Positions 1 to 64,000 of a DNA stretch of 64,000 bases are shown here, in pieces. The position numbers and the translations under genes were made by a program. Position 1 is the stretch's first letter; the number at the start of each line of letters is the position of its first letter. Origin of the DNA: Symbiodinium natans (Eukaryota > Sar > Dinophyceae > Suessiales > Symbiodiniaceae); NCBI GenBank assembly GCA_905221605.1, contig CAJNDS010000002.1, forward strand, positions 1 to 64,000. The letters are read 5' to 3'. The notes beneath the pieces are model-generated. The model saw only the letters and a list, made by a program, of their open reading frames with translations. It made no database searches and was not told the DNA's origin.

Positions 1-182
1 TCAATCACAACCCCAAATCCAAGCCCTCGGCCCCCTCAATCCTCCAACCCCAACCCCTCCCATCCCAAAACCACTCATCCCCCATCAGATCCAACAAAAC
101 CCAAACCAATACAACAAAAGCAAAAAACAAATTACGATCCCGAATATAAGAAATTATCATATTCATCGCAAAATATGATATA

Positions 183-692
183 TTATAAACCACGGACCAC
201 CACCACGAGACCACCGCCACGAGACCACCACCACAAGACCACCACCACGAGACCACCACCACAAGACCACCACCACGAGACCACCACCACGACCACCAAC
301 ACAACCACCCGCACGGACCCCCGCCACGGACCACCACCACGGACCAACCGCCACGGACCACCGCCGCTGACCACCACCACGGGACCACCACCACGGGACC
401 ACCACCACGGGACCACCACCACGAGACAACCACCACGGGACCACCACCGCGGAACCACCACCAGGAGACCACCACCGCGGACCACCGCCACGGACCACCG
501 CCACCCGGCCACCACCACGGGACCACCACCACGGCCACCAGGGACCACCACCACCACGGACACCGCCACCACCACGACAGACCACCACTACCAAAGGAGC
601 ACCACCACCACGGGACCACCACCACGCTGTGGGACCACCACGACGAACCACCACGGGACCACGGACCACCACCACGGGACCACCACCACGGG
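183..692. repeat. ACC-rich minisatellite
   Basis: Degenerate tandem units of the form GACCACCACCACG fill this stretch. It is open in several frames on both strands only because it has a three-base period, so the long His/Thr/Pro or Trp/Gly/Val readings are not taken as proteins. A second block of the same repeat lies at 968-1136. Confidence 0.85.
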
Positions 693-1380
693 CATTCGGG
701 AAAACCCCCCAAAACCCCAGCCTTTCAGCCCCAACCCCTCACCACCCCAAAACCACCCACCCCCCACCACACCCGACAGAACCCAAACCATTACAGCAAA
801 AGCAAAAAACAAATCCCCCCAAAACACGACAAAACTCCGGACACAAACCCTATACAATTTCTGTTAAACCCCAAAACCCTACACCGTAAAGCGTAAAACC
901 CTGAACCCGGGGGATCCCGAAAATTCCCGGAATTTTAAATTCCTAGGATTTTTCGAGAGCTGTTGCTGATATGTGACCACCACCACGGCCACCAGGGACC
1001 ACCACCACCACCACGGACACCGCCACCACCACGACAGACCACCACTACCAAAGGAGCACCACCACCACGGGACCACCACCACGCTGTGGGACCACCACGA
1101 CGAACACCACGGGACCACGGACCACCACCACGGGCATTCGGGAAAACCCCCCAAAACCCCAGCCTTTCAGCCCCAACCCCTCAGCACCCCAAAACCACCC
1201 ACCCCCCACCACACCCGACAGAACCCAAACCATTACAGCAAAAGCAAAAAACAAAACCCCCCCCAAAACACGACAAAACTCCGGACACAAACCCTATACA
1301 ATTTCTATTAAACCCCAAAACCCTACACCGTAAAGCGTAAAACCCTGAACCCGGGGAATCCCGAAAATTCCCGGAAATTT
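691..1380. repeat. Two direct copies of a ~250 bp unit flanking ACC repeats
   Basis: The sequence starting CATTCGGGAAAACCCCCC at about 691-938 recurs almost unchanged at about 1133-1380, and the opening 1-140 resembles its middle part. Together with the ACC blocks this looks like a larger tandem repeat of roughly 440-700 bp that continues to the left of the window. Confidence 0.75.
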
Positions 1381-2616
1381 AACAAAAAGCTTGAAAATTC
1401 CAGGAATTTCCCGGATCCCCCTGCAAGGCCCTCACAAAGCAGCCACATTGACCGGAAGAGGAGGCGGGGCAACCGACAGGGCGGCCGCAGAGCGAAAATA
1501 GGGTCGAGCCCGTAGCCTTTTATAGGGATAAAATTCCTATGCTCCCAAGAATTCCAAGGGAACATAGAAATATCCATACTCCCGAATACGTATACAATCC
1601 CACCTCCACCCCGAATTAGGCCAAGGAGAAAGGAAGTGCCAGAATCCAAAGAGAAAAAGAAGAAACTCCATCTCGAGGAAAAAGACCCCAATTAAGACAT
1701 ATATCTCCAAGTGGGGTCCAAATATAACCGAATCAGAAAAATTATTCAATTCAAGTGGCGCGCACAAGTGACGAGTATCAATGTCCTCCTACATTATATT
1801 TGTCGTATGATACGCCCGTTGCAGCGCACAACCCGCGTAGAAACCACGTTGCACGTCGACAAATCTCCTGGCCGAGCAATTCAAGATTTATATAGATATC
1901 CAATCATGACTTGATTTATTTTGAAATTTATCATAGTTTTCCTTTTTCATATTGTCGTGGCATATTATTGATGGAGGAAATCTAGCTTCGCTTTGAATGG
2001 CCAAGCAAAGTAGAGACCCCGGGTTTAGGGTTTAGGATTCAGGTTTCAGGGTTTTGTGTTCAGGGTGTAGGGGCACTTTCAGCCCATTTTTTAGCCCCAA
2101 AAGTGTCCTAATACGGCTGTAGTAGGGTAAAAGTACAATGATGATGGGGTTATTAAGTACCCTGAACCTCCAAGTGGGCTCAATTTGGGGGGTTTCATTT
2201 GGCTGGATGTGGCTTTCAGAAAATGACTGATGACATGTCGGCCTTCTTCATCCCAGGCCCTAGACCCCTTAACCGTAGACCCCAAACCCTCAAGGCTTAA
2301 GGGCTCGGGGTTTAAGACCCACAACTCTTGAACCAGGCATCCTACAAAACCCAAAGGTGCAACCCCGACGGAACTACACGTAGTTTAGAGCCTGAAAAAA
2401 CCTTGACGCTATGAAGATATGCCCTGGCCCTAGATATTCAGCCTTAACTTCCCTCCACAGCCACGTACGGTGAAGAAAACTGAAGTAGTTGCTTACGAAA
2501 ACAAAATCACGAAAGGAAGAGGAGGGAAAGCGTAAAAGCGAGACAAAAAAGGCGCAGGGATAGCGAGGAGCAGAGAGACATAGAGCGAAAGAGAACGGAA
2601 ACAAACTACACCTAAA
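1381..2616. other. Unassigned intergenic stretch
   Basis: No gene recognised. A fragment of the MITE family with ends ACTTGGAGGTTCAGGG lies at about 2112-2176 (one arm ending in CCTGAACCTCCAAG). The rest is mixed unique sequence. Confidence 0.5.
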
Positions 2617-3075
2617 AACCAAAACCCTAAACCCAAAACCCTAAACCCTAAAACCCTAAAACCCTAAAACCCTAAAACCCTAAAACCCTAAAACCCTAAA
2701 ACCCTAAAACCCTAAAACCCTAAAACCCTAAAACCCTAAAACCCTAAAAACCTAAAACCCTAAAACCCTAAAACCCTAAAACCCTAAAACCCTAAAACCC
2801 TAAAACCCTAAAACCCTAAAACCCTAAAACCCTAAAACCCGAAAACCCTAAGACCCTAAAACCCTAAAACCCTAAAACCCTAAAACCCTAAAACCCTAAA
2901 ACCCTAAAACCCTAAGACCCTAAAACCCTAAAACCCTAAAACCCTAAGACCCTAAAACCCTAAAACCCTAAAACCCTAAACCCTCAAACCCTCAAACCCT
3001 AAACCCTCAACCCTCAAACCCTAAACCCTAAACCCTAAACCCTCAACCCTAAACCCTAAACCCTCAACCCTAAAC
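2617..3075. repeat. Telomere-like array, 8-mer variant CCCTAAAA then CCCTAAA/CCCTCAA
   Basis: About 40 nearly uniform copies of CCCTAAAA run from 2640 to 2975 with rare G substitutions, followed by mixed CCCTAAA and CCCTCAA units. The homogeneity of the 8-mer, distinct from the heptamer used elsewhere in the window, points to local amplification. Confidence 0.9.
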
Positions 3076-3177
3076 CATCCCAAAGTGTGCCGTCTTTCGA
3101 CCTCCAGCTGTCGAGGCAGATGCACGAAGCGCTCTGGCAGTTGGAGCCATGCATACGTTGGATGCACCAGACATGCG

Positions 3178-3480
3178 CCCCCCCCCCCCCCCCCCAAACA
3201 AACCCTAAACCCTAAACCCTATACCCTAAACCCTAAACCCTAAACCCTAAACCCTAAACCCTAAACCCTAAGCCCTAAACCCTAAACCCTAGAAATGTGC
3301 AGGTTGGCCCTTCGCATAAGGCTGCCTTTGTGGGGTGGGCCCCTTGAACTCTGAAACGCACTCCTTAATATGGCTTCAGGGGGTTTAGGGTTTAGGGTTT
3401 AGGGTTTAGGGTTTAGGGTTTAGGGTTTAGGGTTTAGGGTTTAGGGTTTAGGGTTTAGGGTTTAGGGTTTAGGGTTTAGG
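3178..3480. repeat. Poly-C tract and interstitial telomeric arrays
   Basis: An uninterrupted run of 18 C at 3178-3195 is followed by CCCTAAA units (about 3200-3293) and, after a short unique stretch, an array of TTTAGGG in the opposite orientation (about 3369-3480). Confidence 0.9.
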
Positions 3481-4275
3481 GGTACTGAATTTGGGGGTTT
3501 CCGAAATTAGTGGTGCCCTCTTGGGGGTCCTGATTATATGAAAAATCCTACTATTTTGGGGGGGTCTACTTCAGGGGTCCCCTATTTTCGTAAACCCCCA
3601 TATGATCCTCTCCAACCAAGAAGAGAACATAGAACTGATGAAACCCTAAACCCTAAACCCGAAACCCTAAACCCTAAACCCTAAACAAGAAGCAAGGGGG
3701 CCACTGTTGCACAGAAACTGCCGACTCTGTAGAGGCAAAAGGTCTTGCTTGTGAAGCAAGGGGGCTTTACTGGGTGTTGCTTTAAAGCCCTTTGAAAATG
3801 ATCTATGAATATTTATGCATAGGTTCCCTTAAAAGGGAAAGAAGGGAAATTTCAAATTCTCCCAAAGCAATACCCAGTTTAAAATAAGTAGCCCGGTGTG
3901 CTGTCCACTCGCCATCCGCGAACTTGCCTCATCGAGCAAAATGGAGGTTCTAAGATGCTTTCATCTTCTTGCCTCCATGATAGCCTCTATGAGCTCAGCT
4001 CTTCACCGAATAGCAGCCATCAGCTGCCGAAGAAAAATGCAGGGCTTTAGGGCTTAGGGCCTTTTTGGGGGGTAGGGTTTGGGGTTTGGGGTTTCGGGCT
4101 TTTGTTTCAGGGTTTTTAGGTAGGGTTTAGAGTTTAGGGCTTAGGGTTTAGGGTGTAGGGTTTAGGGTTGAAGGTTTGTAGGGCTTTTTAGGGTGTAGGG
4201 TAGAGTAAAATCTTTGAAACGCCACGCAACCAACAGGCCGTCAGCAAGGTGAGCTCTGCTGGAAGTGAAAGCCAC

Positions 4276-4379
4276 TTGGGATGTTCCCCCATATCCGAAC
4301 AGTCCTTAATAGGGATTATAATGGGGGGGGGTACTATAATCCTGATGAAGGACTGTTAGTATAAGCGGAAACATCCCAA
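4276..4379. mobile_element. Hairpin MITE, family 1 (TTGGGATGTTCCCCC ends)
   Basis: Inverted ends TTGGGATGTTCCCCC and GGAAACATCCCAA enclose CAGTCCTTAATAGGGATTATA and its complement, so almost the whole element folds back. A run of G sits in the loop. Four relatives lie at about 9827-9915, 12811-12918, 15933-16014 and 21232-21329. Confidence 0.75.
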
Positions 4380-4687
4380 AACCACACAGGTGCAGTGGCT
4401 TCTTGTCTTCCAGCCTTGTCTTAACAATGTTGAATTGTTGCGTCAGCTGTTTCCATCTTGATCGTTTTCGATGTGGCTACATGCTCCATGTGGGTCGTTG
4501 TTCTTACTGTTTCTTAGTTAAGCAACCAAGCAGCGTGCTGACAAAAGGTTGGAATGCACATTAAGCAGCAATGGGTTGGACCTGTCTGTCTACTTCGACT
4601 AATGTATCCACATCCGGCCGGAATCAACACAACAAATCTCTGGACAAATTTCGTGTTCTGAAACAACTCAGCAACCAATGAACCCAT

Positions 4688-4774
4688 CTTGGTAGCCCAG
4701 ATACCTTTTTGGGGTTGGTTATATCAGGGAACCCAAAACCAAAAAAATATCAGGGACACCACTGGGCTACCAAG
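4688..4774. mobile_element. Hairpin MITE, family 3 (CTTGGTAGCCCAG ends)
   Basis: Perfect 13-base inverted ends CTTGGTAGCCCAG / CTGGGCTACCAAG about 60 bp apart. A longer relative with telomeric units in its loop lies at 5573-5727. Confidence 0.65.
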
Positions 4775-5572
4775 CAATATTAGGAACCCTAAACCCTTAA
4801 CCCTGCAGGACCCTGCACCCACCGTAAGTAGTCCTCGAACCTTGAACGTCGATTGGAGGTCTAGGCCACCTCGGACTGCTTCGATGGTTTAGGGTTAAGG
4901 GTTAAGGGTTTAGGGTTTCGAAAACAGATACTTTGTTTAACTCCTTTTTGCAAAGCTTATCCTGTTGCATGGAGATAGTATATACCGGTAGGCACGACCA
5001 CCCTAAACGCGACACTGAACATTTCTACCGAAACTTAACCCTAAACCCTAAACCCTAAACCCTAAACCCTAAACCCTAAACCCTAAACCCCTCAACCCTA
5101 AACCTGTCTACCGAAACTTTCACAAGCCCAGCATGCTGCGTTGAGAGCCACTCGTAAACCCCAACACCCTGCCCGAACAAACAGTTGCAAATTTAACACG
5201 GATATCTATGTACGATGTCCACCGCTTGATATATAAAACCAGCACTTGATACGATTCCCTAAACCCTAAACCCTAAACCCTAAACCCTAAACCCTATACT
5301 CAAGGTTGGACAGCTCGACCTTGCTCTCCTCAAAACGACTGTCAAACCCCGGGCAAGAGGAAATCCGCCCGATGGTGCCTGCCAGGGCGGGCTATTGTAT
5401 TGTAACCCCTTAAGAAGGCCCTTTCTAGGGTTTAGGGCTTAGGGCCAGGCCCAATAGCCCATCCTGGTGCCGGCACCACTTTGGAGTGAAAAGCACATGA
5501 GGACTTCCTCTTGACAGTCGCGAACAAGATCAGGCAGCCAGGGCCTTCGTATCCTGGCTTGCCAAGTCTTTG

Positions 5573-5727
5573 CTTAGTAGCCCAGTAACCCTGTTGCAAT
5601 GAGGGACACTCTTTTTTGGGTTGGCTACTTTGTAGGGGAACCCTAAACCCTAAACCCTACACCCTAAACCCTAAACCCTAAACCCCAGAGCAAAAAAGAG
5701 GGTACAGGGTACCACTGGGCTACCAAG
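5573..5727. mobile_element. Hairpin MITE, family 3, with telomeric repeats inside
   Basis: Ends CTTAGTAGCCCAGT and ACTGGGCTACCAAG are inverted repeats. Between them lie CTCTTTTTTG and its complement and a block of CCCTAAA units, so telomeric repeat DNA has been inserted into or captured by the element. Confidence 0.6.
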
Positions 5728-8172
5728 TTTGGCATGATTGCCACATGCTTACAAAACTGGAGAACCCAAGCAGCCAGAATGGCCCTCAAGACCCTCTGAA
5801 AACTATTCCTGAATGTGATCCTCTTAAACCCAATAAGGGATACACACACACATATATATATATAATATGACATAATTTCACAGAATGTATTGTAAAACAA
5901 CATAATTTCAGAAAAGATAAGATAAGTTATATATATATATATAATATCCCAAGGGCCTACCTAGCCAAGCAACAACCCGATTTCCACAACTGCCCCTTGT
6001 TGGCAATGCGCAGTCGGCAGGTTGTTGCACCGAAACTGATCCTACAGTGACCGTTCAGAATCGTCACTGATACAAACCTGCAAGCTGCCAGGGCCATGAC
6101 ATCCCCAAACCCTAAACCCTATAGAAACCCTAAATCCTAAGCCCTAGGCCCTAAACCCTAAACCCTCATGAGTCCAGAGCTTTGCAGAATGTCAGACCAA
6201 TGATTTAATCGAGCTGCCAGTGATTTCCAGCCTGCCTTTCCTTGGCTGCACTTGGGAGGGTAGCTATGAATTACATTTTTAGCTGCCTGATTAAGAAACC
6301 CAGTAGACCCAAAAAGGCTAAGGATCTAAAGTTACAGTAAAGCACCACAAAGTTTCATCCAGCCAGCAGCGCTTCGAAGAGATCCATTCCTGGCTTCGCC
6401 TGGGTTTCACATGGTCTCATCGCAGTGGCGCGACACGAAGAAATAGGCCCTAAAGCCTACACCCTACACCCTACACCCTACACCCTACACCCTACACCCT
6501 AAACCCTAAACCCTAAACCCTAAACCCTAAACCCTAAACCACACACTTCCACTGCTGCCGGAGGTCCGTACGCTTGAATGGGTTCGGAGCTTGTGGAATG
6601 CCCGTCGGGCCAAAGATCCTCGGCTTGCCAAAAAAACGCAGCGCTCGGTCGTTTGCAAAGGTTCAGGTTGTTCGGGTTCAGTCTTTTGGGGTTCAGTATT
6701 TGTCAGGGTTTAGGGTTTAGGGTTTAGGATTTAGGGTTTAGGAGGTTTAGGGTTCAGTCTTTTGGGGTTTGGGGTTTAGGGCTACGACCTGACCTTGCAC
6801 TTGGATGCTTCTTCAAGCCCTATTGAAGTACAGCACCCTGCCTGACATGACATAGCATGCCGGGAACTCCAACCTGGGCGACCACATGAACCCCAAAAAT
6901 TGGAGTCATGGGTTTAGGGTTTAGGGTTTGGGGTTTGGGGTTTGGGGTTTGGGGTATAGGGATATACCCTATACTACTGTAACTCCCTTGTGGGGTTCAT
7001 TTGTCCCCCAAGTTGTCTAAAGCCTGAACCCTAAACCCCCTAAACCCTAAACCCTAAACCCTAAACCCTAAACCCTAAACCCTAAACCCTAAACCCTGCT
7101 GCAGTGCAGGAGAGAGGCCGCCTCAACTGTTGCTCTCGGTCGCACGGCTCTGGGGAGCCGGCACTGATGGCCCGCTCCCTGTCCGGCCTTGCAGCAGTAG
7201 GGGTTTCGGGTTTAGGGTTTAGGGTTTAGGGGGTTTGGGGTTTAGGGTTTAGGGTTTAGGGTTCACGCTTTCCCGGTTTAGGGTTTAGGGTTTCGGGTTC
7301 ACGATTTAGCGGTTTAGCGGTTTAGGGTTTAGGGTGTAGGGGGTTTTCCGGGGGTTCAGGGTTCACGGCTCACGCTTCACGGTTTTGCGGTTTAGCGGCT
7401 TAGCGGTTTAGGGTTTAGGGTTGAGGGGTTTAGCGTTTGGAGTTTAGGGGTTTAGGGTTTAGGGGTTTAGGGGTTTAGGGGTTCAGGGGTTTAGGGGTTT
7501 AGGGGTTTAGGGGTTGAGGGGTTGAGGGGTTCAGGGGTTTAGGGGTTTAGGGGTTTCGGGGTTTTGGGTTTAAGGTTTACAGTGGGATTTAGGGGCTTAG
7601 GGTTGACAATGGGTCGCTCAGAAAATTGCTCTTAGTGATTCAGGGAACCGATGATGAACACAATGTGTTTAATGATGGCTAGCGGATCACAAGAAATGAA
7701 TGAAAACCTTTGTCAAACAAGACAGGTCATGTGAAGTAGGGTATATATTCCTTGTATCCCCAGGGGGCACCCTCACCAAGACTTATAAGGAACCCTAAAC
7801 GCACCCACCAAAAACAGTAATGCAAGCCCAATATCACGTGGGGCGACGTCTTTGGCGTCCTTGTATGAAACTAATTACTTGGCCAAGAACGGAACTTTCC
7901 ACTTTTTGGGTCTCATATTTAGTAGGAATCATGAAGTTTAACCTTTGTGCCCCTTGGTTCTTGAAGACGTGTGTATGAAACTAAGCCCAAGGCCTTGCAG
8001 ATGCTCGCAACGGGCTGCGTCCTGAGTACAGAGGAGCTTCTTCTGCAGAGCGACTGAACTTCACGCGGACCACGTCGAAGGCTTTATGGGCACTACTTGG
8101 GTACTTCCAAAAATAGGGGTACCCCCGTTTCATGCCCCAAATAGAAGAGAATCCCCTTAAAGGGACACCCCT

Positions 8173-8199
8173 CCCCCCCCCCCCCCCCCCCCCCCCCCC
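8173..8199. repeat. Poly-C tract of 27
   Basis: Uninterrupted C run followed directly by an A-rich stretch. It is the longest homopolymer in the window. Others are at 14013-14034 (C), 29709-29728 (C), 43203-43221 (C), 28979-28991, 57534-57550 and 58009-58025 (G). Confidence 0.95.
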
Positions 8200-8914
8200 A
8201 AAGAAAAAATAAAAAAAGGTCAGCAACCCCGCTTGGTAGCCCTAAACCCTAAACCCCAAACCTAAACCCTAAACCCTAAACCCCAAACCTAAACCCTAAA
8301 CCCTGTTGTCGGAAGTGCTGAAAATCATCTCTGTGAGCAGGCTGGATCGCAATGGTCTGGTCTCATTCTGAGTCCGGCACCACATCTCCGACTGCTTGCC
8401 ACATCTGCAGGGATAGATTGGACTAGGGTTTAGGGTTTCGGTTTTAGGGTTTAGGGTTCAGGGTTCATGAGGGGATCTTACAGGAACTAAACCTGCTAAA
8501 GAGCAGGCTGCTTCTGGAGCACTGTGGCTTCGGCAGTTTGGATCTTAAAGTCAAGACCTCTTTCCACGTGCACCTTGCTGGGACGAAGGTGGCGATGTCG
8601 TGTTCGCCGCCTGGTTTGTCGTGTCCACTGCAGATGTCTGCATGGTGGCCTTAACTCGCGATCAACAAAACCCTAACCCCAAAACCCTAAACCCTAAACC
8701 CTCAACCCTCAACCCTCAACCCTAAACCCTAAACCCTAAACCCAGAAAAAACGCACTACGCAATGCTTGTCCAGGCTACTGCTCCAGAAGCTCTTGACTC
8801 GGCTTGTACTGCGAGCCCCGAGGATAAACTGGGAAGGCAAAAAACTTCAAATGGCTTGATCCCATGCGGCAACGAGGGCAAAGTCGTCGCACAGCTTTGC
8901 GCCACATGTTCCAT

Positions 8915-9130
8915 GCTCCTAAACCCTAAGCACCCTAAGCACCCTAAGCACTCTCGACACCTTACACCCTAAGCCCATGACACCCTAAACGCTTAACACC
9001 CTAAGCACCCTAAGAACCCTAAGCACCCTAAGAACCCTAGACCCTAAACCTAAACCCTATAAGCACCCTAAGCACCTGAGCACCCTAAGCACCCTAAGCA
9101 CCCTAAGAACCCTAAGAACCCCAAAACCCT
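8915..9130. repeat. Nonamer telomere variant CACCCTAAG
   Basis: Tandem CACCCTAAG/AACCCTAAG units, a local variant of the CCCTAAA theme. After it, 9230-9320 carries degenerate AAGGGTAT units. Confidence 0.8.
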
Positions 9131-9826
9131 GAACCCCCTGAGTCCCGGCCTGGGAAATCGACCTCGCAGGGGGCTGCGGAGGGCCTTGCTGTGCCTTGCC
9201 TCCTTAACCACCTTTTAAGGGCCTGAATAGTATTAAGAAGGGTGTTAGGAAGGGTATGAAGAAGGGTAATGATCAAGGGTATTCAGAAGGGTATTATGAA
9301 GGGTATCAAGGGTATTTAGGATTTTTTGACCACCTCTTGGCGTGTTTTGCAACGGCGGTTCAAGGTATTTAGTGTTTTCCTAAGGTGTTTAGGGTGCTTA
9401 GGGCTAGGGTATTTGTGAAATTACGGGTATTGTCGGGAATTTATGGTATTCAGCGAATCTAAGGCGCTATGGGTGCTTACCCTTGGTCAACAACAGCTGA
9501 CGATTGCTTAACCTAGGATAAAAAGGGGTGCCAGTTTTGGTCTTCAGGGGGCTATACAGTAAGTTACCCTGAAACCTAACGAAGGGAATAAGGGCCTTCT
9601 CTGGATCCTAGAAATTCATTCACAAATCGACATAAATGTAAATAACCACTGTCTCAGAATCTAAGCCTCAGAATGGAAAAAAACAGATTATTGAGAATGT
9701 TAAAGCCTAAACCCTAAACCCTAAACCCTAAACCCTAAACCCTAAACCCTAAACCCTAAACCCTAAACATGATTCATGGGCCTTGGGTCCTTATAGCTGT
9801 CCATGTAATTCAATATGGCTCACCTC

Positions 9827-9915
9827 TTGGGATGCTTCCCCCTGAGGCTAACAGTCCTTAATGGGGAGTATAGCACCCCCTATTCTCATCCTTTCTGAGG
9901 ACTGTTCGTATAACC
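9827..9915. mobile_element. Degenerate family 1 hairpin MITE
   Basis: TTGGGATGCTTCCCCCTG, AACAGTCCTTAATGGGG and the matching GAGGACTGTTCGTATAA arm are recognisable, but the right end has decayed. Confidence 0.5.
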
Positions 9916-10072
9916 TACCTCTGGAGTAGACCCAGAAAAAATATATACTTTTTAGGTATAAGTAGCTATAATGGGAACCCAAAACCAAAAAAAGTATTAA
10001 AGTATAGTACTCCAAAACCCAGATAAGAGAGAACACCCCAACTCACCTCGCACTTTTTTCGACGATCTTTGG

Positions 10073-10129
10073 TCAGACATCAAGCAGCCGTGTCCTCCAA
10101 CAATCGTCGTAGTCGATGTGCATCTTCAC
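10073..10129 (-). CDS. Last exon: YDDCW tail and stop
   Basis: Follows GGAGCAG|G and reads 18 codons in phase 0 ([18 protein letters not shown]) before TGA at 10073-10075. I recall this ending from dinoflagellate proteins that carry CISC-type deaminase-like domains. It joins exactly in phase to the exon ending at 10,729, giving [17 protein letters not shown]. Confidence 0.6.
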   Translation of the reverse strand: MKMHIDYDDCWRTRLLDV

Positions 10130-13100
10130 CTGCTCCATCACTAGCCGTATTTATCCGGGAATACCCAGTCCCTAAACCCTAAACCCTAAACCCTAAACCC
10201 CAAACTGTGAAAGTCCTAGTCTACTGCCCATGTCTCAGTGTGTCGCCAAGTTCCTAAACCTCCCGAAGCCCTCCTGTCTGTATCCGATTCCACTACTTGG
10301 GGATTCCTGGCGCGCATGAACTAACCCTGTTCGTAACGATACTGCTAGGCAAGTACATCAATGTTCGGGCACTCAAGGGGCTGTTACGTGGGCTATATAA
10401 CTTCACATAAACCTCCAAGAAACCATGAGAATGCCGTACTGCCCTGGGTCTACAGTACGTGCCCTGTAAACCCTAAACCCTAAAGGAATCCTGGCTTCCA
10501 CAAAGGGGTTGGGCTTTTTAGGGTTCAGGGGGCTTCACAAAAGCGACTACCAAGTTGGGAAGGTGTTGCAAAACCAAAACCGGAAACCCTAAACCCCTAC
10601 AACCGAGTCTCCGGGGTTTAGGGTTTAGGGTTTGGGGTTTTGGGGTTTTGGGGTTTAGGGAAGGATTAGGCGGTGAGCGTTTAGGACTTCTACGCCTCAG
10701 GGCTTCGGCGGGCGTCGAGCCGAGTTGCGTGAGGGAAGCGTCGGGCAAAGTTGCAGATGGCGGCCATACAGGAGATGCAGCAGAAGTGACACACGAACAC
10801 CTGCCGAGCCAGCCCAAGATTTGCGGTTTTGGGTTTGAGGTTGAGGACTTCACAAGGGTCTAGGGTAAACCCAGAGAGAAAATACATATAAGGGTGCTCA
10901 TGACTCACGCGTTCAGACTGCAGCCAAACTATTCCCTTCCCTACTCACATCAGTCACGTGGGGCACACCCAGCCACAACCCACAACCCTCACCCTAAACC
11001 CTAAACCCCTAAACCCCTAAACCCTAAACCCTAAACCCTAAACCCTAAACCCCAAAACCCTAAACCCTAAACCGTCAACCTTGAACCCTCAAAACTCCCA
11101 GCACGTAGTCCCCGCGCCTCAACACCCTGTGCAGGTCAGCTCTGAGGCTTCGGGACATAAAGAGTTTGGGTTTAGGGTGTAGGGTTTAGGGTTTAGGGTT
11201 TAGGGTTTAGGGCAACGCGGCCTGCATCTGCCCGCTGACCGCAGCCCCCAGCGAACCATCAAAGAGGCCCAGCCTGGGTTCTTGAATGATAACTAGTTCA
11301 TTGTTGGTAATTTTAAATTTAAAAATTTAAATTTATATTCCTTATTGATAACTTATTGGGTTTAGGTACCCTTAAAAATGTAAAATGTTACCCAACTATG
11401 ACAAAGATAAGTTGTCATGAGTTGCCATGTTGGGGATAGGGTTTGGGGTCTAGGGTCTAGGGTCTGGGGTTTAGGATCTGGGGTCTAGGGTTTAGGGTTT
11501 AGGTTAGGTTTTTCGGTACCCTACTGAGAAAACCACATCTTACTAGATTGTTACACTTGGGAACGGAATTTCTGTTCCTGAACAAGAGCCCAGCAGCTCG
11601 ATGCTGGTCTCCGGCTGCAATGCGGCGCGGCCCTGAAGAAACTGACCTGCTGCAGGGGGCTTGCATCGCCACAGAGCAGGAAGGAGGCGTGTAAATCACC
11701 TAAACTAACCTTTAAAGTTGAGGGTTTAAGGTTTAAGGTTTAAGGTTTAGGGTTTAGGGCTATAAATCCCTATATATCCCTAGAACCCCGTATACACTCC
11801 TATACCCTCCTGTAAACCCCTACAAGCCTCTATAAACCTGTAAGTCCATAAGCCAGAGGGGGCCGAGATAAGAACTTGATGCAAATTGATGTTCGCTCAG
11901 CCGTGCGTCGTGTGATGGCGGCTTCTTTGGAACATTCGGGATTGCAATTTAGGGTGTTTAGGGTTCAGGGTTTAGGGTTTAGGGTTTAGGGCTAGGGTTT
12001 AGGGCTAGGGTTTAGGGCTAGGGTTTAGGGCTTCATAAACGTTTGGGCTTTTGGTGAAAAAATCCCGTCAACTGCGGCCGAGCAGGCTCTGCTTCCGCTC
12101 CAGACGGCGTATGGCGCCGATGATCTCCAGGATCACTTCCAGAAGGGCCTGAAAAGTGTGAGGCTTATAGGGGCTTATAGGGTAGGGTTTACGGGGGCTT
12201 ATAGGGCTGAATAGGGGTTTCTAGAAGGCTTATAGGGTTTGGGATGGGCTCAGAAGGGCCTGAAAGGTGTGAGGTTTGTAGGGGGCCTATAGGTGTATAG
12301 GTACTGTATGAGGGGTTTGTGGGTCTTTTTGGGGTTTATAGGGATTATAGGGGGTGGTGTAGAGTTTATAAGGGGTTTATAGGGGGTTTATACGGAGTTT
12401 ATCGGCCTGAAGTGTGAGGTTTATCGGGACTTATAGGGTAGGGTTTATAGGGTTTAGGAAGGGCTTATAGGGGTGTATAGTTAAATATAGGGGGTTTATA
12501 AGGTTTAGGGTGTTCAGGGTTTAGGGTTGAGGGTTCTTTGAGGTTTGTTTTGAGGTCTTTGGCCTGACTCCGGTTTTGGGGGAGGGGAGAGGGGTGGAGG
12601 GTCAAAGAACTCGCAATTGGGGCATGGACATTAAAGTCTACGTAAACCCCAATACCATCGCAGCTCTGACCAACAACTCATGGCACGTGAGTGTGACAGT
12701 CGCTAGAAGCTATGCAACCCCGAACAATGTTATGTCAACATCAACTATGCATTCCCCAAAGTTGGATGTTCAACCTTCTACTAGTCAACATCAACTACTC
12801 ATTCCCCAAAGTTGGATGTTCAACCTTCTACTAACAGTCCTTACTAGGGATTACAGTAGGGGGGGGGGGGTACTGTAATCCCTGTTAAGGACTGCCAGTA
12901 TAAGGGGGAACATCCCAACCTCCCGAAGCCCCAACCAGAGATGATTGTTGGGGGTTTAGGGTTTAGGGTTTAGGGTTTAGGGTTTAGGGTTTAGGGTTTA
13001 GGGTTTAGGGTTTAGGGTTTAGGAAGCCTAAACCCTAAACCCTAAACCCTAAACCCTAAACCCTAAACCCTAAACCCTAAACCCTAAACCCTAAACCCTA

Positions 13101-16100
13101 AACCAGGGGTGTCATCGCCTGCCGTTCCGTGTGCCCAGCTCGGTCATGCTGTGCGAAGAGCCCTTGCAGCCACTCCTGCATTCTTGTAAGCCCTACTGTA
13201 AACCTGAAGCGGTACAAGCCCGAAACCCCAAACCCCAAACCCCAAACCCTAAACCCCAAACCCTAAACCCCAAACCCTAAACCCCAAACCCTAAACCCGA
13301 AACCGTAATCCAGGGACTTGGGGATGCTCACAACGCAGACGCAGCACCAGCTAGGCATCCCTGTACGACGAGCCCTGCAACTAAATGCTGAAATTGTTTA
13401 CACGTATATGCACATCTTAGACTCTCTCTCTCTCTCTATATATATGCATATATTCACGGAAACATATGTACACACATATAAGAACTAATACAGAGACACA
13501 TACGACATAGATAGTAACACATACAAATAATATGTGTGTATATATGTATCTATGTATATATACACATATATGTGTGTATGAAGCAGGGTTTACATTTCTG
13601 TTTTTGGTGTGTGTGTGTGTGTATAAGGTTCCTTTTTAGTATTGGTGAGTGCTTGGATATGACACACATAGCTACACATACAAATAACATATGCATACAT
13701 AAATGTATGTATGAATATGTGCATACATATATATATATATATGTATGTATGTGAAAATACATATGTCCCAAAACTAATTGTCGTACACATGACTGGAGCC
13801 TTTTTTGAGTGGCAAGCCCGAACACCTTCAAACCCTTTGAAAACCCTAGCCTTACTTTGGGTGTAGGGACTAGGGTTTATAGGGTTTCGGCTTTCGGGTT
13901 TAGGGGTTGGGAGGCTTTAGGCTTTAGGTGTTTGGGCTAGGGGCTGCTTTGAAGGGAAAGCGCGCCAAACCCGACCCTAAACCCCCAGACCCAAACTCCC
14001 CAAAAGCGCGAACCCCCCCCCCCCCCCCCCCCCCACGCCAAAACAACCGTCCTTTGTGGTGTGCTTCTTATCAGGGGATTGCATTGTAGGGCTGCAGTTG
14101 ATCCCTGAACCCCCAAACCCCAAACCCCAAACCCCAAACCCCAAACCCCAAACCCCAAACCCCAAACCCCAAACCCCAAACCCCAAACCCCAAACCCTAA
14201 ACCCTAAACCCTGGGAGGGGGTGTCCTGCCCCTTGCGCACATCCTGCAAGGTGAAAAGCACTTCGCCTCGCCACTGCTCCTTCTCGCAACTTGGAGGATG
14301 GGCCTAAGCCCAACCCTAAGCCCTAAACCCAAGGGGTTTAGGGTTTAAGGTTTAGGGTTTGGTGTTTGGGGTTTAGGGTTCCCGAGCCCTAAGCCCCAAG
14401 CCCTAAACCATAATCCCTGGTCCTGCACGCTCCCAGAGCCCGAGCGCCGGCTTCAAGGGTAAGGGCTTTGGGGGCATGGGGGTTTAGAGTCTTGCGGGCG
14501 ACGCCCAGGCCCCCAGTTCTGGAAGCCGTCGCTCGCGGGGTCTTCGGGTTTAGGGCGCAGGATGTAGGGCTTAGATTTCCGCATGAAGGGAGCGGATCTT
14601 GTTTTGACATGGTCTTGGAGTCCTAAACCCCAAACCCAAGAAGCACAACCCAAAAAATGCCAAAAACCTTTAACCCCCCTAAACCCTAAACCCCTGACCT
14701 AAACCCCAAACCCCAAACCCCTAAACCCTAAACGCTAATCCCCAAACCCTAAACCCTAAAGCCTAGGCCCTAAACCCAAAACCAGGTCCTGCAGCCGCGT
14801 GAAGGTCTCCACACCTCTCTTGTCCATGGCCCTGTGCTCGTCCAAGCCTGACTCTGCGTGGGAAAAACGAGTTTTCGGAACGTCGGTTTTGGGTTTAGGG
14901 TTTAGGGTTTAGGGTTTAGGGTTTAGGGTTTAGGGTTTAGGGAGGTTGTTTGCTGAGGTCTAAGGTCCAGGAGACGATGCAACTAGGGTTTATTGACCTT
15001 TAGGGTTTAGGGCTTCAGCCCTTGAGCCCTAAACCCTAAACCGAAAAACCCTAAACCCTAAACCCTAAACCCTAAACCCTAAGCCCGCTTGTCCAGAAGC
15101 AGACCCTGAAGCAAGCCGATTGGCCAACTCAGGCCGACCCGAAGCCATCCAAATCAACACTGGACTCATTGTTGGGGGCTTTAAGGGCTTTAAGGGGTGT
15201 TCAGGGTTTAGGGTTTAGGGTTTAGGGCTTAGGGTTTAGGGTTCCAAAATTTCCCATACATCGATGCCCTCTGCAACCCATTCCCCGCCCCTAAACCACG
15301 GAAGGGTCGCAGCCCACATGTCGAAAACCCTAAACCCTAAACCCTAGACCTTAAAGACCCTGAAACCTAAATCCTCGACCGCAGATTGCGGTGTTTTAGA
15401 GCTTAGGGCTTATATAGGCTTTTGGGTGGTGTTTCGGGGCCTAGGGTTTTAGAATCTCAGGCGCATGGCATATCGTAAGCCCGAAGACCAAAAACACCCA
15501 AAGTAACCACCAGCTCAAGCTGCTGAAGCCTAAACCCTAAACCCTAAACCCCAAACCCCAAACCCCAACCCCTAAACCCCAAACCCTAAACCCTAAACCC
15601 TAAACCCGAAGCCCAAGTCGCTGAAGCCAGTGATCCTCCCCACTTCCTTGAGGTGCTCGCTCCAGTGGCCCTGCGTGGGGGGGACTCTTGCGAGTCTGGA
15701 GGTCCGTGAGGGTTTAGGGTTTAGGGTTCAGGGTTTAGGGTTTAGGGTTCAGGGTTTAGGGGAAGCTTCTTGGGACATAGTTGTTGCCAAGAACTTCCTT
15801 CTCTCTCTCTCTCTCTCTCTTCAGTTTTGCTTTGTTTGGGGGGGTCTATTTGGTTTGGGCCCAAAACCCTAAACCCAAACCCGTCTAAGCAAATGACAGG
15901 AGGGACCTGGGAAACCCTGCAAACCCTCTACTTGGCATGTTCCCCCTTATGCGAACAGTCCTTAATAGGGATTATCATAATCCCTATTAAGGACTGCTAG
16001 TATAAGGGGGAACAAACCCTGAACACGGCTTATCGCGACGATATGTCGGGGCCGGCCCTGGTTTAAGGATTAGGGTTGACAGGGTTTAGGGTTTAGGTTT

Positions 16101-19100
16101 AGGGTTTTAGGGTTTAGGGTTTTAGGGTTTAGGGTTTTAGGGTTTAGGGTTTAGGGTTTAGGGTCGGGTTTAGGGATTTTTGTCTAGCCCTCGCAAGATT
16201 GAAGGGTCCAGAGTCTATCGCCCAAGATCGCAGCGCCTCCAATCCATTGGAGGTGATGGCTACCTGCAGAGGAGGTGGAGCCAAGCAAAGCCCTGATTTT
16301 GGGTCCTTTGACACCCTACCTGAACCCTAAACCCCCCCAACCAATCTGTAACTTTAAGACGAAGGAATGATAGTAGTAGCCAGGTTTAGGGTTTAGGGTT
16401 GGGGCTTTAGGGTTGAGGGCTTGGGGTTAGGGTTTAGGGTTTACCAGCCAGTCACGATAAGGGCAACACCCACAGTAATGGCGAAAAAAACCGCAATCTG
16501 AAAGCAAAGCATTTAGCAAACAACCTTCTACGGCTGCACATTCAAACCAAAACCCAACAGAAGCCCTGCACCCAAAAACTAAAAACTCTAACCCCCCCCC
16601 CAAAAAAAAAAAAGGAAACCTAAAACCCCTGCAAACCCTATCAACCCTATCAACACTGTCAACACTATAAACCCTAAACCCTAAACCCCAAACGCTAAAC
16701 CCTAAACCCTAAAGACCTTAAACCGAAAAGACCCTAAACCCAAACCCCAAGCCCTAAACCCTACCTGGGACGCTATTTACCTGCTGTTTAGTAGCATAAC
16801 CCAGTAAGACTGTAGGTAAAGAGGGGCTAAACAAAGCGCCTCCAGATCAAAGGCGATCCACGAGATCACGCGCCGCTCGTGGGGGCCGAAGCGGTCGAAC
16901 CACATGAACCTGAGCAGAAGGCGGGGGTTTAGGGTTTAGGGTTTAGGGGTTTAGGGGTTTAGGGGTTTAGGGGTTTAGGGGTTTAGGGGTTTAGGGGTTT
17001 AGGGGTTTAGGGGTTTCGGGGTTTAGGGGTTTGGGGTTTGGGGTTTGGGGTTTAGGGCTTAGGGCTTAGGGCTTAGGGTTTAGGATTTAGGGTTTAGGGT
17101 TTAGGGTTCAGGGTTTAGGGTTTGGGGTTTAGGGTTTAGGGTTTTAGGGCTTAGGGCCTTAGGGCTTAAGGCTTAGAGCTTAGGGCTTGGGGCTTGGGGC
17201 TTAGGGCTTAGCCCACAAGGCTGAAATGCAACACCTGCCACTCCCTATGACTATGATCTTTGCATCCCAAACATTCTGCAGTCCAGTTCTTGCAGACCCT
17301 AAGCTCCAAACTACCCCTCACCGAAATTTGAACGGCCTTTTCGTCCGCAACCCCGCCAACCGCAGAACGCTAAACCCTAAACCCTGTAAAACCCTATAAA
17401 CCCTCTTCCACAGCCCCGCAGGCCGCAGAACCCTCTAACCCTCTAAACCCTCTAAGCCGTCTAAAACCCTCTAAGCCCTCTAAAACCCTCTAAACCCTCT
17501 AGACCCTCTAGACCCTCCAAACCCTCAACCTTCCACCCCGGAGTCAGGAGGCGGAAGTTCCTCGCGCATCTTCTTCAGTGCCGCCGCCACCGCGGCGCGG
17601 GCCCTGGCGCCCCATTCGGGCCCAGCATGGGCGTCCTGAGGTTTAGGGTTTAGGGTTTAGGGTTTAGGGTTCAGGGTTCAGGGTTCAGGGGGCCCTTGCA
17701 CCCCGTTCGGGCCCAGCATGGGACAACTCTTGAGCCTTTGGCTTTGGAGCTGTAGGGCTTAGGGTCTTAGGGCTTTGGCGCTTGGATGTTTTTTCTTAGG
17801 TACATTGGGTTTTTGGGTTTAGGATTTTAGGGAGAGGTGGGGTGTTTACTCTTAGTATCGCCAGAGACATCTTACATAATAAACACACACCGATAGTTTA
17901 ACGGAACCGTGCCATACAAGCACTTAGCCATAACAGCAATACAAGCCCTGAGCATTTTAACGGGTACCCCAAACCCTAAACCCTAAACCCTAAACCCTAA
18001 ACCCTAAACCCCAAACCCTGACTTAGGGGACCTGCAGCCTTACTTGGAGGTTCATGGTACTTATTAAGCAATTATCACTGTACTTCTAACCCACTTCTAA
18101 GCCCCTTGAGTTCCCAAATGTGGTTAAATTGGGTTATAAGTACAGCTAGTATCACTGTACTTATAACCCACGTTCTAAGCCCCTCAAGTGCCCAAATGCA
18201 GTTGTTATTGGGTTATAAGTACAGTGATTACTGGGTTAATAAATACCATGAACCTCCAAGTATTCCTCTTATCGGGAAGCCCAAACAATGCTTGGATGTG
18301 TGTTTTTTTGCAAAATTTATCGTCCAACTTCCCAGGGGGGTACTCCAGGCAAGCCTATGAGACTATCGAGTCATGAGAATCACTTATGAAACCCTTGATC
18401 AGCCGTAGAATGCTGCCTACACTCACATAAACCGTTCTAAACCCTTATCTACCCTTACTACAATCCCTTCTCCAACCTGCTGACACCGAAGCCCTAAACC
18501 CTAAGCCCTAAGCCCTACACCCTAAAACTCTAAAACCCTAAACCCTAACCCTAAACCCTAAACCCTAAACCCTAAACCCTAAACCCTAATCCCCAAAAAG
18601 GGCCGAGCTGCGGGCTCCGTTCCTTTGGAGAAGGCGGTGGTGCCTCGCAGGTCGCTGGGGTCGATGAGGCCCAGCTGTCGCATGGCCACGCGCGTGAAGA
18701 TGGGTCCCAAGAAGTCAACCTGCTGGGGGTGATCTGGGAGTTAGGGTTTAGGGTTTAGGGCTTAGGGTTTGGGGTTTAGGGTTTAGGGTTAGGGTTTGGG
18801 TCTCTTCCCAAAGAGTCTACCTGCTGCTGGGTGATCTGGGACACAGAGTCTGGGGTTTAGGGTTTAGGGTTTAGGGCTAGGGTTTAGGGCTAGGGTTTAG
18901 GGTTTGGGGCTTTAGGCGTTTACGGCACTGGGGTCTCGGGTTTTAGGGCTTTCGCGTTTCGGGTAGCCTCAACCCAAGAACCTGACAGGGTTTGGGGTTG
19001 AGGGTACAGTCATCCCTAAATCAGACCAGTCCCCCTCCCACAGCACACAACCTTGCTATGATTCTAAGGGATCCCTTGTTGCGGGTTGGCTACTCTATGA

Positions 19101-22100
19101 GGGATTCCTGTTTAGGGGTTGGTTACTTTAGAAGGGATTCCTTTTGGGGGTTTAGGGTTTAGGGTTTAGGGTTTAGGGTTTAGGGTTTAGGGTTTAGGGC
19201 ACCAACCGAGCCACAAAAGGGCAAAGTGTACCACTGTGCTACAGAGGATCAACCCAAGGTGGCTACGGGAACCTGACGAAGTCTAGGGTTTAGGGTTTAG
19301 GGTTTAGAGTTTAGGGTTTAGGGTTGAGGGTCCCCTGAACTCTGGCAAAGGTCAGCAGAGCCCCCAAACCCTGGGAGTCTAGGGTCTAGGGTCAAGGGTT
19401 TAGGGGTTTTGGGTAAAACCTAAACACAAGATACAATAGACCCTAAGCTCTAAGCCCTCCTCCAATCCTAGGTCAAAGACGACACAAGCCGTGACGCCCG
19501 GGGATTGAAGGCGCCCCGGCCCCAACACATTCTGTGTGAAGAGGTGGATGAGCCCTGAAACTCGATATACGTAGTGGTTCCCAGTACTAGGGAACCTAGG
19601 AATAACAGGGTACCCATTCTTTTGGGTTTAAAGGGGGTACAAGGGAATCAAACCCTAAAACAAAAAGGGAATAAGGGCCTACTCTGGGTCCTAGCCCTTA
19701 CTCCTAAACCCTAAACCCTACTAGTAAAGAATTGGGGAGTTTTAGGGTTTGGGCTTCAGGGTACAATGCAAGGGTCTGCTAAGTACTGCCTGCCTCATTC
19801 GCCATTATGAAGTAGCAATCAGACTTCCAAAGCAACAACTCGTCGGTCAATACGCTTCGGCGAAACTTTTCTGTCAACATGTTCTCAGACTAAAAACCTA
19901 TACAATTTCTGTACACTCTGAACCCTGAACCCTAAAATCCTGAACCCTATTAACCCCGACGACCCAAAAATCCTGAACCACTCTGAACCCTGAACCCTAA
20001 ACCCAAAACCCTACACCCTAAACCCCAACGCCCCTTAGCCTCAAACCCGTAAACCCTAAAACCCCTCAACCCTAAACCCTAAACCCTATAAAGCCTATAA
20101 ACCCACCTGGAGCTCATCGATCAAGCGCTGGGCGGCACGGCGAGCGGACTCCAGGGGCGAGAGCCTGCCCAGGAGCTGGGCAGAGGGGTGTGTGTTTAGG
20201 GTTCAGGGTTCAGGGGTTTTGGGGTTTAAGGTTTAGGGCTTGGGGTTTTAGAGTTCAGGGTCCGCCGACCCTGGCGGCGTGTTGGATGGGAAAAGGAGCC
20301 TACCCCCCCTCCCTACCCCCCCCTTCCACCCCCTCCCCCCCCCCTCCCCCTACCCCCCCCTACCCCCCCACCCCCCCCCAACCCCCCCCCCACCCCCCCC
20401 CAACAGGAACCGCAAACAAAATCACCAAACCCCAAACCTTGAACTTATTCTCCTGCGGGGTCGGCGGCTCTTAAATTTAGGGCTAGGGGTTTGTGATTGT
20501 AGGGTCTAGGGTTTAGGGCTTAGGGTTTGTTTAGGGTGTAGGCTTTGGGGCTGCATAGGCTTCTCAAGGTTTGGCTTATATGGTTTGGGGGTTCAGGGTG
20601 GGTTCGGGAGGGGGACTTGCCTGTCCATGGCTAATATTCCTACACATGATCCTCTTGAAAACACAAAATATCCCAAGGGCCCCGAGCATGGGAAATATGA
20701 ACTTTGCCCAGGGTTTAGGGTTAAGACCTGGCTAAAGTTTTGGGGCAAGGTGATTGGATGAGTTGGAGGTTGGCACGGTGTTGAACAGCGCGCATTTTGA
20801 CTCTGGGTTGTGCGGTTTTAGGGCTGAGGGCTGAGGGATTTTGGGGGTTTGGGTTGGTCCCTAAACCCTAAACCCTAAACCCCTCATTAAGCCCCGGGGC
20901 CTTAACAGCCCCTCCCACGACTGCCTCTCCGGCAGGCGGTGGGCAGCACTCAAGTTGCCGTGTGTGGCAGGGCCGGCATTCCTTGAGGTCCGGTTTTTTT
21001 GCAAACCCTGAGCCCTAAACCCTAAACCCTAAACCCCAAACCCTAAACCCGAAACCCTGTTGCGGTGCAGGATCCAGCTGTGGTCGTTAGGCTTTAGGGC
21101 TTATTGGTCCCCATGGTGGTTGAAGCCCAAAACCCTAAACCCTAAACCCTAAACCCTAAACCCTAAACCCTGAAGGTACAGTCTAGGGTTGAAGGTTTCG
21201 GGTTCAGGGTTACAGGGTTGAGGGTTCAAGGTTGGGATGTTCCCCCTTGTACGAACAGTCCTTAATAGGCATTATGGTACCCCCGAGGATCCCTTTCAGG
21301 ACTGTTAGTATAAGGGGGAACATCCCAAGCTTAAGGGCGTTACGAAGGTCCGCTATAAATCGGACTAAACCCTAAAACCCTACACCCTACACCCTAAACC
21401 CTAAACCCCAAACCCTACACCCTGGCGCCCAGCATCAGCAGCTTTATCGGCGCAGCCACTGCAGCCTCTCGGTTCTTCAGCAGGCGAGAGCCCTGAATTA
21501 CGCGAGCCCCCCTTTGGTTACCCTAGACGACGATATGGAACATGCTGAAACCCTAAACCCCAAACCCTTAAACCCTTAAACCCTTAAACCCCTAAACCCT
21601 AAACCCTAGACCCCAATATGCTGAGGCCAAAGCCCCAAACCAAATAAAGCAGCAGCATGCCTCTGATAGAAGCCACCTAAGGGAAAACCCTTGCAGGGCT
21701 AAGGGTTCAGGAACTACTTGGAGGTTCATGGGCTTAGGGTTTAGGGTTTAGGGTTTAGGGTTTAGGGTTTAGGGTTTAGGGGCTCCGGAAAGTCTAAACG
21801 ATCTTTGGCCCAAAGCTCAAAAGTCCCAGTACACGCCGAACTTCATCCCGAAGAGCAATTCAAGACTTAACGAAGTAGATCCTTCAAACATGCTCAAACT
21901 TACTTAATAGCCCCACGGGAAGAACACAAATGCTGGCCTGAGTACACCCCCTAGACCCCAAAAAACAGCATAGCTGAGGTAGCGCCAGTGGGAACACTTA
22001 GCTACGCGAGCGCTCGCTATACGAACCCTGACTCTCAACCCTAAACCCTAAACCCTAAACCCAAACCCTAAACCCTAAACCCTAAACCCTAAACCCTAAA

Positions 22101-25100
22101 CTCTTAAGCTTAAGCCTGAGTGCTCAGCTTAAGCCTTCTTACGTACAGGAGCGTACCACACCTTGACGGGAATGTAAACACATGACCTTCTAAGTCTTAC
22201 CTAGAGGTAAATGGTAATTATAGAATATAATTACAGCCATTTACAGGTAAGTGCATGTCTGTATACAAATATTCTTTAATATTTCTATAGACAGTACTGT
22301 CAGTATTAATACAAGTATTATTGTTAGCCCTAAACCCAGGTCATCAAACCCGGATCAGAAAATGGACCCTCGAGTGCTCGTGGCCAGCCAAAGGCCTTGG
22401 AGCCAAAAATTACTCGGGAACAGCGCGTTTTTCTTTGTCTGGCCTTGCTAAACCGTGGTGGAAGCCAAAAATTACTCCAAAGCAGTGCGTTTCTCTTTGT
22501 GTGGCTTGTCTGAAGCTCTTTCGAAGGTCTGAAAAGCTCTTTCGAAGGTCTGAAGGAGGCTGAAAGCTTTTTCGAAGGTCCCAGGGAGGCTCCGTGAGGG
22601 GTACCCCAGGATTCGGGAAAAATGGCTCGATTCCTAGTTAATTTTAAATAGATTTTAAATAGCGGAAATTACCCCCTGATTTTCTAAAATTCTGGTCTTC
22701 TTGTCAGTAGCCCAGGAGAAGGTGAGCTCCCCTCTGCCTTGTCAAACCCGGATCAGAAAATAGACCCTCGAGTGCTCGTGGCCAGCCAAAGGCCTTGGAG
22801 CCAAAAATTACTCGGGAACAGCGCGTTTTTCTTTGTCTGGCCTTGCTAAACCGTGGTGGAAGCCAAAAATTACTCCAAAACAGTGCGTTTCTCTTTGTGT
22901 GGCTTGTCTGAAGCTCTTTCGAAGGTCTGAAAAGCTCTTTCGAAGGTCTGAAGGAGCTGAAAGCTTTTTCGAGATCCCAGGGAGGCTCCGTGAGGGGTAC
23001 CCCAGGATTCGGGAAAAATGGCTCGATTCCTAGTTAATTTTAAATAGATTTTAAATAGCGGAAATTACCCCCTGATTTTCTAAAATTCTGGCCTTCTTGT
23101 CAGTAGCCCAGGAGAAGGTAAGCTCCCCTCTGCCTTGTCAAACCCGGATCAGAAAATAGACCCTCGAGTGCTCGTGGCCAGCCAAAGGCCTTGGAGCCAA
23201 AAATTACTCGGGAACAGCGCGTTTTTCTTTGTCTGGCCTTGCTAAACCGTGGTGGAAGCCAAAAATTACTCCAAAACAGTGCGTTTCTCTTTGTGTGGCT
23301 TGTCTGAAGCTCTTTCGAAGGTCTGAAGGAAGGCTGAAAGCTTTTTTGAAGGTCCCAAGGAGGCTCCGTGAGGGGTACCCCAGGATTCGGGAAAAATGGC
23401 TCGATTCCTAGTTAATTTTAAATAGATTTTAAATAGCGGAAATTACCCCCTGATTTTCTAAAATTCTGGCCTTCTTGTCAGTAGCCCAGGAGAAGGTGAG
23501 CTCCCCTCTGCTTTGTCAAACCCGGATCAGAAAATGGACCCTCGAGTGCTCGTGGCCAGCCAAAGGCCTTGGAGCCAAAAATTACTTGGGAACAGCGCGT
23601 TTTTTTTTGTCTGGCCTCGCTAAATCGTGTTGGAAGCCAAAAATTACTCCAAAACAGTGCGTTTCTCTTTGCGTGGCCTCTCTGAAGCTCTTTCGAAGGT
23701 CTGAAGGAGGCTGAAAGCTTTTTTGAAGGTCCCAGGGAGGCTCCGTGGGGGGTACCCCAAGATTCGGGAAAAATGGCTCGATTCCCAATTAATTTAAAAT
23801 AGATTTTATATGGCGGAAATTACCCCCTCATTTTCTAAAATTCTGGCCTTCTTGTGGGGATAGCCCAGGAGAGGGTAAGCCACCCTAAGCACCAGTCAAA
23901 CCCGGATCAAAAAATGGACCCTCGAGTGCTCGTGGCCAGCCAAAGGCCTTGGAGCCAAAAATTACTCGGGAACAGCGCGTTTTTCTTTGTCTGGCCTTGC
24001 TAAATCGTGGTTGAAGCCAAAAATGAAGCCCAGTCAAACCCGGATCAAAAAACGGACCCTCGAGTGCTCGTGGCCAGCCAAATGCCTGTAGCCAAAAATT
24101 ACTCGGGAACAGCGCGTTTTTCCTTGTCTGGCCTTGCTAAATGGCTTCTCTGAAGCCACCCTAAGCCCCAGTCAAACCCGGATCAAAAAATGGACCCTCG
24201 AGTGCTCGTGGCCAGCCAAATGCCTGGAGCCAAAAATTACTCGGGAACAACACGTTTTTCTTTGTCTGGCCTTGCTAAATCGTGCTTGGGGCCAAAAATT
24301 ACTCCAAAACAGTGCGTTTCTTTGTGTGTGGTCTCTTTAAGTGCGTTTTTCTTTGTCTGGCCTTTCTAAATCGTGCTTGGAGCCAAAAATTACTCCAAAA
24401 CAAGGCGTTTTTCTGTGTGGAGTACCCCACAGGAGGGGGTAAGCCCCCCTAAGCCACCCAAAGGCCTTAGCAAGCCGACTTTCTAGTCTTACCTAGAAGT
24501 AAATGGTAATTATGGAACATAATTACAGCCATTTACTGTGTAAGTGCATGGTCTTTTGTTTCTCACATTTTCTGTAATCTCTTTACCAGACACTATTATC
24601 AATATTAGCGACGCTTAAGAACTTAAGCGTCCTACAGATGCTTTGGGTGGCATCCTGGGGTGGGAGAAAGTAGAGCTCCATGTACATGACGGAACTCTTT
24701 TGCGCTGAAGGTTTCGGACGTCCGTCTCTCTTTCCATACACTACGCATGTTAAATCGACAAGCCCTAAACCCTAAACCCTAAACCCTAAACCCTAAACCC
24801 TAAACCCTCCCAACCTCGGCCGCTGGCTCTGCCATGCCCTGGAGCCCCTGATCCCGGCCGATGATGGCTTCGAGGGCATGGACCACCTCTTGTGTTCTTG
24901 GTTTCTTCTTTGGTTTAGGGTTTAGGGTTTAGGGTTTAGGGTTTAGGGTTTAGGGTTTAGGGTTTAGGGTTTAGGGTTTAGGGTTTAGGGTTTAGGGTTT
25001 AGGGTTTAGGGTTCAGCATCTCAAGTCCGAGCATTCACTAGTCAAGCAGCTTGTCAAGCGTTGGAAAAAAACCCACCCGCCCACGAAACCCATAACATTG

Positions 25101-28100
25101 AGAAAATACAAAGTTCACTCAATACATTCCTAGTAGTTAGTTTTTAACGGACCCAAAACCCGAAATCTAATCTAAGGCCCACAATAGGCCCTTTATGCTC
25201 TTAGGGCCTTAAACCCTACGGTTTAGAAGCCCCTATCGGTGAAGGCTCGGTTTTGGTCCAAAATCCACAGAACGAGAGGCTCGATTTCAGTACTAAAAAA
25301 CCGCATTTTTAACTGGGACCCGGGCCGATCCTGGGGTCCCCCCTCATTTGGGGTGTTTTTGGAGGCAAACTTTCCCTCTCAAGGGGGGGTCGGAGTTTGA
25401 GGCAAGCGGGGGTCTACGAAGACTATTTTGCTTTTAAAATTGAAAAGTGCGACCCCCCCTTGACCAAAGCTAGGCTGTGAAAAGGTCGCAGGAGCGTTCA
25501 TCAGAACTGAGGGAAAAATCCTGAAACACATTGAAAAACTTTCAAAAACTTTACAAAACATTGAACAATTTGAAAAACCTTGAAAAGCCTTGAAAAACTT
25601 GAAATTCTTGAAACCGGTGAAGGCTCGGTTTGGTCAAAAACCCAGAAAACGAGAGGCCACCCAGAACCGTCGATTTCAGTACTAAAAAATCGCATTTTTA
25701 ACTGGGACCCGGGCCGATCCGGGGGTCCCCCTCATTTGGGGTGCTTTTGGAGGCAAACTTTCCCTCTCAAGGGGGGGGTCGGAGTTTGAGGCAAGGGGGG
25801 TCTCCGAAGACTATTTTGCCTTTAAAATTGAAAAATACGACCCCCCTTGACCAAAACTAGGCTGTGAAAAGGTCGCGGGGCGGCCTTTATCAGAATTGAG
25901 TGCTACAAGCCCTGAAACATTCTGAAAAACATTGAAAAACCTTGAAAAACTCAGGGAAAAGGAATTCACCATTGCCCACTTTTGAGGCCGAAATTCACCA
26001 TTGCCCATCACCGTTGCCCACTTTCGAGGCCAGGAAAGTTGCCCACTTTTGAAGCCAGGAAAGTCACCGTTGCCCACTTTTGAGGCCAGGAAAGTCACCG
26101 TTGCCCACGTCACCGTTGCCCACTTTTGAGGCCAGGAAATGCACCGTTGCCCACTCTTTTGAGGCCGAAAATCACCGTTGCCCACTTTTGAATTAGGGTT
26201 TAAATTCATTATGATAAAGGGGTTTAGGGTTTAGGGTTTAGGGTTTAGGGTTTAGGGTTTAGGGTTTAGGGTTTAGGGTTTAGCGTTGTTCTTGATTTTT
26301 CTTTCCGTAAAAAACACTTTTTAATGCTTAGAAATATATATTTTAATTGTTGCTTGTGTCTCTGGTTTCTGATTTCTTGTTTTATGTTTGCTTTTATCTC
26401 TTCTCTTGTTTTTGCTTGTGCCTGTGTTTGTCGTTTTTCGTTTTTGTTTTTTTTATACTTGTGTTTATGTTTGCTTTTGTTTTTGTGTTTGTTTGTATTT
26501 CGGCTTCGGCTTTGTATTTCTGCTGTTTGTGTGTTTGTCTGCTTCTATGTCTGTTTCTTCGCTTGCCTTTTGTTTGAGTTTTTGTCTTTGTGTGTTGATT
26601 GGTTGGATTGTTCGTTGGTTTCTGTTTTTCGGATCGCGTTGGCTTTCTGAGGAGATGATGCCGGCAGCCCTTACGTCTCTTTATGCCAGTTGCCATAGCT
26701 ACACAATCCCCAACCCTCTAGACCCGCAAGCCGCTAAACTAGACCTCCAAACCTAAACTTTCAACCCTTAACCCTTAAACCCCAAACGCTTACTAACTTC
26801 TAGTGTGTGGGGTTGCTGGCACACCCGAAACCCTGCACCCTCTAGGTTGCAGGTACGGTCTGCGGTTGGGAGTGCGAGGTGTGGCGTTTAGGCTGGTGGA
26901 GGGACCTCTTGCTTGGCACCAGACCCAAAACTCCCCACACCTGAAACACCCTAAAAGCCCTATAAGGAAACTCAAAAGCAACCTTCAAAACCATAACAAA
27001 AAAACAAGTAGAAATCTGCAGAAAAACAAATGAAAACCCCTGAAAGCTCGCAACAGTTCTTCCTTGTGCGTCCGCGGCGCTCGCTGAAAGACGCGCTCCT
27101 GGAATGTTCCTGGACTCGCGGAAAAGGGCCCACGCAATACGTGTCGGGGTTTAGGGTTTAGGGTTTGGGGGTTTGGGGGTTTAGGGTTTCGGGTTTAGGG
27201 TGCAGGGTTTAGGGCTTGGGCGGTTTTCAAGCACCTAGAACTTCCTGAAATGGAAGGGAAAGTGTTCGCATTGGGAGTTGCCTTCAGAGAGCTCCCAAGG
27301 CCCTTGGATGAAAAGTAGGTTGCCGAAAACGACTGAACCTCCCCATCAGGGCAGGTCCGGTGCTTTCCTGTTTTCCTAAACACTAAACCCTAAACCCTAA
27401 ACCCTAAACCCTAAATCCCAAACCCCAAACCGGAAGGGAAGGGTTCGGGTTTAGGGTTTAGTCTGGCCGGAGGTCTCTCCAAGGACGGCCACAGATGCAG
27501 CTCCTCCCGCTGCGGCCAGCAAGCCTCAACGCCGGAAATCGCTTGAGAGAATCGGTGTTTTCATGGGCTGTTAGTTGGCCTAAACCCTAAACCCTGAACC
27601 CTGAACCCTAAACCCTAAACCCTAAGCAATTCAACCCTAAACCCTGAACCTTAAAGCCGATTCCTGAGCCGTTGACAAGGTGTGAGGAAGCTTCAGGGCC
27701 TTAGGGTTCTCTTTAGGGTTAGGGTTTAGGGTTTAGGGTTAAGGGTTCAGGGTTCAGGGTTCACGGTTTAGGGTTTAAGGTAGACATCACAGGGGTTTAG
27801 GGACTAGGGTTCGGGGTTTGGGGTTCAGAGTTCAGGGTTTGGGGCATAAGGTCAGGGTTTAGGGTTTAGGGTTTAGGGTTTAGGGTTTAGGGTTTAGGGT
27901 TTAGGGTTTAGGGTTTAGGGTTTAGGGCTTAGGGTTTAGGGTTTGGGGCTTGCGGTTCAGGGTCTGAGGCGCCTACTTTTGTAATTAGAACCGGATGGGT
28001 TGCATGTGTTGCCACGTGTCGCGTCAAACCCAAAAAACCTAAACCCGAACACCCCGAACACCCCAAGGCAACAAACCCCCCAAACCGAAACCCTGAACCA

Positions 28101-31100
28101 TCAAATCCCTAAACATGTGAATCCGTTGTCTGGTATCCTTGGGGAACTAAAGGTTAACCGCTGTGATGGTAAAAGGAATATAAGACCCCAAAAAGAATAA
28201 AGATTCCCGACTCTACTACTAAGCTTAAACACTCAGAACATCAAGAAGAAGATCAGACAATCAGGCTTTCAGAATGATCCGGGGGTTGAGTCCCAATCAG
28301 GGTCCCTTCTACAAAGCGAACCTCCCAAAAGCACTGCCAAGTTGGAGGTTACCTAGTCTACTATTAAGTAAGGCCCCTGAAGCCTTACTACTAGTTGCTT
28401 GAGAACACCCCAAGAAATAATCCTCCTTGTAAGGGCAATATCGGATTTGTTTAATGTTTTTTGGGTTTCTTAAGCAAATAGTAGCTAAAACTCCCCAACC
28501 AAGAATTGCTTAGCGCGTCATTCTTGAGATCCCAAGCTTCTACTCGAGGCTCCTGGGGTAAATGGAGAGAACTAACACTAAACCCCTAAACCCTAACACA
28601 CAGAGACCCTAAACCCGAAACCCCAGCCCCTAAACCCTGAACCCTAAACCCTAATCAACACCTGAAACCCACAACCCCCATTGTTCTGACACCCACAAAA
28701 CCCCTAAGCCCCAAAACCCTGAACATCCTACAGCCCTGAACCCTAATGTTGTAATCTGATTAGTGTGGGCCCCCGGAATTGTGAAAAAAACCGAAAAACT
28801 ATTCAGAGGGATCTATTTGAGGAGGACCCCCGGAATTGTGAACAAAAAAATCGGGCGATGCAAAATTTCAGCCAGGCTAAACATCCTAAAACCCACAAAC
28901 CCTGAACCCTACACCCTAAACCCTAAAACGCACAAACCCGCAACCCTACAACGCGTTTTGTTAATTTTTTTTCTTTTTGGGGGGGGGGGGGTCATTGCAT
29001 GGGACCCTAGGGGAATACTACTAGTAATACTTCCGACCCCTATAGTAAACCAGGACACCCTAAGCCCTAAACCCTAAACCCTGAACCCTAAACCCTAAAC
29101 CCTAAACCCTAAACCCTGAACCCTAAACCCTAAACCCTGAACCCTAAACCCTAAACCCTAAACCCGAAACCCGGACCAGTGGCGTTGACGACCTGGACCA
29201 ACTCCCACCCTTCGTACTTGCGCATGCGGATGAGGTTCAGGAAGTGGTCCTTGCTTGGGGTGTAGGGTTTAGGGTTTAGGATTTAGGGTTTAGGGTTTAG
29301 GGTTTAGGGGTTAGGGGCTTAGGTTTTCGGGTTTGGGGTTTGGGGTTTGGGGTTTGGGGTTTGGGGTTTGAGGTTCAGGAAATGGGCCTTGTGTAGCGTT
29401 TCAGGGTTCAGGGTTTCGGGTTTGAGGTTTTACAGTAGGAGGGTTTGGGGTTTTGAGCGGCTTTAGGTTTAGGTTTAAACGCAGGAGTATATAACCCCTT
29501 CCCCCTAATACAAGACCCCCCCCCAACTTTAAATACTATTTTTCCCGGACCCTGCCGGCACCCAGCCCAATACTAAACCTGTTTGAGAATTGAGCCATTA
29601 CTGTTTCAGGGTTTAGGGCTGAAGGCTGACAGGATTAGGACTCAGGGCTCAGGGCTTAGAGGGTTTAAGGCTTTGGTTAGGCTTCGGAATTCAGGTTTTA
29701 GGGTTCAGCCCCCCCCCCCCCCCCCCCCTAATTTTTAATATTTCTAGCCCAGGCGGATTTCAGATAGGGGGGGGGATTTAGAATTAATGAGGGGGAAGGG
29801 ATTACTACGAATTCGTCGTTGAAGATGCAATACCTTGCTCCAGCAGTATCTCCAAGCGTGGCTACGCCGCCCTGGCGTGAATGTATGCCCCCGCGCAGCC
29901 GGCGAAGAAGCGCAATCGAGCACAGGGAATCTTGTGCTCGATCCAGGTCTTGGGGTTTCGTTTGTGCCAGTCGAGTTCTGCCGCGCAAGAAGCTTGCAGC
30001 TGCCTTCCGCTTGGAGGACAGCCACAGAACTGCAAAGAGGACGGGGAAGAAGCTTTCTTTTCCCTCTTTAGCCCGGCGCGTGCAGTGCAAGCAGCTGCGA
30101 TCCGATTGGGCTCTGTGAGTCTGTGAGATCTTGTGTCCTGGCAGAAGCTACCTGGACACCGCCGCAACAGCGCAACATCTTAGGGTATATAGCTACATGG
30201 CCTCTTAGTATCTATACTCCCCTTGCAAGGTAGGCCGTTTTAGTTATCGGACTTACTGAGAACTTAGCAAAGTTACAGGACTTGTCTTGGACTTATCTTG
30301 ACCTTATCTTGAACTTATCTTGAACTTATCTCGAGCCTGATATCAAACAAAATAAGTTCGGGATAACTTCTCTATATAAGTGGTTGCCGTTTTTTTCATA
30401 TACACTGCGATTTCTTTCTACATCAAAGTTTCCTTTCAAAAAGGCACCCCACAGCAGGAAAGCGCACCGCCCTCTGCGATCGACCGCCATGTCAAAGAAT
30501 GCGTGTGACAAGTTGCAACATGTGTGTATAACAGCGGCTCGACCGCCAACTCTCAAACTGCGGATCGACCGCCATGGAATGCATGTGACAAGTTGCAACA
30601 TGTGTGTATAACGGCGGCTCGACCGCCAACTCTCAACCAGTTATTATGCGTGCTGCCGCGTGCTCACGCATTTTTCACCGCAGGATGGTGATGTGTGCCT
30701 CTTCGGGCCAGAACCAGGAAACGGCATGCAAGGCAGCGAGCTCAGGCCCCTCGACCACACGCTGCTCTCCACCACGCTGGCAGGTGACGGCGCAACACGT
30801 CTGGGAAACCTTGCTTGCGATGTTTAAACTTTAAACCAAGTTGAACAACAAAACGCTATAGAGGAAAAATGTGGTGTGCCAGGCCAGAAGCAATGGGCAG
30901 TTGCTGAACCAGCAGTTGGACGCCATGCGCACGCTGCAAGCACAATCGAACCAAGTAAAAGTTGCTGCCGCAGATCGCCACATCATCCCTTCGAAAGAGT
31001 CGGCCGTTCAACTGGCACTTCGTGCTGGCGGTGCCTTCCAAGCCCAACTCGGCCCGAACCGTATCGGCTGCGATGAGAGGCGGCAACAACCGCGTTGCAT

Positions 31101-34100
31101 CCGCAGCATCCATCAAATCAAATCTTTGTTGGGAGAGCATTGTCCGAAGCAGACTCATTGACAAAGCGCCTGTGCCATGCTTGAATAGAGAAGCATGGTC
31201 ATTCGCGATGCGTCTCTTGTATCGCCTGTGCCGCGACTCGGCCGGAAACATGTCCACATATACTCCCAGCTGTCCAAGTTGGCTTGGATGATGCAAACGA
31301 AAGTGGTGCTTGGGTCTATACGCGCCTCAGCACGGAAAGCAAAAAGAAAAAACACATTTTCCACATGCATAAACTAAAACATTTTCAGGTTTCAATAATC
31401 ACACTCCGGACCCTGCCTGGGTACGCCGCAGCGAAGGCAGCCTGGTGGGCAGCCTGCGCGGCCTCAAGCTGCGCCAGGGCGATGGAGGGCCTGCAAGCTT
31501 GCAAGCGGCAACCTCATGGCTTCATTTCCCCCCATGAGCTGCTCTGCATAGTACGCCAACAGCGCGAAGGCATCCATACATGCTGCAGCAGAGTTTTTGT
31601 ATAGACTGCCTTCCCAGAAGACGGCATCAAAGAGGCGTCCCGCCCAAGCCTTCCCGCTTCGGTCTTTGTAGCACCGCTTCCATCCAGAAGCCACCACTGC
31701 CTCCCGCAGCATCTCCAGTGAAAACTGGGATTTCTGCTCCATTTCCGCACGGAACAACAACAGCTCCGAAGAGACCACGCCATTGGCGAAGTAGTTGTGG
31801 CACGGGTCAAAGAGCACGCAGGAGGGTGGAAGGAGCGCACGCGCATCAGGCTGTGCCAGCAAGGCCTGCGGCGCAACCGCAAAGCCGAAGAGCTTGTCCC
31901 TCTCTTTGCGAGCGGCTTCGCTCCTGCAAACCTCGGACAGAAACTGGTCATACAAAGCGAAGAGTTCCCCGTCGCGCAGCTCTTCGCATAGAGCAAACTC
32001 GGCGCATTCAATGGTCTGGAAGTACTTGTCTGCCCTTGCAGCCGTGCTTGTTTTCATCAGGACGTTCTGGCATCGCAAGCATGGCTTCAGTGCACTTGCG
32101 CCTTTGGCCATATACGTCGACGCCAGGCCCTCATAATCCCCGAGCAGGCCACGAAGACGAAGGCGCTGCCACTTCTCGCCGAGCAAGAAGCCAAAGTCCA
32201 GGCACTGCGCGGCAAGGTTTCGCAAGATCTCAACCATGACTGCCGAAATGCCAGCCTCAGTTTTTTGAAGCTCTGCGTGCGGCACCGCCGCCACAGTGAG
32301 CCAGTTCACTTCGTGAACTTGCGTGCCATCCAGAAGTGCAGCGTACACAAAGCACATCTTCTTCCGCGAGCCCGTCGCCAAAACGTTTCCTCCTGTGCAC
32401 TCGTCGTGGCACAAGATCCAGTCTAGAGTTTCAGGCCAAGCACTTACCCGACGCTGCATGCTGGGAGAGCTGTCAAAAAGAAAGCGTAGAACTGCGGCAA
32501 GGTCGGCGCAACCGACTTTCAAGCCTTGCACAGTGATCATGTTGAAGCACGACTCCGCGTCAGCAGCTGCAATGCGCACATCCTTCCGCCATGTGCGAGC
32601 TGAGACAATGCGGGCGTCCTGCGGCAACCGCGCGAGCACTTGCGCGGCCGCAGTCGCCGAAATATTTGGTTGCGGCTGCAGACGTGCTCGCTTGGAGCGC
32701 GGCATGCGGCGTGCCAGCAGCTGCGCCCAACTCACACAGCTTGCGCAGCTCCGCGGCTCCACCGCCACATGGCGGCGAAAGACAAATGCTCTGGCCAGAA
32801 TACATTGCGAAGTTTGTTGGCTGTGTCCACATGCAAGGTGTATATACATGAAAGACAAACACTACCCTGCCCCGCTGCTATGTATAAAGAGCATTTTCCT
32901 TGGGCTGCGAGAATGGGTCGAAGCATGCCATGGAGAGCGGCGCAACCGCCCGCGTGGACATGCGAATGGCGGCACGACCGGGCCTGCAGGCACGCCTCTT
33001 GTCAGCGCTCCAGTCTCTCCCGTCTATTCCACGCGTGCAGCCGCATGGCCTGCTTGGACCTGTGAACGAGGTGGCGGCAGTGCGAGGCAAAAGCCATCAA
33101 GTTCTTCCGCGGCACGACCGCGGGCGCGAAGCCGCGCAGCAAGGCATCGCCGAACAACAAGCGCCTGGCAGCCGCCCATGGCTCGCTCCAACTCGTCTGC
33201 CATGCCGATATCGACGTGTTCCCACTGGCAGGCTTCTGCCAGCTGCTGCTGGAACCACCCGAAGCGCGCCACGGCGCGGCTCCAGTACACCTCGCGAACC
33301 TTGTACCTTTCCGGCGGCGCGACCGCCCAGTACAGGTGCGGCGCGTCCGCAGCAGGCGGCGCGTCCGCAGCAGCAGGCGGCGCAGCCGCTCCCGGCACAT
33401 CATCCATGTCGTCGTCCATGCACAGCTCGAGGTCTTCAAAGGACTCCACTTGGAAGGGCCGCCGCGGAATCTGCTTCCCATGGCTCTGTCGTGGCCTGGG
33501 ACGGGTCTGGCAGCCAATGCGGCGAGTCCTCGCCATCGCCAGCAAATTCCGGCTCCACCGGAGCGTTTGTGCTCGCTGCAGCTGGCTGGGACTGGGACGG
33601 ACCTGCAGCTGGCTGCGAGGCAGGGGAAGCGTCCTCAGCCGCTTGCGTTGTCGCGGCCGGGCGACGGGCAGGGCGATGCCATGGCAGCCGGCGCTGGCGA
33701 GGCGAGCGCGCAGCCCGCAGCAACAGCGCGCGTGGGGTCAGGCGCGGACGCCGGCGCACCACCATGGCGCTCGTGCAGCTGGGCCCTTGCAACCAAAACT
33801 CTGCAGAACCCCTGCACGCATGCATGGGCTCTATATATACATATATATATATACAACATGTGCACGTAGACTTCTCCATTTTGCACATCCCCTTGCAGCT
33901 CTTCAGCTGTTGCCGCAACTTTGCTCGAAGCTGAATGCGTGGGCTGCCTTTTGAGGAACGAATGCGCTATTACAGAACAAAACAGCAGTTACACAGAACC
34001 AAACCACACATGCATGCAGCATGATGCCCCGAAATTCAGCCCGAGAAGGATGCGACGGCATCCCAGCACCAAAACACAGATGCGGCGCAACCGCAACAGG

Positions 34101-37100
34101 AACGGCGCAACCGTGCTAAAGCCCAAGTCTGTGCTGAAAAAACACAGGTTGCGTGGGCCATGGTGAAGAAACTTGTCAAGCTCAGTCAGGCGTTGTCCTT
34201 GCCCGTGGCTTTCGCCTTCGCCTTTCTCGTGGCTTTCGCCGGCCCCGGCTTGGCACCCGCCTCTTTCCCCTCGGACTTCTTTTCCGCAATGTGGCCTTGC
34301 AAAGACCGGAGGAACCCGGAGGAGGCCTTGACGTGCTTGAAGGCCGCTCCGTCCAGGTCATCCTCGGTAGCGAGCTTGCCGCCAGCCACTTTGCGGACCA
34401 CCGCGTCTGCCTCCGCGCAGAAAGCCATCAGCCGCTCCAAAGAGTCTTGGCAACTCGTGAAGCATGTGAGTTCACTGAGTTCTTCGGCGCTCAAGGCCCC
34501 CTTGGCGGCTACGACCGCTTTCTGCAGGCGGGTCACTGCGGCCTGCGCTGCAGGCTGCTGCTTCGCAGCAAGGGCCAGAACCCTGCGTGACGTATTCTGG
34601 GCAGCCAGCAACTCCTTCTCTCGGAACTTCTGACGCGAGCGCTCCTCTCTGGCGTCAGCACGCTCCTGCCTGGCAGCAGCGCGCACGGCAGACTTGTCTG
34701 CGGTCTTCGCTTGTTTTGCCACGGGTGCCTCCAGTGGCACGTCCCATTCCCCGCCATCGTCTGCTGGGGCGCCGGCACGACCGCGCTTACGGCGAACCTC
34801 CGCCTCCTTCTGCAAGAGCTGCTCGTTCACTGTCCGCATCACGTCCGACTCCGACTGATACTTCGTGCGCAGCTGGTAGGTGTCAATGCCCAACTCCTCG
34901 TTCTTCTCCTTGCGGCCAGCCAGCACCACGCTTTTTTCCCAGCCCTGCTGCACCCACACCGACAAAGGCAGGAAGGAGCCTCCATACTCGACCTTCTCCT
35001 CGTGGATGGCTTGCCGCACTGCGACCTCCTTCACCTCCGCCCGCACGGTCTCCCCGCTTCGAGCCGCCACGCGGCGGAAGAAGTCTGCACGGGCCGCGTC
35101 ATCAAATGAGTCTGGCCACGTGCCCAAGTGCCGCGCAACCATTTTGCGCGTGGCACCACAGCGCGCGCACTCTGCGTTCTTGCGCTGCCGGGCCGCGTGC
35201 TCGAAGGCCTGGCCGCAGGAGCCACAGACAGCCGGCTCAACCGGCGCCTGGTCCTGCGGCTCAACCGCTTCGAGGTCGAGGGTTGCGGTGAGGCTGTCGG
35301 CGGCCATTGCTGAGACGCGACGAAGGTTACAGAAGCCTTGCCTGTGCTTGTTTTCTTGAGCCATGAAGCAGCATCAGCAACACCAGTTTCCCAAAAAAAT
35401 GCTTTCTGTTTTCGTGCGCGGACATTCGCGGACATTTCGCGGACATTTGTTGACGATGCTGCCCGAGGTGTCTGCGGACATCGGCGGACATTTGGCGGAC
35501 ATTATAGTTCCACAAATTGGGCTGCGGGGCACGCGTCATGGGTCCCGCGGACATCCGCGGACACGCATTTTGCTACGTTTTCCAGGAATTTCTATGAGCA
35601 ATCACGCTTCTTTCTGTCCGGCGGACATCGGCGGACATTCCATACATTTGTGTACAATTCCGCGGACAAAGACGCGTTTTCCGTGGCGGACATTTCGCGG
35701 ACATTCATATATTGCAGTTTTTGGTCGGAGTTTCATGCCCAAGCCGATATGTTTTGCATCTCTTTTGCAGGATTTGGGCTACAAATATATAATCCAGATT
35801 CCGGGAAACACTATAGCTTTTTATATGCAACGCTTCAGACTTGCAGTCGCGGCGCAACCACTGCAACGCATGCAGGGGGTTTAGGGTTTAGGGGGGGTTT
35901 ATGGGGGGGACACCACCGCCCTTTAACCCGAAACCCTGGCCCGATATATATATATATATATATATATATCCTATAAAACCAACCCTGCCATTAAGGGGGG
36001 TTTTAAGGGGGGTTACCTTTCAAGGGCCATATAGTGCAGTGCGCTCACACTTTTCTGGCTGCAGGCGCTTCAAATCTCCGGGTCCTCTGGCCCGAGCACT
36101 GGTGCCTGCTGCGGCTCAACCGCCATCGATGTCTCGGCCTCTGGCGCGGGCGGCCCAACCGCCGCAGCCGAGGCAGTGCCCTGCACGGGCGTCTCCACTT
36201 GCGGCTCCACCGCGGGCGCGGGGGCGCCCTGCGACGTGTCCTGCGACGTCTCCACTTGCGGCTCAACCGCGGTAGAGGCCTGTGACGTCTCCACTTGCGG
36301 CTCAACCGCGGTAGAGGCCTGTGACGTCTCCCCTTGCGGCTCAACCGCGGTTGAGGCCTGTGACGTCTCCACTTGCGGCTCAACTGCGGTTGAAGACGAA
36401 GAGGCCTGTGAGGCCTGTTCCCTGGACTCACGCACCTCACGCTCCCACACTCTCATCAGTGCCTGCATGTTCTTTTTGTGGCCTCATGAAGTGCGCGCCC
36501 CAATGGAGGCTGCCTGCGTGGCCCACTTTCGCATTGCAGACCAGGCACAACGCGCCATCTGCGCTGCGCCAGCGATGCTCGGGCACTGCAGGCATCGCTG
36601 ACGGCTTGACAAAGTCCGGCTCCACCGACAACTCTGCCGCATCCGGCTCAACCGGCGCCGAGTCTGCTGCACCTGGCTCAACCGGTGCCACCGCGTCTGC
36701 TGCGCCCTCAACCGGTGCCACCGCCTCTGCTGCATCCGGCGCAACTGGTGCCTCTGCTGCATCCGGCTCAACCGGCGCCGCGTCGTCCTCTAACTGACTT
36801 GTGGAAGAGCGGTCCAAAGAGACCTGGACAGCCTGCGGGGGTGTGCCGCGCCCTATTGTCGGCGCCCGCGCCCCATTGCCGGCTCTGCCGGCACGACCGG
36901 CTCTGCCCGCTCTGCCGGCGCGACCGGCTCGTCTGCGTCCCTCGGCTCCGCTTTCACTGCCGGCGCGACCGGCTCGTCTGCGTCCCTGGAAGGAGTTGTC
37001 CCAGCGCGCCAACGTGGCCTGGCTGCCGCCCGGGCGGTGCAGCCCCAGCTGCCTCTCCATCGCCCTCCGAGAGATGCCCTTGGGCTTTGGCCTTCGCCTG

Positions 37101-37801
37101 GATCTCCAGACGACACTGCTTGTCCACGAGCGGCGCTCGTTTCGGCGCCGCCGCAGCCTCCTCCTCCTCCGAGTACTCCGAGTACTCCGAAGGCTCCTGT
37201 TTTGGCTTCCTTTTTTTTCACGCCTTCCTCCCTCCTCCTCCTCCTCGTCCTCCCTGCTGCCTCCGCACCAGCCGGCCCAACCGGAACTGCGTCGCCACCA
37301 AACCTGGCCGGAGGAGGTCCGGCCTGCCCAGGCGTCTGCCGACCAGGCCTCGCCCGACCAGCTGGCCCAGTCGTCGTCCCAGCCATCCTCTGCCCAGCTG
37401 TCGTCGACCCAGCTGTCGTCCAGCCAGCTGTCGCGGGCCCAGCCCCAGCCACCGCGGCCGCTAAAGCCGGCCCAGGCGTCCTCCTCCTCCTCGTCTTCGT
37501 CGGCGGAGACCCAGCGCCACGGCATGGTGCTCCAGTATGCTGTTGCTGCTGCGCTGCGAAGCTGCGTGCTGCTTTGCTGTCTCAAGCTCGAGCAAAAAAA
37601 GCGGACCCGAAGAAAGTGGGCAGCATTCCACAACGCAGTGCACTGGGCTGCGGCGCAACCGCCTCCGAGCTAAAATGCAGCCATGTTCAGCATGCTGACA
37701 TGTTTCTTGCTGCGGCACGACCGCCCCGATCCCGTTGCAAAAAACTGAAGTCTTGAATTTTTGTTTCTGCGGCACCACCGCCTCCATGTTTTCTTTCACC
37801 A

Positions 37802-37842
<41 letters not shown>

Positions 37843-40800
37843 TTTCATTTCGGTTGACAAGCCTCATGTGTCGGGGAGAAAGGAGTCGACATGTTCAATG
37901 CGTGCGCGTAAAGAGGTCCTTTTTTACTCTCTGCAGCCGGCGGGCTCTGCGTGCCGGATGCCTCGGGGGAACGCTACATATGCCGCGGCGCGACCGCGCG
38001 AGCGTGCGCACGCATGCTTCTCAACGCCGGGCACACTTCAAGGGCGGCTCAGAGGAGGGCTGTTGATGGTCATCAACTTCGGCAGTCGCACAGGCTGATT
38101 GCACCCAGCCATCGTGTACTGCAAGCGCAAGGACTCCAGGTCGCTGAGCTCAAGGACTCGCGTCACGGCATCGTGCACCTCCTGCATGCGGCTCGACCGC
38201 GAAAAGCTGCGCAGGAGCACGGTGTCACCAGACAATTTGGTGACGCAAATTCGGCTCGACCGCGGGTTAAATGGCTCCGCCATGAAGTCAAGGTTCAAAA
38301 CCAGGCTGCCAACTCTTTCAAGGTAGACCGGGCAAGTTACTCCTCGCAAAACTGGCTCGAGCAGATAGCCGCAGCCATGCGCATGGTGCAGCTCCTTGAC
38401 GACGTGGAATCTGCACCGGCCCTGCCCATATTCTAGGGTCAGGATGACCACGTCATCGACCTCCAGCTCTTGCAAGCCTCGGTTCGACGACGGCCCAACC
38501 GCTCTGAACTTCCAGCCTGGCGGCCGCAGATGCTCCGCAGGGAGAGCCAGGCCGTCAGCGGCAGTATAGCATATTGATGCACGCGTTGCGGCTCCTCTAC
38601 CGCTTCCGCTGCAGACATGCCGCAACGCTTCAGATCCCTCGAACATATAAATGGGTTTGCATGTGCAGTTCGGCAGCTTTTCTATGCATTTATAACATGG
38701 GCAATGCGGGCTTCAGCTCGTTTCTTTTCAGAAAAGTGGGGCTGGCGTAAATGGCTGCACATGCATGCCATGCGGCGCGACCGCACATGCAGGTGACACG
38801 CATGTCGTTGCGCGATGCAGCACAGCGCAAGTGCCGTCTGCAAGCGCGCGGCACGACCGCATGCGGAAAACGCGGGCCTGGTCACATATAGCAAGATGGG
38901 CAACAGCCCGGCTTCTCCCTGCACTTCGGGCAACCCTTAGGGCGGGCTGCCAGCCTCGCGGCCATCGTTGGGGGCACTACCCCACGCGGCCAAACAGCCG
39001 CTGCAGCTGGTCGTCTTTTGGCAGATGCTCCTGTTGTTGACCGCGCTGCCGGCCGCTTGTGCGCATGGGCGCCTCCGCAGCCCCGGCCACGTCCCACCCG
39101 CGACACGCTTGCAGCAGGGCGAGACTTCACATGGCCACGCCCACGCCCACGCCCACGCACCAGTGGCACGCTTGCAGCAGGGCGAGACTTCACATGGCCA
39201 CGCCCACGCCCACGCCCACGCACCAGTGGCACGCTTGCAGCAGGGCGAGACATCACCATGCTTGCGCACGCTGCAGGCCGCTGCTTCACCTGTCCGCATG
39301 CCTGCTGCAAACGCTGCAACGACTCCTGCAGGGTTGTGCCTTGCGCAGTGGACAGTCGCTCGCCCAGCGGCTCTACCGCTGCAACGTCTTGCAGGGGAGG
39401 AGCTGCTATGGTCTCAGGCGCAGTCTCAGCGTGCTTCTCAGCAGCTGCCATCGGCAGGGCAGACCCAGACCTTGCGGCGGCTGGCGGCGCCTGCGGCTGC
39501 AGAGCTGCTTCCGCGGGCAGCGCTTCTTGCTGTTCGCGCGTGCCTCCTTCATGTCCAGCCGCGCAGCTTGGCTGAGAGGATGGCGCAGCAAAAGCCACAT
39601 GCAGCTCAGCATTTCGGTTGCGCCGAGAACAGATTACATCGTCGCGCGCTTGCCTGCAGACGTGCAGCTTGCAGACCCGAGGCTGCGTCAGCTGGCTGAA
39701 GCAAGCGAGCCCGTGGTTGCGCCACGGTTTCATTGATGGAGGTGTTTCTTGGCTATGTTAATTTATGAAAATCTGCACATGTTTATGTGTGTGTGTGTTG
39801 TGCCTTTTCCGTGTATACCTCAGGCTGAGCCGCGCCAGCATTGTCCCCCTGCGCGCAAGCCATCGGCTGGTGAAAGCTGCCAAGAAAGAAGAGAAAACCT
39901 CTGCCGAACAAGCCTCGGCCACACAGACCTTGCTGGGCGCGTTGACGCAGCTGCAGCTGTGGCCGGGCGCAGGAGCTTCGTCTTCGCAGCCCGCCCAGCC
40001 GGCGCCGCCCCTTCCTGCAAGCCAGCAGAAGTTGCGTGCCCTCTTAGAGGCGCCGTCGTGCAGTCTTTTGGCCATCAAGGATGCTGAAGCTGATGAGGTA
40101 GTTGTGCTGCTTAGCCATGTCCTCTGCTGGGTGCTGCAGGCGCAACAAGGCAACCATCACAGCAGTTGTGGATTCCGTGGGGTTTCGTAGCCCCATGCGT
40201 GCAAGGTGCTGGGTGATCTGTTGCATCGCTTCCACGTCTGTCTTTGTCTCCAGCGCATGCCACAGCGAAGCTGTCAGGAAAGCCGGAAAGCATGTCCAAT
40301 CTTGCATAACGGCCCGACCGCTTTTTTTGGGGTGCGACTCAATGAACTTCTTCTCCAATGCGTCCAGCAACGCCTGCTTGTTTGCCGCCTCAGACTCACG
40401 GACCCGCAGCTCCAAAAGATTGAGCTCAACTGCCGGCCCTGCAAGGCTCGCAGCAGCTCTTCCGCATCCATGGCAGCAGAGGTAGCTTACAAAAACTTTC
40501 GCTGCAGGAACCTCAAGCCTATATGTGCGCACATGCATTATACACGATTATACAGAAACTCTGCGGCCCGACCGCCAGAATGCTGCGCCGTGACCGCGTG
40601 GAAATGCGCCAGCAACAAATTTAATATAGCCCTGCGCTTGGCCGCCCTCTTTCCACGAAAACAATCACCACAGATATATTCCGCAACTTTCTATAGTGTT
40701 TATACCACAAAAGAGCTCATAAGGCGACAACACATTCTCGTTGCATCCTCTTTTTGCTAACTCCGCTAACTTCCGGATAACTTTTGTCACTGCACTCTGG

Positions 40801-43800
40801 AACTTATCTTGAACATGTCTTGAACATATCTTGAACACATCTCGAACATAGTAACTGGCCTTAAGTCCGCTAACTAACTTAAAAAATCGTATACACTTAA
40901 CCCAACTTATAACTTAAGTTAACCCCCGTTATAACATAAGTTACCCCCACTTATAAGTGGGGTTAACTTCTATGGGCCTACCTTGTGGAACCTGAATACA
41001 AGTGATTTTGTTCACATTCCCATGGGTTTTGTATTGATAAGATTAAAAAATCATTCCAGAGGGAGCTACAGGTCCTCCTTCCTTCCCCAAAGACCAAACC
41101 CGGGGCTACAGCTCGCGTGGGGAGTTCCCTGCAATACTACGGATGCTGAGACGCATCCCGCACCTAGCCCCTGTACACTCCAGGATTGCCAGGGTCTAGG
41201 GTTTAGGGTTTAAGGGTTTAAGGGTTTAAGGGTTTAAGGGTTTAAGGGTTTAAGGGTTTAAGGGTTTAAGGGTTTAAGGGTTTAAGGGTTTAAGGGTTTA
41301 AGGGTTTAAGGGTTTAAGGGTTTAAGGGTTTCAGGGTTTAAGGGTTTAAGGGCTTAAGGGCTTAAGGGTCTAAGGGCTTAAGGGTTTAAGGGTTCAAGGG
41401 TTCAAGGGCTTAAGGGTTTCAGGGTTTAAGGGTTTAAGGGTTTGAGGGTCTAAGGGGTTTAAGGGTTTAAGGGTTCAAGGGTTTAAGGGTTCAAAGTCTT
41501 AAGGGTCTAAGGGTCTAAGGGTTTCATCCCCACACCCCTAAACCCTAAACCCTAAACCCTAAACCCTAAACCCTAAACCCTAAACCCTAAACCCTAAACC
41601 CTAAACCCTAGACGCCCCAACTCGAACTCTGGCGTGGCTCCAGCGCGGGGTCCAGCCAATCGGGGCCCACCTCAATTGATGGCAGAGTTTCTGTGGGTTT
41701 AGGGTTTAGGGTTTAGGGTTTAGGGTTTAGGGGTGTAGGGTTTAGGGTTTAGGGTTTAGGGTTTAGGGTTTAAGGGTTAAGGGTTAAGGGTTAAGGGTTA
41801 AGGGTTTAGGGTTTAAGGTTTAGGGCCTGCTTCTCAGGAGGTCCGGGAATTAGCCGGGTTTCACACAAGCAGGAAACCTTGACTCATGATGTTCAACAGG
41901 GATCCTAAACCCTGAACCCTGAACCCAAACCCGAAACTCTAAGCCCTAAGCCCTCAACCCTATAAGGGGTATAAGGAGGGACCTCAGAAGGGACCCTTCA
42001 TCTTATTCCCCTACATAACCCCTACATACCTGATCAAGTCCCTAAATCGCTAAGTAGCCCCTAAGTAGCTCACAAATAAACCCTAAGGTTGCTTGATAAG
42101 GGTCCCTCCTTGTGTCCCTTGAAAAAAGAAGCCCCCAGCCCTAAACCCTCAGTGTAGAGGCTTCCCTAAACCCTAAACCCTAAACCCTAAACCCTAAACC
42201 CTAAACCCTTAGCCCTAAGCCCTTAAACCCTCAGTGTAGGAGTTGTCGGGACAGTCTCTAGGTCGTTCGCCAGGCCACGACCCCCGGGCCAATGATGGTG
42301 AAGGACCACAGCGCGTTGGAGACCTCCCTGGCCTCGAACCTCCAAGTAGGGTTTAGGGTTTAGGGTTTGGGGTTTGGGGTTTGGGGTTTAGGGTTTAGGG
42401 TTGAGGTTGAGGATTTCGGGTTTAGGGCTCAGGGTAGGGTTTATCTTGGGGTTGTTACATGGTCCCTTTTTATGGGCCCTTCGAAGGGGACCCCATATTA
42501 TATACCCTCTACAGATGAAGGGCCCATGCATCAGAACCCTTGAAAGGAGGTAAGGGGCCATGCTACGGGCCCATGAAACTACCCGTGGAGACTAGGGCTT
42601 AGGGGCTTCGGACCTTACTTCCCCAAAACCCTCCTGACTAGGGAATTCGGGAAGCAGGCCAGCCATAAAGACCTTCAAGAGATCAGATTACAATCCCTAG
42701 GCGTCGAATTGTGCGAGGGTTCAGGGTTTTGGGGCATGGGCTTAGCAAAGGGCTCTGGGCTCGAGAGGGTCTTGGGTTTCGGGTTTAGGGTTCAGGATGT
42801 AGCAGAGGGCTCGGAAGCTTGTGCTTCTGGGGACTCTTCAGGGTGATTTTTTTGGGGGCCATGGCGTACGTTGGCATTGAACCTGCTTCGACATGCACAC
42901 TTAGGCTCTTGTCCTCTAAGGGTACCCTTTTTGGAATGGGTACTTTATGACCTTATGAGGGAAACCTTGAACCAACAAAAGTGAAAACCTGTACTACCGA
43001 TATGCATCTCCTGTAACTTCTCACTTCTCGGCTCAAGAGAAGACTGCTGCGATATCCATTCAAGTTTAGGGGTTAGGATTTAGTGTTTAGGGTTTACACT
43101 TGGAGAAGCACTCGCCGACTTCCAAGGGAGTGCTCGAAATTCGGGTGCCCCGTCGTGGTTGTGCCGCCCCGCCAGCCAGTCAACCCCAACCTTAAAACCC
43201 AACCCCCCCCCCCCCCCCCCCAAGAAAACGGTTTAGGGTTTTGGGGTTTAGGATTTAGGGTCATTTCGCAAGCCCCCCCTCCCCCCCCATAATCATCAAA
43301 ACTCCCCAAACAAAACCCGAACCCCAAATCAACCCAAAAACCCACAAACCCTAAACCCCAAACTCAAAAGACCCCAACCACCCTCCGCCCCCCAACAAAA
43401 AGCCCTCGAGACTTCTGAGCTGGGCCGCTGCCGCATCTTCCGTGCGGAGTGGTGCGCCAGAGCCTCCCGGCGGGAGGCACCTAAAACCCTAAACCCGAAA
43501 GCCCCAAAAACCTAACCAAACCCTAAGCCCTCAACCTATAAACTCTCAGGAAACCCAAAGGAACCTCAATCCTGACCCATACCCAGACTCCCCCATCAAG
43601 TACCCTAAAGGAACCGTAAACGCTAAACCTTATAAACCCTGAACGGGGGGGGGCACGCTCCGACCCTGACGCCCAACATCGGTCCTCTAAACCCAAAACC
43701 TTACCTTGAGAACCCCAAACTTACCTAGTTGCTCTTTTGGTCGGTTCGTAATGTTGCACTTGCTCTAGTATGCCCCCCCCTGTTTGAAATCAAGTTTACG

Positions 43801-46800
43801 AGGCCAATCCTCTGTAAGTCAAACCGTCCGGGTGTCGGAAGAAAATTTCGCACGGCGTGGCTTGCTAAAATCCATTGTCAGGCGTCTCTGTCCCTCCTAA
43901 ACTCATTTTAATGACAGCAGCACTGATCATGCCAGCTTATGCGCACTGAGCTGTTTTCATGCAAGAAGCTGTGCAACACGCTCAGTGCTGGAAATGACGA
44001 TCCAAGCCGTTCTTAGAACGGGAAAAGAGGAATGCCACCCTCCCCGGTGATGGAGGAAGGGGTGGGCGGAGGTCACAAGCGAGAGATCTCGAGAATGAAA
44101 CGGCATTTTTCGTGCTATAAGTCATTTATGTGCAAGCACTGTACATGACAGCAGCACTGATCATGCCAGCTTATGCGCACTGAGCTGTTTTCATGCAAGA
44201 AGCTGTGCAACACGCTCAGTGCTGGAAATGACGATCCAAGCCGTTCTTAGAACGGGAAAAGAGGAATGCCACCCTCCCCCCCTCCCCTAACCAGTCACAG
44301 GACACTGATCTTGAGGGAGCGCGCGATGGCGATGCAGAGCGCGCGTGGGTAGGGCTGGGCACGCGCAGCGTAAGAAGTACCCGTGGCATCCGTCCCCTGC
44401 AGAAGGATGTGGCGCCGCCCTGATGCTGAACATCTGCCAAAGTGAGCATCGCAGGTTCTGGAAACGGGCTGCAACCACTCAGCGGGCTCACAGAGAAAGA
44501 GCGTGGCTTTTCTCCAAGGCATCTTGTATTGGCAGTAATCAACGGGAACGAAGATGGCACCAGAGACCTGCAGGTGTTTGATTTGTGGCGTAAGCCAGGC
44601 TCGTGAGGAAGCCGGATTTTCAATGACCCAACGGATACCTCTTCGCCGGCAAGCATGGGCCAAATCGGTGGTGACCTGCAAGAGGGCGTTGCCGCGAGCC
44701 ACCTTTGCCTGGTCTGCGCGACGAAGATCAGGAAGCCCCAAGATGTGTTCACCATCGTCTCTCAGCGGAGGTGGACCACCATCATCCTTGCGAGCCCGCG
44801 ACCAGGAGGTACCCGGCATCCCAAACCACACCAAAACGACGGGGAGAGTATCAAGCATCTTGAAGATACGAGACAACACGCCTGTGCGAAGTACATCACA
44901 GCCATGACCATAGTCAATGTCGACAGCGATGCATGCAAAGCCGCACTCAGCGCACGCCCGAGAGAGGTTCGCACTGCCAGAGAAAATTTCGAGGACCCAA
45001 CATTTTGGCTGGCTTAACGAGTGAAAGAAGATCTTTGCATCAATCGGCCAAGGTCCTTCTCGGCCTGACCCGCTGCTTGTTGCACCTCCTGGGGCAGCTT
45101 CTGGAACTCGCCGGCTACCTTGCCGTGGGCCTCGTACCGCTTCACACTGGAGTCGGACCCCCAGTGCCCGTGGAGTTTTACTTCCATGAGCGACCTCAGG
45201 TTTGCCAGCCGGTCGTGACTGGGCCCGGAGTGCCTCAATTGATACATCACCGCGTATTGGCTTCCCAATCCCACTTGCTCCAAAGCTGATTCCCAATGTG
45301 CTCGTAGGGGAGGGTAGGTGAGCGCGAAGAGATCCTTTCCTTTCTTCAACTTGGCCAGCCGACCGAGCATGGGACCGAGCTGCGGCAAAGCAGGTGAGTC
45401 GATCACCACCGTCTCGTCCGAGAGCCCCACTTTGCTGGATTCGAATCTCTCCAGGGGGTGGAGGTTGATCGTGAAGTGTTTGCTTGAACGGTTCGGCCTC
45501 ACCACATCGTTGGCGTGGATTCCCAGCGCTTCGCCGGGTCGTAGGTAAGCCGAGAACATCAGCAGTATTGCCAGGGCCGCCTCCGGCAAGTTGCGAAGGA
45601 GCAGGTTTGTGGCGATGAGCGCCACAAGTAAGAAGGACAGGGGAGGCCTCGTCGCCCCTGGATCCAAGTTGGCCCAGCCCTTCAAGCATCTCCTGCACCT
45701 TGGCAACTGTCCCATCTGGGAAGAGCCGGGCCTGATGTCCAACACGGCCGCGAACGTTTTGTTGCCTTCTGAGATGTCGCTGCCTCCCAAAAACATGCTC
45801 TCGAGAAATTTTGCTAAGCATGCATCTAACTTGGTCATGGGCATAGTGAATATGTTCTTGATCTTCGCCACCTGGAGAAACTTCTGGAGTCGCCTGCTGT
45901 AGTCGTTGGCCACTTCCTGCGAGATGGCAACCTGTTCCAGGAAAGTTTGCCCTGGGAACCGAGGCTGAGCTGAGGTGACCGCCAGCTTCTGTCGCTTCAC
46001 CGCTTTCTCCTCCTTGGAGTTCCCCTGGATTGATCTGCGAATGGAAGAGCGACGCGCCGACAAAGTGCTCGGCTCGGCTTGCTTGCTCTCCCTCAGCATC
46101 GGGACGGTGACGTTGGCGAGAAGGGGGTCCGGAGGGTCCGAGCAACTGCGACTTCTTTTCATGGACCTTGGCTTTGCGCTTGGCTTCCCATCGCCTCGAA
46201 GCATGGTCAGCAGGGTTGCGCTCACTGGGCACCCACCGGTGATGGAAAGTGCAGTTCGCGGCGATCACAAGGGCGCAAAGTCGCCGACACACCCGAAGCA
46301 TAGGATAAGAAGCAGATCTGCCCTTCTCGGCACAAAGCACATTAGCAAGATTGTCGTTGAGATGAAGATGTTTCTTGCCGAAATTTTGCACCGCCCTACA
46401 CTTGTGGCGAACAGCCGCTACGACTCCTCTGGCTTCGAGAATGGTAATTGGTTCAGCATGATGCATCTCACACGCAAAAGCAACAGACCACTCAGAAGCT
46501 GTCATGAAATCATCGGGCACCTCGTTAAAGTCAGGGTTGATGGAAAATGGATCTTCGGGCAAGACAATGTGGGGCTTGACAGATTGAGTGTCACTGAAGG
46601 GATCCAGGCTAAGATCCTCTGCTCCACCGATGGCACTTTCACGCGGGGCCACAAAGTCACGGGCTTTGAACCTCCAGGCCTCCTTGCAGCGCCCTATCTC
46701 GGAAACTTGCTCTACCCCAGCATGCCGACTGCACACCGCGATACCACTAAGTGACGCATCAGAAGCGGTAGGCACTTCAGACCAAACCCTTCTCAAGTTC

Positions 46801-49800
46801 GCATGGCATACTGGTAATAGATTTGCAATCCACTCAGCTTCGCGAGCCGCAGAAGGCCATAGACGTCTCCGTGCTCTGTATGACCTTTGGATGAAATCAT
46901 AGAGCGACCGCATACAGCAGAGCATTTCACGACGCACAAGCATAAAGTGTATCGCGTGCCCCACTAATTTCTCAACGGCCCTTCCATTGACCCTTGGCCT
47001 GCGGGCCAGCCATCTAAAAGCAGCAATGACCAAACCAACCTTATCAGGAACGGGCTTGACGACACCCGTGGCCCCATCGATGCTGAAGCCCAATGAGGTG
47101 GCTGAGGCGCATGCGTCGAGTTCTTCATGCACTCCAAAGCCTAGAGTCCTGAGCCGCGCAACGGCCCCATCCTTTGCTTTCTGGACCCGTTCTTCGTCGG
47201 TGCCAGTCACATTAAGGTTGTCTGCATAGGCAATGACAGCAGGTTCACCCCCTGACAAGTCGGGAGCTGGACGGTCGGCTCGCACGAGTCGAGCATCGGA
47301 GAGGCCTGCTCCAATCAAAGCTTGCACTTGATGCACTCGTTGTGCCCACCACATGGCCCATGACCATCCCATGGGGATGACCCTGAAAGCTGGAAACACC
47401 AATCCCTCAACTGAAGCACCTGTCCAGTCCTTGTTCTCCACGCCCCAAGCATGAATGGCCTGCACGGGAATGGCGGGAAGACAAAAGAAAGGTTGTAACT
47501 CATGCGGTAGTCGAAGCGAGTAAAAATAGTCCTTTATATCAGATTGTGCAATGAAGAGGTCCTCGCCCAGCGGTATCTCCAACTGCGACCAGGAGCTTCC
47601 TGCGGCCAGGGCGATTGAGGGAGGTTCTCGAAACCGTTGGTTGACGCCCCGACAATCCAAAACCAAACGTAGCTTTCCGGACTTCTTAGTGACAAAGAAG
47701 GGGGTGATGAGATCACGAGGTTTCTCGGTGAACGAGACCATTCCACCCTCAAAAAGCCGCTGCACAAACTGCACATATGCCGCGCCATCTGTTTTGAGAA
47801 CAGGATCCATGTATGGTCTAACGGTATCCCCAATCTCGATCTTGTGGCCCCACTCATCCGGAGACAGCAGCATGTTCCCCAAAGGGTCCTCCAAAATATC
47901 TCGACCAAAGTCATCGACAAGATCACGAAGGGCAGGAGGATCAGTCCCGACCTGCGGCAGCGAGACGAGGTCAGGTTGGTAGGGCCGCACGGTAGTCAAA
48001 GCCTCCTCCGAGTAGGAGAGGCAGGTTTGCAGAAGCGTTCGAGACGCCTCACGCTCACTGTACATGGGAATGCTTTCTGACACTGCCACCACCTGATTCA
48101 GAATCTGTGTCTGAGCCACCCTCTGCGCAAGGGTGGGATGTTCAGATTGCGGCAAATTCACTGGGGCCTGCGCATACATCTCGTTGAGCGATCCGATCAC
48201 CTTGTTGGCCATTCCTGCCCTCCGATTGAACCGTGCCATCCGGCGTCGCTGAGACTGACTAGTATGTGCACTTGGATGCTCACGAAGGGGGATATTGGGC
48301 ACAGGAAAAAGGTCTCTATGCCTGTCAGTACCCTCAAAAGCAAAAAACGACGAAGTTTGCGAAGGATCCAAATTAGCGCCAGTAATGTTGCACCCGCAAT
48401 ATTCTAGGGGGACGCTATTATGAAAAGTTTTCCGGCAATTCAGGATCTGGACCCTCTGTTTTGGGGGTCCGCAATAATGAAAAGATTTCGGGCCGGGCCT
48501 GCTTTTTTAAATGGTTTTTGAGTCAAGTTCCCAGATCCCAAACTAAGAAGAGAGCTCATTTCTCTGCCCCCCCCCCACCCCCCCCGACTGTTTGGGGTCT
48601 TTTTTTATTCAGGGTCGCGACTGTTGAGGGGGGGGGGGGTAACTTATTAAAGCAGGTCCAACATTAGCCTGCGCACATGGGCGGCCGCCGGCTCGGGCTG
48701 CTTGACTCACCTTGGCGTCCCCAGCCCTCCAGGACGCCAATGGCATGCTCATTACTGATTGCCGCCTCCACCCGAAGGATCCTTCTTTGGACCCCGCGGA
48801 TTTCGGCGACGGTTTTCGGCTTCCTCTCTCGCCTTCCTGGCCTCCTTGGCCACTGCTGCCTCGTTCTTGAGCTCCGAGGCGACGTGTGCCGCCAGACCTG
48901 GGTCGACCCCTTGAGTGGCCTTGCGGTACTTCCATCCCATGTACAAGTCGGCCGCCGAATAGTCCGGAGCCGATGGAGAGATCCTGTGAGCTTCTCGTAT
49001 GACTTGCATTCGTCTGACCACTAGCTCTGCAGACTGAAGGGCTGGGACATGTAGTTGATCCACCACCAACATGCTTTCAAGGATGCGTGACAGACACTCG
49101 TGCTCGTAGACGGATCTATCGCCTTTAGATATTTCAGCCTGACGCAGCCAAAACTCATGAAAAGTAGTTGGCGTGAGCCCCTGATCCCGGATCATCTTGA
49201 TGACATTCAACAGAGATGCAGGACCCTGAAGCTGAAGTCCTCCTCCTTGGGGAGAAACTTCACGCAGCAGCGCGACACAAGAGTTGAACTCTCTCCTCCG
49301 AATGCCCTGGGCATCAAAAGAGACAGGGAGCACCCTCACATCATCAAACTTCATCTCGGCAACTTTGTCAGCAGCAACCTTGCATGCAGCGATGACCTTG
49401 CCCTGTGATGGGACCAAAGCACGGTCTCCAGAGATGATGTGACCAAGCGGTAGCGGAGCGGGATCAGTTGCAATCACGTCCCCTTGCTGGCAGGCACCGC
49501 CTGTCTCCATCGCCACCCAAGTTGTCACCACCCCCGCGGCAGCGACTGGCCCTTGGGCAAGGGCAGGTGGGGGCTGCGCCGTGGACAGCTGGAGCTCCCA
49601 CCACCGGCAAGGGCGCCGGCGGGGCCTGTGGCGCAGCCCTTCTCCTCTGGAGCTCATTGTCAGCCTCCCGCCGCCCGGACCTCAAGAGATCCCCAAACTG
49701 CCTCGCGTCCATTGGTGCGAAGCCATACACTTGGCCTGCTGGCACTCCTCTAGGAACTCGGCCGTCTGCTGCATGCCAGAACCTTTGGATATCCGGATTC

Positions 49801-52800
49801 ACTCCAGCATAGACTTCGGGATAAATGTCCCTATCCGGCGTGATGATCATCCACTCCTGCGGTTCCAACTCGGCGGCCAGGATGCGTGTGTGGTAAACTC
49901 CGGGATCCCCATGATACAAGACATATACCACATCCCCAGCATTCATGCTCCCTCAGCTAATTGTCCAGAATCTGCAAACCCTTGCTCGCTCCAAAGACGC
50001 CCTTGCCAGGACGCCCTTTCAACGACAAAGTGAGTTCTTGGCCCCCACCTTCTGTATTGCGGAAACTGATCTTCAACACCAAGAAAAGATTTGCGCCGAG
50101 TAATGCAGTGAAGATCACAATGAAGACCCACAGGACTGCGTTGTTGTTGTTCTCCTGCCCTCTCTCCGGCGGGACTGCGCAGTGGCACTGGCAAACAGTT
50201 GGCTCTTTCGATTCAATCGGCCTAGAGAAAATCCAACCAATTGCCAGCCCACTGAGACCTATCAGTCCATGGGCAGGATCCATCTACTCTTCACAAGCGA
50301 GAGATCTCGAGAATGAAACGGCATTTTTCGTGCTATAAGTCATTTATGTGCAAGCACTGTACAACTCCTCCCTACGAAAATCATATAAAGCCCGTGGACC
50401 GTTTGAAGAGAGCAGGAACCAGTGTCGACTGTTCAGGGGGGCGGGGTGCGCAGCACACTAGAGAGGGCACGACGTTACGAGGTAAAACGCCTTATAACCT
50501 CCCTAAACCCTCAACCCTAGAACAGAGAACCGAAGGCTTAGCAGTTCTGAAACCCTAAACCCAAAACCCAAAACCCTAAACCCTAAACCCTAAACCCTAA
50601 ACCGCCCTATGGTGCCTCCAGAAACTGCCGGTGGTAGATGTTGGGCTTTGCGAAGGCCATGGCGGAGTTCGCCAGGTCCTGCGTAGCGGGGCTTATGGGA
50701 CCCTCCGAAGCCTGAACCTGATGCCTTCTGACTCCCACACCCTCATAGTGCAGGAACCCAAAAAACTCCCTAAACCCTAAACCCTATAAACCCTAAACAC
50801 TAAACCCGGAACTCTAGAGACCCCTAAAACAGGGTTTCGTTGCCGGCTGTAGTGTTTAGCGTTAACCCCAAACCACAGGCCCATCACTGGGGTTTAGGGT
50901 TTAGGGTTTAGGGTTTAGGCTTTAGGGTTTAGGGTTTAGGGTTTAGGGTTTAGGGTTTAGGGCTCACCCTAAACCACACACCCTGGACTCTCCTGGCAGG
51001 TATAGTCCCCGACGATCTTGAGGCCCTGGTCGGCGACAGCTGCCATGAAGCCATCCTCGGGGGGCTTTGCAGGGTTGAAGGCTTCGGGAGGTATGGGTTT
51101 AGGGTTTAGGGTTTAGGGTTTAGGGTTTAGGGTTTAGGGTTTAGGGTTTAGGGTTTAGGGTTTAGGGTTTAGGGTTTAGGGTTTAGGGTTTAGGGTTTAG
51201 GGTTTAGGGTTTAGGGTTTAGGGCTTAGGGTTTAGGGTCCTCTTTGGGTCGGATACTATGACGAGGCAGTGGTGTGTCCCTTCAACAGCCGTGGGGTATT
51301 AGGCTTTGTGCTCCCCAAAAAGGACACCCCCATGTATACACAACAATACTTGGGTTGGGGTCGCTTGTTGGGATCTCTTTTTAAGGGTGCGCCTTTAATA
51401 GGTCGCCAGAAAGGACCCTAAAGAAGGAAACTACCCGCTTGTAAGGAGCCTTTTATACGCTCGCCAACGGTTTGCGAAATCCTACTTCTCTAGGGTTACC
51501 ATTCGGGTCCCTCAAAAACCCTATGTCCCGTGCTTAAGCCCTAGGCCCAAACCCCTTATACTGAAGGCCCTAAACCCCTAAGCCCGAAGCAGCCCCTTCT
51601 ACCCTAAGCCCTAAACCCCAAACCCTAAACCCTAAACCCTAAACCCTAAACCCTAGCCCTAAACCCCAAACCCCCAGCTTGTAAACCCAGGCAAAGGGGC
51701 GTGGCGCACGCCCAACCGACAACAAGCCCAGGAGCTGTTGCTCAGCTCCTGGTTCCCGGTGGGGCTTGGGAACTTCGGGTTTGGGGGGCCTTAGGGCCAC
51801 TTCAGGGTTTAGGGCTTTAGGGTTTAGGATTTCGGGGTTTCGGGTTTTAGGATTTAGGGGTTTAGAGGTTTGGTGTTTTCGGGGTTTAGGGCCATGCTCG
51901 GGTTGGGTTGGGGGGCTTGTTGGTCTCAGGGCCTCGAGCATACGAAGGCGGTGTGCTGTGCGATTGGCTTTGCAGGGCTTCGGGTTTAGGGCTTTAGGGC
52001 TTAGGGCTTTAGAGTTTAAGGTTTTAGGGTTTAGGGTTGAGGGCTTTAGGGTTCAGGGCTTTAGAGTTTAAGGCTTAGGGTCTCTGATTCCGTCTCTTCC
52101 AAGCCTCTTCCGTTTTAAGGCTGGCACCGGCTTCTTAAGGTTTGCAGTCGGGCCCCTTACGCAAATTGTACTCCTTGTTATACGGGTTGTAGATTTAGGG
52201 CTTTAGGTTTTTAAGGTTGAGGGTTTAGGGTTTTTGTATGTGGTTTGCTGTAGGGCTCGGAGATACTTAAGACTAGTTCGGAATAAGCCCCAGATAGTCG
52301 TTGCCTCATTACTATATAAACCCCTGAACGCCCTAAACCTGAAGACTTGTAGTGCATAAAGGTGTCTGTGCCCTCTCAGCCAGGTTCCCAAGCAACTAAA
52401 AGAAAACGATTAGAAAAAAACATAGTGTTCAGCGGCTGACCCTTTGCTCCTTCTAGCCCAGGGCAAAATACAGAGGGTTTCCTCCGCTACGCCGGGCCCA
52501 GCCCCTTTCTTCGAGTGGAAGACTAAAAGGGGGTTCCGAAAAAGGGGTACCCTTCTTAGTGGTCCCTTTAAGGGGGTTCTATCCTATTTGGCGTGGCATT
52601 GTAAAAGCGGTACCCCTATCTTGGAAAATAACCAAATGAAGGGGAGGAGGCACCTGTGCTAAATTTCTAAATTCACTGCAAGAAAAAAACGGGCTGAAAT
52701 TAAGGTTTTTTCAGGTGGGCTGATTTCAGTTCGTCGTTGCAGAGAGAGATCAGATTTTAGATTGATGTCAATGATTGCAGCTGTGAAAAGCTGGCTCGAG

Positions 52801-55800
52801 TGCCTGAGCCTACCATTAAGCAGCGCTGTTTCAAGGAGTCTTCGGCATCGGTACCATACCTAAAAACGAAAGAACGAACAAAAGAAGGAACGAACGAAAG
52901 AAAAAGATAAATAAAGAAAAGAAAGAAAGAAGGCAATAAGGAAACAGATAGAGAGATGGAGAGAGAGCAGCCCAATACGTCACATTTTCTCTTGTCAGTC
53001 AGCACTGATAGAGTCGGGTCGTCGCCAGAGTCGAAACACTAATTTTTGAGTCACTGAGTAAACTGAGCAAGCCCAGCCCCTAACCCTCCTAAACATGACT
53101 GCCCTACACCCCTACTCACCCTCCCGCACTCCACCCCAGCCAACGACCGCCCCCCTGCCACCCCCACCACCCCACCCCCGCACCCCGCGCAGCGGAGAAA
53201 AAAAAGTTGTGGGTTCAAAGGGCAACCAGTGGGGGGGGTGGTGGGGGCGGAAGGGGGAGAGAGGGAATAACAGAGAGGCCAGCCCCGCGCAGCGGAGGAA
53301 AAAATTGTGGGTTCAAAGGGCAACCAGTGGGGGGAGGTCGGAAGGGGGAGAGAGGGAATACCAGAGGCCAGCCCCGCGCAGCGGAGAAAAAATGGCCGAT
53401 TGGGGGCCGAGACCTGCTTGATTCCTTAATTTCAGCTCCGGTTTTTTTTCATAAAAAAAGAAACTGAAATTAAGAACTGGGTTACATGGCCACAATTCCT
53501 GACACCAGCTGCAAAATCCTTAATTTCAGCTCCGTTTTTTATAAAAAAAGAAACTGAAATTAAGAACTGGGATACATGGCCACAATTCCTGGCACCAGCT
53601 GCAAAGTCCTTAATTTCAGCTCCATTTTTTTTTATAAAAAAATGGAGCTGAAATTAAGGATTTTGCAGCTTGGACCAGGAATTGTGGCCATGTAACCCAG
53701 TTCTTAATTTCAGTTTCATTTTTTTGTAATAAAAGAACGGAGCTGAAATTAAGGAATCACCGCATGGCCGTGGAAATTCGGAGTTGCTGCCACGGGGTGC
53801 GGGGTGGGGGGGGGAGGGGGTGGGGGGCGGGGGAGGAGGGGGGAGGACGGGGGCTGGGCGCAGTAGGGGGTGGGGGGTCCGCGGGGGGTGGGGGGTCCGC
53901 GGGGGGGGGGGGTGCCCTTAATTTCAGCTCCGTTTTTTTTATAAAAAAACGGAGCTGAAATTAAGGAATTTTGTTTCCTGAGAATTCCTGGCGCCAGCTG
54001 CCAAATCCTTAATTTCAGCTCCGTTTTTTTAAAAAACGGAACTGAAATTAAGAACTGGGTTACATGGCCACAAATCCTGATCCAAGCCGCAAAATCCTTA
54101 ATTTCAGCTCCGCTTTTTTTATAAAAAATGGAACTGAAATTAAGGAACTTTTTCTCCTGAAAATTCCTGGCACCAGCTGCCAAATCCTTAATTTCAGCTC
54201 CATTTGTTATAAAAAAACGGAGCTGAAATTAAGGATTTTGGCAGTCGCAAATAATCTCAAAAACCCATGAATTCCATGATGTTTTGGTCGAAATTCGGCA
54301 TGCCGCGCAAAATCGGCATGCCGCATTTTGAGTAAAAAACCTAGGTTTTTACTGCAAATCAGACGAAAAACGGCATGCCAAAAACCTTAATCCCAGCTCC
54401 GTTTTTTTGTAAAAAAATGGAGCTGAAATTAAGGATTTGGCAGCTGGTGCCAGGAGTTTTCAGGAGAAAAAACTCCTTAATTTCAGTTCCATTTTTTTAT
54501 AAAAAAACGGAGCTGAAATTAAGGATTTTGCAGTTGATGCCAGGAATTTTCAGGAGAAAAAACTCCTTAATTTCAGTTCCATTTTTTCATAAAAAAACGG
54601 AGCTGAAATTAAGGATTTGGCAGCTGGTGCCAGGAGTTTTCAGGAGAAAAAACTCCTTAATTTCAGTTCCATTTTTTTTATAAACAAACGGAGCTTAATT
54701 TCAGTTCCATTTTGTTATAAAAAAACGGAGCTGAAATTAAGGATTTTGCAGTTGATGCCAGGAATTTTCAGGAAAAAAATCCTTAATTTCAGTTCCATTT
54801 TCTTATAAAAAAATGGAGCTGAAATTAAGGATTTTGCAGCTTGGATCAGGAATTGTGGCCATGTAACCCAGTTCTTAATTTCAGTTTCATTTTTTATTAA
54901 AAAAAAAACGGAGCTGAAATTAAGGAATCACCACTTGGACCGCTGAAACTCAGGAAACAAAATTCCTTAATTTCAGTTCCGTTTTTTTATAAAACAACGG
55001 AGCTGAAATTAAGGATTTTGCAGCTGGTGTCAGGAATTGTGGCCATGTAACCCAGTTCTTAATTTCAGTTTTTTTTTTTTATTGAAAAAAAAACGGGAGC
55101 TGAAATTAAGGAATCATGCAGGCAGGTCTCGGCCCCCAATCGGCCATTTTTTCTCCGCTGCGCGGGGCTGGCCTCTGTTATTCCCTCTCTCCCCCTTCCG
55201 ACCCCCCCCCACTGGTTGCCCTTTGAACCCACAATTTTTTCCTCCGCTGCGCGGGGCTGGCCTCTCTGTTATTCCCTCTCTCCCCCTTCCGCCCCCACCA
55301 CCCCCCCCACTGGTTGCCCTTTGAACCCACAACTTTTTTTCTCCGCTGCGCGGGGTGCGGGGGTGGTGGGGTGGTGGGGGTGGCAGGGGGGCGGTCGTTG
55401 GCTGGGGTGGAGTGCGGGAGTGAGTGGGGGTGTAGGGCAGTCATGCTTAGCAGGGTTAGGGGCTGGGCTTGCTCAGTTTACTCAGTGACTCAGAGAGTCA
55501 GTGTTTCGACTCTGGCGACGACCCGACTCTATCAGTGCTGACTGACAAGTGTGGACATATTGGGCTGCTCTCTCTCTATCTCTCTGTCTGTTTCCTTCTT
55601 GCTTTATTTCTTTCTTTTCTTTCTTTTGATTTTTCTTTCGTTCTTTCTTTCTTTCTTTCTTTCTCTCTCTCTCTCTCCTTTTTCTCTGACGTCTGACTCT
55701 CTCTGTTTCTATTTATCTCCTTCCATCCCCCCCTCCCTCCCTCCCCTCCCTCCTTCCATCTCTTCCTCCCTCCCTGCCCTCCGTCCTTAGCTTCAGCTAG

Positions 55801-58800
55801 ACGTACAGATGGACGATGAGGGGAAACAGCCATCCTTGCTCTTGGTTCCCCCCCTCCCCCAAGCCCCAAGGAACATGTCGACATGCTAAGTTTATCGTGT
55901 TGCGTTGGGTTTACATTGTTGTTTCAAAGCATTTCGACAGATGCTGGTTTCATTGTTTTTGGAATAGTCTCCCAAAGCAGAATCCTTAATTTCAGCTAGT
56001 TTCTCTTCATTTCCTTAATTTCGGTGAATATTGAAATTTAGCAGGCACCTGTCCCTGAAACGCAGAGTCGCCTCGGCTGCTGGTGGCGGCATTAGGGTAA
56101 TTACTTCCGTGCGCGAACATTCCTCTGAGGTTTAGGGTTTTGGGTTTAGCGTTTAGGGTCCCGAAACCCCTAAACCAAGGCCTTGCGCTTTCTTAGTCTT
56201 CAGGGCGCCTGGGTGGTGCAGTCCGGTAGACGCCGTGTGATCTCCTGGCAGCGTCTGAGTTGAGACACGTCTTCCCTAAAATTTCGGTAGGGTTTGGGGT
56301 TTGGGGTTTGGGGTTTGGGGTTTGGGGTTTGGGGTTTGGGGTTTGGGGTTTGGGGTTTGGGGTTTGGGGTTTGGGGTTTGGGGTTTGGGGTTTGGGGGTT
56401 GGGGTTGGGGTTTGGGGTTTGGGGTTTGGGGTTGGGGTTTGGGGGTTGGGGTTGGGGTTTGGGGTTTGGGGTTGGGTTTGGGGTTTGGGGGTTTGGGGTT
56501 TGGGGTTTGGGGTTTGGGGTTGGGGTTTGGGGTTTGGGGGGTTTGGGGTTTGGGGTTTTGGGGTTTGGGGTTGGGGGTTTGGGGTTTGGGGTTTGGGGTT
56601 TGGGGTTTGGGGTTTGGGGTTTGGGGTTTGGGGTTTGGGGTTTGGGGTTTGGGGTTTGGGGTTTGGGGTTTGGGGTTTGGGGTTTGGGGTTTGGGGTTTG
56701 GGGTTCAGAGTTGAGGGTTCGGGGTTTAGGGTCGCCTATCCCGGGAACAATACACAAGGGAGCCGGCGTTGGGTCGCATAGGATTCACTTTAGGGTTTAG
56801 GGTTTAGGGTTTAGGGTCTAGGGCTTAGGGTTTCGAAATCAAAGCCTACTTTCTTGTAGGTTTTTACATTCGGCCAAACCCTAACCCAAAAACTTAAACC
56901 AGCCGAAAACCCCAAATCACCCGAGACACCAGCCCTTACCCTGCTACACTTTAAAGGCAATTTTTACATCCCCAGAGCTCTGAGCCCTACAAGCCCTAGG
57001 CAGCAAACCCTCAAACCCTAAACCCGAAACCCTAAACCCTAACCCTAAAACCTAAAGCATCCAGCCCCAAATCCCCCGAAGTCTTCAAGCCCTACCAAGT
57101 TGAGGGACTCCAAGGGCCTAGGGCTTAGGGCTCAGGGCTTAGGCTTTAGGGTTTAGGGTTTAGGGCATAGGGTTTAGGGCTTCGGGTTCAGAAGAGTATG
57201 TCGGGGGATTCGCGTCGGCGTCCTCGAGGAGGGCACAGATGAGCTGCCAGGAAGACTGACCCAGGCCTGGGGCTACATTACAAGTAGAGTTAAGGGTTTA
57301 GGGTTAAGGGTTTAGGGTTTAGGGTTGAGAGTTTAGGGTTTAGGGTTTAAGGTGCAGGGATGATGGAATGCTATACAGGGTTGGCCTTTCAAACGATTTG
57401 AAAAACATTTGCATATAGGGTCTCTCATAAACCCAAAGAAGGAAAAAGAAAGATCTCAAAAACCTAGTACAGTACAAGTTAGGATTACCCACATTCGGCG
57501 TGCTTTGGCTTTTCTTTTGCGCGGAGGCGGGGCGGGGGGGGGGGGGGGGGAGTTTTCCACTTGGAGGTTCAGGGTACTCATTAACCAACTGTAGCTGCAC
57601 TTACAACCCACTCATAAGCCCCTGTAAGTGCCCCAATAGAGTTATAATTGGGTGAAAAGTACAGTTCTTATTGGGTTAATAAGTACCCTGAACCTCCAAG
57701 TAGTAAGAGCCTTCGGGTTGTGGGCAGCTGGGGCACACTCTTCGCCTTTGATGACGAGCGTGGCGAAGCCTGAGGCTGTGCAAGGATGTGCGTAGGGGTC
57801 CAGGGGCCTGAACAATTAGAATAGGGTTTTGGGGAGTTATTGTAGTATATTTATAAAGGGACCATAAGGGAATAGGATTCGTAATTCTTCCAACCCTTAC
57901 TGCCCTGAGCGGCGCAAGCGCCCACAGGGCAACTAGAAACTCTGCATGGAAGAACTTCAATAACCCTAAACCCTAAACCCCCGTTCGAGTAGCGCATGAG
58001 AGTTTGGAGGGGGGGGGGGGGGGGGCACGGTTTAGGGCTTAGGGTTTAGGGTTTAGGGTTTAGGGTTTAGGGTATAGGGTTTAGGGTCTAGGGTTTAGGG
58101 GTTAGGGTTTAGGGTTTAGGGATAAAGGTTCAGGGGTCTAAGGTTGATGGGCTTGGGATTTAGGAGTGCGGGATGTCCAAAACCCTAAACCCCTAAACCC
58201 TTTAACCCTTTGAACCCTTTGAACCCTTTGAACCCTTTGAACCCTAAACCCTAAACCCTAAACCCTAAACCCTAAACCATGATGCTGGTGCAGCCCAGGG
58301 TGCCCCAAAGGGTGTTGACAAGGCCCTGGGCGGAGAACTGCGGAAGCTTCCGCAAGGTCTCGTCAGCAATGGCCTGCGGGTTTAGGGTTTAGGGTTTCGG
58401 GTTTAGGGTTTAGGGTTTAGGGTTCATTGTTTAGGGTTTGGCCCTTACTTACCCTAAGGGTCCATGTACCTCATTACTACTTTCTTGGGCCCCACAGGCC
58501 CTGTTCAGGAGGTCAGCAATGGCCTGCGGGTGTTTGACCCTTACTTGGCGTCCGACAAAAATCCTGCTGAGAAGGGCATGAGGTGCCTCTGTGCCCCCTT
58601 AACTTCAACTTGTTAAAACTGATTAAACCACTCCATACATGATGAGGGAGCGATGGATGATGATGGCTGTCCGACATGCTAGGGAAGCTACAGGTAACCT
58701 TTACCATTCCATATGACGTTGGCGATCTGGCCAGTTCTTCAGCCGCTGGTGTCAAGGGAATTTCTGCATGTGTCAGGTCTTAGCATTTAAGGAATGTCGC

Positions 58801-61800
58801 TGCAGTTTGGGGAGGAAGTAAGACCCTACACCCTACCTTAACCCTTTTCTAAGCAAGAAAAACAAACCTAAACGCCTTAAGCCCCGACTCTCCTTGATCA
58901 GCGGGTCGTGGCGGATGCCAATCTTGGCGAAGGCCCAGCAGGTGTTCGAGAGGTTCCTGGGCTCAGGCTTGAAGAACCTCGAACCATGGAGAGAAAATAG
59001 GGCTCTATGGGGCTTCAGAGGGCTCTATGGGGCTTCAGAGGGCTCTATAGGGCTTTCTAGGGCTTTTTATAGGGCTTTATAGCGCTCTATAGGGCCCTAT
59101 AGGACTCTATAGGGCTTTCTAGGGCTTCCTAGGGCTTTTTAAGGAGGGCTTTAGAAGGCCTTTTAGGGCCTTTTTAGGGCCCTTTAGGGTCTTTAGGGGC
59201 CTTTAGGGTTTTTGGCTTAGGGAACCCTGGAGGCCAAAAGCGCAAGATTGCATTGATTGTTTTTTCCCAGCGTCTGTTCCGTGAAGTCGGAAATCTGTAC
59301 CACGGCCTGAAGAATGCAGGGTTTAGGGTTTAGGGTTTAGGGTTTAGGGTTTAGGGTTTAGGTTTAGGGTTTAGGGTTTAGGGTTTAGGGTGAGGGTTCG
59401 GGGTTTAGGGCCAGGGGTTTTAGGGGGCTCAGCCCTGAACCCGAACTGAACCCGAACACCCCATCCAAGCCCTAAATCCGAAACCCTTACCCGCGGACGA
59501 CATACCACTAGTAAAAGCGTGAGCCAGTAAGCGAGCTCCCTAATGAATTTCCTAGATCCAGGCTTGAAAAGGATTTAGGATATAGGGTTTAGGGTTTACG
59601 GTATTGAGTTAGAAGGAGTGAAGCGTGAACCAAGAGCATTATGAGCGCCCAAAGAAGTTTCTAATTGGCGCTCTTATTCGCAGAACCCCCACAGATATAA
59701 TTAAATAGTTCATGTCATAGGGCTTTTGAACGGGGCAGGAAAATATGTTGAACTCGTGCGTGTTCCTTACAATTAAAGCACCTTTGTACGCGCACAAATA
59801 AAATCGTTTTACGTGCGCGTAAACAAAAACAAAACACACGTCGGGGGCCAAAGAACTAATGTTGTAAACGTTGTATGCGCCCGTCACGTCGTTCATTGGG
59901 CATGCATTTCGTGCACTGAACCGTTGCAATCATGAATCATAAACGAATTCACTTCATTCTGGGAAATGGCGAATGAAGTGCGTCGAAGCATCTTTCCATG
60001 CAAATTCCTTGTCGGTTAGCAGGGAATGGGGGAATGAGGTACCCTATACAATCCCGTAAAAGGTATAATATATAATATATATATAATATATATAATATAA
60101 TATAATATATATATAGTACGTAAATCCCAAAACCCTAGACCCCAAACGGGCACCCTCGTTTTAATGTGGTTGCTGGGCTTAACCCAAAACCCTAAACCCT
60201 GAACCAAAGCCCTGAACCCGAAACCCAAAACCCAAAACCCCAAACCCCAAACCCTAAACCCTAAACCCTAAACCCTACACCCTAAACCCTACACCCTAAA
60301 CCCTAAACCCTACACTGCACCTCGCGAGCGATGGCCATCATCACCGAGTCGAACCTTAGAGCTGTTCTGGCTCCAGGTCCGAAATCCTTAAACTCTTAGG
60401 GTTTAGGGTTAAGGTTTTAGGGTGTAGGGTTGAAGGTTTAGGGTTTAGGTTTTAGGGTTAAGCTTTGAGGGTTTAGGGTTTAGGGTTAAGGTTTTAGGGT
60501 TTAGGGTTTAGGGTTGAGGGTTTAGGGTTTACTGCTTAGGGTCTAGAGTCTAGGGTTGGGGGTTTAGGGCAACCCTAAACCCAGAAACCGCACTAAAGCA
60601 AGGGTGTCCGACCAAACCCTACAACCGAACCCTAAACCCTAAACCCTAAAAACCCCGAAACCCCAAAAAAACCGAAACCCCGAAACCCCTAAACCCCTAA
60701 ACCCCCCAAGCCCCAAAAACCCTAAACCCTGGCAAACAAAAACAAAACCGAGGGACTTTCGCAGATCGAGGGTGGCAAAGCCCCAGGCCAGGTTGGAGAG
60801 GTCCTGAGAGTAGACGGATCTGCCAGAGCCCAGAACTCCACGTTTTTGTTGATGTCAGGGTTTAGGGTTTAGGGTTTAGGGTTTAGGGTTTCGGGTTTAG
60901 GGGTTTGGGGGTGAGGATTGTTCAGGGTTTAGGGCTCAGGGTTTAGGGTTCAGGGTTTGAATGTCACCCGGCCGAAAAAACCCAACTTATCCACATGCCC
61001 TTCGCATGCGATTTGGCATAGGAAATGATGGGAAACGCCGATGTGGTAATTTAGGGCGCGTAGGGGTTTACGTCGAGGTTGCAGGTGGGGAAGGTTGCGG
61101 GTAAAGGGCTTAGAGTTTCGCCCCATTAGAGGGTCTAGGGTTTAGGATCTCCTGCGCCCCAAACCAAAACCCTACGTACACCCTCAACCCTGAACACTAA
61201 ACCCTAAACCCTATAAACCCTAAACCCACACATTCCCAGGGTACTGTGGGATGCACACCAAAGCCGAACCCCTCAGAACCCTAAGCCCCAAGCCCTAAGC
61301 CCTAAGCCCCAAACCCTAAACCCTAAAAGCTAAACGTACCGTTTGACACAAATCAAAGCCGAAACCCTCAGAACCCTAAACCCTTAAACACCTAAACCCC
61401 TAAACCCTTATACCCCTAAACCCCTAAACCCCTAAACCCTAACCCTAAACCCCATGAAGAACGCTTGCGGGAGGCCCTCGCGCGCGACGTGGCGAGCAGC
61501 GGCGGAGCAATGGAGGCAATGATGCGGAGCAGACGACCCGCCGTGGAGTCCTTCAGTTGAGGGTTTAGGATTTAGGGTTTAGTGTTTAGGTTTTAGTGTT
61601 TAGGGCTTAGTTAGAGTTTACGGTTCCCGCCGTGGAGTACTTTAGTTGACTGGGTTGGCCTTGAAACCCATTGACAGAATTATACATAGGGTTTAGGATT
61701 TAGGGATAGGGATCCCTTACAAACTGAAATAAGGAACATCTATACTAAAATACCCCCAAAAGCCAACCTAGTTGAGGTTAAGCTTTAAGCTTAAGCGTGT

Positions 61801-63947: not shown

Positions 63948-64000
63948 CTCAATTGGGGTCCCATATGAACCTAGAAAGGAAAGAATAGGATACCTCTGTT

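What the first reader, a model, noticed from the sequence alone, without database searches (positions are those of the whole stretch)
10073..63947. A repeat-plus-deaminase gene: candidate dinoflagellate counterpart of PPR-DYW editing factors
Small minus-strand exons join into WAFA/octotricopeptide-like repeats followed by HTE ... CCISC ... YDDCW. Seen directly: the peptides, AG|G acceptors and agreeing phases. Known: dinoflagellate organelles edit RNA heavily, and plants use RNA-binding repeats fused to a deaminase for editing. Inferred: this protein does a similar job with a different repeat type. I do not know of an established enzyme for dinoflagellate editing.
Basis: partly seen in the sequence, partly recalled or inferred. 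Interest (0 to 1): 0.92.

Follow-up and report, generated by a model that had tools for sequence, protein, structure and literature searches.

The report
OPR-repeat deaminase gene, likely dinoflagellate
A heavily split gene in what is probably a coral-symbiont-type alga joins RNA-gripping repeats to a base-changing enzyme domain, much as plant RNA-editing factors do but from different parts, and its genome holds a family of such genes, which makes them good candidates for the long-missing organelle RNA editors of these algae.

Summary
Minus-strand exons encode seven repeat-like first helices of the OPR/RAP/FASTK type (joined exons against PDB: editing-complex protein RESC6 E 5.6e-11, mL115 3.1e-5), a linker exon at 18.7 kb, and a C-terminal zinc-deaminase domain (HTE ... 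CCISC ... YDDCW). The window's own genome (759 Mb) holds paralogues: PPR repeats + HAE/PCISC deaminase in one open frame (L009); PPR + HxE exon in one frame (L020, L042); OPR repeats + PCLSC deaminase-like domain in one frame (L012; L018 similar but without any Pfam deaminase hit). L009 confirms the splice joins HTERQ|ALLEV and [12 protein letters not shown]. The deaminase is not DYW: no scanned member hits PF14432, while L011 passes Pfam's cut-off for BURPS668_1122 toxin-type deaminases. Best reading: a helical-repeat RNA-editing factor, convergent with plant PPR-DYW, built on OPR (in paralogues PPR) repeats plus a toxin/APOBEC-like deaminase. Not shown: one transcript, organelle targeting, fold, catalysis, substrate. 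No exon was recognised between 42.3 and 18.7 kb, nor the 5' end. Seven searches of an incomplete full-text library listed no paper on this family.

The parts
63869..63970 (-). E1: first exon seen, [34 protein letters not shown] (possible repeat or N-terminal cap)
   Evidence: acceptor tttctag|G, donor GAG|GT; no profile hit of its own
62736..62795 (-). E2: repeat-like exon [20 protein letters not shown]
   Evidence: weak in profiles (E 7.1, E 6.9)
60763..60803 (-). E3: repeat exon [14 protein letters not shown]
   Evidence: E 8.4e-7
60321..60354 (-). E4: second-helix exon [11 protein letters not shown]
   Evidence: joins E3 in phase 2 by a GC donor of my choice; E3-E4 part of the RESC6 and mL115 alignments
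58893..58967 (-). E5: repeat exon [25 protein letters not shown]
   Evidence: joined with E6: RESC6 E 1.9e-9; 2.1e-5
58278..58373 (-). E6: exon [32 protein letters not shown], second helix plus next repeat; period 37-38 residues with E5
   Evidence: 0.031
51687..51748 (-). E7: repeat exon [20 protein letters not shown]
   Evidence: 1.4e-6
50616..50678 (-). E8: repeat exon [21 protein letters not shown]
   Evidence: 0.14
42282..42327 (-). E9: repeat-like exon [15 protein letters not shown]
   Evidence: E 1.4
18644..18719 (-). Linker exon [25 protein letters not shown], shared with OPR- and PPR-type paralogues
   Evidence: linker HMM from L011, L020, L024, L018, E 0.0058, best of 2,821 ORFs (next 2.2); BLASTP to L020 E 0.004; a stricter regular expression missed it; coordinates
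17561..17603 (-). E10 (provisional): [14 protein letters not shown]
   Evidence: splice-site and reading-frame reasoning only; phase does not agree with the linker donor
15636..15670 (-). E11 (provisional): [11 protein letters not shown]
   Evidence: no homology support; donor phase disagrees with E12
14244..14279 (-). E12 (provisional): [12 protein letters not shown]
   Evidence: no homology support
13119..13175 (-). E13: deaminase exon [19 protein letters not shown] with HxE
   Evidence: 3.3e-4; donor CAG|GC fixed by L009 (HAERQALI)
12084..12148 (-). E14: deaminase exon [21 protein letters not shown](L)
   Evidence: start fixed by L009; end (CT|GC) inferred
11105..11126 (-). E15 (provisional): VLRRGDY, strand before the zinc cysteines
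   Evidence: fits length and phase; too short to test
10729..10800 (-). E16: deaminase exon [24 protein letters not shown] with CxxC
   Evidence: 2.3e-7; donor CAC|GC fixed by L009 (FPKVKL)
10073..10129 (-). E17: last exon [18 protein letters not shown] and stop TGA

Best explanation
The window holds one nuclear gene, about 54 kb long and split into small exons by repeat-filled introns, for a protein with an array of OPR-type helical repeats, a conserved linker and a C-terminal zinc-dependent deaminase of the toxin (BURPS668_1122)/AID-APOBEC-like kind. Shown: the repeat family, the zinc-ligand motif, kinship with a multigene family in the same genome, single-frame fusions of this domain with PPR (L009) or OPR (L012) repeats. 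Inferred: the repeats dock on a chosen stretch of single-stranded RNA and place one base in the active site (His and two Cys bind zinc, Glu shuttles the proton), most likely turning C into U in mitochondrial or plastid transcripts. OPR or PPR supplies the address, and paralogues with altered HxE may be non-catalytic partners. Odds: repeats and deaminase-superfamily domain real 0.95; one gene in the window 0.75 (lowered from 0.8 on re-check, because L018's domain gets no Pfam hit); RNA-editing factor 0.65; organelle site-specific editor 0.55.
For: OPR repeats; for L018 (3 of 3 PDB hits at E<=0.1: RESC6, mL115, RESC8). Deaminase: control; pair E 2e-19 to L009; 9 of 9 PDB hits at E<=10 deaminases, best E 0.072; 27 of 28, best 7.2e-4; L011 34.2 bits, over the 29.6 cut-off. 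Fusion: L009 PPR+HAE/PCISC in one 424-aa frame; L012 OPR+DGE/PCLSC in one 340-aa frame (OPR HMM 5.8e-10; toxin-deaminase 4.5e-4); L018 OPR+DAE/PCVSC in one frame; L020 PPR+HAERQ (PDB PPR 1.8e-7); L042 long PPR array+HSERQ in one 1,034-aa frame; L011 with a PPR frame about 0.3 kb upstream (PPR_2 1.3e-11). One gene in the window: linker exon and absence of PPR. Need for such an enzyme: passages of PMC12787238, PMC4079212, PMC11453091.
Against: No cDNA. No exon recognised between 42,282 and 18,719; that stretch holds long frames of unknown kind on both strands, e.g. 465 and 395 aa on the minus strand at 31.5-35.4 kb without a Pfam hit at E<=0.01, which could be other genes. E10-E12 and E15 lack homology support and two phases disagree. 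The 5' end and any targeting peptide were not found in 20 kb upstream. The usual PCxxC proline is Cys in the window. The window's own Pfam matches lie below curated cut-offs, and PDB searches with the window's domain alone gave no deaminase. L003 came up in the first probe only at E 2.94. L018's deaminase-like domain has no Pfam hit even at E<=10, and L024, L020 and L042 none to a deaminase; L024 and L042 were found at E 1.49 and 3.21. In the tree the window's domain is nearest to PPR-fused L009, unresolved. The OPR paralogues (L012, L018, L017, L024) have lost the His of HxE, so no other OPR member with canonical HxE + CxxC was seen. Nothing shows RNA rather than DNA or nucleotide as substrate.
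Confidence: 0.58

Rival explanations
1. Two neighbouring genes on one strand: an OPR gene (63.9-42.3 kb) and a separate deaminase gene (18.7-10.1 kb), perhaps with undetected PPR exons.
For: 23.6 kb without a recognised exon between them, with long frames of unknown kind; the window's deaminase is closest to PPR-fused L009; dinoflagellate genes lie in co-oriented clusters (PMC11453091, passage).
Against: No PPR exon detected in the window (best E 0.92); the linker exon of both fusion types lies between; OPR-deaminase fusion in one frame in L012, and with weaker support L018; a 26,372-bp dinoflagellate intron is on record (same paper, passage).
Confidence: 0.23
2. A decaying pseudogene or non-catalytic pseudoenzyme of the family.
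For: CCISC in place of PCISC; degenerate repeats (AMAFAKPN); paralogues L015 and L024 have lost the motif; very long introns.
Against: His, Glu and both Cys kept; no stop inside the exons as cut; an AG acceptor and a GT, GC or GA donor available for each; exon GC 0.63 against 0.52 for the window.
Confidence: 0.15
3. A deaminase that works elsewhere: nuclear mRNA or tRNA editing, or mutation of foreign DNA, as APOBEC or ADAT proteins do.
For: Profile kinship to AID/APOBEC, dCMP deaminase and ADAT2; nuclear mRNAs of Symbiodinium are edited too (PMC5357065, start of abstract in listings and passages); no targeting peptide seen.
Against: Fusion to OPR or PPR arrays, which are mostly tied to organelle RNA (PMC8190603 passage; PMC13126933 passages).
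Confidence: 0.25

Closest known systems
Plant PPR-DYW RNA-editing factors
   Same: Helical RNA-binding repeats followed by a C-terminal zinc deaminase with HxE and CxxC; multigene family; some members with altered active site (plant side recalled).
   Different: Deaminase of another family (no PF14432 hit), no terminal DYW, repeats OPR in the window (PPR in paralogues), no E or E2 motif in the Pfam listings.
BURPS668_1122 toxin-type deaminases and AID/APOBEC-like deaminases (PF14424, PF08210, PF18772, PF18778, PF18750)
   Same: HxE ... (P)CxxC; best curated match of the family (L011 34.2 bits, cut-off 29.6).
   Different: Those are secreted toxins or free-standing animal enzymes (recalled); here the domain sits behind RNA-binding repeats.
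OPR/RAP/FASTK organelle proteins (RESC6, RESC8, mL115)
   Same: 37-38-residue helical repeats with an LSNxxWAFA-like first helix.
   Different: They carry no deaminase (recalled); many end in a RAP domain, which no Pfam scan here showed.
Dinoflagellate DYW-PPR candidates (PMC4079212, PMC5357065, PMC12787238; passages)
   Same: Proposed repeat-plus-deaminase editing factors of dinoflagellates.
   Different: Those were assigned by similarity to DYW, two per species; in this genome PF14432 gives four matches, none over the cut-off, two of them 2.3 kb apart on contig C2291. I did not compare those published sequences with this family; they could overlap.

Membership tests
PPR-DYW editing factors | PPR repeats | tested here: not met
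   PPR HMM from L009, L020, L027: no window ORF better than E 0.92; paralogues L009, L020, L042, L011 have them
PPR-DYW editing factors | DYW-type deaminase domain (PF14432) | tested here: not met
   absent from the Pfam listings of the spliced window and of the family members scanned
PPR-DYW editing factors | HxE...CxxC zinc signature | tested here: met
   HTE and CISC in exons E13 and E16
PPR-DYW editing factors | Terminal D-Y-W | tested here: not met
   protein ends [12 protein letters not shown]
PPR-DYW editing factors | Organelle targeting | tested here: inconclusive
   5' end not found in contig bases 64,001-84,000
OPR-type helical repeat proteins | Tandem repeats of about 38 residues with conserved first helix | tested here: met
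   period 37-38 across E5-E6; second helices of several repeats not found
OPR-type helical repeat proteins | RNA binding | not testable with these tools
   needs binding assay
BURPS668/AID-APOBEC-like deaminases | Zinc motif HxE and PCxxC | tested here: met
   met with Cys for Pro in the window; PCISC/PCVSC in L009-L011
BURPS668/AID-APOBEC-like deaminases | Profile score over curated cut-off | tested here: inconclusive
   window best 18.8 bits of 27 (SNAD4); paralogue L011 34.2 of 29.6; L018 domain no hit
BURPS668/AID-APOBEC-like deaminases | Deaminase fold | not tested
   structure prediction takes unspliced window frames or loci of certain other tools only; not sent

The most novel reading that the evidence does not exclude
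Dinoflagellates evolved their own organelle RNA-editing factors in parallel with plants by fusing a bacterial-toxin/APOBEC-like deaminase to two unrelated addressing arrays, OPR and PPR, with His-less or motif-less paralogues as partner subunits; this would supply the missing enzyme of dinoflagellate C-to-U (and possibly A-to-I) organelle editing, and a second natural modular repeat-deaminase code.
Probability: 0.45. Interest if true: 0.95.

Novelty: new variant of a known kind. Interest (0 to 1): 0.85.

Why it matters
Dinoflagellate mitochondria and plastids edit their RNA extensively, and the enzyme is unknown: a 2026 review leaves even the DYW candidates an open question (PMC12787238, passages). 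A genome-encoded family of OPR- and PPR-linked deaminases gives a short list that can be tested now against editing maps. If right, site-specific editing by repeat-guided deaminases arose at least twice from different deaminase stock, and OPR arrays become a new scaffold for programmable RNA editing.

Tried and rejected
First splices (HTERQAMT.. and [11 protein letters not shown]) gave one weak deaminase hit (Bd3614-like E 0.039) and none in the five strings. With GC donors six deaminase models appeared for one linker variant, four to six for the other three, and paralogue L009, found later, has exactly those joins. PDB by the spliced 93-aa and 71-aa domains alone: no deaminase hit. NCBIfam: nothing relevant. 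Rfam: 0 matches. Relatives in viral and prokaryote contig collections: none confirmed, but these scans use two to six short patterns. PPR in the window: not found. More repeat exons upstream: no hit better than E 0.036 in 64-84 kb. Upstream 5 kb of L010: best OPR hit 0.048, PPR not searched. Tree of nine domains: no supported branch. The counts of matches (17 at E<=10; 22, 14 of them at E<0.1) are not gene counts: some may be two exons of one gene (C1787), some are chance (L023, L025; L004), and neither search listed the window's own exons, so split members are missed. All 17 were read; of the 22, 14 were read, 2 were fetched without a clear frame (L043, L044), 6 were not looked at. Not obtained because the genome search was busy: an OPR census, a PF14424 census and a probe with the L018 domain.

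Full report
WHAT WAS CHECKED. The window is bases 1-64,000 of contig C2 of a 759,417,921-base assembly in 2,543 contigs. Assembly size and GC (window 0.516) resemble the published Symbiodinium natans assembly (761.6 Mb, 2,855 scaffolds, GC 51.8%; passage of PMC8045281); that identification, and dinoflagellate origin itself, are my inference. No Rfam family reaches its cut-off. Introns are full of TTTAGGG-like 7-base arrays.

REPEATS. Six-frame reading gives minus-strand exons with the pattern L-S/A-N-x-x-W-A/G-F/C-A. In a motif scan of both strands the eleven best hits, and 16 of the 20 listed, are on the minus strand; several of those are chance (motif partly recalled). The 58-residue join of E5 and E6 matches RESC6, an RNA-editing substrate-binding complex protein, at E 1.9e-9 and mL115 at 0.02 (that RESC6 is from trypanosomes and mL115 from an algal mitoribosome is recalled); the join of nine exons gives 5.6e-11 and 3.1e-5. 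An HMM from the repeats of L018 and L024 only puts five window ORFs, all minus and in 50-61 kb, on top of 2,821 ORFs. So these are OPR/RAP/FASTK-type repeats. No PPR repeat is found in the window (best E 0.92).

DEAMINASE. The exons HTERQ and CCISC were first joined with the wrong donors and gave next to nothing. Reading AG|GC and C|GC donors, which dinoflagellates use (passage of PMC11453091), gave a peptide that hits SNAD4 0.0018, NAD1 0.0051, APOBEC2 0.0051, BURPS668 toxin-deaminase 0.023, NAD2 0.026, APOBEC_N 0.072 and no other Pfam family (protein 2). The three other linker variants tried hit four to six models each, likewise deaminases only, best E 0.014 to 0.046. 0 of 10 shuffles hit a deaminase. 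All these scores are below curated cut-offs.

PARALOGUES. The own genome holds L003/L009 (C1833), first met at E 2.94: one open frame of 424 aa with PPR repeats (designer PPR E 2.6e-16; Pfam PPR_3 only 0.11) and VFAQHDRSNHAERQALI...RLYASHTPCISCMACFCQFQRLFPKVKLCVDFDDW; it aligns to the window at E 2e-19 with the joins that I had chosen before. With L009 as probe there are 17 matches at E<=10, with L010 22. Motif states of the 17: intact HxE and CxxC in one frame L009, L010, L011; HxE seen, CxxC exon not located L019, L020; CxxC exon only L013, L014, L016, L021, L022; His replaced L018 (DAE), L012 (DGE), L017 (CAE), all with PCxSC; degenerate L015, L024; chance L023, L025. Two more: L038 (CAE/PCLSC) and L042 (HSE; CxxC exon not located). 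Repeat type: PPR in the same frame L009, L020 (PDB PPR 1.8e-7; no Pfam PPR), L042 (1,034 aa, PPR_2 7.8e-34); a PPR frame about 0.3 kb upstream of the L011 deaminase frame (PPR_2 1.3e-11). OPR in the same frame: L012 (OPR HMM 5.8e-10 for that frame; toxin-deaminase 4.5e-4), L018 (RESC6 6.5e-9), L024 (FAST_1 2.8e-5), weakly L017 (0.017). The deaminase likeness of L018 rests on the genome matches (0.032, 0.030) and the motif; Pfam shows nothing there. L012 is therefore the best single-frame proof of OPR + deaminase.

FAMILY PLACE. The profile of 11 rows (one is the window, four are fragments) matches 28 PDB sequences at E<=10; 27 are deaminases: dCMP deaminase 7.2e-4, ADAT2 1.4e-3, APOBEC3G 2.1e-3 and so on; one is not. 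Scanned one by one at E<=1, 6 of 11 hit NAD1, SNAD4, APOBEC_N and APOBEC2, 5 of 11 the BURPS668 toxin deaminase (best 6.5e-9), one a Zn_SUZ12 model; DYW is not in the list. L011 passes the toxin-deaminase cut-off (34.2 against 29.6 bits). PF14432 in the whole genome: four matches, none over the cut-off; two on C2291, 2.3 kb apart, cover profile positions 33-67 and 76-93 and may be one split DYW gene.

ONE GENE? Between repeats and HxE the paralogues L011, L020, L024, L018 share a stretch like SLGxxFTxxALxxLGL. An HMM of it finds one window ORF, 18,740 minus, [26 protein letters not shown] 0.0058, next best 2.2; against L020 alone E 0.004. So the order on the minus strand is repeats (62.8-42.3 kb), linker (18.7 kb), deaminase (13.2-10.1 kb), as in L018 and L024. 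Against: 23.6 kb between E9 and the linker without a recognised exon, with long frames of unknown kind on both strands; disagreeing phases at linker|E10 and E11|E12. A reverse-transcriptase-like frame lies between E8 and E9 (44.3-48.5 kb, E 0.0032, below the cut-off). An upstream neighbour may be a CCCH-type frame near 78.4 kb (my reading, not scanned).

MECHANISM. Shown by sequence: addressing repeats, linker, zinc ligands and catalytic Glu. From family knowledge: OPR and PPR arrays bind single-stranded organelle RNA; deaminases of this fold hydrolyse the amino group of C or A. Inferred: site-specific editing of organelle RNA. Passages of PMC12787238, PMC4079212, PMC5357065 and PMC11453091 say that organelle and nuclear mRNAs of dinoflagellates are edited, that about 620 PPR genes and one ADAR gene were counted in S. 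minutum, and that DYW candidates are two and doubtful. The listings of my seven searches on this point, each capped at 10 to 25 papers, show no paper on an OPR- or PPR-fused toxin/APOBEC-like deaminase of dinoflagellates. The library lacks subscription journals and preprints; the surveys of the deaminase superfamily (Iyer 2011, Krishnan 2018; recalled) are not held and could mention algal members.

VERDICT. A real and striking gene family; the window's member is the only OPR member seen with canonical HxE and CxxC. It would work like PPR-DYW; it is not PPR-DYW.

Noticed in passing
L028 and L030 (G000:C2291:301503-301610 and 303795-303848, +): Two sub-threshold DYW_deaminase matches 2.3 kb apart covering different parts of the profile: perhaps one split DYW gene.
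   Followed up: no
L024 and L015: Family members that have lost the zinc motif (FAE...PSLCTL; GCE...PSTAAL), L024 behind a long OPR array: likely pseudoenzymes.
   Followed up: partly
L018, L012, L017, L038: HxE replaced by DAE, DGE, CAE, CAE while PCxSC is kept: altered or lost catalysis, seen in the OPR-linked members.
   Followed up: partly
L042:134-3235: Open frame of 1,034 aa with a long PPR array ending in a linker and HSERQ: a plant-like editing-factor layout; CxxC exon not located.
   Followed up: partly
window 44,298-48,506, -: Retroelement-like frame between E8 and E9 (RVT_1 E 0.0032, below the cut-off).
   Followed up: no
window 31,467-35,373, -: Long frames of 465 and 395 aa with no Pfam hit at E<=0.01, in the stretch where no exon of the gene was recognised.
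   Followed up: partly
window 10-64 kb: Arrays of the plant-type telomere word TTTAGGG in both orientations fill the introns, and exon E6 is followed at once by GTTTAGGG, so the array supplies the splice donor.
   Followed up: no
window 22,932-24,024: 378-base unit repeated 2.9 times at 93%.
   Followed up: no
window about 3,615, -: LERIIWGFTKIG, possibly a repeat exon of another gene downstream; not significant (E 0.44).
   Followed up: no
L006, about contig C2 78,421, -: Open frame with a CCCH-type zinc-finger look, candidate upstream neighbour; not scanned.
   Followed up: no
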